A stretch of DNA of 64,000 nt, taken from contig OZ005694.1 of assembly GCA_963930775.1 (NCBI GenBank), positions 6,007,054 through 6,071,053 of the forward strand, written 5' to 3'. Positions within the stretch are counted from its first letter, which is position 1; every line of letters starts with the position of its first letter. The position numbers and the translations under genes were made by a program. Positions 1 through 64,000 of the stretch are shown in pieces. The notes beneath the pieces are model-generated. The model made no database searches. It was not told where the DNA came from and saw only the letters and a list, made by a program, of their open reading frames with translations. The stretch is from Cliona cf. orientalis. Taxonomy: Eukaryota > Porifera > Demospongiae > Clionaida > Clionaidae.

Positions 1-2970
1 TTTCAATGAGTCATCTTCTCTTGTGCATGCTAGTAACAAGTCACCTTTAAATATTTTGTATTTTAATGCCAGAAGCTTATTACCTAAAATAGACAATCTC
101 AGAATTTTAAGTTCAGTTTATTCCCCCGACATTATTTGTGTAGTAGAAACCTGGCTGGATACTGATATTCTAGACTCTGAAATTGCCATCCAGGGTTATA
201 CCGTTATTCGTTTAGACCGCAATAGACATGGCGGTGGTATATTGATTTTTGTCAATACAACGTTTACATATTCACTTAATCACAAAGGCTCCAACAGTCT
301 GGAGTGTATTATTTTTTCGCTCTTTTGTAATAAGTATAGCCATCATAACCCTGATCTTGTTATTGCTTTGCTGTATAGACCCCCCAATTCCTGTATTACT
401 TTACTTGACTCACTGTTTTGTATGCTCTGTAGTTTAGATGTATCCTTATTTTCTAATTTTGTTTTATTAGGAGATTTTAACATTGATTATTTTTGTACGC
501 AAACTTATCTTTATTCTAAATTATGTTCTATTACTTCCTCATTTAATTTATCACAAGTTGTAACTGAGCCCACTCGGACCTCAGATCATTCTTGCACTTT
601 AATTGATTTAATTTTTGTTTCATCCCCTTCACAGGTACAATCTTGTTCAACTATCCCACCTTTAGCAAACTCAGACCACTTTGGCTTGCACCTGAGTATT
701 TATGTTATGTCTCCCAAGAAGCAGTCCAGGATGCCGCCAAGGCAGGTGTGGAGGTACTCCCACGCAGATTATGACGCTCTTGCAGTTCTTTTGGATGATC
801 TTGATTGGGATACCATTTTAAATAATGATGTCAACTCCAGCTGGACCAGGTGGAAGAACAGCTTTCTGTACGCTGTTGGTCGTTGTATTCCCAAAGTAAC
901 CATCAAATCAGAAAAGAGAGTGCCATGGGTATCACATGCAATTAAGCAAGCAATGCGTAAAAGGGGAGCCCTATTCCGTAAAGCCAAGCGCTCAGGTTGT
1001 TCTTCTGATTATCAGTTATACAAGCACCATAGGAATCGAGTGCTATCTATGCTTCGAGATAGTAGGCAATCTTTCTTTAACAACCTTGACACTGCCAACT
1101 CAAAAGAGTTTTGGAAGGCTGTCAGGAAGCTGGGCACAAGCAAAAACTCTGCTATCCCTTCCATCTCTGACGGTAGCACACTTGCTGAGTCAAATCAAGT
1201 TAAGGCTGTCATGCTGAATAATTTCTTTTACTCCTGCTTCAATCGTAGCTATCCACCTCTCAGCGATGGCTGCTCAGTATTTCAGTCTACTCAATCTGAT
1301 CTTGACCCATCAAACTTCCCAGTGCATCTTCAATGTGACTCCGATTGTGTTGCTGAAATGCTTTTCTCTCTTGACCTCTCCAAGTCTTCTGGTCCTGATG
1401 GGATTTCTCCACGAATGTTAAGATCCACTGCATATAGTATAGCACCCAGCCTTGCCAAGCTGTTTAACTCCTCCCTGGCTGAAGGAGTGTTCCCTCAAGA
1501 CTGGAAACTTGCTAGGGTAGTCCCCGTGCCTAAGAATGCTGATCTCAAAAATTCTGTTTCAGGTTATCGACCAATATCTACTCTCTCAACTATTAGTAAG
1601 TTGTTGGAGCAGCATGTCAAAAATTTAATCCTAGATCATATCTGTAATACTTACCCTATCTCTGATCATCAGTGGGGTTTTATGCACCATCGTTCGTCCA
1701 TTTCTGCCCTAATCTCAGTCATCTATGATTGGCTTTATGCCCTGGACAGTGGGCTGGAGGTTTGTGTGGTATTCTTCGATGTTCAAAAAGCTTTCGATTC
1801 CGTTCCACACCTGCCCCTACTTCAGAAGCTTGATGAGATTGGCATCAATCAGTTTATCCTGAAGTGGATCCAGAGCTATCTTACTGAGCGCAAACAATAT
1901 GTTGCTGTTGAGGGTTCATCCTCCAATATTCTCCAAGTCCTATCTGGTGTGCCTCAAGGGTCTGTGCTCGGTCCCCTTTTATTTATCATCTACCTTAATG
2001 ATGTAGTCAGCTGCATCTCTGCTGATAGCAAAATTAGTCTTTTTGCTGATGATATTGCGTTATATAGAGTCATAAATTCCCCTGATAACTATGCAGATCT
2101 TCAAGCTGATATAGATGCAGTTAATACTTGTCTCACTGCCAAGTACCTTACCCTTAACCCTAGAAAGTGTTGTTATATGTTTCTCTCTAGGAAACGTTCT
2201 CTCTCAAATTCACCTCCTTGCCTAACCCTAGGAAACTCAGCGCTCACTTGTGTAACCAGTTACAAGTACTTAGGAGTACTAATAACCTCTGATTTAACCT
2301 GGTCAGCACACATATCCAAGATTTGCATCAAAACAAGGAAATTAATCGGTATACTCTATAGGCGCTTTCACAAGTACAGTTCTAGCGATACCCTGCTGAA
2401 ACTGTACGTATCATTCATTAGGCCCCATCTCGAATATGCAGCTGCATCCTGGGATCCTTTCCTGAAGAAGGATATTGAACTTATCGAAGACGTACAAAAG
2501 TTTGCCCTTAGGGTTTGTTTGAAATCTTGGAGTGCAACTTACGCAGAGCTACTTGAGCAATCCAATCTACCTTCATTGCAAACTAGGAGACAGCATGCAA
2601 AACTTTGTCATCTTTTCAAGATCATTAATGATGCAACTTTTTTTCCTGAAGCTCCGATCCAAGCCAGCCATCCTTCCTACTCATTTCGCTCTGTTCACTC
2701 TAACTCTTTGGTCCCCCTTTCATCTCACTCATCCCAACTTTATCATTCTTTTTTCCCAAGCACTATTGCTGCATGGAACTCGCTACCACCCGACACAGCT
2801 TCTGCTACATCCCTGCCTGCATTCAAGTCTGCTCTCAAGAGACTTTAATTTTAATTTTAATTTTAATTTTATTTAAATCATACTAATGCTAATTATTACT
2901 TTCTCTTTTCGGTTGCATGCTTTGTACTAGCTTTATGCTAATTCATGTAACCCCTGCATTGCAGAAATTG

Positions 2971-3005
<35 letters not shown>
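1..3005 (+). mobile_element. Non-LTR retrotransposon (LINE), EN-RT type, 5' end outside window
   Basis: A single long frame encodes an AP-like endonuclease followed by a reverse transcriptase. It is followed by a short 3' UTR that opens with a TTTTAA-type repeat (2847-2875) and ends in a pure A run (about 2973-3005), as expected for target-primed insertion. The frame has no stop or frameshift in view, so the insertion is probably recent. Domain order and the C-terminal region resemble the jockey/CR1/L2 group; the exact clade needs a phylogeny. It sits just upstream of the gene X last exon of unit 1. The related region of unit 4 (35880-36120) has no LINE, so this insertion is specific to unit 1. 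Confidence 0.9.
23..2848 (+). CDS. LINE ORF2-like protein: endonuclease + reverse transcriptase
   Basis: The frame from the first visible Met is 941 residues; the true start may lie upstream of the window. The endonuclease occupies roughly residues 10-230: conserved Asn in ILYFNARS, catalytic Glu42 in VETWLD, GDFN at 150-153 and the terminal SDH at 217-219. The reverse transcriptase spans roughly residues 480-760, with GYRPIS, the FFDVQKAFDS motif carrying the first catalytic Asp, PQGSVLGPLLF, and FADD at 674-677 carrying the Asp pair. A C-terminal region with an RRQHAKLCHLFKI-type stretch and a W-NSLP motif near the end is typical of jockey/CR1-like elements. No gag-like ORF1 is visible. The protein would nick target DNA and copy its own RNA in place. 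All visible catalytic residues are present. Confidence 0.9.
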   Translation: MHASNKSPLNILYFNARSLLPKIDNLRILSSVYSPDIICVVETWLDTDILDSEIAIQGYTVIRLDRNRHGGGILIFVNTTFTYSLNHKGSNSLECIIFSLFCNKYSHHNPDLVIALLYRPPNSCITLLDSLFCMLCSLDVSLFSNFVLLGDFNIDYFCTQTYLYSKLCSITSSFNLSQVVTEPTRTSDHSCTLIDLIFVSSPSQVQSCSTIPPLANSDHFGLHLSIYVMSPKKQSRMPPRQVWRYSHADYDALAVLLDDLDWDTILNNDVNSSWTRWKNSFLYAVGRCIPKVTIKSEKRVPWVSHAIKQAMRKRGALFRKAKRSGCSSDYQLYKHHRNRVLSMLRDSRQSFFNNLDTANSKEFWKAVRKLGTSKNSAIPSISDGSTLAESNQVKAVMLNNFFYSCFNRSYPPLSDGCSVFQSTQSDLDPSNFPVHLQCDSDCVAEMLFSLDLSKSSGPDGISPRMLRSTAYSIAPSLAKLFNSSLAEGVFPQDWKLARVVPVPKNADLKNSVSGYRPISTLSTISKLLEQHVKNLILDHICNTYPISDHQWGFMHHRSSISALISVIYDWLYALDSGLEVCVVFFDVQKAFDSVPHLPLLQKLDEIGINQFILKWIQSYLTERKQYVAVEGSSSNILQVLSGVPQGSVLGPLLFIIYLNDVVSCISADSKISLFADDIALYRVINSPDNYADLQADIDAVNTCLTAKYLTLNPRKCCYMFLSRKRSLSNSPPCLTLGNSALTCVTSYKYLGVLITSDLTWSAHISKICIKTRKLIGILYRRFHKYSSSDTLLKLYVSFIRPHLEYAAASWDPFLKKDIELIEDVQKFALRVCLKSWSATYAELLEQSNLPSLQTRRQHAKLCHLFKIINDATFFPEAPIQASHPSYSFRSVHSNSLVPLSSHSSQLYHSFFPSTIAAWNSLPPDTASATSLPAFKSALKRL

Positions 3006-3008
<3 letters not shown>

Positions 3009-3252
3009 GTAGTAGCTAGCCACATTTCATCCCATAGGCTATTCCAGTTTGAATACGCCTGCATATCAAGTGTTTTGATAGCTACTAGCTAATTAAAGAT
3101 GTCTCTTTAGCATCCGCACACTATTGAGCATGCATCAGTGGGATTCTCAAGACATAGCTGCAGGTCTCCTTTTGAGTATAATAATGATAATATTATCGAT
3201 TTATATCGGCCACTCAGTATATATTGCTTTAATCTTTAATTTTTTCCTTCAG

Positions 3253-3429
3253 ATTGATACTACTGACCCAGTTCCAGGGGTGACAGTTCGAGAAGGAGGT
3301 CGTATCATGTGTGGAGCCAAGAGGCACCAGTCCCTTCAACCTCCAACCTCCCCCAGGAGGGGAATGCGTCTAGTACGATCTCTGGACGTACACTCACAAA
3401 CACTCCACCACCCAGGACACACTCAATAA
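3253..3429 (+). pseudogene. Last exon of gene X, unit 1 copy (frameshifted)
   Basis: A splice acceptor (TTCAG at 3248-3252) is followed by a reading frame beginning IDTTDPVPGVTVREGG and continuing through GAKRHQSLQPPTSP. The same exon occurs at 23731, 36122 and 43178. Relative to the 36122 copy this one has extra bases near 3386-3396 and so ends in a different frame (…HHPGHTQ, stop at 3427). It lies 160 nt upstream of the kelch-kinase start codon on the same strand and ends in its own stop, so it is read as the 3' end of a neighbouring gene and not as a kinase exon. Function unknown: Arg/Pro-rich, no recognised domain. Confidence 0.5.
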
Positions 3430-3523
3430 CAAACAACAAATCACTCAAGTCACATAGCTGTAGTAAAATAATCCTGGCCTACTGTGGAGACAAAATCAGT
3501 AATTATGCCATAATTAAATTTTA

Positions 3524-3574
3524 TGCGCATGCGCTATACGTACCTACAATCATTGCAACGAAATTGTGGGTGTG
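3524..3574 (+). promoter_or_regulatory. Candidate promoter block of kelch-kinase copy 1
   Basis: A TGCGCATGCGC palindrome (3524-3534; matches the NRF1-type core GCGCATGCGC) lies about 65 nt upstream of the start codon. A GT box TGTGGGTGTG (3565-3574; CACCC on the other strand) lies about 16 nt upstream of it. The GT box recurs at almost the same distance before every kelch start (24799, 36421, 43356, 51587, 61421), and the GCGCATGCGC-type site recurs before copies 3 and 4. Conservation in copies whose flanks have diverged suggests promoter or 5' UTR function; factor names are inference. Confidence 0.4.
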
Positions 3575-3589
3575 TCATTTTGGGTAGCC

Positions 3590-6500
3590 ATGCTGAGAGC
3601 TCTTGGTTTGAAGCGGCCCTATGAACCAAAGCCAAGGGCCTGTCACTATGCTGGTGCAATTCGAGGAGAGTTGCTTGTCTTTGCTGGTAGGACAGTAGAC
3701 TTTGATCCGACCAAGGAAGAGTTGTCGTCCACTATCCAAGTCTTTGATCAGTATCTTGAAGAGTGGAGGCAGCTACAGACCACAGGCTGTCCACCTAAAG
3801 GACTGTATGCTGGTGGCTGCTGTATTTCTCCAAGTGGTGATCTGTACGTGTATGGAGGCAGAGATGGGTCCAATTATCGTGGTGGACTCTATAAGTTGTC
3901 TTCTGAGAAATGGAGTCAGTTGTCGGGTGAATCAGATGTGAATAGTCCAATGAAGAAGGGAGGGTGTAGAATGGTTTGTTTTAACTCGAATAAAGTAGCT
4001 GTCATTGGAGGCTACGGTCGACCACCTGCCTCACTCCAGCCTGAAGCATCATTCATCAAGGATAAACGCCTCAGTGATGGACGAGGATGGACAAATGAAA
4101 TCCATATTTTTGATACTGATGAATGTGAGCTAAACTTGAGTAGCCATACACAGTCACTGTTAGCATAAACTCCATGTATCCTCAGGTGTCTGGTCCTCCC
4201 CTGCCATCAGTGGTACTAGACCTCCTCCCTGTGCTGGATTTACTCTCACCAGCATTGATGACTACAGGGCTCTCATGTTTGGAGGAATTGAAGGCGTCAA
4301 TTTAATCAGAACCTCTGAAATCTACCTTATTGACTTTCAGGCATTGGTACAATAATGGTATCCATACACTTATGGTTGCCTTGTCTTGATGTGAATATAA
4401 GCCTAGCATAGTCAGCCCTATTTACATGTAATAATACTTTGTCCCTCTTTTAAAATTTCCAGTACTGGGTGCTGATATTACTTGAAATGTTGGGAATAGG
4501 GGTGCATGAATGGTGTAGAGGTATGGATAGTATTGCACCTAGTATGCCCATGCTTTCTTTTCGGCAAGCAAGAATCATACATACAAGGGTAGGCATGAGG
4601 ATAAAGCTCATAGGTGGAGGAAGCAGGGGGACTCCAGAGTCACGCCCCCCCCCCCCCCCCCAACCAGCCTGAAGTAGGAACAGTGCCCCCCCCCCCCTTC
4701 CAGAGCCACTCAAAGACATGCTATCAATAGTATGACCGCCATTGTTGTTTGATTCTGGTATATGTATCTTGAGTAGGCCTAACTCGAGTAAGGCAAAACC
4801 CTGATCACATTATTATCCAAACATAGAGGAATGAATTAAGGGTTGATATAATTCTGCACAGTGTCATGCTAATTGTACCCCTCCTACTCCTGAAATCTTC
4901 CTCCACCTATGAGGCTACTATCCAGTCTCCTTTGCAATTGAACATAATATAATATTATTAATTTTTGCTATGCAGATTATTATGAAATTGGAGAGACAAG
5001 AGAGAGAGCCATGGCCAGTTGGAAGAGGAGGCCATGCTGCTTGCTGCCTTGGCTTTGGTAGTCAGCACCCTCACCTGCTAGTCACTGGTGGAGTGGACAA
5101 TGATAAGAAGACTCTGAGAGATGCCTGGTTATTTGATGTGACCAACAGAAGGTGGAAGGAGGTCAGTCTTTCAAATAATAACTAGTTGAGTAATAGTTGA
5201 ATGTACCGTATAGCGGGAAATTTTCGAGGGTATTAATTTTCGCTGTTTTCGCGGATCAGGGTGAATCCGCGAAATTTTATACCTCGAAAATTTCCCGCTA
5301 TACGGTATGACTGACGACCCGTTCCTACACTGACTTGGCTCGAGCATGCATGCATGCACAGTCCCACCAGCACATGATATCAGTAGAATGGGTGTGGTCG
5401 ATATAAACCACAAGGAATGCTGAACAGAAAATGCACTATTTGTAGCGTTAGCAAGCCATTTTCGAATGATACTGCCTCCTTTTCGAAGAAAGAGCGAACA
5501 TATAGCTGACATTTTTCTTGGGACGTGTCCAACTATTATTAAAGACTCGGGTTTTGTGACAGCTACAGCGTAGGGATCACGAACTTTGCCGGGCTCTCGG
5601 ATACACGTCAGATTTTCTCCAACTTCAGCCTCCCAAATGCCTTGATACTCATGGTAGCCACGGATCATCGCCTCCACAACACAACTTCGTAGTTCAGCTC
5701 ACTATCTGCTGATTTCCACGAATCCTCGAAAATTAAAACGCGAAAAAGTTCAAAATCCCACATCCGCGAAAATTGCTACCCTCGAAAATTTCCCGCTATA
5801 CGGTAGTCAAGTGTCCAGCAACAATAAAACCTGGTTAATATACAATTGTAACGAACAGGAAACATTATGTAACTGATTACTTCCTGCATTACATCATGGA
5901 CTGTATAAATAGTGTGTGCATGTGTGTATTGTTCAGTTCTCCCTAGTATTTCCCCTTGTTTAATACCTACAACTACTGTAAGAGAGCGCAGGCAGGGAGC
6001 AGTCGTTACAGGTGGGGGCCCGTCCGGGGTCCTGCGACCACTCGCAGGCGCGAGTGAGTCTGCCAACCAGTGTGACTTGGGGAACGGGACTGAGCGTGGC
6101 GTTACACAATACTGTACTCGCTCTAATTATCCGAATGGCCAAAAATAATAATCGATGTTCAGCGTTAAATAGAAAGTACATATTAAATGAATTCGGCCAA
6201 TGGCTTGTTCGAGTGTAAATAGACTGAAGCCAGTTTTTCACCAAGTTTGATTTATTTATGAGTTGCTCAGGTGCCTATATTATCTCAATATAATATTATG
6301 GCGATTTTTAGGCTCATAACAACAACGAAAATATTTCACCCTTGCTGCGCAATGCATGCGGGGTAATAGCTTTTAGTACATTACTATTTGTACTATGATG
6401 AAGCCACACTTCAAAGGAAAAACAGCTAGTACAAACCACATGTACTCTAGGAGTCTCCTACACCCTATGAAAACACTCCCTATTAAATTTTAGTAATGGG

Positions 6501-9500
6501 CAATATACAGTCCATACTATAATACCAGAATTAACCGTTAAACCTTACAAGTACCATGATACCTTACTAGGGTGATATAAACCATCGAGGGGGAGAGCCT
6601 TCACTCATAGCATAGTAAAGGGTTTCCCCCTCTATTATCTTCGATCCAAAGTAGCTGCATGTACAAGTAGCTATAGCTATTGTCATTAACTGAGCACAAT
6701 CTATTGTCGCTATAAAGAACAAGAAAATAAGGGAAAATGTATAGTTTAATATTAAATAGTTGTGTACCACATTCCCAGTATGTCAGAAGCTTTGGCCCCT
6801 ATGAGGCTACGGAATTGTCTGGGCAACTATAGCGAACTAGTCAGGGGGCTGGGTCACGAAACTAATACACTAGCTTGGACCCGCATTCGTAGCCGATTAC
6901 AGAAATTAGATCATATAATTATTATACCCAGACTATGGCCTTATTGCTGTAGAAATTTTTCTTGTGTACTGATGTCTTACCTTCGCTTATTAAATTTTTC
7001 TAGCTATCTACTCAAGCTGCATGAGCTGGATGCAAGCTAGCCGCATCTTTTGGTGTACATTTAGAGTTAGCGCGGCCAACGTTGATGATCTTTACCTCAA
7101 TGATTATGCGCATGTACTATGAGCTAGCGAACACGTGGACGACGTATCGCTATACATACATACATACATACATATAATTATACATATATACATAAGTACA
7201 GCGATTTTCTCGTAGTACTGATTAGTGTGGGGCTCGCTCAGGCTCGCCCCAATAATTGTCTTCCATCGGTAATAATTGAGAGCATAAACTACAAATAGTC
7301 ACCCAGTACAGATGGTGCAAATATTATTTACACCATGCAGCTAATACTGCCTGATGATATTTTGTCAACACGGTGGGTCCACTCAGTGACAGCTATTTCT
7401 CTGGCATCAGGTGTCACTGAGGTCACTATGTTTGGAGGTTCAAGTTCTCCTCACCATCTTGTATATGAAAGAGAAATACAGAATACATGTATAGCAGTAA
7501 CTACCATCATAACATTCGGTGAGTTGAATCTGTTTCCTTGTGTGTAAAAACAGGGTGTGATTTATATAATGTCATAATATCATAAACTACTGTGCCCCAG
7601 TTTCAGGCCAATATTATGACTCTGTTGCTAGAGAGTATGGGACTTATCAGGGCCAGTGCCACTATGATTCTTCAGGAAGGAAGGCTGTTTTTCAGGCAGA
7701 CTTTACCTTGTCTCTGTCTAGCCTCGTCTCTAGACCCTTTGATGACCAGAGAGGACAGACTAGAGGCAAGGGGATGAGGCTAAGTCTTATCTTAAGACTG
7801 GGCATCCTCAAACTATTCTTCCAAAGCTGCTTCAGAGTCTCTCTGGTTTACTTAGCTTTCTCACTGCTGCTTTAGCACGAAAGTAAGTCCTCCAAGTCCT
7901 CCTGTCTTCCTGTGCCACATTTTCATCAAGTGAGCGCCATGTGGCACGCGTTTCTGAATCTCGAGCTAAGCTAAATCTAGTGATCTTCACCAGAAAGATG
8001 AATGATCTTTGCCAAAAATTAATAATGCATTCCAAAAGCGTGACGGATATCCATACAATGCTAGCTGCCAATCCCTGGTCCGCTGTCCACAATCCAATGC
8101 CTCATGCTAGTGCGCTCGAGCAGTATAATAATAATATAGTTACTAATGATTGACTAAGGAACTGAAACAAAGAGTGGATAGATATCAAAGCCCTAGGTAA
8201 AAACTGTCCCCCTTCCCCTTCTAACACACGATATCGCCAATATATCCATTATTCAGAGGTTGCACTTGTGTGTAGCATGCTTCTTAGTCTCATATGCCAG
8301 CCTCTATGGCAAAAAATTTGGAAAGAGTAAATATAAATACCCTGGTAGCTATAATTATTATTCGGGCCGAGCCTGAGCGAGCCCCAAATACATGAGAGAC
8401 AGGAAGTGGTTTCATATGTATACCATCTATGCCCTAATTTAGGCGCCCTTTGACCTGCTCGTAAATTTTTTGGATCTAATTGGAGGCGGGCACTGAGATG
8501 ACCTGTACAGCGTAGGCAAAGCCATGAAACTGGAAAGGTGAGTGCTGGACCACTGTGATAAGGCTTAGGTTCATAATAAACATCATTGGTAGATCTACTT
8601 TCCTGAGCATGAAGGTAACTGAATGCAGGCTTGTCCTATGATGGCTGATATGTAGACTGGAGTACACTGCACTATCACTGCCGGGACTACTAGGCTAAGC
8701 AGTATATGATATTTGCACTCTCTCATGATAGCTTCTCAGACCTATGCTATTAGTCTAAGGCTACTACTAATGCAACTGACTGATATGCTGTTATAGTTTG
8801 GGGTACCATTGTAGCCCCATGCCGTTGTGCTTTCAATTATGATTTTCGCGAAGACTCGCCCGCACAGATGATTTTCATCATCACTAGTTATCATTATTTC
8901 ATACGAACTACATGTAACCAATGAATGCACAGGAGTGCAGAACCCTCACCGCTACATGTATGCATATAGTATGGCTCACTCTGTGCATGTTCAATATCAA
9001 CAATCAGGAGTCAGGAGTATTGAACTACATACACCTGAACAGGATACTGGTACATGGTGTACTACAAACACTGCACCTCAACAGGGTTCTGATGCTAGAG
9101 TCAGTGGTCTAAGAGTTGGGGGAAGGCACCTGGCTATAAAATGAAAGCCTCTGTGACACACTTCAACTGAATTATGCACTTGAGAGCCACAGCCTGTTTA
9201 CACTGTCACTGCATTGACAACTGACCAGCAAAGCACAGAATGGCAGCAGTTGAGATAGGTGCCATGTAAACACAGACTGGCAAGTTGCAACAGCTGCACA
9301 CTACTCCTGCACTGGGCAGGACTTAACATGACCACTCTTCCTTATGCCACGTATACCATACTTTCTCTATAACGACCCTTACCATTTAGCAAAAGAGGGT
9401 TGCGACGGACGGACGGACGGACAGACAAAAATTGCCAAACGATTACAGTAACCCCTCTGCCTATGCTTTGCGGCAAGGGTTAACTAGAGCCCTATAGAGT

Positions 9501-11908
9501 AACTACCCCTCGCTCTGCAGTGTTGATGTGAGAGCCATACCATGCCACATGCATAAGCCATAAGCCTATTGACGACATTTACCTACATATTGTGCCAGGT
9601 TGTACGCATGAGCAGAAAGCTCATGGTGGGTAGTGTTGATAGGCATGGCCAACAAAATAAAGTACATGTATTTGCGATGTTCATGGACCTTGCCAAACGA
9701 TTCGAAGCATAATGAAGCCAGTTTTTTCGATGATATCGATGGATATGCTGTACTTATAAGTCGCTCAGACGCCTAGATCTCCAGATTCTATCTCCAGATC
9801 TGGCAATTTTTGTGCTGACGACAACAACAGGCAAAACCGATTACTTTACCCCTTGCACATTTGCGCAGAGTAATGAGGTTGCAGAATTAGGTGTCAACAC
9901 ATGTGTTCACTAAACAAGGTATAGATTAAGTTTGCTAAACTGATCTTAAGTGATTTGTGGTCATGTTCAATGATGCCACGTGCATTCCAAGGGGAGAAGT
10001 GTACTCTTGATCCTTCATTGGAGAAGCTGGCATGCAAGATTATACATGTAATTGTTATGCTTCTTGGATGTACATGTACATGTAGTGATTAGCTATTAAT
10101 TCTATTCAGAGTATTCTGAGAGCACATGGCATTTGGTGGGTGTGGCTAAAACTGACCAGTTGGGGTCCAATGAGAGAATCCAGGAGAAGATTGAAAAGAT
10201 TAAACAATTTACCAGAGCAGCTCCAGCAGTGTCCAGTGGTGATGGAGCTGAAGTAGAAGGCTTGAGGGATGCCTTGAGGGCTGTACAGATGAGGGAGAGG
10301 GAGCTACAGCAACAGCTGGAAGATGCTAACATGAGAGTGGAGCAAGAGAGGGAAAGAGCTATGGTAACAGCTAAAATTTAATAATTATTAGCTATTATGT
10401 TACTGTTTATGTAACAAGTAACTTCGAGAGATAGTAGGCTAGTAAATTCAACACTTGAATATATCTACACAGTGATGTACATGCCAATAAAACCACTGGC
10501 AATAGATAATGGGATAGCCATGACTCAGCCATCCCCTAGCTTTTCTATTTTTCATTGTGCAATATGGCATAGTGCAACATTAAGAAGCTGGGAATGTAGG
10601 GGCCTGGGTGACATAATTCCTATAGCTAGATTAAGTCTCAATTTTCATGTTCATATGGGGCTTATGTGTCAGTACAGCACTATACAAGTATGCACCCTAA
10701 TTAGTTATGTTTGTATGTGTGCGTGGGGCGGGGAATATATAAAGTGGAACCTCTTTATAACAGACAAGTTGGTGCATGAGGTTTTGTTATTCAGAGGTAT
10801 CCTTTATTGAGCGATTTCATCATAATAGTGTTTATTTATCTTCTTACATGGTTAAGATTGTTAAAATAGGAATATCTTAATAATAATAATATTATTGGTG
10901 GACTTTAATTTGGTGATTGGCTGGTTGATCTGCCAAATCACCAAATTTATTTTTCTGGTTATTATGGTATCATGCTTTCTACTAAAGGAAATTGAAAATG
11001 AAAGAGATGAAGTTGTAGACCAGCTTCAGCAAGAGCAGCAGCAGCTCCAGCAGCAGCATGAGCAGGAGTGTCAGAGATCCCAAGAGAGGGTGGAGTATGC
11101 TGAAGTGAGAGCCAGAGAGGCTGAGGCTCAGCTACGTCAAGTCCAGTCACACTGGATCATTCCAAGGAGTGAGATTGAGCTCACCAAGGAGAAGCTTGGC
11201 AAGGGAGCTTGGGGGAAGGTCAAGGTAGCCAAGTTCAGGGGAACCCGTGTCGCTGCAAAATGCTACCACCAGATTCTTCTCTCTGAGCACAACCTTCGGC
11301 TGTTTCGTCGTGAGATCAGCATGGCCGCTCGTCTTCGCCACCCCAACCTGGTCCAGTTCATTGGAGCTTCAATAGAGGGAGAGCTGATTCTTGTGACAGA
11401 GCTGATGACGACAAGCCTAGGAGCTTTGATGCACTGTGGACCACTCAGAGAAGCCAACATCACCTCCATCAGCCTGGACGTAGCTCGAGCCCTCAACTAC
11501 CTCCACCTGATGCAGCCACACGCCATCATCCATCGAGACATTTGCAGCGGTAATATTCTCCTCGACCCACTCCCAGAGGACCGCTGGAAAGCCAAAGTCT
11601 CCGACTATGGCTCAGTCAATCTTCTCCAGCACCTGACCACAGTTTATCCTGGGAATCCCTTCTATGCAGCCCCTGAATCTGAATATCCAAGGCTTCAGAC
11701 AGCAAAGATGGACATCTACAGCTTTGGCGTTCTTTTAGCAGAGATGCTGACCAATGAGCTGCCAGAGAAGAAAGATCGTCATCGACAGATTCTCAAGATC
11801 TCTGTGGAGCGACCAAGCTTTGTTGGACTAGTTAGGCAGTGTCTTAGTGAGGAAGGAGACCATCGCCCCTCTGCTCAAGACATAATGACACAATTTAGTG
11901 ATACATAA
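3590..11908 (+). CDS. Kelch-propeller / coiled-coil / TKL protein kinase, copy 1 (intact, 6 exons)
   Basis: Exons 3590-4124, 4186-4346, 4976-5161, 7341-7518, 10110-10363 and 10988-11908 join in frame to 744 residues; every intron is GT..AG and the phases match. Residues 1-400 hold about six kelch blades (FAGRT, VYGGRDGS, IGGYGRP, FGGIEG, TGGVDND and FGGSSS, with Trp/Tyr strand partners). Residues about 400-495 are a Gln/Glu-rich coiled coil. The kinase spans about 500-744: Gly loop GKGAWGKV (509-516), Lys529, alphaC Glu547, gatekeeper Thr575, HRD 620-622 with Asn627, DYG (644-646) in place of DFG, and APE 666-668. The catalytic loop reads HRDICSGN, so the usual HRDLK lysine is Cys. All catalytic residues remain, so activity is likely. 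The nearest group is TKL; the substrate is unknown. Start chosen because MLRALGLKRPYEP is conserved across copies. Intron 3 holds MITEs and an LTR. Confidence 0.85.
4646..4698 (+). repeat. Two poly-C tracts in intron 2 of copy 1
   Basis: Two runs of about 14 and 11 C (within 4646-4661 and 4687-4698) lie in intron 2, separated by a short spacer. Matching G or C runs occur at 43311 and 44688 in unit 5. They can form G-quadruplexes on the opposite strand, and their exact length is often unreliable in assemblies. Confidence 0.6.
5204..5307. mobile_element. Palindromic MITE, TACCGTATAGCGGG family
   Basis: Perfect terminal inverted repeats: TACCGTATAGCGGGAAATTT opens the element and its reverse complement closes it at 5307. 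The interior also folds back (…TTTTCGC…GCGAAA…). The same end recurs at 5805 (right end only) and in a diverged element at 50300-50467. Diverged traces (TATAGTGGGAA…) persist in intron 2 of copies 3, 4, 6 and 7, so the family has a long history in this locus. It lies in intron 3 of kinase copy 1. Confidence 0.75.
5700..5805. mobile_element. Second TACCGTATAGCGGG-family end in intron 3
   Basis: The right terminus TTTCCCGCTATACGGTA (ends 5805) matches the 5204-5307 element. The inner half (CGAAAATT…CGCGAAAA) is related but no good left terminus is seen near 5700. Either this is an incomplete second copy, or 5204-5805 is one ~600 bp composite in which 5308-5699 is carried sequence related to the hairpin-ended family (a GTGGGTGTGG-like and GCATGC-rich stretch at 5330-5470 resembles 23990-24080). 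Confidence 0.5.
5847..6030 (+). mobile_element. Short LTR plus primer-binding-site-like sequence (LTR retrotransposon relic)
   Basis: 5847-6010 begins TGTAACGA and ends TCGTTACA, an 8-bp perfect inverted terminus of the LTR type (TG…CA). It contains a TATAAATA box at about 5905. Two bases downstream lies TGGGGGCCCGTCCGGGG (6013-6029), one mismatch from the TGGGGGCTCGTCCGGG binding site for the 3' end of tRNA-Pro used by many LTR elements. About 160 bp of possible leader follows, but no gag or pol frame and no second LTR are visible, so this is a 5' fragment. It sits in intron 3 of kinase copy 1. The PBS assignment rests on recalled tRNA end sequence. Confidence 0.55.
6031..7340. other. Rest of intron 3 of kinase copy 1
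   Basis: No supportable gene. 6215-6370 resembles the right part of the hairpin-ended family (CCAGTTTTTCACC…GCGGGGTAA, diverged). 7157-7176 is a CATA microsatellite. 7229-7249 holds a GGGGCTCGCTCAGGCTCG motif that recurs inverted at 8364-8386 and at 16805. Short open frames here lack homologous counterparts in other units. Confidence 0.5.
7519..10109. other. Intron 4 of kinase copy 1 (2.6 kb, repeat-rich)
   Basis: The intron is much longer than in copies 3 (333 nt), 5 (390 nt) and 6 (650 nt), so it has been inflated by insertions. 9395-9480 carries a GGAC tetranucleotide repeat next to a degraded hairpin-family end; 9630-9870 is another degraded copy (AGCCAGTTTTTTCGATG … GATCTGGCAATTTT…). 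8740-8900 is similar to 21160-21400, the flank of kinase copy 2. A short frame at 7600-7690 (YYDSVAREYGTYQGQ) looks peptide-like but has no counterpart elsewhere; no gene is claimed. Confidence 0.5.
10742..10815 (+). mobile_element. Left end of a Tc1/mariner-like MITE (internally deleted)
   Basis: AGTGGAACCTCTTTATAAC followed by AGACAAGTTGGTGCATGA matches the left terminus of the fuller element at 30013-30780 in intron 5 of copy 3; the right end of the same family is at about 40795-40835 in intron 5 of copy 4. The insertion therefore predates the array duplications, and each copy kept a different part. Confidence 0.6.
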
Positions 11909-12229
11909 GGATCATGGTGTCAAGGTAATGTTTTTTGTACCCATTAAATTTTAGTATTAGCAGCTATTACTTTTATAAAACTGAAGAGTACATTATTTTT
12001 ACATTGTAGCTAGCTTTATTATACAACTAGCTACCATACGATTCTGAAGTGTTACCACCCTTAGAAGTGTTATAATAATATTATGCTTGAGTGAATCATT
12101 GTTGTGATTATCAGATATTAAAATTTCCTTTCACATTATAATAAAAAGAATGTGGTCATGATTTTTGGAGGGGTTATCTATAATTATTATACGATCATCT
12201 AGTTTATATGTATACTCTGTAGGTTGATA
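11909..12229 (+). other. 3' flank / 3' UTR of kinase copy 1
   Basis: AT-rich sequence after the TAA stop. AATAAA occurs at about 12140-12145 and is a plausible polyadenylation signal. The region aligns by eye with the flanks of copies 3-6 (GAGTGAATCATTGTT…ATCAGATATTAAAAT). No other gene seen. Confidence 0.4.
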
Positions 12230-12660
12230 GCTACAAAGCTGTCACAATCTCATACAATCTGGTCTACTCTGCTGCAAAAAAGAACAACGGCATGTCCAAT
12301 TTTGTGCACAATTTTTCCAGAAAGTTCACAACCGTGATGTTCCTGTGAATTATTAACTGCTTCCTCCATTTCTGCCAACTGAGTCAGAAAAGCATGCATG
12401 CACCCTTCTTGAGTGATATCAAATACCACATAGTCTCTCTCTTTATCATGCAAGCTGTGAACCTCAGGCAGGTGTGGGTTTCCCAGTGGTCCATGGCACA
12501 TCGAATCAAATCTCTGGTATATTCATAGGAATATTTCTTGATAATTGACTTGATCCCTCCTCGCCATAAAAGCATGTTATCACAAAACCGCATCTCTCCA
12601 TTTCCCGAAAGAGCAGAGTTGACATTTGAACATGGGTTTACACAATATCAGTACTAGTAC
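12230..12660 (-). pseudogene. Astacin metalloprotease remnant, unit 1
   Basis: Read on the minus strand, one frame gives LLWRGGIKSII… then RDLIRCAMDHWETHTCLRF, the astacin N-terminal signature (W-x-x-G-x-I … A-x-x-x-W…TC-x-RF). A second frame continues with ERDYVVFD…GC…GKIVHKIGHAV, corresponding to the zinc-binding segment. The two pieces are out of frame with each other, and the catalytic HEIGH Glu is Lys here (HKIGH). The segment after it (CAGAGTAGACCAGAT = SRPD) carries a further shift. The Met-turn and C2 parts seen in unit 3 are absent. Inactive relic, convergent with kinase copy 1. Confidence 0.7.
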
Positions 12661-13113
12661 TGATGTACTCCTGGTATTAGGCAGTCTTTTGATAGCTATT
12701 TAGGACGTCTTCTTTTGCATACTCCATGTCTTCTTTTGCATCACACACAGCGTGCGTGCTATATATAGTACAAGGTTAGCTTTATTTATCCACGGGATTA
12801 CGTCAGCCAAGAGAACGCGTGAAGTTCGGCCGGCGGTACTTCGCAGAGAAAGTAGCGCTCAGCTTATAATTAGCGATATCCAACCTCCAAATTTCACTGA
12901 TTTTTCCGCGGATTATCTTTTAGTGGAATATCAATGTTCGAGTATCAGAAGGTAGCTCTCCACGAGCTCTATCCAACGGTGCTTGTAACGTGTCCGTAGA
13001 TAAAACCGTTACGTAGCCACGCCCACTTAAGCTTTCCTCATAGAAACTTAATACAAACAAAAACGAAGCTAGCAGCGGTTCCGCGGAACCGTAGAGATTT
13101 GACCTGAAAGAAT
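12661..13113. repeat. Intergenic repeats; 12765-12850 recurs inverted at 39645-39735
   Basis: About 85 bp including CACGGGATTACGTCAGCC and GAACGCGTGAAGTTC is found inverted in intron 4 of kinase copy 4, in both cases next to a TATATATAG stretch. This may be an LTR or MITE piece. No coding signal is supported. Confidence 0.5.
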
Positions 13114-13390
13114 TTTGATTCACACCTTAGAATTAAAGTTACGGCCCTTTAAAGTTTTCCCATATGTTTGTATAGGGAAGCCATGCGTTTGCAATGTTTC
13201 CGCCCACGCGCTACGTGAGGGGCGGGGCCACGCGCGCACATAAACGTGACGACCTTTACCAACTTTTTGACAAAATTGCAATTTAGGCTGCCTGCTTGCA
13301 TTATATGGTTCTACTATGCATCCAGCTCGATTATATGGTGGTTTTGGACAATTTTTTTTCTGCTTAGTGTTCTGGTCGCCTTGTTATACA
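13114..13390 (+). repeat. Dispersed ~270-bp repeat, copy A
   Basis: Begins GATTCACACCTTAGAATTA, passes through CATATGTTTGTATAGG, TGACGACCTTTACC (13247-13260) and CTATGCATCCAGCTCGA, and ends near CTGCTTAGTG. A diverged copy in the same orientation lies at 15738-15980. Small open frames in both are not similar enough in frame to call a protein. Confidence 0.65.
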
Positions 13391-14697
13391 CTAAGTTACA
13401 CCATAAGATAAAAGAATTTCCGTATGAGTAATGTAATGTAATGTAAATAATTAACTTATCTAGCCGTGGGAAGGGTTTTATGAGATAAAATTTATATATA
13501 CATGGACAGAATGAAAAATCTTCAAAAATGTTGTGGGCAGAATTTTTAGTTTTACTTTCATATCCGAGTAAATGCTAGATTTAGTGGTTTTAACGCGCGG
13601 GGGAAGTCCCGTATTCCACGTACGTCCATATAGTGTGTACAAACTCGATCGCAGGCTATGACGCAATCGCCCAATCGCGGATACCGCGTACTAATTAATA
13701 AAGACAAACGAGCACACCTGCGGGTTTGTTTGGGGTCGCGCGAAGGTCACCTTAGCCTTGCCTTGGCTAATGCACGTCAGAACGTGAGCTACTGAGGACA
13801 TCCAAGCGATCGGTCCAAGAGCGGCACTAGCTACTAGCTACAGGATAGAGTTGGCACTACGTTTAGAGTTCGCTAGGACAGCCTGTCTTCACTAGGTGGA
13901 GTCCAGCGAAGCCGCACTCACCCTGATCGAAACGAGGTAAATAAACTTGTGTATGTGTATGTGTATGCCAGTTTGTTGCATGAGCTACATGACGGTTTGG
14001 CAATGACCAAGCCATCATGCACTGTGGGATGGTGAATGAACCAGCCCTAAACCTGAAAGCCAGTCTAGTGTATGAACTTCTAGCTAGCCTTTGAAATCGT
14101 GCTAGCTATATAGCTAATAGCCTGGGGCCCACAGTCTCTGCCATGCTAATGTATTATTTTTGTATACCCGTCTATTATTTATACTGTTCTACACTATACT
14201 CACCTAATCCGCACACACGGTAACACTCTACAGAGATTGAGAAATTGTGACGACTCTGAAGCTGTATATTGAGGTGTCCCATCTAGCTAGGTAACTCTAT
14301 AGCTAAAGCTTGTTTTATTATAATAGCAGTTCATTAATTTGCATACGTTTCTGATAATATTATATAGCTAATGTATTTATAATATTGTAGCATAATTATT
14401 AATAATATTATGTTAATGATTGTGCAAAGGGGCTCTGTCTCACATTATTATAAAATTAGCAGAATCTGATATTATAAACTTGGATTAATTTTACCTTTTT
14501 TCACTAACACAATATTATCAGCAAGGAGTGTAGTCTCAACCAGTTATATCAACATAAAACTGGATTTGGTGTAATAGCTAATTAAACTCCGAATTGTGGT
14601 AAGTTCAAACCACTAAGGTTCATGTACTTTGTATTATAGGTATAGCTAGTACTATAAACAATTTATACTCAGCGGCTGCAAGTTAGCTATACCTAAA
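13391..14697. other. Intergenic DNA; possible 5' exon of the small gene at 14698
   Basis: 13400-13780 holds no gene I can support. 13790-13937 is GC-richer and ends GAAACGAGGTAAATAA, a plausible splice donor (13936/13937), so it could be a 5' UTR exon of the 14698-15125 model; this is speculative. 13940-14690 is AT-rich with no signal beyond simple AATAATATT palindromes. Confidence 0.3.
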
Positions 14698-15125
14698 ATG
14701 TATCTTCAGCATCAGCTGCATTTGACATCAGATTATTACGAAGCCAACATTTCATTGGTAAGTCTATAAGAGTTGTTAATTCTGATAGGTATATATAGCT
14801 ATATTATACCAACTTGAGTTGTTACTATAATAATAATATTATATAATTATATTTGATATTAGAAAAGTAGAGACAACTTCCAACTTCATCAGCTGACAGG
14901 GATCAAGGAGCGATATCAATCTAGTTTCCACAGTGGATGGTACGGTGGGTCCTGGACATTAACTTAACCATTGCTCAATAATATTATAATATTATAGGTG
15001 GGTGCCACTGCAACTGTGGATATGGTGGACTCATTGGGGGTGGTATGACAACTGTGACGACTGCAAGTGATAAAGGAGTGTCAGGTGGTCATTCACGAGG
15101 TGCTACAGTAGCTTCAGCTGGATAG
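14698..15125 (+). CDS. Possible small three-exon gene, Cys/Gly-rich C terminus (unrecognised)
   Basis: Exons 14698-14757, 14863-14944 and 14998-15125 join in frame to 89 residues. Introns have GTAAGT..TTAG and GTGGGT..ATAG borders; the second intron is only 53 nt. The start is MYLQHQLHLTSDYY. The join between exons 2 and 3 produces HSGWYGGCHCNCGYGGLIGG, and the C terminus is Gly/Ser/Thr-rich (SGGHSRGATVASAG). No family recognised and no copy elsewhere in the window. It may be the 3' part of a longer gene; AG-TTAGCTATACC upstream of the ATG could be an acceptor. Evidence is only coherent phases, stop placement and reasonable composition. Confidence 0.35.
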
Positions 15126-15737
15126 TATAATTATTATGCTGTTGGAATTTCAGGTAGCCATCAACAGCTGCAGTATGTAGCATATCAGTTAATGTTTGTA
15201 ATACTCTGCCTTATGATTAAAATTATGTGCGAGCAACTTGAGATTTGGCATAATATTATTATGTATGTACACACAATGTCATACATACTCATCAGCGGGA
15301 AATGGTATGCAACAATGATTCATCAAGGCTTTGCACATAATAGTACAGGTCCGTATAAAATGTAATTGCAACTTGTGTGCACATTGTTGTTGGACTTGGC
15401 AAATAGACTTTGTACGTACGGTAGCTGACAAGTGGTACATGGCCCACATGAATCATTTGCTGTGTGTGCCACACAATAGTAAGATTTGCCGAGGCTTTTG
15501 AATAATAATGCTTCATAAAACTTGTATGGTTACATTCTATGGTCCCACATACAAATGCATGTATTTCTTAATTATAGGTTGTTGTAATTCTTTTATCTTA
15601 TGGTGTGGTTTAGCTTGTAGAAAAAAAGAAAGAAATTAAATAATGTAATTCACTGGGGGATTTGGGAGCACTTGGGGAGATAATTTTTACATGGGCACGC
15701 AGAATGCGTCGAAACTAAAAAATTGATGGCGGGAAAT
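15126..15737. other. Intergenic DNA without recognised features
   Basis: AT-rich, with short non-conserved frames on the minus strand. No repeat shared with the rest of the window was noticed. It separates the small gene model from the second copy of the 270-bp repeat. Confidence 0.4.
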
Positions 15738-15980
15738 TTTGATTCACACCTTAGAATTAGAGATATAGCACTTTCAAGTTCTCCATATGTTTGTATAGGA
15801 AGCCAAGCTTGCCCATAAAAAAAAATTACGGGCGCGCGGGATACGTTGACGACCCTTTACTTGTATATATGGCTATTTTGATGCCTGCTTGCATTGTATG
15901 GCTCTACTATGCATCCAGCTCGACCGTATGGTGGTTTTCAGACCACTTTTTTTCTGCTTAGTGTATGGTCCCCTTGAAAA
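15738..15980 (+). repeat. Dispersed ~270-bp repeat, copy B
   Basis: Starts GATTCACACCTTAGAATTAG and shares CATATGTTTGTATAGG, TGACGACCCTTTAC (15847-15860) and CTATGCATCCAGCTCGA with copy A at 13114-13390, in the same order and orientation, with many substitutions and a poly-A interruption at about 15816. Confidence 0.65.
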
Positions 15981-17739
15981 AAAAAATGTCTTATTAGGCC
16001 TAATTAAGCATGTGGGCGTGTTCCTGGCACTGTGTGGAGTGTGTGCGTGTGCGTTAATGCAGGTTTTATTGCTTCCGATTGGGCGTGGCTTCACGGGCCA
16101 GTGCTTGGATATCGGCGCCTGGGACCTGGCCTCGGCGATAGGTGGGCGTATCCCGGAAGCGGTGGTGACCTTTGAACCCCGCGAGGAGGCTTTGGGGGCG
16201 TGGCAGGAGGTCAAAGGTGAGGCCATGTCTGTTAATGAGGCACTGTACGCCGGTGCGATGGAGGGGACCGTACGGCTGGACGGAAGCTGACGATGGTTTG
16301 AAGCGGATGTGGTTGCGATGACGTGTTGTTACTCCGCCCACACAGGAAATGAGGTGAGCTCTTGTGTGGGCGGTGTGGCAGAACGGCCTCCAAGTGTTTG
16401 TGTGTGTTTTGGCCTTGAGGAAGCTGTGTGTTTTAATTGGGATTGATTGTGGGCTTCCGGTGGACATCCGGTGGCCAGTCGGCACTTGATTGAGAATGGT
16501 GGTCCTTGAGGCACAGGGTGGTGCTGTTTTGGGCGTGGCCTGGCCCCTCTCTTCCGGCTCGGCTTCCGAGGATATTAAATGAACACTTCCGGCTCTAGCA
16601 GCCACACCCCTGAGACCTGTGCAATTAAAAGCGCGTGGTTACACAACATGCACCTCACTAATGACTTTGATGTGGTTTAGGTGTCATATCCCCCACCTCA
16701 CGCCCACGCAATTTAATGGTACCTTAAGGATTTCTATAGCCTAGGTATGCCCTACAGCATGTGATATCTGTGTCGGCAAACACATTAGGTGTTTGTAAAT
16801 TAGCTAACTGACCATACGAGCCTGAGCGAGCCCCGGAGAGACAGGAAGCAGTTGTATATGTACAGTCCAACTCGAGATCCAAAGAAAATGAGTACACACA
16901 CGTTGTGATCACGTCACCGGAATGTGCATGCGCAATAAACCTACATCGTATAGTTGCCACGCAAGAACCAGCTGCTGCGCTATTATCAAATCTACGTAGT
17001 TCTAACGCTCAAAGAAACACAAGTTAAGTGTTCTATCAATCAAGAATGAGATTAAAATCGTCGAAATGCTCGATAAGTCTGTCATACACATGTACATGTA
17101 TATACATTCTCACCCCACGCGCATGCGCAAGGGGTAAAGCAATTGGTTTGTCTGTCTGTCGTCGTTATCATTGTCATCATTGTCGTCATTGTCATGACAT
17201 CGGCATGAAAATTGCCAGAGCTCGCGTTCTAGGCATCTGTGCAAGCTGTAAGCACAACCAATCGGTAGATATCGGTGAAAAACTGGTTTGTAAACTCAGG
17301 TACTGGGCCACGCGGGTACGTGCAATGATCGATGGGCGTGGTCAAATATCAGTCAGATCGATTATAGCATAGTGCCAAATACCCGTCTAAAACTTATTTT
17401 GAAGTATGATACATTAGGCCAATCAAATTACATTGTTAGTTTCTCGTCCACCCGTTTTCATATTTCTATGCGGGCGGGCGGTCATTATTCATTATTCATT
17501 GTTCAATATTATGGCATTTTGAGGGTGTGGTTTCCTGGAATCGCCCAAATAATTAGCAAAAAAGAGGTGTGGCTGGCGTTTCAAGGCAATAATGAAGGCA
17601 GAAGCGGTAGGTTGAAACAGACGCGGGCGGTGACGAGAAACTAACAATCAAGTTTGTGTGGCCTTACATTTATATAAAATACCGCTCACCTGGAATTTAA
17701 ATAGTCAAAAAATCCGTTGAACAAAGCTGTTTCAGCACT
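15981..17739. other. Intergenic block with a GC-rich segment and repeat fragments
   Basis: 16010-16620 is clearly GC-richer than its surroundings, with long overlapping frames on both strands (133 codons +, 179 codons -). Neither has recognisable motifs, and GC-rich DNA makes chance frames likely, so no CDS is claimed. 16805-16870 carries the GAGCCTGAGCGAGCCCC repeat also seen at 8370. 17113-17300 is a diverged inverted copy of the right part of the hairpin-ended family (GCGCATGCGCAAGGGGTAA … ATCGGTAGATATCGGTGAAAA). Confidence 0.5.
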
Positions 17740-17748
17740 CTTCACGAT

Positions 17749-18125
17749 CAGAGGAGGTAGGACACGCTTGACCTTTGGCTAATAGTTCACTAATTAAATC
17801 GCTGGTAGAGGCTTTCGTGAAGATTTTTAGAGAATATCGTTGCGATTTTCGAACTCAGCGCTATTGATTTAGTGGGGGAGCCCCTCTTAGTTAGCACTAC
17901 AGAGCAATTTTTAGGTCTTTGGAATGTCAATTAGCCGCTTTGATTAACATTCCAAGGACCTAAAAATTGCTCTACAGTGCTAACAAAGAGGGGCTCCCCC
18001 ACTAAATCAATAGCGCTGAGTTCGAAAATCACGACGATATTCTCTAAAAACCTTCACAAAAGTCTATACCAGCGATTTAATTAGTGAACTATTAGCCAAA
18101 GGTCAAGCGTGTCCTACCTCCTCTG
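17749..18125. mobile_element. Foldback MITE with 9-bp target duplication (Mutator-like)
   Basis: The element begins CAGAGGAGGTAGGACACG and ends with its reverse complement; the arms run about 175-180 bp each around a short centre near 17935. It is flanked by the direct repeat CTTCACGAT (17740-17748 and 18126-18134). Nine-bp duplications with long inverted repeats are characteristic of Mutator-like non-autonomous elements. No transposase frame is present. The arms are nearly identical, so it is young or kept similar by gene conversion. Confidence 0.75.
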
Positions 18126-18134
18126 CTTCACGAT

Positions 18135-19206
18135 CATGCAGCTGTGGGGTCACATGACAGGTGCCACGCCCACCCCTGTACAAAGTATAGAGAAGTGTAG
18201 AGCTAGGCCAAGCGGTCCGTGAAATCGCCTGGATATGACTATCTAGCGGTATTTTCATAAAGTTTGGATGGAAATAAGAGATTATGCCGAAGGAAAGTGT
18301 GTAAAATCGTCGTAGCACGGAACGGTAGCGTTCATTTGATCGTGAAGAGTGGTGGTCAGCTACAAAAGACACTCTAGGAGTCAAGTAAAACTTTCCAAGT
18401 TTTCTCTCGGTAGATATTTAGGTATAAACCTATAAACAGGGAGAAGCTCCCAACAAATAAAAATTTTCGGACCGGATTTGGCATTTTGTGTTGTGGGAGT
18501 GATGTTAGTAAACACTGCGGTTTGTACCACCGGAAGAAGGCGTGGCCAGTTTGTTTACATGCATGGCTAGCAGAAGAGTAGTACTAACTGCTGGTTGTTG
18601 TCTGGTGTTATACACTTATGTACTTTAAGAGATATCGTTCCTTGAATACCAGCCATTTTACTTAACAATTATGGTGACCCGGTCCTTAACTGGCCTGAGA
18701 AAGCTTCGAATTGCTCAAAAAGGCTTATTAGTGCTACAAATCGTGCATTTCTATTTAGCATACCTGTGGTTTATCGACCACACCCACTCTTTTAGCATAT
18801 TATAGTAGCTGTGTGACTGCGCATGCTCAAGCTCAATGTTGGAAAGGGTCATCAAGTCATAAAACTGCCATAGAGTGTTGCAATACTACGCTACAGTGGC
18901 AGAGTGTGCGGGGGTATGTGCTCTAGTTACATGCATGATCAATTTCATGGGTATGGCTTGGGTGTGGTCAACGTTATTCTTAATTTTTGAGCTCTAACTA
19001 TGCATGCGCCATGCGGCCATGCTAATTACTTTTTTCCAGGTGCTTTCCAATTAAAGCGGTACCAGTATACTCTTAGCTAGAGCTGACAATACCTTGCTAG
19101 TACTGAGTCATGATCCCATATGGAGTACTGGAAGCTATGTTCTCCACACTTTCACTCTAATTAGCTACAACACGCCTCTCTAAAAGATGTGCCATTTGGA
19201 TCAGAA
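18135..19206. other. Intergenic DNA with a diverged hairpin-family copy
   Basis: 18690-18930 is a diverged inverted copy of the family seen at 24219-24617 (TTCGAATTGCTCAAAAAGGC … GTTTATCGACCACACCCAC … GCATGCTCAAGC … GGGTATGTGCTCTAG). The remainder has no supportable gene. Confidence 0.45.
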
Positions 19207-19779
19207 TAAGGTAGATGTTCCTATTATGAGTCAGCTTGTATTATGGGTCATCAAGACTAATTAATTTGCAAGTATCCAACTATTGGGCCAGCATGTTGTA
19301 CCTTATGAGATATTATTATCTGATAAATTGTTTCCATTCCCAATTGAAATTTCATGTAAGTTTCTGCTTATTTTATATTAAGAGAAGGGTTTTCAAACTT
19401 CGATGAATCATTTTAACAAAATAATTTCTTTTGGCATAATATTTAGCCACTCCTATCTAGTATTCACAACTACGCCTCGCTTCTGGATGGCTGCTAAGTA
19501 CTTCCCATCTGTTAAAGAAGCTTTATCATGGTTGGATTCATAGCACTGAAAGTAGTGACTCATAATACCAGCAGGCGGTCCATAATACCTCCAGTAATAG
19601 TGCTGACAAGATAATTTTTAAAAAATCACATATCTTTTAATAGGGGAGATCTCATTCATACCCGATGTAATAGACACATTGGGAAGTCCATAAAAAATTT
19701 AACCATAAAAAATAACCCCCCAATTACATATGTGGCATATCACTTGCTTAAGTGACTCATAATAGGGACATTTACCTTA
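19207..19779. mobile_element. TIR element, TAAGGTARATGTYCCTAT family
   Basis: The left end TAAGGTAGATGTTCCTATTA is matched by the inverted right end (TAATAGGGACATTTACCTTA reading +, ending 19779), followed on both sides by the GAGTCA/TGACTC motif. It is about 573 bp with no long frame, so non-autonomous. The superfamily cannot be assigned from the ends alone. Confidence 0.55.
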
Positions 19780-19961
19780 TTGATTTCCAGGCTCTAATTA
19801 TGCGCCAGTAATTATTTTTTAGTGGTGCATTATGGATACGGTACCCCCTGGGCCTCAGGGCTACAGCCTCAGGTCACTACGGGTACCACTTTGACTCATG
19901 GTAGTCATGGCATCAGTGTAGATTACTAAATATAGTATAGCTGATCAACATTGTTGGACTA

Positions 19962-21153
19962 CAGTGGAACCCCTCTATAACGGCCACCATTGGGGAATGA
20001 GGTAGTGGCCTTTATAGAGGGGTGGCCTTAACTCAGGGGTTTTTTCCATAAATTGATAAAACAACAACACAACTTGAATTATGCAATAAAATATTAAGTA
20101 GGATTAAAATATTCTTTAAGTGTGCTCTGCCTAGCAGAGTTAAGGCTTGTACAGGCTTGGAAATCGTGTCAACCGTGGTGCTGGCTATGGCTTGGAAATA
20201 ATTAGGGTGTCCAACCGAAAATATGAAAGTATGTAAAATCAATCCATCTCAGAATTTTCAGATAGGTCCACCTCTAGGAAAGATGGAAACCACACTGCAA
20301 ATCGGTGACACCCTTAAAAAAGTTTGCGAAAACGCAATATTAAATCACGAGTGCAAGTATCAAAAAACGGTACGTGACCAAAATTATTATACACAAGGGC
20401 AACAGCACCAGCTTCAATGTACACCACTTTTATAGGTTACTTTAAGTGGTTACTAATCGGTACTGTCTAGCACACACCTCGAGTAACCTTCAAAAGCAGT
20501 TCACCTGCAATTGGGTGCCCCTGCCCCTGTGTGCACAATTTTGGTCACGTAGCATTTTTTTGCCTTTGCCCTTATGATTTAATATTGCGTTTCGCGAACT
20601 TTTTCAGGGGCCTCGCCGATTTGTGGTGTGATTTCTATCATACCTAGGGTGGATCTACTCGAAAACACTGAGATGAATTCGTTTTGCATACTTTCACTTT
20701 ATGGGTTGGACACCCTAGGAAATTCCATGCAAATACCACTTTTACGGATCTACATTATACATCGAGCGACTGAAAACTATAGTACATAAGCTAATCTCAG
20801 ATGGCCTATTGTAAACTGTACTGACTGATGATTATTAATAAAAAAAGTAGGTGGAGCTGGCCGTAGTATGAGATCATGCGCACTAATGATCGTTAAAGTG
20901 GGTGGAGCTGGCCGGTGACGACCTTTACCTTGGCTAAAGTGGGTGGAGCTGGCCGTAGTGCGAGGTCAATACGTATTGGTGAGCATCATTTGGGGCCACA
21001 ATACGTGGCCGTTGTACGGAGTAGAGGGGTGGCCGCCAACCAGGGGTTTCTTAAGTACTATCTTATATGGAGATGCAATCGGGACCAAGGTGAGTGGCCG
21101 TTATAGACAGGGCGGCCGCCCATCAGGGGTGGCCGTTAAGAGGGGTTCCACTG
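19962..21153. mobile_element. Tc1/mariner-like non-autonomous element with TA duplication
   Basis: CAGTGGAACCCCTCTATAAC at 19962 and its inverted counterpart GTTAAGAGGGGTTCCACTG at 21153 are flanked by TA on both sides (19960-19961 and 21154-21155). Subterminal GGGTGGCCGTTA-type repeats follow. No transposase frame remains; the interior is occupied by another inverted-repeat element (20203-20717). It belongs to the same superfamily as 10742, 30013 and 40795 but a different subfamily (GGCCACC versus GGACAAG inside the TIR). Confidence 0.75.
20203..20717. mobile_element. Nested foldback element, TAGGGTGTCCAACC ends
   Basis: TAGGGTGTCCAACC (20203) is mirrored by GGTTGGACACCCTA (ends 20717). The arms stay similar for about 200 bp inward (CATCTCAG…, AAATCGG…GA, CGCAATATTAAATCA, ACGTGACCAAAATT are all found inverted on the other side). 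GGAAAT occurs just outside both ends and may be part of the target duplication. It lies inside the Tc1/mariner-like element and is therefore younger than it. Confidence 0.7.
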
Positions 21154-21159
21154 TATTAT

Positions 21160-21485
21160 TATTATTATACTAATAGTCTATGATAGTTACACTGTTGTGG
21201 TAGCTTTGCATGCAGGCCTAGCTATTGGGGTACCAACACCATGTGCATGCCTATATGCTTTCAAAGAAATCTTGTGACGTTCATAAAGGCTCGCCCTAGC
21301 CTCGTGCCCATCCAAACATAATTTGAAAAGGTGGGAATAGGGATGGGCACAAGGCTAGGCTCGCCCCGCACAGATGCATGATTTTCATCGCCACCAGTAT
21401 TATTAAGATGCATGTGTACATGTATGTTATGTTGAACCACTTATTATACATGTATGTGAGAATACAAGATTTATTTCCACTAAAG
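21160..21485. other. Flank of kinase copy 2, similar to intron 4 of copy 1
   Basis: GGGGTACCA…CATGC…GCTTTCAA… and CGCACAGATG…GATTTTCATC follow the order of 8790-8890 in intron 4 of copy 1. This suggests that copy 2 joins an intron-4-like segment directly to exon 6, with exon 5 missing; a dispersed repeat in both places is the alternative. A ~22-bp inverted repeat (GCCCTAGCCTCGTGCCCATCC) also lies at 21292-21360. Confidence 0.4.
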
Positions 21486-22478
21486 GAAATTGAAAACCAA
21501 AGAGATGAAGCTGTGGACCAGCTGGGTCAGCAAATTCAGCGAGAACAGCAGCTGAGTCAGCAAATTCAGCGAGAACAGCAGCTGGATCAGGAATTACGAC
21601 AAGAGCATCGGCAACTCCAGCAGCAGCATGAGCAAGAGCAGCAGCGATCCCAACAGAGGGTGGAGTATGCTGAAGTGAGAGCCAGAGAGGCTGAGGCTCA
21701 GCTACATCAAGTCCAGTTACACTGGGTTATTCCAAGGAATGAGATTGAGCTCACTGAGGAGATACTGGGCCAGGGAGCTTGGGGGAAGGTCAAGGTAGCC
21801 AAGTTCAGGGGAACCCGTGTCGCTGTAAAATGCTACCACCAGATTCTTCTCTCTGAGCACAACCTTCGACTGTTTCGTCGTGAGATTAGCATGGCCGCTC
21901 GTCTTCGCCACCCCAACCTGGTCCAGTTCATTGGAGCTTCAATAGAGGGAGAGCTGATTCTTGTGACAGAGCTGATGACAACAAGCCTAGGAGCTCTGAT
22001 GCACCGTGGACCACTCAGTGAAGCCAACATCACCTCCATCAGCCTGGACGTAGTTCGAGCCCTCAACTACCTCCACCTGATGCAGCCACACCCCATCATC
22101 CATCGAGACATCTGCAGCGGTAATGTTCTCCTTGACCCACTCCCAGAGGACTGCTGGAAAGCCAAAGTCTCCGACTATGGTTCAGTCAATCTTCTCCAGC
22201 ACCTGACCACAGCTCATCCTGGGAATCCCTTCTATGCAGCCCCTGAATCCAAGGACCCCGAATTACAGACGGCAAAGATGGACATCTACAGCTTTGGTGT
22301 TCTCCTAGCAGAGATGCTGACCAATGAGCTACCAGAGAAGAAAGATCATCATCGACAGATCCTCAAGATCTCTGTGGAACGACCAAACTTTGTTGAACTA
22401 GTTAGGCAATGTCTTAGTGAGGAAGGAGACCATCGCCCCTCTGCTCAAGATATAATGACACAGCTTAGTGATGAGTGA
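21486..22478 (+). CDS. TKL kinase with long coiled coil, copy 2 (exon 6 only, no kelch exons)
   Basis: The exon starts after the same CTAAAG acceptor as the other copies and is open for 330 codons. The coiled coil is longer than in copy 1 through a tandem repeat (QQIQREQQLSQQIQREQQLD). Kinase motifs are complete: GQGAWGKV, AVK, HRDICSGNV, DYG, APES, DIYSFGV. AVK is closer to the canonical VAIK than AAK in copy 1. No kelch exon lies in the 9.5 kb upstream, so it is either a dead duplicate with an intact exon or a kelch-less kinase with its own start. An in-frame ATG at 21378 with a hydrophobic lead is possible but would read through the normal intron. Expression cannot be judged from sequence. 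Confidence 0.6.
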   Translation, partial: EIENQRDEAVDQLGQQIQREQQLSQQIQREQQLDQELRQEHRQLQQQHEQEQQRSQQRVEYAEVRAREAEAQLHQVQLHWVIPRNEIELTEEILGQGAWGKVKVAKFRGTRVAVKCYHQILLSEHNLRLFRREISMAARLRHPNLVQFIGASIEGELILVTELMTTSLGALMHRGPLSEANITSISLDVVRALNYLHLMQPHPIIHRDICSGNVLLDPLPEDCWKAKVSDYGSVNLLQHLTTAHPGNPFYAAPESKDPELQTAKMDIYSFGVLLAEMLTNELPEKKDHHRQILKISVERPNFVELVRQCLSEEGDHRPSAQDIMTQLSDE

Positions 22479-22825
22479 GTATCATGGTGATAATGTAGCA
22501 TTACTTAGTGATGTTTTGTACCCTAGAAATTCTGAATTCCAAGTGATAAATTCCCTTTCCTGTAAAAAAATGTGGTAGTTAGTGGTTATATAATATATTC
22601 AGTGGGCTATGATCATCATAGCAATTTTGTATACACCTCTTGGTTATTTTACTAATAATATTGTCTAATAATTACTGCAATATCACCACATTACATTGTA
22701 CACTAGCGGCTAACTCATTAACTATATACCACTGCATATTAATGTCGACTCAAGAATCTGTATTATTATAATATTATTATATACTATAGCAGTTGATTTT
22801 CCTATCTGCTATAGAGACTATGTAA

Positions 22826-23452
22826 GATCAGGCTCCATCTGAACCCACTAGAAAGTGCATTGTCAGCATAATATTGAAGTCACTATCATAGATAGCGGCT
22901 GGCATAATTTTGAGCATAATAGGTGTGTGTAAGCATTTGAGAATTATACTAGCATTATAGGCATAAACTGGCATAATTTTGAAAATTTTAGGGCACACAA
23001 TCACAAGTAGCTATAGATAGCAATAATCGAACTTTATCACAATGCATGGACTGGTAAAGGGTTGATCAATCAGCTGGTAGCTACCCACTTTCATATCCGA
23101 ACACTGAAATTGTTGCAGTTTCATGTCTCATATCATCAGTTTTTGTTATATTATAATAATAATATATTATAATATTATTATAATTGGCTCAATTTGAGCA
23201 ATAATATTATATTGCATGGGTACACTAGCTTCTTGAGCATTGCTAGGGATTTTTTTGTGCATTTGAGAATAGGCTAGCAATATAGGGAAAAACTTAGCAT
23301 AATTTACCTATCTCTAGCCATAGACTCTAACAGAGAATTGGTACTGTTTTCAACACTACCCACTCATCCCATATGGGATTCAGATTGCCGCTGATGTTCC
23401 TGGTGGTTTTGTCTCTGAGATTCCACTGCAATTATCTCCAAGTATGGATCAC
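22826..23452 (-). pseudogene. C2-domain exon remnant, unit 2 (split by a 427-bp insertion)
   Basis: On the minus strand, SDPYLEIIAVES is followed by a frameshift and an out-of-frame NLNP-WDEW segment, which aligns with the intact C2 exon at 58633-58906. The second half (22826-22891) is separated from the first (23324-23452) by an insertion with CATAG duplicated at its borders. A remnant resembling the astacin Met-turn region (YGDSY…) lies at about 23680-23725. Confidence 0.6.
22892..23318. mobile_element. 427-bp insertion within the C2 remnant, 5-bp duplication
   Basis: CATAG at 22887-22891 is repeated at 23319-23323, and the intact copy at 58755-58770 shows the uninterrupted sequence. The insert is AT-rich with repeated GGCATAATTTTGA/AGCATAAT motifs; clear TIRs were not found, so the class is unknown. 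Confidence 0.5.
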
Positions 23453-23730
23453 TGTTGTTCCATAGGTCGTCTGTGTCTGGTAAAATCATAAAAATAATAA
23501 TTGAGGATGCCAAAGAGTATACCATGGCCATAGTAAGAACATGGGGACAATAAAGACTGTTAGCCTGGATGATCACAGATGTTTAAATCATTCAATTTCT
23601 TCTCCTTGCTTATAATGATAGGGCATACACTAATTAGCTAGTGTATGCCCTATCATTATTGGTGACTCACAGTTGTCTCTGACAAAGGATGTAGCTATCA
23701 CCATAATACTATACCACGAAGCTGCACATG

Positions 23731-23882
23731 ATCTAGTTCCAGGGGTGACACAAGAAGGAGGTCGTACCGGAGCCAAGAGGCACCAGTCCCTTCAACCTCC
23801 AACCTCCCCCAGGAGTGGAATGCGTCTAGTACGACCTCTGGACCCTCACAAACACTCCCCCACCCAGGACACACTCAACTAG
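23731..23882 (+). pseudogene. Last exon of gene X, unit 3 copy (damaged)
   Basis: Retains PVPGVT, GAKRHQSLQPPTSPRSG and RLVRPLDPHKHSPTQDTLN but has lost the VREGGRIMC segment in part (reads TQEGGRTGAKRH). Its 3' end is interrupted by the repeat block that starts at about 23880. The displaced tail (AACAAACAATAAATCACTC) resumes at 24676. Confidence 0.5.
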
Positions 23883-24676
23883 AGCTCTGTAGAGCACATA
23901 CCCCGCGCGCTCTGCAATACTCTGCAATATTGCAACTTGGGCAAAGCTGTTTTATGACTTGACGACCCTTTCAACACTGAGCTTGAGCATGCGCAGTTGC
24001 ATCAGCATACTAAAAGAGTGGGTGTGGTCGACAAACCACAGGCATGCAGAACAGAAAATGCACGATTTGTAGCACTAGTAAGCCTTTTTGAGCAATTCGA
24101 AGCGCGTACAAACCAGTTTTTCACCGATATCTATCGATTGGTTGTGCTTACAACACGCACAGACGCCTAGAACTCGAGATCTGGCGATTTTCGTGCCGAC
24201 GACAACTACAACTACAACTAGAGCTCTATAGAGCACATACCCCGCGCGCCCTGTAGCCACTCTAGCGTAGTATTGCAATACTATGAGGCACACATGTAGC
24301 GGTTTCATGACGTGACGACCCTTTACAACACAGTGCTTGAGCATGCGCAGTCGCATCCGCATACTAAAAGAGTGGGTGTGGTCGATAAACCACAGGCATG
24401 CTGAACAGAAAATGCACGATTTGTAGAACTAGTAAGCTTTTTCGAGAAATTCGAAGCGCGTACAAACCATTTTTTCACCGATATCTACCGATTGGTTGTG
24501 CTTATAGCACGCACAGACGCCTAGAACTCGAGATCTGGCGATTTTCGTGCCGACGACGACAACGACAACAGACATACAAACCGATTGCTTTACCCCTAGC
24601 GCATGCGCGCGGGGTAACAACAACAACAGACATACAAACCGATTGCTTTACCCCTTGCGCATGCGCGCGGGGTAAT
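23880..24676. mobile_element. Tandem pair of hairpin-ended elements
   Basis: One copy covers about 23880-24218 and a second 24219-24617. A third 3' end (GCGCATGCGCGCGGGGTAA) lies at 24650-24676. The unit starts CTAGAGCTCTATAGAGCACA, contains TGACGACCCTTTAC (24313) and GAGTGGGTGTGGTCGA, and ends in a TTACCCC…GCGCATGCGC…GGGGTAA hairpin. The second copy is nearly identical to the inverted copy at 46953-47356. No coding capacity. The ends are hairpins and not classic TIRs; class unassigned. Confidence 0.65.
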
Positions 24677-25498
24677 AACAAACAATAAATCACTCAAGTC
24701 ACATAGAATAATCCTAGCCTATTGTGGAGACAAATTAAAATTAATAATAATATTATGAAATCATTTATACGCATGCGCTATGTGTACATGCATACAATTG
24801 TGGGTGTGGTATTTTGGGTAGCCATGCTGAGAGCTCTTGGTTTGAAGCGGCCCTATGAACCAAAGCCAAGGGAACTCCACTGTGCTGGTGCAATTCGAGG
24901 AGAGTTGCTTGTCTTTGCTGGTTGGACAGTAGACTTTGGCAAGACCAAGGAAGAGTTGTCATCCACTATCCAAGTCTTTGATCAGTATCTTGAACAGTGG
25001 AGGCAGCTACAGACCACAGGCTGTCCACCCAAAGGACTGTATGATGGTGGCTGCTGTGTTTCTCCAAGTGGTGATCTGTACGTGTATGGGGGCAGAGATG
25101 GATCCAATTATCATGCTGGAATCTACAAGTTGTCCTCTGAGAAATGGAGTCAGTTGTCAGGTGAATCAGATGTGAATGGTCCAATGAAGAAGGTCGGATG
25201 TGGAATGGTCTTTTTTACCAAGAAGAAAGTAGCTATCATTGGAGGCTATGGTCCACCACCTGCCTCACTCCAGCCTGGAGCATCATTCGTCAAGAATGAA
25301 CTCTACAGTGATGGACGAGGATGGACAAATGAAATCCATATTTTTGATACCGATGAATGTGAGCTAAAGTAGCCATACACAGTCACTGTTAGCATAAGTT
25401 CCATGTATCCTCAGGTGTCTGGTCCTCCCCTGCCATCAGTGGTACTAGACCTCCTCCCTATTCTGCCTTCTCTCTCACCAGCATTGATGACTACAGGG

Positions 25499-26856
25499 TG
25501 TAACGACGCAAATGCGATCCCGACCCGTTCGCGATACGCCGGTGTAGTAGAGAAATGGGCCCCCCATAGTTTTGGGTCCCCCCGGTCCCATATCTCTAGT
25601 GATATACGCCCCCAGGCCTCATATCGCTAGAGATATGCGACCCCGTACCAGGTACTATATCACTAGCGATATAGGGCCCGCGTAGGGATATGCACCCCCC
25701 GTCCCCCCAGCTCCAGAATCATATTATTGCTGCTTCTTGTCACTTATTTGCGGATCAGCAAGTTTAACTTCCTTATGACTCTAGCAGGTAATGTTAGCTA
25801 CTCAGTTACAATGATGATCGTCGCCTCTCCGCCGCACGGTGATTGAATCAAGCCACACCCCTTCGACATACGATAACTCGGAGGTCAGTTCCCATTGTGA
25901 AGTAGCTAGAGCTTCTTTTCTAGTCCCATGAAGTCAGACCCCTATATATTCGAGTATCTGGACTCTATACAGTCTCGTAAAAACGCTATATAGATCTAAC
26001 AATTATTATCTCGATGCTTTGCGCAGCGTACATGAATTAAAATTGCACATCAAATAAATTAGTAGACTACCATCGACTCTGGCTCGTTCTGGCTCACGAT
26101 TAAAGGTATTGTTCCACTATATATACAGCCGATTACATTCGTGCAAATGGGATGTGGCAGAACGGTCGAAGTAGACGTATACACCAGACTACATCAAAGA
26201 TGATCGAAGGTTTGCTACAGTGAATTATGCAAGTTATGGCCACGACGCTCGTGATGTAGGCGACGAAGCGAGTACGAGGGCAGCCATGGACGCTGTTACT
26301 ACGCCTTCCTAAGGCGCTTCGTCACACATAGGGCTAGGGGGGTCCATATCACTGGGAGGGTCCAAACCTCTAGATATATAGGGCCGGGGGGCCCATTTCA
26401 CGGGGGGTACCATATCGATCTTACACCGGTACGTACGCCGCCGCGATCACTGGACGACATGGATGGGAGGGGCTGGGAGGTCAGGGGATGGGTTGCGAAT
26501 GGTTAGCAGAGTTAGTGTGGGAGGGGCTGGGAGGTCTGGGGATGGGTGCGAATGGTTAGCAGGGTTAGTCTCTAGGGTTTGTGTATACGTGGACTGGAGG
26601 GGCTGGGAGGTCTGGAGCTGGGTTGTGAACGGTTAGCAGGGTTAGTGTGGGAGGGGCTGGGTTGTGTAGGGTTTGTCTATAAAATGGTTGAAATGACGGC
26701 TGCCAGCAGCAACAACGGTTGTGGCCGAGTGCTTGGGCTCTTATGTATGGGACAGAATAGAGCGGGTTTGAATCTAGCCATACACTTTGACTTTTTTCTT
26801 TTTTTTTCCCTGTTGAATTTTTCTAAGTGATGATAGATCGCATTTGCGTCGTAACA
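25499..26856. mobile_element. 1,358-bp TIR transposon inside a kelch exon (copy 3)
   Basis: The left end TGTAACGACGCAAATGCGAT (25499) matches the inverted right end ATCGCATTTGCGTCGTAACA (26856) with one mismatch. CAGGG is duplicated at the borders (25494-25498, 26857-26861). Removing the insert restores the exon 2 reading GACTACAGGGCTCTCAT. Subterminal inverted blocks with ATATCNCTAGNGATAT palindromes and GGGCCCCCC tracts occur inside both ends. No transposase frame seen; 5-bp duplication; superfamily unassigned. Confidence 0.8.
26459..26670 (+). repeat. Minisatellite, ~55-65-bp unit, inside the transposon
   Basis: GGAGGGGCTGGGAGGTC… followed by GGATGGG…CGAA(T/C)GGTTAGCAG and GTTAGTGTGGG repeats three to four times with small length changes. 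It is confined to the transposon interior, G-rich on the + strand. Confidence 0.7.
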
Positions 26857-29184
26857 CAGGGCTCTCATATTTGGAGGAAGGGAAGGAGTGCATTCAATCA
26901 CCACCGTACAATCAGAACCTCTGAAATCTACCTTATTTACTTCCAGACACTGGTACAATAATAGCGCTCATACACCTATACGGTATAGTGAGAACTTGCT
27001 TACTTTTTAGCAAGCAAAATTTATTGAATACATGTATAAGGCTATGCAGATTATAACGTTACTATCATACAGTGTCCAATCTCCTCTGATCATTCCTATA
27101 CAATCATGTTTTGCCATACAGATTATTACCAAACTGGAGAGACAAGAGAGAGAGCCATGGCCAGTTGGAAGATCAGGCCATGCTGCTTGCTGCCTTGGCT
27201 TTGGTAGCCAGCACCCTCACCTGCTAGTCACTGGTGGATGGGATAATGATGACAAGACTCTGAGAGATGCCTGGTTATTTAACGTGACCAACAGAAGGTG
27301 GAAGGAGGTCAGTGGAGTATGTGGGTGATGAATAGGACAATTATTCAACACCATTAGATTAGTACCTACATATGTACGTGTATTATGAGACAATTTCACA
27401 TCCCCTTAAAGTGCCTGGGGACCAGGGTATAATGATCCTTAGCTGATGCTACGTAAAATTAATGTACATGTATTATATTATTAGGCCACTTCAACTGCTA
27501 TTGTTGTTTCACTGGCCCGACTGACCCTCTGATTTGCAGATTTGAAAAGAAAATAAAAATGACGTAAATGCTTAAGTGCGCATGCGCAATGGCATTAATT
27601 AATGCTTGGCCCAGTGTATCTATTAAACGAGGTGGATCGCCAGTCGTTTCTCATAAGATTGTTAAGTGCGAGTGGACAGATACACTTGGGGCGATCGTAG
27701 AGAGGGTGGATCCGAGTTTGAGCCACAACAAATCAGCAACTCTAATTGCTTTTTTTTTCAAACCGACCTACCGACCCTGAACTTTTGTCTGGTATGCCCG
27801 TGAAACAACTATTGCAGTTGAAGTGGCCTTACGCTGGTAAATTAATAAGAACTGATATTATTATGTCATATCTCATTGTTATTTATTACTACATGTCATG
27901 TCATACATGTATACCAGCTAACACTGCCTGATGAAATTCAGTTGACAAGGTGGGGACACTCAGTGACAGCTATTTCTCTGGCACCAGGTCTCACTGAGGT
28001 CACTATGTTTGGCGGTTCAAGTTCTGTCCGCATAGATGACTGTATAGCAGCAACTATCATTATGACATTTGGTGAGTTGAATCTTTGCTGGATGATTGGA
28101 GGGGGGAGGGGGGATTGGACCTACATGCCAGTCCCTCGATCCTGCAAGAGTGAAAAAGAGTCTGGTAAATATAAATCCCCAGATAGAGTATAAATTATTA
28201 TGATCAAGGGCCTGATATGACCAATAGAATTAAGGTGCTAAACTGAAAAGGCAGATCTTATCTTAGTGTATACATTATGCTTAATTTGTGGTCATGTTCG
28301 ATGATGTCACATGCATCCCAAGGGCCAAGGGGACGAGTGGATGACCTGGTTTTCATACAGGACTAGTAGCTAATTATTATGAATGTACATTTTAATTTTA
28401 TTCAGAATATTCGGAGAGCATATGGCATTTGATGGGTGTGGCTAAAACTGACCAGTTGGGGTCAAAGGAGAGAATCCAGGAGAAGATTGAAAAGATTAAG
28501 AACAGCTCCAGCAGTGTCCAGTGGTGATGGAGCTGAAGTAGAAGGCTTGAGGGACGCCTTGAGGGCTGTACAGATGAGGGAGAGGGAGCTACAGCAACAG
28601 CTGGAAGATGCTAACATGAGAGTGGAGCAAGAGAGGGAAAGAAATACGGTAACAGCTAATAATAATTAGCTATTATGTTACTGTTTGCGTGATAAGTAAG
28701 TAACTTCGAGAGGTAGTAGGCTAGTAAGCTCAACACTTAAATATCTGCACAGCGAAATACATGCCAGTAAAACCACTGGCAATAGATAATGAGATAGCCA
28801 TGACTCAACCATCCCCAAGCTTCTATTCTTCATTGTGCAATATGGCATAGTACAACATTGAGAAGCTGGGAATATAGGGGCCTGGGTAACATAATTCCTA
28901 TAGCTAGATAAAGTTTTAAGTTTCATGTTTGTGGGGCTTATGTGTCACTACAGCACTACAGCACTATGCACCCTTATTAGTATGTGTGTGTATGTGTGCG
29001 TGGGGGCGGGGGGTATGTACAGACCTTTTTTGTATGGCCAGTGAAAATATCTGATCAAAGTGAAATTTGACTGGACATTTACATCAAATCCCCGGATACC
29101 CATGTACATTAATTATAGTAGGGTATGTTGTGTAATACTACAGTACATGCATAGAATACTACCAGCAGATGAATAGCTACTGAG

Positions 29185-29226
29185 TCATTGTGGTCAGTGT
29201 AGTTGCAACTACACTGACCACAATGA
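29185..29226. repeat. Perfect 42-bp palindrome
   Basis: TCATTGTGGTCAGTGTAGTT followed directly, around a central GC, by its exact reverse complement; no spacer. It lies 45 bp before the hairpin-family element. It would extrude as a cruciform and could be a tiny foldback element or a transposon footprint. Confidence 0.8.
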
Positions 29227-29270
29227 CCCACCAATTATTAGTGGGTGCTAGGCCCACCCTAAGCCAGCCT

Positions 29271-29904
29271 TAACCCTCGGCGCATGCGTGAGGGTTACTG
29301 TAGTCGTTCTGTGCGTCTGTCTGTCTGTCTGTTACCACGCTAACTGCTACATACCTCGTTTGCGAGTCCAAACTGCGATGTTATAACATTCCTTATGGCG
29401 TTCCAAACACATGATTTGTGTGGATTTCGTAGAAAACGCTTTATTGGCCAGTTTTGGCGTCATTTACTGATTCTAAGCTTCTTGACTTCCTTCTGCCCAG
29501 CGCTCTGCTATGACTTTACGTATAAATAGAACGTTATGTGTCTCGCGCTATATACGGCATAGGCCCATTATACGCATGCACGTGCGATGGTTACGAGGGT
29601 GGGGTCTGGGGAGCTACACTCGCTCTCAGTCTAGAATACTTTTAGCATCTATGGTTTGCCCAGCGAAGCGTGTGTCATTATCAAGCTCGCAGTTTTCAGA
29701 GATGGATAATATACTCTACACAAGCTACAGTCAAGTCACATTCCCAAACCGCATCCCTCATTCATCAAAATGGGAGGGTTAATGCATGCTAACCTACGAA
29801 GTCAATGCGGTTTGCCTGCATCGCCTAATATTGTATTCTTGCCTAATTGTGAGACAAGTGCCATACAGCGCACCGAGGGTTTTGGGCTCTAGAGAGCTCT
29901 AGTT
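29271..29904. mobile_element. Diverged relative of the hairpin-ended family
   Basis: Starts TAACCCTCGGCGCATGCGTG / AGGGTTA (hairpin) followed by TGCGTCTGTCTGTCTGT, and ends GAGGGTTTTGGGCTCTAGAG / AGCTCTAGTT. These termini match those of 46953-47356 in order, while the interior (about 630 bp) is different. It sits in intron 5 of kinase copy 3. Confidence 0.5.
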
Positions 29905-30012
29905 GACACAGTGACAGCTACTACAGTGCAGCCTAAGCAGGATGCTACATACTGGCTATTTTTTCTGGAAAATGTCTGATGTCCAACTGTTATCATAAAA
30001 TCTGTATGTATA

Positions 30013-30780
30013 CAGTGGAACCTCTTTATAACGGACAAGTTGGTGCATGAAATTCCGTTATTCAGAGGTGTCCTTTATTGAGAGGTTTCATCATAATAGT
30101 GTTCATTTAACTCCTTACATGGTTAAAATAGGTTATACATTCAAAAATGAAACCTGACACATCAAGACATCTACATTATAGTCTGGGTGCCCAGACTTTG
30201 AATGCACAGTCTTTCTGAGGAATAGCTAGTGCATGCGTATGAAGTCGCATTGTGGAAGCCAGATATAGCCTGGCACTTCCAGGCAATATCCAGCAAATGA
30301 GCTCCTCTACAGTCTTTAAATTGTTATTGCAGAGATGCCATATGCACAGCAAGTAGTGACCAATTTTTGTACTCTTGCCAGTCTTAGCATTACGCCATGA
30401 CCTTTGATCACGTCCCCTGTCAAAGCCCAGCGTTATGCCATGCTTGCCCTTGACCTCACCCCTTGTCGACTATCGGAGGTGTGTCAGTATGAGTTGGTGC
30501 AAGTCTTCTTGTCCGTTATCCAGAGTTTAGAGGTGTCCACTATTTCACTATTTAGGGGATTCAGATAGTCTCGCTATGACTCAGACCTAACTTTCCGCAG
30601 CACCAGATGTATTGCATCACCAGCAGGGAAGTTAGGTCTGGGTGATAGCAAGACTAGGGTTCAGACTACATGTATATATTAGTTATAATATAGGAAGATC
30701 GGCCAGTGCAAAGGCCAGATGTCCGTTAGATGGAGGTGTTTGCTACTGCTTTGGAGTGTCCGTTATAAGAGGTTCCATTG
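30013..30780. mobile_element. Tc1/mariner-like MITE in intron 5 of copy 3
   Basis: CAGTGGAACCTCTTTATAAC at 30013 (preceded by TA) and GTTATAAGAGGTTCCATTG ending 30780 form inverted ends; the right TA has decayed to CA. The interior holds TCCGTTATTCAGAGGTGTCC and GTGTCCGTTA subterminal repeats and no transposase. Partial orthologous pieces are in copy 1 (10742) and copy 4 (about 40530-40835). 30570-30655 contains a further inverted repeat (AGACCTAACTT…AAGTTAGGTCT). Confidence 0.7.
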
Positions 30781-32659
30781 CATGTACAGCGTGTGATGTC
30801 TGTTGAAAAATATTATTATACATGTAGGTGTTTGAATTGGCTTACTCTTTAATTGGCATGCATGTATGCATGCATGTTAGTATATGAGTTACCATAATAA
30901 TAATATTATTATGATAGCTGGAAAATCTGGCAGATTGGCTTCAGCCAGCGATAACCGAAAAAAAATTGGCAGATTTTAATTTGGTAGAGGGCTAAATTCG
31001 ATCCCAAATTTTGATGCCTCTTCATCCATGCTTATTGATTGAGGGGAGTCGTGGATAGCTGCATACAATGGTAGCATTTTTTCAAGAACTTGGACTCCAA
31101 CCATCGATTTATATCTGTTATATCCTGCTGGTTGATCCACAATTTGAAATTTAATTCCCTACTATTATGGTATCATACTTTCTACTAAAGGAAATTGAAA
31201 ACCAAAGGGGTGAAGTTGTAGACCAGCTTGAGCAACTCCAACAGCAGTGTCAGAGATCCCAAGAGAGGGTAGAGTATGCTGAAGTGAGAGCTATAGAGAG
31301 GCTGAAGATGAGCTACATCAAGTCCAGTCACACTGGGTCATTCCAAGGAGTGAGATTGAGCTCACTGAGGAGATACTAGGCCATGGAGCTTATGGAGAGG
31401 TTAAAGTAGCCAAGTTCAGGGGAACCCATGTCGCTGCAAAATGCTACCATCGGATTCTTCTCTCTGAGCACAACCTTCGACTGTTTCGTCGTGAGATCAG
31501 CATGCCGGGCCACTCGTCTTCGCCACCCCAACCTGGTCCAGTTCATTGGAGCTTCAATAGAGGGAGAGCTGATTCTTGTGACAGAGCTGATGACGACAAG
31601 CCTAGGAGCTCTGATGCACCGTGGACCACTCAGTGAAGCCAACATCACCTCCATCAGCCTGGACGTAGCTCGAGCCCTCAACTACCTCCACCTGATGCAG
31701 CCACACTCCATCATCCATCGAGACATCTGCAGTGGTAATGTTCTCCTTGACCCACTCCCAGAGGACTGCTGGAAAGCCAAAGTCTCCGACTATGGTTCAA
31801 TCAATCTTCTCCAGCACCTGACCACAGCTCATCCTGGGAATCCCTTCTATGCAGCCCCTGAATCTGAATATCCAAGGCTTCAGACAGCAAAGATGGACAT
31901 CTACAGCGTTGGTATTCTTCTAGCAGAGATGCTGACCAATGAGCTACCAGAGGAGAAAGATCGTCATCGACAGATCCTCAAGATCTCTGTGGAACGACCA
32001 AACTTTGTTGAACTAGTTAGGCAGTGTCTTAGTGAGGAAGGAGACCATCGCCCCTCTGCTCAAGACATAATGACACAACTTAGTGATATGTAAGACAAGG
32101 TAACATTACTTAATGATATTTTGTGTACTCAGAGCCAATTCATTTCCAGTTGAAATTAGCATTAATTTTTTGTATAACTATCCTAGAAATTTCTAAGCAT
32201 TCAAAGTGTTATGCTTGAGTATTATTATGTGTAAAAAAATCCCTTTTCTCATAAAAAAATGTGGTAAAAGTTTTTCAATAGTATGTAGTGGTTATCTTCA
32301 GTGGGCTATATTATAATTATTATGACAGCAGTTTTGTATACACCTTTTGATTGTTATAATTGTCTAAATTACCATAATTATTATTATGATATTTCATAGC
32401 TAATTTGCTAACCACTACTACATACCATACTAATATCAACTCAAGAATTTGTATGCTTAAACCCACTGTATGTAGCAGTAACTGTTGGATCTTCCTACAA
32501 TGTATCTGCATAACTTATAGAGACCATGCATGCACTACTGGAGAAGAGAGTCTTAAAATGCCATGAGAAGTACAGCTAGCGTCTTAATAATAATTTATCT
32601 GGGAATAGATAGGATCACAGAACATGAAAAGTCTTTGAAAAGGGTCAAGAAAGGGTTTC

Positions 32660-32804
32660 AAGGTGTATACTATCTATGCTCAGATACTTACATAATTCTA
32701 GTGATCATGACTGTACGTAAGGGAACTTTTGAATTAATCGTTCGCGTACTCAGATCATAGATAGTATACACCTCAAGGTGTATACTATCTATGCTCAGAT
32801 ACTT
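32660..32804. mobile_element. Small inverted-repeat element with duplicated end
   Basis: AAGGTGTATACTATCTATG occurs at 32660, inverted at 32756-32774, and directly again at 32775-32804, the two direct copies sharing 30 bp (through CTCAGATACTT). It looks like a ~115-bp MITE plus a duplication of its left end. It lies in the 3' region of the unit 3 C2 remnant. Confidence 0.6.
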
Positions 32805-32949
32805 TTCAGATGCTTGCCATTCAGACTTCTTCATGATCAGATTGCATCAATGCTAAGACTTTTAAGACTATTCTTAGCATTAATAATACTTCAGACCTTT
32901 TTTCCGATTGCTATGATTTTCTCAGTACCCTTTTTCAAATTAAAAATTT

Positions 32950-33720
32950 TAAGCATTGCTAAGACTCTTAAAGTACCATTAATGGGATTCAGATTGCCAC
33001 TGATGTTCCTGGTCCGAGTTTCCTCAACATCAATGATATCCAAGTATGGATCACAGTACTGTTGTTCCATAGGTCATCCTTGTCAGATTAATTTTTTCCA
33101 TACATACTGAGCATGGATTGCTATAGGGTGCCGGAGAGTACACCATAATAATAATATTATTATAATAGTATAAGAATGTGGGATAGAATAAAGACTGTTA
33201 TAGCCTGGACATAATTATATCGTAGCTCGAGGCTCAAACCATTCTCTCAGTGGCCCATGGTACGTAGGTCATCCTTGCTTGGTGTATGCCACATCATTGA
33301 TCTCTGAATGACCTGCAACCTTCACAGTTGTCTCTGGAAAAGGATGTATCACCATAGTGCATTGTGGAGCCATAATCATATACCGATCCTATGCAAGAGT
33401 TCACTTAGGATCACCTCATGAACTGATTCTCCTCACCCTTTTGTATACTTTGGCCGGTTGATAGCTATATAGCTGTCGCGATCTGGTCTGCTTTATTCAT
33501 GCTAAAGGCCAAAAGCATATCTGCATGATTTCGTGTGCATGCACAATCTTTCAAAAATCTCCAACAACCACGATGTTCCTGTATATTATTATGTTCTAAA
33601 TTTAATTATCTTCTTCCCTCCCTTTTCACCAACTGAGTCATGATCAGAAAAGCACCCTTCTTTAAATACCATAATAATTATTATAGTCTCTCTCCATACT
33701 AAGCTGTGAACCTCAGCCAG
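32950..33720 (-). pseudogene. Astacin + C2 gene remnant, unit 3
   Basis: Read on the minus strand from high to low coordinate: a degraded astacin zinc region (33440-33720), a Met-turn-like segment AMHYGDTSFSRD at about 33330-33370 (astacins have MHY-G there), then SDPYLDIIDVEE-type C2 sequence with TRNISGNLNP (32960-33060) ending abruptly. The order astacin catalytic region then C2 in one gene is best seen here. Multiple stops and frameshifts; not functional. Confidence 0.6.
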
Positions 33721-33997
33721 GTGGTTTCCTTGCCTTGTAGCTACCCAGGTCCTTCAAGACGACGCTAAACACAGCCTGCTCAAGATTAATAATATTGAGG
33801 TATATAATGTTAATTATTACTCGTGTGCAAGGTGTATGTTTGCATATACTGTATTAGACAATATTTTCTATTCCACTAGGGAGTTTCTCTAAGAATCAGA
33901 CTTATTCAGTTCATCGTTACTTGTTTTGACGTAGATGAGCTTGTATTGGGTATACGCATACTATAATATTATGTGTGTATTTCTATCCTATGCACAG

Positions 33998-34050
33998 TGG
34001 CAGTTTCTGTCTCGTGATGAAGGAGAAGTAGACACTCAGCATGATCCATC
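33998..34050 (+). other. Possible additional upstream exon of gene X
   Basis: GCACAG acceptor, then TGGCAGTTTCTG… (WQFLSRDEGEVDTQHDPS) and a GTAAAT donor. The phase at its 3' end does not match the next exon as read, so it is either unrelated or the locus carries another frameshift. Confidence 0.2.
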
Positions 34051-34218
34051 GTAAATAATTGAGGATGAAGGTACAGCTAGGCTAGTTAAATGCAAAGACT
34101 GGACATAATATTATGCAATACACATGGCATTGCTTGAAGCTTCTATTGGTACAATGTCATGTGCGTCTACAATCATCATGCAATTTTCAACTTTTTAACC
34201 ACCCCCCTTCCCCCACAG

Positions 34219-36340
34219 AGCCCCTGCCCTCCTCCATAGACTCATGGGCGAGGGGTATTGTTCAACAGCAGTCAACCAGTCAACTGCAGTCCAAGATCGA
34301 CTCTGCTCAGCCTGTACACATACTACCATTCATGATAGACACATCAGCAGCTGCTCAGAGTGAGCAGCAGGGAGGGGAGGAGGTGACAGACTCTCACCAG
34401 GAGAAACAGCGTAGAAAAAGTCTACTCAGTGTAACAACTACATCTTCTATTGGTGAGCGGTCGAGATACATGTACAGTGTAGATCAAAACTAGAGAATGT
34501 TAATAGGGTGCTTTACTACTTCATGTATAATTATGTACATGTACGATAGCCATTAAGCATCCATAGCTAATGAAGCAGGTGTAAAAGGCATGGATGTATC
34601 GCCCCTCCCTCAGGTTGCTCCTAGTGTTGTCAGCTCCCAGACACCTGTATCATTCACCATTGAGGACCCAGCCCTTCTCTGTCGTTACCCCATGCCTTTT
34701 GGACTCAAGCCAGCTCAGCTCAACTGGCAGAGAGAAGTGACTTATGATGACAAGGCAACATCATTGATATGATTAAATTAGACCCAGCCAAGTTTCCATC
34801 AAGAAGGTAAGAAACCAATATTTCTTACGGGATTGGAAGGTGAAGGGATAATTCACTTCATATTATTTAGATGTCTATAATTTTGTACATGCATGTAGCT
34901 ATACTTTATACTGAGTATGTAATACCAGCTGTATTTACATTGTATCTATGCCTTCCTCGTTTCTCCACGCAAATAAAAACTCCTATAAAGTGATGTTTTG
35001 CATTAGGAAGTATAATTATATGCAGTCTGCGAGTATATTGCACTGAAATTACCTTTTCCTACCTAAACTCACGCTCATAGACATCTACATGTATTTCCAC
35101 CACTACAATTATTTTCAGAGTGAAGCCAGTGGTGAAGATAGTTACCCAGCCCTCTGCCCAGCATGGACAGTATGGTAGGAGCAAAGCCAGCACCAGACTC
35201 CAACCGTTGAAGAGTGATGCAGTCTCCACTAAGACCAGCCCTGCCACTGCCTCCAGGACTCACAGACACCACACTCATGCACCTAGGACATACAAGAAAC
35301 TGGGGCAAATCAGAGGTATAGATAAGTACAGAACTTTGTAGGTTTAATTAACATCAGAGGTTAGATATAGAGCATCACCACTTCTGGTGACTAACTAGCT
35401 AAACGTTTAATCTTGGGAATTCATAAATCCTTTTCACTGTATTTATTTTTGTCACGTATTTACAGGTGACAAATCGAGACTAGTTGGTGTGAAGACGGCC
35501 TATACAGTGGTTGGTGGTACCAGCTCCAATGATTTTGTTACAACTAAAGAGAGTCGGAGGTTTCCTGAGATGCCAGCACTATGTACCACCACTGGTCAAT
35601 ATGCACGCTATTGCAGGGCTGTAGGAAGCAAAAATGTAGTGGTCAGGCTCATAATCTACGTATGATGATGAGAGAATTAGATGAAGTAGATAGTACAAGG
35701 AGTTTGGTTGAAGACAAGACTTACAAAATAGTCAAGATTTGATGGAAAAGCTACTGCGCATGCGCATAAGGAAGTTATGACGATCTTTACCTAAAAATCA
35801 ATCAACAAGTGGCCAGGCCATGGCCTGACCAGCCTGACCGGCTCCTACGGCCCTGTATTGGATATTAAACTTAGTAGCCACATCTCAAAGGAGCTAATAT
35901 TTGTAAATTTTCATCCCATAGGCTATTTCATCTTTAATACTCCTGCAAATTAAGTCTTTCAATAGCTACTAATTATGTCTCTTTTGCGTCCGCACACTAT
36001 TTAGCATGCATCAGTGGGATTCTTGAGATAATATTATGTGTAGCTACAGGTCTCCTACTATCCGATATTTATATTGGCCACTCAGTATACATTGCTTATA
36101 TTGACTCATTTTCATCTTCAGATTGACACCATTGACCCAGTTCCAGGGGTGACAGTTCGAGAAGGAGGTCGTATCATGTGTGGAGCCAAGAGGCACCAGT
36201 CCCTTCAACCTCCAACCTCCCCCAGGAGTGGAATGCGTTTAGTACGACCTCTGGACCCTCACAAATACTCCCCCACCCAGGACACACTCAATAACGGACA
36301 ACAAATCACTCAAATCACATAGCTGTAGTAGAATAATCCT
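34219..36340 (+). pseudogene. Gene X: unrecognised multi-exon gene, most complete copy (one frameshift)
   Basis: Exons 34219-34452, 34579-34806, 35119-35315, 35466-about 35621 and 36122-36320 (stop near 36318) have consistent GT/AG borders and phases except for one apparent lost base at about 34752. Before it the frame reads REVTYDDK; after it GNIIDMIKLDPAKFPSRR, which joins in phase to VKPVVKIVTQPS in the next exon. Later exons give SRLVGVKTAYTVVGG and IDTIDPVPGVTVREGG…QPPTSPRSGMRL. Ser/Thr/Gln- and basic-rich, probably an intracellular low-complexity protein; no domain recognised. Its last exon alone was copied with units 1, 3 and 5, so the duplication breakpoints fell within this gene. A sequencing error at 34752 would make this a functional gene. 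Confidence 0.5.
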
Positions 36341-36376
36341 AGCCTATTGTGGATGTGGAGATTATGGCATAATTTA

Positions 36377-36430
36377 TGCGCATGCGTACGTACAATGTCA
36401 TGACCTCATTGCATGACATTGTGGGTGTGG
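36377..36430 (+). promoter_or_regulatory. Promoter block of kelch-kinase copy 4
   Basis: TGCGCATGCG at 36377-36386 and the GT box GTGGGTGTGG at 36421-36430 reproduce the arrangement before copy 1. The block survives although the start codon that follows is ATA. Confidence 0.35.
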
Positions 36431-37011
36431 CATTTGGGTAGCCATACTAAGAGCTCTTGGTCTGAAGCGGCCCTATGAGCCAAAGCCAAGGGTCCTCCAT
36501 TATGCTGGAGCAGTTCGAGGAGAGTTGCTTATCTTTGCTGGTGGGACAGCAGACTTTGGAAAAACCAAGGAAGAGTTGTCATCCACTATCCAAGTCTTTG
36601 ATCAGTATCTTGAACAGTGGAGGCAGCTACAGACCACAGGCTGTCCTCCCAAAGGACTAGTACTGTATAATGGTGGCTACTGTGTTTCTCCAAGTGGTGA
36701 CCTGTACGTGTATGGAGGCTATGATGAGTCCAATTATCGAGGTGGACTCTACAAGTTGTCCTCTGAGAAATGGAGTCAGTTGTCAGGTGAATCAGATGTG
36801 AATAGTCCATAGGGAGGATGTGGAATGGTCTGTTTCAACAAGAATATAGTAGCTGTCATTGGAGGCTATGGTCCACCACCTGCCTCACTCCAGCCTGGAG
36901 CATCATTCATCAAGAATGAAAGATCCATTGATGGACGAGGATGGACAAATGAAATCCATATTTTTGATACCGATGAATGTGAGCTGAAGTAGCCATACAC
37001 AGTCACTATTA

Positions 37012-37374
37012 GGCCATACCAAGTTTATTTTTTGTTTCTCAGATTCGGCGGGTCTATTTTTTGGCTAATTTAAAAAAAATAAATAATTTTTAATTAACAT
37101 TCCTCACATTATGATAGTGACAGGCCAGGAGTAGCTACTCTTTAGAAAGAGCACTCTTGGTCTACTACTGATTGTGCTAGCTATAACCCATATGATCATC
37201 AAAACTGCTCTAGAATGCAAGTATTTACTACTAAAATGATAGACTGACGATGCTCACGATTTACTGGGCTACACCTCCTGTTAATTAGTTTTTTTGTTTT
37301 TTTTCATGCTGACCACCCTGGTCTGTTTCCAGCTCCTGTTTGTCCGAGAAACAAAACATCAAATTGGTATGGCC
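37012..37374. mobile_element. PIF/Harbinger-like MITE in intron 1 of copy 4
   Basis: GGCCATACCAAGTTTATTTT at the left is mirrored at the right (AAATTGGTATGGCC ending 37374), with GTTTCTC/GAGAAAC also mirrored. The 3-bp TTA target is duplicated (37009-37011, 37375-37377). A TWA duplication is the hallmark of PIF/Harbinger elements. Intron 1 in the other copies is about 55-61 nt and lacks it. Confidence 0.75.
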
Positions 37375-38955
37375 TTAGTATAAGCTTCATGTGTCCTCTA
37401 CAGGTGTCTGGTCCTCCCCTGCCATCAGTGGTACTAGGCCTCCTCCCTGTGTTGCCTTCACTCTCACCAGCGTTGATGACTACAGGGCTCTCATGTTTGG
37501 AGGATATGATGGGGAACATCAAAAGGCAACCTCTGAAATCTACCTTATTGACTTTCAGGCATTGGTACAATAATAATGCTTGTAAATAGTATAGTGGGAA
37601 ATTTTTCATGGTACACAAAGTTTTTGTGGCAGCAGTGGAAAGATCCTCCTGCCCTGCCTCAAAAATAAACCATGAGAATTCCATGTATAATAATAATATT
37701 ATGTTAGCTGACAGTAGATGTACGTGATCTCCCGTGGCACTGGAGCACATGCAGTAAATTTTAAAATCATGTATAGAAGTTCTTTTTAATGACTCTGCCT
37801 TATCTTAATGTGAACATACAATGTTATGTAGTCATACTTGGTCATCCTTGTCCTCTGACCCTTTCCCAGATTTTTAATCTTGGATGCTGATGTTGAAATG
37901 ATGGTAATAGGTGTGTGGGTAGCATTGTACCCACGCCCATGCTTGCTTTTCAGCAAGCAACATTGATAACCTGGAAACACATGTAACTAGAAGCTTAGAT
38001 TATCACATATGGTGTCCAATCTCCTCATCATGCTCATTTATTTTGTCATACAGATTATTACTAAACTGGAGAGACAAGTCTTAGAGAGAGAGCCATGGCC
38101 AGTTGGGACATCATACCATGCTGCTTGCTGCCTTGGCTTTGGTAGCCAGCACCCTCACCTGCTAGTCACTGGTGGACAGGATAATGATGACAAGACTCTG
38201 AGAGATGCCTGGTTATTTGATGTGACCAACAGAAGATGGAAGGAGGTCAGTGGAATGGGCTATATTATATAAATAATATTATGTGCCTTCTCGGATGTAT
38301 ATAATGCAACTAGAGGTTCTCCCAGATTTTACTGAGATAAGTCGTCCCCCAAGACATCTTATGTTGTAGTCCCCCTGGCTGAGAGAACCATTGTGTCACC
38401 ATAATTGGCATCCCTCAAACTCAAGTGATCCTCCCTTTTAAGTAGTGTTTCAGTACAATCAAACCATCGAATTAGCATTAGAGTATAGCTGCAGTTAACC
38501 ATTTTATTCCTTGTTGATAATAATAAGGTTCTCTGGAGAATTTTTATACAGCCGATGTTGTACCAATTGCTGCAACAGCATGCACTAGAGCGATCTCAGG
38601 CATTGAAAATAGGTTGATCGAGTGTTTAGCCCTCATATAATTATAAGCCATCTAGTTTTTGAGACAATTTCTCATCCCCTCAAAGTGCCTGGGGACAACT
38701 GTAATATAGTAATCCATAGCTGATACTACATGTACATCTAGCTGGTAAATTTTATAAGAACTGATATTATTTCATGTCACATTGTTACTTACACCATGCA
38801 GCTGACACTGCCTGGTGATATTCAGTCAACAAGGTGGGGCCACTCAGTGACAGCTATTTCTCTGACACCTGGTCTCACTGAAGTCACAATGTTTGGCGGT
38901 ACGAGTTCTCCTCACCCATATGACTGTATAGCAGCAACTACCATCATATCATTTG

Positions 38956-40118
38956 GTGAGTTTATTCCTTATCTTCATCATATTATGTGGATGATTGGGT
39001 GGGGGTTTGGGTTTCACGAAATACTTAATCTAATACAATGTATGGAAAAAATAATATACGTGCATTTCTGTGTTTACACATTATGAGAATATTAAATTGG
39101 ATCATACATTATATTTGATTAACTATGGTACTGTAGTTAATTGAATACAACGTATGGTACATTAATATTAAATTTTTAGGAATTCTCATAACGTGTATAT
39201 AATTTATATGGAGCAATTGACGATCTTTATCAGAAAAGCATGCGTTTTTCAAAAATTATTCCCTACGTAGTATTAGATTAAATACATTATCATGTCTTAG
39301 CACATGCCAGCCAGGTGCCCGATTCCTAGCCTCCGCAAAAAGTAAAAAAAAGGGCCCAGTATAAATTGTTTGAAAAGGCAGATCTTGTCTTAATTAGTGT
39401 GTGTATTATGTATAATTACTGAGTGCATAATGTGACATCATTGAATATGACCACAAAATTAACAATTTACTTTTTTGCGGTTATTAGGTAATTATGAGTA
39501 ACTATGATGAAACCTATGAGGTAATTATGAGAAAATTCAGGGCCTCGATGGAGCCCTTCTAGGACTTAAAATCCAGTGAAATATGTGGAGTATCTTGCGC
39601 GTGTATCCAGCGAATACCTTTCAAGCAGTGTGTTGCCTTATCTGATGAGCAGCGACGGCTGAACTTCACGCGTTCTTTAGGCTGACGTAATCCCGTGGAT
39701 ATATATAGATAGCCCTGTGCTATATATAGAATGCACCATGAGCAGCGTGTCGCCGGACCAATCTAGCTGTACTGCGCTGTTGAGTTCTTCTTAGCTTTGA
39801 AAGTTTCACTATTAAGATCCAGAGATACTCTCAGATTCCCGATGATCTGAGGCTAGTCTACAACTGAGGCCCCGGCATCGTACTGTATAGTGAAGTGAAC
39901 CCACTATATTGGCGACCTTTACCACATACACCATTTCAATTATGACTGAGTGCATGGTCAAGTTTTCATATTATTATACATTCCAAGGGCCTAGGGTTAG
40001 AGAGTAAGTGGATATTGTACCAGACTCTTGTTTTTTCATGGGAGAAGCTGGAATGTGAGACTATCATGATTCTTCTTGGATGTACATGTAGTGATTAGCT
40101 GTTAATCATTTTATTTAG
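38956..40118. other. Intron 4 of kinase copy 4
   Basis: 39160-39235 includes TGACGATCTTTATC. 39590-39925 carries the inverted partner of 12765-12850 and ends at TGGCGACCTTTACC (39909-39922). No gene supported. The segment just before exon 5 (CATTCCAAGGGCC…GAGAAGCTGG) matches copies 1, 3 and 5. Confidence 0.45.
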
Positions 40119-40363
40119 AATATGCAGAGAGCACATGGAATTTGGTGGGTGTGGCTAAAACTGACCAGTTGGGATCCAATGGAAGACTCCAGGAGAAGAT
40201 TAAGCAACTTGCCAGAGCAATTCCAGCAGTGTCCAGTGGTGATGTAGCTGAAGTAGAAGGCTTGAGGGATGCCTTGAGGGCTGTACAGATGAGGGAGAGG
40301 GAGCTACAGCAACAGCTGGAAGATGCTAACATGAGAGTGGAGCAAGAGAGGGAAAGAGCTATG

Positions 40364-41471
40364 GTAACAGCTAAAGTTTAATAATAATTAGCTATTATGT
40401 TACTGTTTGTGTGACGAGTAACTTCGAGAGATAGTAGGCTAGTAAACTCAACACTTGAATATCCTACACAGTGATGTACATGCCAATAAAACTACTGGTA
40501 ATAGATAATGGGATAGCTATGACCCAACCACCAGACTTTGAATGCACGGTCTTTCTGGGGAATAGCTAATGCATGCATATGAAGTCGCATTGTGGAGGCC
40601 AGATACAGCCTGTGGGTACAAGGCACTTCCAGGCAATATGCAGCAATTGAGCTCCTCTACAGTCTTTAAACCATTGCTACAGAGATGCCATATGCACAGC
40701 CAGTACCAATTTGTATACTATTGTCAGTTAGTGATATAGGAAAATCAGCCAGTGTAAAGGTGAGATGTATGTTAGATGGAGGTGTCCGCTATTAATTTTG
40801 GAGTGTCCGTTACAGTCAAGAGGTTCCACTGCATGTACAGCGTGTGATATCTGTTGAAAAATGCAGTTATACATGTAGGTGTTTGAATTGGTTTACTCTA
40901 TAGTTGGCATGCATGTATACATGCATGTTAGTATATGAGTTACCATAAATTATTAGCTATAGCTGGAAACTTTGGCAGATTGGCCTCAGCCAGTGAGAAT
41001 TTGGTAGAGGGCTAGATTTAATCCCAAATTTTGATGCCTCTGCATGCATACTTATTGATCGAGGGGAGCCGTGGACAGCTGTGTACAATGGCAGCATTTT
41101 TTCAAGAATTTGGACTCCAACCATCGATTTATATCTGTTGTATCCTGCACTGAAGAAGAATAGAAATGAGCCTAGAATGTGATAGCAGTGATTACAGCAA
41201 TCGGCAGGTTTTGTGCAATAAGAATGCATTTACTGAGGGATCTCATGGAACATACCCACCCATATATAATAATAATTATTATTATTATGCTTCACAATCG
41301 TGATCGCCTTTATGCACACAAGGCATACCATTAGGAATATCTTAATAATAATAATATTGGTGGACTTTAATTTCGTGGTTGGCTAGTTGATCCGCAAAAT
41401 CATCAAATTTAATTTCTCACTAAATTTCCTGTTATACTATAATTACTATGGTATCATGCTTTCTACTAAAG
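40364..41471. other. Intron 5 of kinase copy 4
   Basis: Contains the right portion of the Tc1/mariner-like MITE (about 40530-40835, ends GAGGTTCCACTG) and sequence collinear with intron 5 of copies 1 and 3. MVSCFLLK just before exon 6 is open in the exon 6 frame, as in copies 1 and 3. Confidence 0.5.
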
Positions 41472-42639
41472 GAAATTGAAAACCAAAGGGATGAAGTTGT
41501 AGAACACCTTCAGCAAGAGCAGCAGCAGCACGAGCAGGAGTGTCAGAGATCCCGAGAGGCGGTGGAGTATGCTGAAGTGAGAGCCAGAGAGGCTGAGGCT
41601 CAGCTACATCAAGTCCAGTCACACTGGGTCATTCCAAGGAGTGAGATTGAGCTCACCAAGGAGAAGCTTGGCAATTAAGGGAGCTTGGGGAAAGGTCAAG
41701 GTAGCCAACTTCAGGGGAACCCATGTCGCTGCAAAATGCTATCACCAGATTCTTCTCTCTGAGCACAACCTTCGACTGTTTCGTCGTGAGATCAGCATGG
41801 CCGCTCGTCTTCGCCACCCCAACCTGGTCCAGTTCATTGGAGCTTCAATAGTCTAGGGAGAGCTGATTCTTGTGACAGAGCTGATGATGACAAGCCTAGG
41901 AGCTCTGATGCACCGTGGACCACTCAGTGAAGCCAACATCACCTCCATCAGCCAGGACGTAGCTCGAGCCCTCAACTACCTCCACCTGATGCAGCCACAC
42001 CCCATCATCCATCGAGACATCTGCAGCGGTAATATTCTCCTTGACCCACTCCCAGAGGACTGCTGGAAAGCCAAAGTCTCTGACTATGGCTCAGTCAATC
42101 TTCTCCAGCACCTGACCACAGCTCATCCTGGGAATCCCTTCTATGCAGCCCCTGAATCCAAGGACCCCGATCTACAGACAGCAAAGATGGACATCTACAG
42201 CTTTGGTGTTCTTCTAGCAGAGATGCTGACCAATGAGCTGCCAGAGAAGAAAGATCGTCATCGACAGATCCTCAAGATCTCTGTGGAGCGACCAAACTTT
42301 GTTGAACTAGTTAGGCAGTGTCTTAGTGAGGAAGGAGACCATCGCCCCTCTGCTCAAGAAATAATGACACAACTTAGTGATGTGTGAGTATCATGGTACA
42401 TAGTGATAAGGTACATGTAATATTACTTAATGTTTTCTGTAACCATTTATTATAAGACTTAGTGTTAGCAGCTAATACATTTTTTTTAACTAAAGAGTGC
42501 ATTATTTTTTACGTTGTGGCTATACACAACTAGCTACCATAAGATTTTGCAGTGTTATATATATGCTTGAGTGAATCATTGTTATCATGATTATCAGATA
42601 TTAAAATTCCCTTTTCACATTATTTGGTCAAGACTTGTG

Positions 42640-43090
42640 GAGGGCCGGGGTTGTCACAATCTGGTCTGCTTTGGTCTACTTTACTGCAAAAAAAAAACCA
42701 AACAATGCCGTGTCCGATTTTGTGAATTTTCCTGTCCACGCCTGTGAATTACAAATTAATTATCTGCTTCCCTCCCTTTCTGCCAACTGAGTCAGAAAAG
42801 CTTGCATGCATCCTTCTTGAGTATTATCAACTACCACATAGCCTCTCTCTTTATCATGTAAGCTATGAACTTCAGGCCTAGGCAGGCAGGCAAGTGTGGA
42901 TTTCCCATATGGTCCATGGTACATCGAATCAAATTAAATCTCTGGTATTCATTCATGATAATTTACTCCCTCCTCACCACAAAAGCTTGTTATCACGAAA
43001 CGCAGCTCTCCATTCCCCGAAAGAGCAGAATTGATATTTGAAGATGGGTTATCAGTGCCAGTATCAGTATTATCAATGTACTCCTGGTAC
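42640..43090 (-). pseudogene. Astacin remnant, unit 4
   Basis: Minus-strand sequence aligns with the unit 1 remnant (GAATGGAGA…CGTTTCGTGATAACA…, then RDYVV-like and …CTTCTTTCTGCC). Shared landmarks read + are TTGAGTATTATCAACTACCACATAG and CCGAAAGAGCAGA. It is more decayed than unit 1, and no zinc motif survives intact. Only 90 nt separate it from the next gene X exon. Confidence 0.5.
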
Positions 43091-43177
43091 GTATTCTCAA
43101 TTATGCAAGTGGAATAATCCTTGGAACTATGGCTATAGATCTAGAATTACCAAATCTCATTATAATATCATCTTCAG

Positions 43178-43280
43178 ATTGACACCATTGACCCAGTTCC
43201 AGGAGTGACAGTTCGAGAAGGAGGTCGTATGACTCATGTGTGGAGCCAAGAGGCACCAGTCCCTTCAATCTCCCCCAGGA
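43178..43280 (+). pseudogene. Last exon of gene X, unit 5 copy (truncated)
   Basis: Acceptor TTCAG then IDTIDPVPGVTVREGG, with a 3-4 base insertion (CGTATGACTCATGTG) before the GAKRHQS segment. It breaks off after TCCCCCAGGAGTGG and is replaced by unrelated sequence and a G run. Confidence 0.5.
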
Positions 43281-43308
43281 GTGGTCGAATGCATCATGAC
43301 ATTTAGTT

Positions 43309-43310
<2 letters not shown>

Positions 43311-43342
<32 letters not shown>
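43311..43342 (+). repeat. 32-bp poly-G tract
   Basis: An uninterrupted run of G upstream of the start of copy 5, close to the GT box. Such a run can form stacked G-quadruplexes; its true length is uncertain. Confidence 0.8.
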
Positions 43343-43343
<1 letters not shown>

Positions 43344-44539
43344 CCAAGCTATACTTGTGGGTGTGGCACCTTGTGTCACCGCATGGCCATGCTGAGAGCT
43401 CTTGGTTTGAAGCGGCCCTATGAACCAAAGCCAAGGTTCGTCCACTATGCTGGTGCAGTTCGAGGAGAGTTGCTTGTCTTTGCTGGTAGGACAGTAAACT
43501 TTGACAAGACCAAGGAAGAGTTGTCATCCACTATCCAAGTCTTTGATCAGTATCTAGAACAGTGGAGGCAGCTACAGACCACAGGCTGTCCACCCAAAGG
43601 ATTGTATGGTGGTGGCTGCTGTGTTTCTTTAAGTGGTGACCTGTACGTGTATGGGGGCCAAGATAGCTCCAATTATTGTGGTGGACTCTACAAGTTGTCC
43701 TCTGAGAAATGGAGTCAGTTGTCGGATGAAACAGATGTGAAATTCAATCATCTGAGTCCAATGAAGAAGTATCATTGTAGAATGGTCTCTTTCAACAAGA
43801 AGAAAGTTGCTATCATTGGAGGCTATGGTCCACCTCCTGCCTCACACCAGCCTGGAGCATCATTCATCAAGGATAAACGCTTCAGTCATGGACAAGGATG
43901 GACGGATGAAATCCATATTTTTGATACTGATGAATGTGAGCTAAAGTAATCATAATATTATTATAGAGTTACCACCATAAGCTCCATGTATCCTCAGGTG
44001 GCTGGTCCTCCCCTGCCATCAGTGGTACTAGACCTCCTCCCTGTGCTGGCTTCACTCTCACCAGCATTGATGACTACAGGGCTCTCATGTTTGGAGGAAG
44101 AGAAGGGGTGCATTTAATCAGAACCTCTGAAGTCTACCTTATCGACTTCCAGGCATTGGTATAATACTAAGATAATACATTATTTTGTCTGTGCATGTGT
44201 GCGTACCGTGGAGCGGGAGGTGCATGACCAGAAGCCATTAATTTGACCTGACTCAGAGCTAAAACTTACCTTTCTCAGCATCCCTGGTCTTGGGGTGTTA
44301 CAACAGACAGCCCACTGACATGACTGGCTATGGCCCTAGCAGCGACTAAAGTGATCTCGAGCTGCTTCAAACGCCTGGCAAGGCAGAATTATAGATTAAA
44401 GTGTACACTTACACACGGTGGCCTGGAGAATTCAAAAGGGTGACATTATGGAGTCAATGTTGCCCACAGGCGCTTTCCAGCAGAAGGTGATTCTTTTCTA
44501 AGCGTCTTCTCTTGGGAGCCCTTGCAAGCAAAGCTGCAA

Positions 44540-45140
44540 GAATAACTAAGGCCATATCAATTTAATTTTATGTTTCTTGGATTCGCTGACTGTATTTTTG
44601 GGAGGCCACTCAATATAATACAAAATGTCATCTTAGGAGATGATTTATCATAAGATAACAAGATAATAATAATAATAATATGGTCTGGGGGGGGGGGGGG
44701 GGGGACCAGGATAGTCCGACCATTAGTAGTATATAATTTATGGCATGCCTTCAGGAAGGTATTAATAACCCACTCCACTGACCTCCTTCCACTTTCTGTT
44801 GGTCACATCAAATAACCAGGCATCTCTCAGAGTCTTGTCTTTATTATCCCGTCCACCAGTGACCAGCAGGTGAGGGTCCTGGCTACCAAAGCCAAGGCAG
44901 CAAGCAGCATGATCTGATCTCCCAACTGGCCAAGTGTTTCTCTCTTCTCTCTCCAGTTTGGTAATAATCTGTACAGAACATGTAAGTGTGATTAGAGAAG
45001 ATTGGACACCATATGAAAGTAGCCTTATCCCCCTGCCTAGCCTTGAAGTTGTATCCAGGTTTCAATGTTGCATGCTTGCTGAAAATACAGCATATAATTC
45101 TATCCACATCCTATTCCCAACATCCAATCATCTGAATATT
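44540..45140 (-). pseudogene. Inverted kelch exon 3 with flanking introns (copy 5)
   Basis: Exon 3 lies on the minus strand at 44783-44968, with its own acceptor and donor intact in that orientation (reads IITKLERE…, TGG and WLFDVTNR). Flanking intron sequence is inverted too: 44969-45020 read backward gives GGTGTCCAATCTTCTCTAAT, matching the normal intron 2 of copies 4 and 6. The breakpoints lie roughly at 44540 and 45140; a G run at 44688-44703 and AATAAT repeats are nearby. Simple local inversion. Confidence 0.75.
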
Positions 45141-46952
45141 ACATGAAGAGGGGCCTGAGAACATGGTCACTAACACTGCACCAGGACACACACAGGATAC
45201 TCAGTCTCGGTAATGTGATGATCCTTCACTGCATGATCATGACTGAGGGAAACAGTTTATTTTGCTGATACCAGACACTTGGACTGCATGCTATTATAGT
45301 CTAACTGAAAGAGCTTCATGAATGCTGCAGTGGGTAGTAGGATATCGGTCACATGATTGTGGCTATTACATTTTTTGGAAATCTCCTATTCGAATTCCTC
45401 AAAACTCAAATGGTCCTTACTTGGTTTTACAATCATTTTCAGATTAGGATTCTAGGAGTATTATGAGATAATTTCTCATCCCCTGAATGTGACGAGGATA
45501 TAATTATAATAACGATTAGGGCTTATTTGAGTGAGCTGCGTAAGAAGGGGCAAATATATACATAGCAGCAAACTTTATAAGGGGGGGGGGGATAAAAAAT
45601 TATAAAATTCAATATAGGGAAAGCAAATTGAGAAGGGGAGGGGGGGCAAATCAATCCAATCCAATCCCGGGGGACAACCCCAATAATTAATTCCTAGCTG
45701 ATGCTACAATCATGTACGTCATGTCACATTGTTTTTTTACACCAGCTAACACTTCCTGATAATATTCCGTCAACAAGAAGGGGCCACTCAGTGACAGCTA
45801 TTTCTCTGGCACCAGGTCTCACTGAGGTCACTATGTTTGGCGGTTTGAGTTCTCTTTACTCAGAGGACTGTATAGCAGCAACTACCATCATAACATTCGG
45901 TGAGTTGAATCTGTGTCCTCATCGTATGGATGATTGGAGGGGGGTATTTGGGGTTTCACGAAACCTCCCTATCAGCTGGATCTAGTATCTTAATCTCACA
46001 TGTGCACAGTCCCTCCTGTGAAAAATCACGCAAGGATCTTATAAGTACCGGGTATATATCCCCAGGTAGAATGCATGAACTACTAATGATACTGTATCAA
46101 TACACGTGTTCGCTATAAGCAAGATATCAATTATTAATGAAGATTCTTTGCGGACAATTTAACTGTTCGGACATTAATATTTACCAGACACTCCTAATTT
46201 TCGTAGGAGAAGCTGGCATACATGTGAGACTTTAATTATTAAGCTTCTTGGATGTACACATGTAATGATTAGCTATTAATTCTATTCAGAATATTCAGAG
46301 AGCACATGGCATTTGGTGGATGTGGCTAAAACTGACCAGTTGGGGTGCAATGAGAGAATCCAGGAGAAGATTGAAAAGATTAAGCAATATGCCAGAGCAG
46401 TTCCAGCAGTGTCCAGTGGTGATGGAGCTGAAGTAGAAGGCTTACGGGATGCATTGAGGGCTGTACAGATGAGGGAGAGGGAGCTAAATCGAAGGATTGA
46501 GGTAAATTATTATTTTTGTTAAAGTTTTTAGCTAAAGCCCTACATTGCAACTTCAATATCAGTGGCATAGGAAAATGTTCGAGTACGTAAAAGTGTGCAC
46601 TAGAGTGCATAACAAGAGAATCTTTTGACTTAAAACCATTCCCAAATAATGCTGCCTATTTCGGTCAAGTTTCTCGGTTTCATCAATGCTGTTATTTGTG
46701 TGCACTGCATGTGTGTATATGAGATACATGTGCGTATTACGGTGGCAGAGGAGGACACTGCTACGGCGACCCAAGCTGCTGTGGGACGCCCGAAAGCCGC
46801 GGCGGCCCTCCGCAGCTCAGCTGTGCCTGCCAATTTGTTTGAAAAATTATTCTCTAGCTTACGACTGGTTAACTGTAGCTATACAATATTAATCTGAGAC
46901 TATCTTTAATTTTATTCCGAGACTATCTTTAATTTTATACACCAGTAGCTGA

Positions 46953-47356
46953 TTACCCCGCGCGCATGCGCAAGAGGTAAAGCAATCGGTTTGTATGTCT
47001 GTTGTTGTCGTTGTCGTCGTCGGCACGAAAATCGCCAGATCTCGAGTTCTAGGCGTCTGTGCGTGCTATAAGCACAACCAATCGGTAGATATCGGTGAAA
47101 AAATGGTTTGTACGCGCTTCGAATTTCTCGAAAAAGCTTACTAGTTCTACAAATCGTGCATTTTCTGTTCAGCATGCCTGTGGTTTATCGACCACACCCA
47201 CTCTTTTAGTATGCGGATGCGACTGCGCATGCTCAAGCACTGTGTTGTAAAGGGTCGTCACGTCATGAAACCGCTACATGTGTGTCTCATAGTATTGCAA
47301 TACTACGCTAGAGTGGCTACAGGGCGCGCGGGGTATGTGCTCTATAGAGCTCTAGT
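46953..47356 (-). mobile_element. Hairpin-ended element, near-identical to 24219-24617
   Basis: Reverse complement of 24219-24617 with only a handful of differences over about 400 bp (for example CAACAACAG against CAACAG). TTA occurs immediately outside both ends and may be a target duplication. It lies in intron 5 of copy 5, absent from intron 5 of copies 1, 3, 4 and 6. No coding capacity. Confidence 0.7.
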
Positions 47357-47702
47357 TATTAATTGTTATCTTCTCTGGTGTAAGAGCCATCTATGAGTGT
47401 GTAAGTGTACTAAATTTTTTTTACTAAAGGAAATTGAGAAGGAAAGTGGTGAAGCTGTAGACCAGCTGAGTCAGCAAGTTCAGCGAGAACAACAGCTGAG
47501 TCAGTTACAACAAGAGCATCAGCAGCTCCAACAACAGCATGAGGAGGACTGTCAGAGATCCCGAGAGGTGGTGGAGTATGCTGAAGTAAGAGCCAGAGAG
47601 GCTGAGGCTCAGCTACATCAAGTCCAGTCACACTGGGTCATTCCAAGGAGAGAGATTGAACTCACTGAGGAGAAGCTTGGCCAGGGTGCATACGGAGAGG
47701 TT

Positions 47703-48151
47703 TTTTTTTGTTTTTTTTTTGTATATAATAGTTTTTGCATTCTTTGCAAAGGACATACAATAGCATAAAAATTAATGCTAATATAGAATGTGTGCCCAAA
47801 ATTAATGAAGTTAGTAGTGAAACGATGATTAAAACTTAATTAAGCTGACTCCACACATTTAATTTGAACGATGATAAAGAACAGGAGAGCAAGTCCAGAG
47901 GCAGTGAATTCCATGCTTCAATCGAGCGAATAATGAAGGAGTTCTGAAACTGATTGGTATGGAAACTTGGGTATGCAAAGTACAAATGTTCAGGGTGGTT
48001 TGATGTAGCTCGAGTTGCTCTAGTGGCATGATGCTGGCGTATGATATCGGGAGGAAAGTAGCACAGGCTGTGAACAATCTTGAACATAGTACAAAGATCA
48101 AAGTAAAGTCTCCTCTGCTCTAGAGATGGAGCCTGAAAAAGTTCCAGTTCC
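47703..48151 (-). mobile_element. 5'-truncated LINE fragment inserted in the kinase exon of copy 5
   Basis: On the minus strand the frame reads SLEQRRLYFDLCTMFKIVHS … SIEAWNSLPLDLL and stops at 47836. This is the C-terminal tail of a non-LTR reverse transcriptase, similar in layout to the tail of the 23-2848 ORF (RRQHAKL-HLFKII … AAWNSLP) but a different element. A poly-A tail, seen as T on the + strand, lies at 47701-47720. AGGTT is repeated at the borders (47698-47702, 48152-48156). Removing it restores the kinase reading GGAGAGGTTAAAGTAGCC. Confidence 0.8.
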
Positions 48152-48821
48152 AGGTTAAAGTAGCCAAGTTCAGGGGAACCCGTGTTGCTGCAAAATGCTA
48201 CCACCAGATTCTTCTCTCTGAGCACAACCTTCGACTGTTTCGTCGTGAGATCAGCATGGCCGCTCGTCTTCGCCACCCCAACCTGGTCCAGTTCATTGGA
48301 GCTTCAATAGAGGGAGAGCTGATTCTTGTGACAGAGCTGATGACGACAAGCCTAGGAGCTCTGATGCACCGTGGACCACTCAGTGAAGCCAACATCACCT
48401 CCATCAGCCTGGACGTAGCTCGAGCCCTCAACTACCTCCACCTGATGCAGCCACACCCCATCATCCATCGAGACATCTGCAGTGGTAATGTTCTCCTTGA
48501 CCCACTCCCAGAGGACTGCTGGAAAGCCAAAGTCTCCGACTATGGCTCAGTCAATCTTCTCCAGCACCTGACCACAGCTCATCCTGGGAATCCCTTCTAT
48601 GCAGTCCCTGAATCTGAGTATCCAAGGCTTCAGACGGCAAAGATGGACATCTACAGCTTTGGTGTTCTTCTAGCAGAGATGCTGACCAATGAGCTGCCAG
48701 AGAAGAAAGATCGTCATCGACAGATCCTCAAGATCTCTGTGGAACGACCAAACTTTGTTGAACTAGTTAGGCAGTGTCTTAGTGAGGAAGAAGACCACCG
48801 CCCCTCTGCTCAAGACATAAT

Positions 48822-49177
48822 CAGGGCCGTAGGAAGGGTTTCACAACTGGGGAGGCTCTAACTATGTAGAGCTTTGTGGCAATTAAGCGCGCGCGCAAAT
48901 TTTTAAGCCATGCCCAAAAATAATTAAACCACGCCCAAAATCACACCGTTCCGCGATCGTGAGCAACTCTATTGGCTTATCACCTATCGTAGGACTGTGG
49001 CTTGCGCTCATACCTATAGATGACGAACTTGCTGAATCAGTACCAGCTGGTTTGCATGCGGTTAGCATACCAATCGTGCGCACGCACGAACGTGCATATT
49101 TATATGGTGTTGAAATGGATGGCACAAAAAGTGGGGCGGCTCGAGCCGCCCCTGCCGCCCCGCCTCCGACGGCCATG
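48822..49177. mobile_element. 356-bp TIR element at the kinase C terminus of copy 5
   Basis: Starts CAGGGCCGTAGGA and ends TCCGACGGCCATG (inverted, imperfect), with ATAAT duplicated at 48817-48821 and 49178-49182. It carries no transposase. It shifts the frame: the kinase now ends in IIRAVGRVSQLGRL, and the original end (MTQLSDV) is displaced to 49186-49204. Confidence 0.7.
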
Positions 49178-49262
49178 ATAATGACACAACTTAGTGATGT
49201 ATGAGACAAGGTAACATTACTTAATGCTTCTGTATACCCGTTACACAATGTAAGTAGAAGAG

Positions 49263-50079
49263 TATGGACAGCTTATTTTGTGTCAGAAATCATGAATTTG
49301 ATTTTTAGAGTGAAATACAATGTGATCAGGCAATATCAACTTCAAATTTGATATTCAATTTGATTTTCTGTTTGATTTTCAATTTGGTTTTCAATATGAT
49401 CTTCAATTTAATTTTTCATTTGATTTCTGTTCAATTTTGCTTTGACTTTCGACTGTTCACATTCCATTGTTCTATAACCCAGATCAGGTTCCAATGCTCA
49501 TTTTCATGAGTGTAACGCTGTCTCTCAACAATTTACTTGCCTGGCAACCTTTATTAGTTTTTATTAGCAAGAATTAACCACTAGTACTGCAGCTGTGAGG
49601 TTCCTATCATTCGACTTGAGAGCAACATTTCACTTAGATTTGTGCTGCATTGAATGTAATAAAGCTCGCCATGCAAGTTAAACATAATTATTGTTGAGAG
49701 AGGATTGCACTCTAATGAAAATGACCAATGGAACCTGTTCTGGGTTATAGATCAGAATAATGGAATATGAAACGATTGAAAATCTAAGCAAAGACTGAAC
49801 AGAGAATCAAGTGAAAAATCAAATTGAAGATCTAGATCACATTGTGAAAATCGAATCGAAAATCGAACGGAAAATCAAATTGAAAATCAAATTGAAAATC
49901 AAATCGAAAATCAAATTGAAAATCAAATCGAAAATCAAATTGAAAATCGAATGAAAAGTCAAAATTTAAACTACAAACAAACTGAAAACTTTATTTCACA
50001 GTTGATATTGCCCGATCACATTGTATTTCACATTCTAAATCAAAATTCTGATTTTTGACACAAAATAAGCTCCATAGAA
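49263..50079. mobile_element. ~815-bp long-TIR element with 12-bp satellite
   Basis: GCTTATTTTGTGTCA near 49271 is mirrored by TGACACAAAATAAGC ending at about 50071, and the arms continue (AATACAATGTGATC-GGCAATATCAACT on both sides). Inside the right arm an AAAATCAAATTG-type 12-bp unit is repeated about ten times (49850-49960), mirrored by TTTGATTTTCAA runs at 49340-49440. The centre has no coding frame. It is inserted downstream of copy 5. Confidence 0.7.
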
Positions 50080-50299
50080 GAGTGCTAGCCGATACTATTT
50101 TTAATTTGAAATAATTACCTGGGATTAGCATTCATTGTACAGTTATCCTAAAATTGTTGTGCTCATTATTATCAGAATCTGGTATTAAAAGTTCCCTTTC
50201 CCATAAAAAGAGGGTGATCAAGATTTATAGTGGGTCATCTTTAGTATAATCCATCTCTAAAAATAATAATTAACACCAATACTTGGCACTGTTAGCGGG

Positions 50300-50467
50300 C
50301 GTATAGCAGGAAATTTTCGAGGGAGAAAACATTCGCAGATCGGTAGGAAAGGAGCATTTCGCAGAGAAAACTTTCGCTAGAATTTCGTGGAGAAAACTTT
50401 CGTGGATGACTGAAAAATCGTGAAATTCATGAAAGTTTTCTCCCTCGAAAGTTTCCTGCTATACGGT
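50300..50467. mobile_element. TACCGTATAGCGGG-family MITE, diverged
   Basis: CGTATAGCAGGAAATTTTCG at the left and AAAGTTTCCTGCTATACGG at the right are inverted ends, with repeated TTTCG(C/T)(A/G)GA motifs inside. Same family as 5204-5307. Confidence 0.65.
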
Positions 50468-50523
50468 AGTAATTTTGTATACACCTTTTGATTGTCTGTA
50501 TTAATGCAATATCACCATAATTA

Positions 50524-50691
50524 TGACATTGGCTAACTCACTAACTATATACCATAATATTATGGTAGTTAGTGAGTTAGCCAATGTCATGTGGTGAAAA
50601 TTATTGCATGTGGTGATATTGCATTAATATCTTGACTTGATATTAATTAGCTAAGTATACTACATACTTAGCTAATTAATGTCAAGTCAAG
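50524..50691. repeat. Two adjacent near-perfect palindromes
   Basis: 50524-50589 (TGACATTGGCTAACTCACTA… and its mirror) and 50631-50691 (CTTGACTTGATATTAATTAG… and its mirror). Both are in the 3' flank of the unit 5 C2 remnant. Single, unfolded versions of both sequences occur in units 2, 3 and 6 (TAACTCACTAACTATATACC…, AATGTCAACTCAAG), so the palindromes were made locally by inverted duplication. Confidence 0.7.
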
Positions 50692-50739
50692 ATAAACCAA
50701 AAACCACATATCTACTGTACATGTAGCAGTTGATCTTCT

Positions 50740-51310
50740 TGTCTGCATAAAGACTGTGTGAGACCAGGCTCCATGTGAACCCATTAGACAGTACATCATT
50801 GGCAGAGGACTGCTTCATAAACTGATTCTCCTCACACTTTGTAGGTTGATAGCTACATAGCTGTTGTGATCATGCTGGTCTGCTTTGCTCGTGCCAAAAG
50901 CCCAAATATATGACATTGTGATTTCATACGTGCATGTACAAACTTCCAAGAATCTCATAATCACAATGTTGAAGTTCCTGTGGATTATTATGTCTATCTG
51001 CTTCCCTCCCTTTCTGCCAACTGAGTCAGAAAGCACCCATCTCGAGTATCAAATTTAATATCATAATAGTCTCCCTCTCTGTCACCAAGCTATGAACTTC
51101 AGGCAGGCAGGTGTGGGTTTCCCAGTGGTCAATGGCACATCGAATCAAATCTCTAGATCTGGTATTCACAGGAATGGATGCTTCGTGAGAATTGATAAGG
51201 TGCTCTCCCTCCTCACCACATTGCCAGATATTCCTAGCTACTATTCTCTGAAAGAGGCCTAGGTTTCTTATCAGAGTAGATATTTGAATTGGGTTTATAC
51301 AGTACCATTG
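50740..51310 (-). pseudogene. Astacin + C2 remnant, unit 5 (best-preserved zinc-site tail)
   Basis: On the minus strand, GFWHEQSRP is read at about 50880-50915. This is the classic astacin segment carrying the third zinc His, followed after a frameshift by HDHNSYVAINLQSV. 50740-50800 corresponds to the end of the C2 exon. The N-terminal part up to 51310 matches the unit 1 and 4 remnants but is broken by stops. This copy is the clearest evidence for the family assignment. Confidence 0.7.
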
Positions 51311-51586
51311 GAGCTAGTGTAGTTATTACTACAAAGTCTCATCAGTAACTTTGTAGCAATTACAACATCCGCTTCATTGTATATGGTAAAGGGTCACTAT
51401 GAATGTAAGTAGCATCCTCAAGTTATGCAATGTTACCTAATCGTCAAAATTATGCTATATATTATAGCATGACATTGAGCTGTGGGGGTACCGCCCCTAA
51501 CAAGAGAGTAGGAGGGGCTGACGTGCAAGACTAAAAACAAAGAAGTAGGAGGGGCTGATCAGTGGGAGATCATAGCACAATAATAT

Positions 51587-51597
51587 TGTGGGTGTGG
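51587..51597 (+). promoter_or_regulatory. Conserved GT box before copy 6
   Basis: TGTGGGTGTGG, 11 bp before the MAMLR start codon at 51609, same as in the other copies. No GCGCATGCGC site was seen here. Confidence 0.35.
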
Positions 51598-54500
51598 CAC
51601 CTTACATCATGGCCATGCTAAGAACGCTTGGTTTGAAGCGGCCCTATGAACCAAAGTCAAGGTTCTCCCACTACGCTGGTGCAGTTCGAGGAGAGGTGCT
51701 CGTCTTTGCCGGAAGGACAGTACATTTTGACAAGATCAAGAAAGAGTTATCATCCACTATCCAAGTCTTTGATCAGTATCTTGAGCGGTGGAGGCAGCTA
51801 AAGACCTCAGGCTGTCCACCCAATGGACTGTATAATGGAGGCTGCTGTGTTTCTCCAAGTGGTGACCTGTACGTGTATGGAGGCATTGATGGGTCCAATA
51901 GACATTGTGGACTTTACATGTTGTCCTCTGAATTGAAATGGAGTCAGTTGTCAGATGAATCAGATGTGAATGGTCCAATGAAGAAGAGCGGATGTAGAAT
52001 GGTCTGTTTCAACAAGAAGAAAGTAGCTGTCATTGGAGGCTATGGTCTACCTCCTGCCTCACTCCAACCTGGAGCATCATTCATCAAGGACTCAGACGGA
52101 GATACATGGACTAACGAAATACACATGCTTGATACTAATGAATGTAAGTAGTGATCGTATTAGTCTGTGGTGCTGACAGTATAGTATAACTCCATGTATC
52201 CTCAGGTGGCTGGTCCTCCCCTGCCATCAGTGGTACTAGACCTCCTCCCTGTGCTGGCTTCACTCTGATGACTACAGGGCTCTCATGTTTGGAGGATATG
52301 ATAGAGAACATCAAATTAGAATCTCTGAAATCTACCTTATCGACTTCCAGGCGTTGGTACAATAATAGCTAAGCCAATGCATGCACTTAGAGTATAGTGG
52401 AAAATTTCACATGATGCAAGGTATATCTACAGTAGCTATATTATAGATAGATCCTTCTGCCTAAAAAAAGAACTTCACACAACAACAACAACATAATAAT
52501 AATAATAGTATTATTAGCTGATAGTGGTATGGTGTTACTGGAGCACAGGCACAAATTGTTTTCACTGTGTCACTATGGCTGCCTTTAAGTTATCTTATAT
52601 GATGCAAATATCTAGCAAGTTTGATCAGCCATATTATTATAATATTATCGGCCTTGCATGCATGTACTGTGTCCTCATGTGTGCCCTTTTGCAGAAGTTC
52701 TTGATGTTGGATGCTGATATTGATTTGGGAATATACATCATATAAAGCTATATCCACTTTCATGACATTCCTTTTAGGAAGCAATAATATTAAACAAGGC
52801 CTATAGGCTACGCATGGCTACTATTATTATAATATGGTGTCCGTTCTCTTCTGATCATGCTTACATGTTTTGCCGTGCAGATTATTACCAAACTGGAGAG
52901 ACAAGAGAGAGAGCCATGGCCAGTTGGGAGATCATTGCATGCTGCTTGCTGCCTTGGCTTTGGTAGCCAGCACCCTCACCTGCTAGTCACTGGTGGACTG
53001 GATAATGATGGCAAGACTCTGGGAGATGCCTGGTTATTTGATATGACCAACAGAAGGTGGAAGGAGGTCAGTGGAGTGGGTTAGCTATAAATAATTATGT
53101 ACCTACTTGGAGGCATAATATCATACAACCACATGCAGGTCCCCCCGGACCATTAATTTTATCTTGCTAGAATGGGTATCATGCACCCAAAACATCGTGT
53201 GTTGCATTGTAGTTGTCCCAATTTAATAATTGGTCTCCCTTGGTGTTTTCAGTTTGTACAAAAGTAGATGTACATACAGATTGCGCAATGTGCGCATGCA
53301 TAAGTTATCCGTGTTCTACAGAGCTCTTAGACTATAGTTATTATTACATCATCAGATTAGTATATCAGTGCATGGAAATAGATATAAGTAACTTTTTTGA
53401 CTATTATAGCTATAAAAATTGTGAATTTAAGAAAAATAGCGGTGCTGCTTAGTTATACAATGATATCTGATTCAGCTAAAAATTCACTGATTCTCTCTCT
53501 GCCCCAAACCTAAACTAGAAGTGCTATACTAGCTACCTACATTTAGCTATTAATATTATAGTTTATAATGCTAGCTATACCAATTGCTGTGATGGCACTC
53601 AACCAGTGATCTCAGGCATAATTATTATAAAAATAATATTATACAGGTTGATTGCATGAGTATTCAGCCCACAAGCCGTCAAGGTGTATTTCTTATCCCC
53701 TCAAAGTGCCTGGGGACGAGGATACCAATAGAATGCAAGCTAATTGTTATTTTAACTTTCCTGTGATATTCTGGTAATTTAAAAGGTCATCAATTCTCTA
53801 CATTAAGATACATACCGGTATATGAAAGTCCTAGAATGCGAATTTTCTTGCACTAATTAGATCTTGCTTTTATTAGTTATGCCATAAACACATGATAGCC
53901 AATCCCTATTAGCTGATGCTACATGTACGCTTTAATTTAGCTGGTAAACTTAATTTTATAAGGTCTGATAATATTATTATGTCATGTCACATCATGAATT
54001 ACACCAGTTGACACTACCCGATGATATCCAGTCAACAAGGTGGGTCCACTCAGTGACAGCTATTTCTCTGGCACCAGATCTCACTGAGGTCACTATGTTT
54101 GGAGGTTCAAATTCTCCTTACCTTCTATATGGCAGAGAGGCACAGAAGACATGTATAGCAGCAACTACCATCATATCATTCGGTGAGTTGAATCTCATTG
54201 TGGTGTATAAAGAGGGTGTGATTACCCCGCGTGCGCATCTGCAGCAAGAGGTGTTGTCTGGTCACCACGAAAATCGCCAGAGCTGCAAGACTATAATACT
54301 GCATCAAAATTTTAGATTGTGCTTTACACTTTCTTTGCCACACATAATAATACAGGAGGCTTCAACATACAATTTAGTCTTCATTCTGTAAAAATCTATC
54401 GAATAGTTGCGGAGATATGATTGTTTTAAATATCACAATTTTTCTGCCAGGCATGTGTGTGCTATAATTATTCAAATAGGCCATATTATTATGGTACGTA

Positions 54501-55240
54501 ATAATAATATTATTATTAAGTTTATTGATTGCTTTAGAGGACTATAACTCAAAAACTACACTACTGATTGACTCCAAACTTGATGTAAGTATACCTTTCT
54601 GCTTATTCCACTGCCTCAGAATTCCAGAAGCTGGCTTCATGCATGATTTTTGAAATTGCTAATTTAGACATCCGCTCAAACACATGCAATAAGCTCTCAT
54701 AGTGCTAGTGGTACACACACATATTCACACATGCACATGCAGCACACAGGTGCATAATAATAACAACATTTTCTGAAGTGTCTTGAAGTATAAGACGTCT
54801 GCCCCTGCACATACTACATTAACCCTATTCAGAATATTCAGAGAGCACATGGCATTTGGTGGTGCGGCTAAAGCTGACCAGTTGGGGTCCAATGAGAGAA
54901 TCCAGGAGAAGATTGAAAAGGTTAAGCAATTTGCCAGAGCAGCTCCAGCAGTGTCCAGTGGTGATGGAGCTGAAGTAGAAGGCTTGAGGGATGCCTTGAG
55001 GGCTGTACAGATGAGGGAGAGGGAGCTACAGCAACAGCTGGAAGATGCTAACATGAGAGTGGAGCAAAAGAAGGTAGCTAATAATATTCTTCATATGACA
55101 TTCGATACTAGCTAAAATATTATAGCTTCATAGCCTTGTTCCCAAGCTCACCATTTTTTGTACAGGTGGGGGAGAGGGAGCTTCATCAACTACTGGAAGA
55201 TGCTTATATGAGAGTGGAGCAAGAGAGGGAAAGAAATAGG

Positions 55241-56850
55241 GTAAGGCATGGCAAACTAAACTCACAGTATATCATCACAGACTGTTCAATTTTGCATGCG
55301 GGCAGGTGGTCATTATTCAGATTTCAAACTAGTACTAAAAAGAATGCAAGAAATGCTAGGTTCGAACTCTTGATCGCCGAGGCCACGCCCTTCGATGGCA
55401 GTGCTTGATGGGGCAGAGTTAAAGTGCAATATAGCTGCTGTGTCTATACAATTTGAAATCTTTTGAGAAATTCTGAAAATCCATGCGGGTGGTGACATTA
55501 CATGTACACTCGACATTACATGTACACTGTACATTCAGATAATATTATAGCTTCTACGTTCACCCTAGGCCCTATTTGATATAGCTACTTACATCATAGC
55601 TCATAATCAACGAATTAGAATATTGGAGACCAAATTAAACTCAAAGCCATGGAAATCGAAGTACATTCACTAGAAATATAGTCGTTGCCTGGACAGGTGT
55701 ATAGCCTGTCACAACTGATACTGCTCTACACTCAAGCATTCAGTTTTTCTAATTTACAGGCTACGATCTTTGATTACCAACTTCACCAGAATTGCTGCAG
55801 AAACTCACGATAATTTGCTATGTTAATCTTGTGAACAGGTAAATGACTTCAAAAGGCAGTAGGCTAGTAAACTCAATAATTAACATCTGCACAGCAATGG
55901 CAATATAGATAATGGGATAGCCGTGACTGCCGTGACTCATGATCAACCATGACCTCCTACATTGTAGCTACTTCACGTTGAAAGGGAATGAGGCTCTTAC
56001 ATATATAATAGCTTCCTGCACATGTACCTATAACTATAATATTATAGATAAAAGATTTTATGTATGCAGTTAGCCTCGTCCCCAGGGGAGGAGAAAGTGT
56101 TGTTTGCGCATGCTTTGTTAACCTAAGAATCTTAGGGGATCATATTATACTATCTTTCCCTTTGACATAATTCCTCGAGCTCGGGCGGCCCAGAAATGAC
56201 AGGCGTGGGTGGTTTGAGTTTTGAGTGAGATTTCGAGTTAGCTCGACGGACATTACCATGTCGATCAACGAAGGATTTTGAACTGCGTGGGTCCACTTTG
56301 GCACAAGCACAAATGTAAAGGTCAGGAGGTCATCCCGTACTCTTTAGATATGTGTGTGGACCGTTTCACTTATCAGCACGTGGTAGAAATTAGTGTACAG
56401 CGACCTTTATCTCTGCCTTTACATAATTTTTTTAAGGAAAGATTGGCACATGCTTAAACAGTTTTTACCAGGCCCTTTCTCCACCCCGGGACAAAGCTCT
56501 AGTGTGCAGTGTACATGTGTGGGCCATTATGTATCAATCCAGTACTATGATAGAGCATTCTTATCAGTGTGAGTGTGTGTGAGGGGAGTATGTGTGTAAT
56601 GAACGTATGTACTCTAACTATTGACTCAAATATTAATGTTTAATTTCCTTATGTTATTCTCATTATTACATCATATTATGTCATCTCTCTATGTATTATT
56701 GCTACTTCCTGAATAATAATCAGTCTTGCCATAATGATACCAGTGAAGAAGTGCATGCTCAAGAGCTGCTGGGCAGAGGTCTTTTACATGTGTATACTGC
56801 ATGACATTGTGATAATATTATCTTATGGGTTACTCTTGATAAATACATAT
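55241..56850. other. Intron before the kinase exon of copy 6 (left part)
   Basis: Mostly unique sequence. 55370-55385 contains GGTTCGAACTC, a tRNA B-box-like string, but no matching A box. 56130-56470 is GC-richer, with TGACGACC-like motif CGACCTTTAT (56401). No gene supported. Confidence 0.45.
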
Positions 56851-57234
56851 TACCGTAGAATCCCGCGATTACGCCCCCCCCTTTGTGCATGTTAGGATTG
56901 GGCAAAAGTGGGGAGGGGGCTTATACGCGGGATCCTAACATTTCCGTGTGACGACCATTACCGACCGCCGAATGCACGTGGGCGCGCGATCTCTGTACTT
57001 TCTCTGGCTGTTTGGTGGGCAAAACTCGAGAAAAACGACAAAGTAAGGCATGTGATGACACAAATAGCTAGTTTGCTAGCTGTAGCTACTGTTTTTATTG
57101 ACTTATGGACTCCATTTTACAGTCAGGGAGGGGGGGCTTATACGCGAGACAAAACTACCTATGCAGGAACTTGAGCTAAAAATGCAGGGGGGGCTTATGC
57201 GCGAGGGGGGGCGTAATCGCGGGATTCTACGGTA
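56851..57234. mobile_element. MITE with TACCGTAGAATCCCGCG ends in intron of copy 6
   Basis: TACCGTAGAATCCCGCGATT at 56851 and AATCGCGGGATTCTACGGTA ending 57234 are perfect inverted ends, followed by poly-C/poly-G tracts and repeated GGGGGCTTATACGCG units inside. 384 bp, no coding frame. It contains TGACGACCATTACC (56949). Confidence 0.8.
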
Positions 57235-58632
57235 CATACATTCTATGTGAGTATAAACGTACTAAAATTAATATGTACCCACTAAAAGGAAAAAGATGAA
57301 GCTGTAGACCAGCTGAGTCAGCAATTACAGCAAATCCATCAACAACTTCAACAAGAATACCATCAGCTCCAACAGCAGCATCACCAGCATGAGCAGGAGT
57401 GTCAGAGATTCCAAGAAAGGGTGGAGTATGCTGAAGTGAGAGCCAGAGAGGCTGAGGCTCAGCTACATCAAGTCCAGTCACACTGGGTCATTCCAAGGAA
57501 TGAGATTGAGCTCACCAAGGAGAAGCTTGGCAAGGGAGCTTGGGGGAAGGTCAAGGTAGCCAAATTCAGGGGAACCCGTGTCGCTGCAAAGTGCTACCAC
57601 CAGATTCTTATCTCTGAGCACAACCTTCGACTGTTTCGTCGTGAGATCAGCATGGCCGCTCGTCTTCACCACCCCAACCTGGTACAGTTCATTGGAGCTT
57701 CAATAGAGGGAGAGCTGATTCTCGTGACAGAGCTGATGACGACAAGCCTAGGAGCTCTGATGCACCGTGGACCACTCAGTGAAGCCAATATCACCTCCAT
57801 CAGCCTGGACGTAGCTCGAGCCCTCAACTACCTCCACCTGATGCAGCCACACCCCATCATCCATCGAGACATTTGCAGCGGTAATGTTCTCCTTGACCCA
57901 CTCCCAGAGGACTGCTGGAAAGCCAAAGTCTCTGACTATGGCTCAGTCAATCTTCTCCAGCACCTGACCACAGTTTATCCTGGGAATCCCTTCTATGCAG
58001 CTCCTGAATCTGAATATCCAAGGCTTCAGACGGCAAAGATGGACATCTACAGCTTTGGTGTTCTTCTAGCAGAGATGCTGACCAATGAGCTGCCAGAGAA
58101 GAAAGATCGTCATCGACAGATTCTCAAGATCTCTGTGGAGCGACCAAACTTTGTTGAACTAGTTAGGCAGTGTCTTAGTGAGGAAGGAGACCATCGCCCC
58201 TCTGCTCAAGACATAATGACACAATTAAGTATTAGTGATGTGTGAGACAAGGTAACATATTAATGATGTTTTGTGTACTCAATAAGTATGTTAGCCATTT
58301 TTCATTTCCAATTGAAATTAACATTCTTTGTACAACCCTAGAAATTCTAAGCATTCAAAATGGTAATTATGCTTGAGTATTATTGTGAGTAAAAAAAATC
58401 CCTGTTCCCATAAATGAATTAATGTGGTGAACGTTTTTAGTGCTTATTTTCAGCAGGCTATGATAACACTTCTTGGTTAAAAATATTTATTATAATAATA
58501 ATATTATTATTGTCTAAATTACCACAATGTCATGATATTTTATAACTAACTCGCTAACTGCATACCATACTAATGTCAACTCAAGAATCTGTATACCGGT
58601 ACTTAAAATTAGAGCACATCCACTGTAGCTAG

Positions 58633-58906
58633 CTATATAGCAGTTGATCTTCCTATCTGCATAATAATTATTATAATATTATTATAGAGACCATGTGAGA
58701 CCAGGCTCCATGTGAACCCATTAGACAGTGCATTGTCAACAGTGAAGTCACCATCATAGACTCTGACAGAGAATTGTGTCCAGGTACTGTTTTCAAACTC
58801 CACCCACTCATCCCACACGGGATTCAGATTGCCGCCGATGTTCCTGGTGGTTTTTGTCTCTGAGTTTCCACTATGATCAACAGCAGTGATCTCCAAGTAT
58901 GGATCA
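58633..58906 (-). CDS. C2-domain exon of the astacin-C2 gene, unit 6 (open)
   Basis: The minus-strand exon starts after an AG acceptor at 58907-58908 and reads SDPYLEITAV, then IGGNLNPVWDEWVEF, then FSVRVYDGDFTVDNAL and a stop at 58633. SDPYL, NP-W-E and V-D-D match the core strands and calcium-loop Asp positions of C2 domains (Ca2+/phospholipid-binding modules of about 120 residues; only the C-terminal two thirds are visible). It is the last exon of a gene whose astacin part is found in units 1, 3, 4 and 5; no astacin sequence was found upstream here (58910-59400), so the exon may be orphaned. It is convergent with kinase copy 6, with under 390 bp between the stops. Confidence 0.6.
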
Positions 58907-60013
58907 CTGTTTACATATATAGGTTGTGTGTGTTTGGTTAATCAATTGCAAGTTTTTTCCATACTGAGCATGGATTGCTAGAGTGCCAGAGAGTAGCTAC
59001 ACCATAGTAAGAATGTGGGACTCAAAGAATAAAGACTGTTAGCCTGGAGGATATCGTAGATCTAGGCTTAAACCATTCTCTCAGTGGCCCATGGTACATA
59101 AGCTTAGCTAGTAGTCTCGAGGAGCCAGACCAGTCGACCCTTACGCGGGGGAGGGGGGTGGGTTAGTCTCGTGAACCAGACCACTCCCTCCACAGCGCTA
59201 GATGTCCAGCACGCGGAGGCATATGCTCACAGATTTGCGTTGTTGGAGACGTACGCGTGTAGTAATGTTAGCAAATTTTCATTACAATTCTGTTATGACT
59301 TTATCTGTATACATTAGCGCCAAGCGTACAATAATAGGCTAGATAACACCTCCGAGACAATACTAATAGTAGTCTCGCTAACCACACCCTTCAATCTCGG
59401 GGGGGGGGGTAGTTGCGCGCTAGACTATGTGAATAGCAATGTATTAACGTAAGACCATCAACTCTCGACCGTGTAAGACATTCGGAATTGTAACTCGGGG
59501 TCTGTACGTGCTATAAACTTGGAATAAAATCCATTTAGTAGATAATAAACAGCCGCTGTACTATTACTGTTTGTGCGAGTCATTATGTGCTACACATGAT
59601 TAATAAATTGGCGACCTTTACCACCAGTTGTTGATCGCGAGTAAATCGTTTGAACGCTAGAAGGAAAATATTCTTTTATGGCGAGATTCTATACAGCTAT
59701 CCAAGTTAATTTATTGCCCCAAGTCTCAGTATTTTAGCTATAGCTATCCAGGCGCTGATCCAGAAATTTGCATGGAAGGTGGCTACTGGCATGAGGTCCG
59801 CAGCCACGCATGCGCAATGGAGACCTCCGTAACCCCTCCTACCGCGGGGGAATGGCCCCTTAATGTGTTAACTATATTTAAAGGCTCTTTAAATACTATT
59901 TAACACCTGTAAGTATTGACTAAAGTAACATGCGCCCTAAATCTATTGCTTCCCCATAGAGAGGAATAGATGGTTGGTAACGCTGCAGGGGCCACTCCTC
60001 CATTATTGCCTTT

Positions 60014-60150
60014 GATAATAATTACAAGCAATTAGCCATAGGCCGCACGGCCAAATTATTGCAAACAGCCAAATACAGATAGATAATAATTATAAGCAAT
60101 TAGTATATAGGCCGCACGGCCAAATTATTGCAAACAGCCAAATACAGATA
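60014..60150 (+). repeat. Two-copy tandem repeat, ~68-bp unit
   Basis: GATAATAATTACAAGCAATT … GGCCGCACGGCCAAATTATT … AAATACAGATA occurs twice head-to-tail with few differences. Each unit has the palindrome GGCCGCACGGCC. Confidence 0.8.
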
Positions 60151-60365
60151 TTGTACTGCATACAAATAGCAACAGGATTAGCCAAATAATAGCTATATGC
60201 CAACTGAAGCTTACGGATAGCAATAGTTATACTGGTGCAAGGGGGGTGGCTGGTTAAAAATGGTGGACGTCTCCTATACTACATTATATAAAAGAACTAG
60301 TGAAGGGGGGTGGCTAGCCACCCTATCCACTCCGCTGGATCAGCCCCTGCTATCATAACATTAAT

Positions 60366-60730
60366 TACCGTATTTTCCCGCTATTAAGCGCATGCGCTTA
60401 TATCTCCACAGGAAGAAAACCTGCGCTTAATAGCGATGTGCGCCTAATAGCGAGATGCGCCTAACAAAGAATAGCTGCATCCAAGAACGCATGCACGCTC
60501 GCGGTATCATTTAGGGGCGTGGCCAACCGATCGATCGCACAATCATTCGTGTTGCTGCATTCCGTACTGCTCGAAATGGCGCTCATAGCTCGAGAATCGA
60601 TAGTAGCCATCGTGATTTCGAGTAACTTGAAACGGCTGGAACCTTGGGCTAGCAAGAAAGCATGCAGATTATCGAGGTCAAGGGTTACAAAATGCGCCTA
60701 ACAACGAGTGCTTAGGTCAGGAAAATAGTA
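60366..60730. mobile_element. MITE with TACCGTATTTTCCCGC end
   Basis: TACCGTATTTTCCCGCTATT at the left; the right end GGAAAATAGTA (60730) is a decayed mirror. Interior: several GCGCCTAA(T/C)A(G/A)CGA units and GCGCATGCGC. Third family in the window with a TACCGTA terminus next to CCCGC. Confidence 0.55.
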
Positions 60731-61420
60731 TGCGCTTAAATACAAAAACTTCTAAACGGCGGTTTTAGTAATTTGGATGGCATTGATATGGGTCATAAAA
60801 GATATTTCTTACGTTTACTACAGCTAATGAGTTATAAAAACAAACAAAGACAATGATGAACTCCCCTCCAAGGGACCGGACAGCCTGATCCAGCCACCAC
60901 GGAGGTGATATATTTCACACATTTTGTACCTTTTTAACCAGTCAAACAAGTTGTAAACTTTCGAAAATAGCAGTTTTAGATTGTAAAAATCATTTAAATA
61001 TCGTTTTGAAATTTTCCACCTTCTGGAGCTTGGTGGCGCAGCGCCGTTCGCATGCTTCGGGGGTTAAAGGTCAAACTCGTCGCGTGACGGGCAGCGGGAG
61101 TAACTTTACATAGGATCACTAAAAGTTGACCTAGGACATCGACGTACGGCCTGTCCGACGAATAATTAAAGCGTCCGACCATTGATGAGTTCGTACAGCA
61201 TGAATTCGAGCCTGCCATACCAGTACTAGCAGGACTTCGATGGCCATTGCTGGGGCACAGTCCCCATACGGGCAAAGGTAGCTACGTTATCATACCAAGA
61301 CCCCTCCCCCAAGTCTTTCGTATCGGCTGCGCAGGTGTCTGAATCAACCTGGTGTCCGAAATCTGATCATTTACTCTAGTCTACGCCGTTAAATTATGCG
61401 CAAACGTACACAATTAACAT

Positions 61421-61431
61421 TGTGGGTGTGG
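61421..61431 (+). promoter_or_regulatory. Conserved GT box before copy 7
   Basis: TGTGGGTGTGG 11 bp before the start codon at 61443. A weak ATGCGCAAACG at 61396 lies where copies 1, 3 and 4 have GCGCATGCGC. Confidence 0.35.
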
Positions 61432-61442
61432 CATCTCGGATC

Positions 61443-62219
61443 ATGGCCATGCTAAGAGCGCTTGGCTTGAAGCGGCCCTATGAACCAAAGCCAAGGGCCT
61501 TCCACTATGCTGGTGTAGTTCGAGGAGAGTTGCTTGTCTTTGCTGGTAAGACAGTAGACTTCAACAAGACCAAGGAAGAGTTATCGTCCACTATCCAAGT
61601 CTTTGATCCGTATCTTGAGCAGTGGAGACAGCTACAGACCACAGGCTGTCCACCCAAAGGACTGTATGGTGGTGGTTGCTGTGTTTCTCCAAGTGGTTAT
61701 CTGTATGTGTATGGAGGCCATGATGGGTCCAAATGTCGTGGTGGACTCTACAAGTTGTCCTCTGGGAAATGGAGTCAGTTGTCGGGTGAATCAGATGTGA
61801 ATAGTCCAATGAAGAAGGCTGGATGTGGAATGGTCTGTTTCAACAAGAAGAAAGTAGCTGTCATTGGCGGCTATGGTCCACCACCTGCCTCACTCCAGCC
61901 TGGAGCATCATTCATTATAGATAAATGCCACAGTTATGGACATGGATGGACGGATGAAATCCATACTTTTGATACCAATAAATGTGAGCTAAACTTTATA
62001 CAGTAGCTATATATAGCCGTACACAGTCACTATTAGCATAAGCTTCATGTATCCTCAGGTGGCTGGTCCTCCCCTGCCATCAGTGGTACTAGACCTCCTC
62101 CCTGTTCTGACTTCTCTCTCACCAGCATTGCTGACTACAGGGCTCTCATGTTTGGAGGAAGGGATGAGGTGCATTTAATCAGAACCTCTGAAATCTACCT
62201 TATTGACTTCCAGACACTG
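61443..62219 (+). CDS. Kelch-kinase copy 7, exons 1-2 (continues beyond the window)
   Basis: Exons 61443-61983 and 62059-62219 are open and join in phase (234 codons): MAMLRALGLKRPYEPKPR start, then FAGKT, VYGGHDGS, IGGYGPP and FGGRDE kelch strands. Differences from copy 1 include Asp-to-Tyr in GYLYVYGG and Glu-to-Lys at the exon 1/2 border (DTNKC). Exon 3 is not found before 64000. The usual sequence just upstream of it (TTCCCAGATTTTCACC…GCTTTTCAGCGAGC) is at 63470-63566 and is then interrupted by unrelated DNA, so the remaining exons should lie beyond the window. Whether this copy is functional cannot be judged. Confidence 0.65.
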
Positions 62220-64000
62220 GTACAATAATAGCGCTCATACACCTACACAGTATAGTGGGAACTTTTCACATGGTGCAATCAGTTTTTTGTCGCAGTAGTA
62301 GATAGCTAGATCCGGCTTCTGCCTCACATATATAAAATCTTGAAAATATTCAATTATGTTAGCTGTGATCTCATTGGAGCACAGGCACAAATTGATGGTA
62401 TTGGGAGGTAACTCTGAGAAATTTTACTTAGGCAATTATTACTATGGGCACTGCATGCTTATGCATGTATGCTGGACTATACTTTATGGACACATTAATT
62501 TTAATTTTAGGTTATAAAATTATTATAGCTATATCCCACTCTGATTCTCAGTCCTTCATTATATATGTGTCATTATGGCTGCATTATCTATCATGCACCC
62601 AATATCTTGGTCAGCCCTATAATAATTATTATATAATATATCCCACCTATGTATACTCTTCTACTATAACAAGTGGGGTATAACTGTGATATATTCCCTC
62701 CCTGAGGGGTACAAGGGAATATTATATGATCCATAATTATATTCCTCCCTGTGGCTATTATTTTGACCAACCAGAGCCATTGTTTTAGTTCACACAAGCA
62801 GTCGTGTCATTATACCTAATACATTTGCGTGTGCACCAGCACTAAGGCATGGGCACCATACAACATAGGCATGCATGACAGTAGATATTGTTTACACAGA
62901 CACGGAAACTCACGCGCACTAATTGATACTAATCATGAACCAATTAGCTATCGCTCGATCTGACAGTTCTACCACGTGGCAAGTTCAACAGTACAGTGCA
63001 ATGGCAAGTGAACTGTAGTCCAAATCTAGATACATATAGCGTAAATCCATTCAGTAGCCATTGCCTGAGTTGAACAGTGAAACTATTTTAATATTTTCGA
63101 AGCTACCTGACTGTCTTCTATTCACAGAAAGTTGAAGCACTAGTTGATACAACTAGCCATGGTTCCGTGACTCAAGCCATCCGTCATCGGTTGTGTCTTT
63201 GCTGGTTTGTTTTCTGTGCAACTCTCTTTCTGTTCAAAACTGTTGTTGCTAGGTTAGAACAGTTGTTGCTATGCATGTAGACTACGGTGCGCATGACTTT
63301 TAGCCAATCAGGTGGGATATATAATAGTTATAGCACGGTTGCCAGGGATTTATGGCGACGTAAACCACCCTTGTCCTCGGGCTACGCCCTTGGACTCGGG
63401 TCGGTTTACTGCCATAAATCCCTGGCCCCGTGCTATAACTATAACATATTTCCCTGTCCTCAGGCCCTTCCCAGATTTTCACCATTGGATACTGATGTTG
63501 AAATGATCAGAATATAGGGTGTGGGTAGCATCACACCTGCAATGTCCATGCTTGCTTTTCAGCGAGCAAAATTGAATATATATAGCTACCGTACCCTCTC
63601 GAAAGAGGGCCCATGGGCGGTGCACCTTACATTGGGCCAATATTCGAGGTATCGGTATCGAGTTTATACGCGAAAGAACGCCCAGGTAAGTTACTCACGC
63701 TAGCTTCATAATTTGAATAGTAGCAGCTACTACTATTGATTTCAGCCATTATTCAAGCACGGTAATACCAATCCAGAGCAAGGGTGGCTGTGATACTTCA
63801 CCGTGTGTCTTAGAGTGCAGCCTTATTAAGTGGGCATGGCTACGATCGCTAGCTGTGTACCGGCTCGTTTATTTCCGCTGAAACGTGGCATAAAGCTAGC
63901 TAGGCTTAGTTTTACAAACCAGCCATTTGAGCTGCGTTTTCAAGGGTAGGTACACATCATGCATGGGCGCATATTTGAGTAAACACTAGACCTTAGCAGG
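62220..64000. other. Intron 2 of kinase copy 7
   Basis: 62247-62270 carries the TATAGTGGGAA trace shared by intron 2 of the other copies. 63325-63441 is a foldback MITE. After 63570 the sequence no longer matches the other units; 63570-64000 holds only short frames. No other gene seen. Confidence 0.5.
63325..63441. mobile_element. Foldback MITE, GTTATAGCACGG ends
   Basis: TAGTTATAGCACGG…CCAGGGATTTATGGC on the left is mirrored by GCCATAAATCCCTGG…CCGTGCTATAACTA on the right, around a GTCCTCGGGCTACGCCCTTGGA centre. About 117 bp, no coding capacity, inserted in intron 2 of copy 7. Confidence 0.75.

Follow-up and report, generated by a model that had tools for sequence, protein, structure and literature searches.

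A tandem array of kelch-propeller kinase genes with diversifying predicted pocket positions in the demosponge Cliona cf. orientalis

It is an open question how animals that lack antibodies and MHC discriminate between self, symbionts and pathogens. Graft rejection in sponges is classical, and to our knowledge hardly any of the recognition receptors of sponges have been described. Here we analyse a 64-kb window (the whole stretch of DNA under study) from chromosome 6 (C6) of the demosponge Cliona cf. orientalis, which hosts photosynthetic dinoflagellates. The window contains repeated kelch and kinase exons and raises the question of whether these form single genes and whether the genes belong to a recognition family. 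The data represent one haplotype of one individual.

Array and gene structure

The initial annotation had described seven copies, six with kelch and six with kinase exons, and a tblastn search with the exons of copy 1 recovered exactly these, with first kelch exons (E1) starting at positions 3590, 24824, 36444, 43389, 51615 and 61449, and kinase exons (E6) at 10988, 21486, 31191, 41472, 47481 + 48151 and 57289. The counts held, but the extent of the array had been underestimated: it continues far past the window and spans C6:5821388-6107245, where 22 units lie within 286 kb, all on one strand, and a tandem expansion is supported. In total, 21 E6 and 21 E1 loci were counted; 175,287 of 297,001 array bases were read, and for several units intactness could therefore be judged only in part.

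The splice model of copy 1 yields a stop-free product of exactly 744 residues in the order kelch, coiled coil, kinase. Its exons, all on the plus strand, are E1 (3590..4124; kelch blades 1-3; also Pfam kelch), E2 (4186..4346; blade 4), E3 (4976..5161; blade 5; also paralogue comparison), E4 (7341..7518; blade 6) and E5 (10110..10363; linker and first half of the coiled coil), each located by tblastn and splice model, and E6 (10988..11908 including the stop codon; Gln/Glu-rich coiled coil and kinase domain), based on the splice model, Pfam and PDB. Common exon borders and phases were confirmed by the splice sites of the mapped exons, with AG acceptors in 19/19 (E2), 16/16 (E3), 16/16 (E4) and 15/16 (E5) cases and GT/GC donors in 19/20 (E1), 19/19 (E2), 16/16 (E3), 16/16 (E4) and just 11/16 (E5). 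RNA folding of the E2 donor region revealed nothing notable. Exon order and strand are the same in four dispersed paralogues outside the array (L069-L072), with identities of 39-46% in E1 and 52-59% in the kinase exon; E2 is collinear in all four, and all six exons were found in L069 and L072, while E5 was not detected in L070 and E4 not in L071. The conservation of exon order in such diverged paralogues argues for one gene and, together with the conserved splice sites, supports the proposed fusion of kelch and kinase.

Many copies are decayed, as the annotation had suggested. Among the six copies wholly inside the window, only copy 1 is apparently intact; array-wide, the number is six or seven of 22. 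Copy 2 (unit W2; 21486..22478) is a lone E6, and no match to E1-E5 was found between the kinase exons of copies 1 and 2 (at E < 0.01 on the plus and E < 0.001 on the minus strand). The other copies in the window, likewise located by tblastn on the plus strand, are copy 3 (W3; 24824..32093), with E1, a split E2, E3, E4 and frameshifted E5 and E6; copy 4 (W4; 36444..42387), with six exons, an ATA start codon, a stop codon in E1, and a frameshift and a stop codon in E6; copy 5 (W5; 43389..48861), with an inverted E3 (44783-44968, minus strand) and a split E6; copy 6 (W6; 51615..58245), with frameshifts in E2 and E5; and copy 7 (W7; 61449..62219), of which E1 and E2 lie in the window and E4-E6 beyond its end (C6:6071741-6073698). 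Assembly error was judged an unlikely cause of the broken frames because of the stated consensus quality of QV 58.

The units encode a kelch propeller, in which six blade motifs can be recognised, followed by a helical linker rich in Gln and Glu and by a kinase that has its catalytic motifs. The propeller of copy 1 matches the KLHDC2-like Pfam family PF24681 with 122.7 bits (curated cut-off 50), has six GG-bearing blade motifs that can be aligned to KLHDC2, and has KLHDC2 as its closest PDB propeller (E 2.7e-20). The kinase domain (Pfam Pkinase, 2.4e-34) is putatively assigned to the TKL group by its nearest PDB sequences, with CTR1, TNNI3K and FERONIA on top and CSK, a tyrosine kinase, further down. 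The motifs G-loop, VAxK, DYG and APE-type are present in 15/15 retained kinase frames and HRD in 14/15 (HLD in U01). There was no NACHT or NB-ARC among the 12 Pfam matches of the 744-residue protein. The putative coiled coil, previously called Gln-rich, contains as much Glu as Gln (18% each), and its heptad signal is modest (45/1000 shuffles as good). A receptor-proximal position of the kinase, also proposed earlier, was unsupported: by hydropathy alone, copy 1 shows no signal peptide or membrane span (highest 19-residue mean 1.34, within the kinase; N-terminus 0.47), which better fits a soluble sensor kinase. Predicted structures of E1 and E6 were too poor for use (mean pLDDT 34 and 38).

Predicted pocket and its diversification

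Pocket positions were predicted with a rule that was formulated after inspection of the array alignment and comprises the residue right after each Gly-Gly and the pair before each strand A (18 positions). The pocket surface was assigned by homology to KLHDC2, and the loops of the opposite face by motif. Counting along the alignment with KLHDC2 (chain 8sge_A) places R236 directly behind GG and makes S269-W270 the pair before the strand-A His; the ligand contacts reported for KLHDC2 include R236, S269 and R241 (PMC11470957). In copy 1 (plus strand), the rule gives, as pairs before strand A and single residues after GG, A17 and C18 (3638..3643) and R34 (3689..3691) in blade 1; Y73, mostly Tyr, and the variable A74 (3806..3811) and R91 (3860..3862) in blade 2; the highly variable G124 and G125, mostly Gly (3959..3964), and Y142, Tyr in every copy used (4013..4015), in blade 3; and A195 and G196 (4233..4238) in blade 4. 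The residue after GG in blade 4, I213 (4287..4289), follows from the rule and aligns with KLHDC2 R236. In blade 5, G250 aligns with S269, and the highly variable G251 with W270 (5027..5032); V272 (5093..5095) follows GG. Blade 6 contributes W306 and V307 (7374..7379) and S328, mostly Ser (7440..7442). Variation is low at five of the 18 positions, which in copy 1 are Y73, G125, Y142, G250 and S328; at the one that corresponds to the KLHDC2 contact S269, 14/16 copies have Ser.

The mean pairwise amino-acid difference was 0.629 in the 18 pocket columns vs 0.150 in the 326 others (0/100000 permutations as high). Pocket columns make up 13 of the 25 most variable among all 344; the rule does not cover the other 12, of which some belong to neighbouring loops and others do not (C130 is in a strand). 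The complete pockets are all distinct (9/9) and differ on average at 12 of 18 residues.

Codon models gave a pocket dN/dS (w_pocket) of 4.3 for E1 (14 units; 2dlnL vs w = 1, 72), 7.7 for E2-E4 (12 units; 68) and 5.7 for E1-E4 (9 units; 130), values that are rough because the trees were fixed, branch lengths were scaled globally and the copies have probably recombined. The six apparently intact units by themselves also gave 5.7. Outside the pocket, dN/dS was 0.5-0.7 in the remaining propeller, 0.46 and 0.24 in the opposite-face loops, and 0.35 in the kinase (14 units). When the E1 codon sets were shifted by 1-6 residues, the pocket signal was gone (twelve sets, w 0.09-1.35; the +3 fit, with negative 2dlnL, did not converge): sets one residue off gave 1.0-1.35, and those two or three residues before gave 0.09-0.20. 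The predicted pocket-rim codons thus diversify (dN/dS about 4-8), and purifying selection acts on the propeller frame, the opposite-face loops and the kinase. This comparison of propeller loops with the kinase, which the annotation had called for, supports the earlier view of a rapidly evolving recognition family.

The alignments omitted exons that carry a net frameshift or at least two stop codons, and retained 15/20 mapped E1 (without U03, U05, U07, U12 and U13), 18/19 E2, 16/16 E3 and 16/16 E4. A motif and length filter retained 15/20 mapped E6 (U03, U05, U11, W3 and W4 failed); the E6 of W5 was not mapped as a single exon. U08, which has an insert in E1, was excluded from the E1 tests and U13 from the kinase test, and the stop codon in E1 of W4 was masked. 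The intact set includes U01 (E6 start shortened, kinase HLD), and the broken set U15 (E5 end altered).

Elsewhere in the genome, w_pocket was 17 in a cluster of seven copies (C7:3.92-4.47; rest of the sequence 1.1) and 3.7 in one of four copies (C6:8.15), a replication that is only semi-independent because the sequences were read before fitting. The 3.65 kb downstream of the C7:3.9 cluster show blade 4 and no kinase (frames of at least 50 residues). The same positions do not diversify in three small control sets of 4, 4 and 3 copies (0.55, 0.026 and 0.88; two of the three indistinguishable from w = 1), and the related propellers at C7:1.1 and C13 have conserved pockets. In eight mixed dispersed paralogues, compared without a codon fit, the pocket was also the more variable part (0.825 vs 0.547; 58/20000 permutations), so some pocket variability is general. 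The codon fits used 22 of 30 other-cluster E1 loci (28 plus L101 and L102); L059, L060, L061, L063, L085 and L090 entered the dispersed comparison only, and L091 and L097 neither.

Proposed function and alternatives

We read the array as a cytosolic recognition family with a variable sensor and a constant kinase. It is likely to consist of soluble sensor kinases that evolve in tandem by birth and death and have a diversified pocket that probably serves recognition inside the cell. The central pocket of every propeller would accept its own short peptide or protein end, a mode of binding seen in KLHDC2 and Keap1; the kinase domains may be brought together by the ligand or when the proteins cluster by way of the coiled coil, and could then trans-phosphorylate and relay a shared signal. 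A large set of copies would thus provide many specificities with one output, and the target would probably be non-self, altered self or a symbiont. More tentatively, and with rather less confidence, the array may represent an unrecognised sponge class of intracellular variable receptors, namely soluble kelch-propeller kinases in long tandem arrays. Each of these would have a peptide pocket of its own, detect peptides of foreign, allogeneic or symbiont origin and signal through one shared kinase.

Several other explanations have to be weighed. It is highly improbable that the kelch and kinase exons are two neighbouring gene families that alternate by chance: such an arrangement would accommodate the orphan kinase exon of copy 2, the kinase exons at C1:6258714 and C6:5421738 without a nearby kelch E1 match, and the kelch unit U07 without a kinase match, but order, phase and strand are constant in about 20 units and in the four dispersed paralogues. 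Relaxed constraint in a decaying array, where pocket residues drift since most copies are dead, would agree with the broken state of five of the six complete copies in the window. Drift, however, would not push w well above 1, and the fits of intact units and the shifted codon sets speak against it, which makes this explanation exceedingly improbable. Targeted hypermutation or gene conversion could load changes onto pocket codons in place of selection; most exon-pair distances correlate weakly across units, so exons have probably been shuffled or converted, and several E1 pocket codons vary at positions 1-2 with position 3 nearly constant. A mutator, however, would have to target single codons precisely, and do so at many separate places spread over four exons, conversion would also affect the flanks, and few third-position changes are expected anyway at a dS near 0.2; we regard this explanation as very doubtful.

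Unlikely, in our judgement, is also a family for endogenous substrates, in which every propeller brings a host protein of its own to the kinase and the diversity reflects subfunctionalisation of ordinary signalling. The likeness of the propeller to substrate receptors such as KLHDC2 and the conserved pockets at C7:1.1 and C13, as predicted for fixed substrates, are in its favour, but w of 4-8 in very similar copies, nine distinct pockets out of nine and much gene death are more like an arms race than stable partitioning.

For a recognition family with a variable pocket, the locus is a concrete candidate: its predicted pocket positions are specified, and six or seven paralogues look intact. Two more clusters diversify at the same positions, relatives with conserved pockets serve as built-in controls, and the recognition question becomes testable by ordinary binding and expression assays. 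If the broader reading is true, the array could govern symbiont or allograft recognition in Cliona cf. orientalis.

Comparison with known systems

KLHDC2/Keap1-type receptors are conserved E3-ligase adaptors, and the pocket residues of Keap1 likewise lie after GG and before strand A. The sponge protein likewise has a predicted kelch propeller with these pocket positions (KLHDC2 R236 and S269) and differs in its attached kinase and in a pocket that is hypervariable over many tandem copies. Kelch reportedly appears among the kinases of trypanosomatids in a kinome survey (PMC1266030); we know of no tandem array or hypervariable pocket in protist kelch-bearing kinases. A search of the open-access literature found no paper on hypervariable kelch-kinases, which does not prove their absence. 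New here is fast diversification (dN/dS 4-8) that is concentrated at rule-defined pocket positions.

The kinase domain has its best PDB matches in TKL kinases such as CTR1 (Raf-like) and TNNI3K. A varied sensor joined to a constant kinase is also the design of plant receptor-like kinases; unlike them, the sponge protein has no apparent membrane span, LRR or LysM, and its sensor is a kelch propeller. The WD-repeat NLRs of fungi (HET-D, HET-R and related proteins of Podospora) are described as a gene family for non-self recognition, with propellers under diversifying selection at four positions per repeat on the interaction surface (PMC4986451). As far as that description goes, both are families of propellers with diversifying selection on a predicted interaction surface, but the sponge family has kelch instead of WD40, no NACHT and a kinase as effector, and its diversity lies between paralogues, whereas that of the fungal proteins arises by internal repeat shuffling. 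If the broader reading is true, animals would have in such arrays an equivalent of the propeller NLRs of fungi and the receptor kinases of plants. The locus also suggests that the logic of the fungal proteins, a variable propeller face with a constant effector, arose again with another propeller and another effector.

Extent and organization of the array

The searches covered a genome assembly of 216.8 Mb in 149 contigs. For the assembly odCliOrie1.1 of the demosponge Cliona cf. orientalis, a consensus quality of QV 58 is reported (PMC12639293). The window spans C6:6007054-6071053, on chromosome 6. The initial annotation had described seven tandem copies of a kelch/coiled-coil/kinase gene, which was right but too small: 22 array units were mapped (covering 175,287 of the 297,001 bases of the array span), seven of which start inside the window (W1-W7, copies 1-7). 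A genome-wide count located 21 kinase-exon loci (identity at least 89%) and 21 loci of E1, the first propeller exon, between C6:5821388 and 6107245, all on the plus strand. The array family belongs to a far larger gene set, with at least 128 genome matches to its kinase at E <= 1e-10 (128 of 938 candidates scored).

Six or seven units are apparently intact in an exon-by-exon check. Units U04, U06, U09, U10 and W1 appear intact; W7 is apparently intact over the portion read, with a segment of exon E3 outside that portion, and the intactness of U01 is doubtful (the start of exon E6 is short, and HLD replaces HRD). Four copies in the window (3-6) are broken, and copy 2 consists of an orphan kinase exon. 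Kinase exons at C1:6258714 and C6:5421738 are 79-80% identical to that of copy 2 and had no kelch E1 match nearby in the genome search; they are either orphan exons like copy 2 or fused to another part.

The 744-residue product that had been predicted for copy 1 is exactly what its six exons yield in the spliced gene model, with no stop: E1-E4 encode the propeller (3590-4124, 4186-4346, 4976-5161 and 7341-7518), E5 the linker and first half of the coiled coil (10110-10363), and E6 the coiled coil and kinase (10988-11908). In Pfam, the protein matches a kelch domain of the KLHDC2 type (1.8e-35) and a kinase domain (protein kinase, 2.4e-34); among PDB sequences, the propeller matches KLHDC2 (2.7e-20) and the kinase matches TKL-type kinases, with CTR1 and TNNI3K at the top. 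Copy 1 was compared by tblastx with four paralogues at C6:9.94, C8:4.12, C2:4.41 and C6:8.17 Mb. E1, E2, E3 and E6 occur in a single order on a single strand in all four; E4 and E5 were each found in three, E4 being absent from the matches of locus L071 and E5 from those of L070. There is good evidence that kelch and kinase exons form one gene, because this order and strand are kept in paralogues that have diverged to 52-59% identity in the kinase exon (to copy 2) and 39-46% in E1 (to copy 1). The copy-1 protein is probably cytosolic, as neither a membrane span nor a signal peptide was visible by hydropathy.

The sequence GTGGGTGTGG has nine plus-strand sites across the entire window; those at 24800, 36421, 43357, 51588 and 61422 lie 23-32 bases upstream of the E1 start of copies 3-7, and a variant, GTGGGTGTGT, occurs at 3566. 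Among 26 other loci shown, GTGGGTGTG also precedes two dispersed paralogues (L060 and L067), and the motif is a possible shared promoter box. At 17749-18125, about 377 bases match their own reverse complement at 92%, a large palindrome that is perhaps a mobile element. A repeat at 24216-24617 and 46953-47357 (98.5% identity, opposite orientation), near copies 3 and 5, is either a young mobile element or an inverted duplication.

Variation and selection at the predicted pocket

In the aligned copies, differences recur at fixed places in the blades, namely the two residues preceding the strand-A opening residue (PR[xx]H, L[xx]GGCC, KK[xx]C, PPPC[xx]F, VGR[xx]H, STR[xx]H), as well as the position that directly follows Gly-Gly. 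Keap1 contacts fit this scheme too. The resulting rule sets 18 positions as the predicted pocket rim, retained regardless of whether they vary; variation among them is uneven, Y73, G125, Y142, G250 and S328 (copy-1 numbering) varying little. With KLHDC2 residues numbered by counting in chain 8sge_A of the alignment, R236 aligns as the residue after GG and S269-W270 as the pair preceding His; R236, S269 and R241 of KLHDC2 bind the acid group of the ligand (PMC11470957). Across the array, Arg, Tyr, Lys, Ser or Ile stands at the position of R236, 14 of 16 copies have Ser at that of S269, and the position of W270 is one of the most variable columns.

Under this rule, which was derived by inspecting the array alignment itself, mean pairwise amino-acid difference was 0.629 in the 18 pocket columns versus 0.150 in the 326 others (0 of 100000 permutations), and pocket columns made up 13 of the 25 most variable. 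By counting, dN/dS was 2.18 in the pocket versus 0.46 in other propeller columns, and 0.27 in the kinase; per exon, the pocket gave 1.95 (E1), 2.73 (E2), 8.82 (E3) and 0.81 (E4), so that E4 by itself does not exceed 1. A codon model with two partitions, pocket and rest, yielded w (dN/dS) of 4.31 versus 0.47 for E1 (14 units; 2dlnL 72 against w_pocket = 1), 7.68 versus 0.68 for E2-E4 (12 units; 68) and 5.68 versus 0.51 for E1-E4 (nine units; 130). The comparison of propeller with kinase proposed in the initial annotation thus gave w_pocket values of 4.31-7.68 against 0.35 for the kinase (14 units), and its hypothesis of a recognition family gained quantitative support from these tests. Among the controls, opposite-face loops, assigned by motif, had w of 0.46 and 0.24, and the nine-codon E1 pocket set displaced by 1-6 residues had w of 0.09 to 1.35 (shift +3 unconverged). 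The value of w_pocket was 5.7 in six apparently intact units and 3.8 in five others, of which four are broken and the fifth has an altered E5.

All nine complete pockets differ from one another, with a mean of 12 differences over the 18 residues, and E1 half-pockets are distinct in 13 of 14 units. Distances between units correlate weakly for most exon pairs, with r between -0.33 and 0.24 (0.17 for E1 and the kinase), the exception being E2 with E4 (r 0.50; 3 of 2000 permutations), and divergence among 11 units is lower in the kinase part (0.050) than in E1 (0.115). The copies probably exchange sequence, which would keep the kinase uniform and shuffle the blades; alternatively, the weak correlations might be noise from short exons.

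Clusters elsewhere in the genome

The rule, taken from inspection of the array, was moved by alignment onto E1 exons of other clusters, whose sequences had already been seen before the fits. In the seven-copy cluster at C7:3.92-4.47 Mb (about 30-35% identity to the array), amino-acid difference was 0.762 in the pocket versus 0.136 in the rest, and w_pocket was 17 (2dlnL 84; rest 1.1) with eight of nine positions alignable; four copies at C6:8.15-8.17 gave 3.7 (2dlnL 15.8). None of three control sets exceeded 1: two at C7:1.09-1.17 (four copies each) had w_pocket of 0.55 and 0.026, the latter alone clearly below 1, and three copies on C13 had 0.88. Strong diversification is therefore a property of particular clusters. 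Eight mixed dispersed paralogues, compared by the difference measure only, showed 0.825 in the pocket versus 0.547 (58 of 20000 permutations).

At locus L066 (C7:1143813-1147334), exons for a similar propeller precede a different kinase, which belongs to a second large family (the kinase at C7:1.14 Mb has at least 150 genome matches), so the joining of propeller and kinase seems to have occurred on more than one occasion. Kelch gene clusters at C5:10.3-10.8 and C1:0.51-0.68 Mb contain many single open frames of about 700-900 codons, and are perhaps BTB-kelch genes.

Putative mechanism and comparison with known systems

The most likely mechanism is that a ligand would be captured in the predicted propeller pocket, that the helical linker would mediate clustering, and that the kinase domains would then trans-activate to give a common output. 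The heptad signal of the coiled-coil stretch is modest, and the structure model of E6 has pLDDT above 50 only in its first 47 residues. No description of these parts together was found in the open-access literature searched.

Among known systems, fungal WD-repeat NLRs are the nearest working analogue; in that family, diversifying selection is reported at four positions in each repeat, which lie on the interaction surface of the propeller (PMC4986451). The kelch-kinases differ from that family: neither NACHT nor NB-ARC is among the Pfam matches of the copy-1 protein, which, judged from its sequence, is for that reason not an NLR. We rate the plan of a variable propeller with a constant effector as already known.
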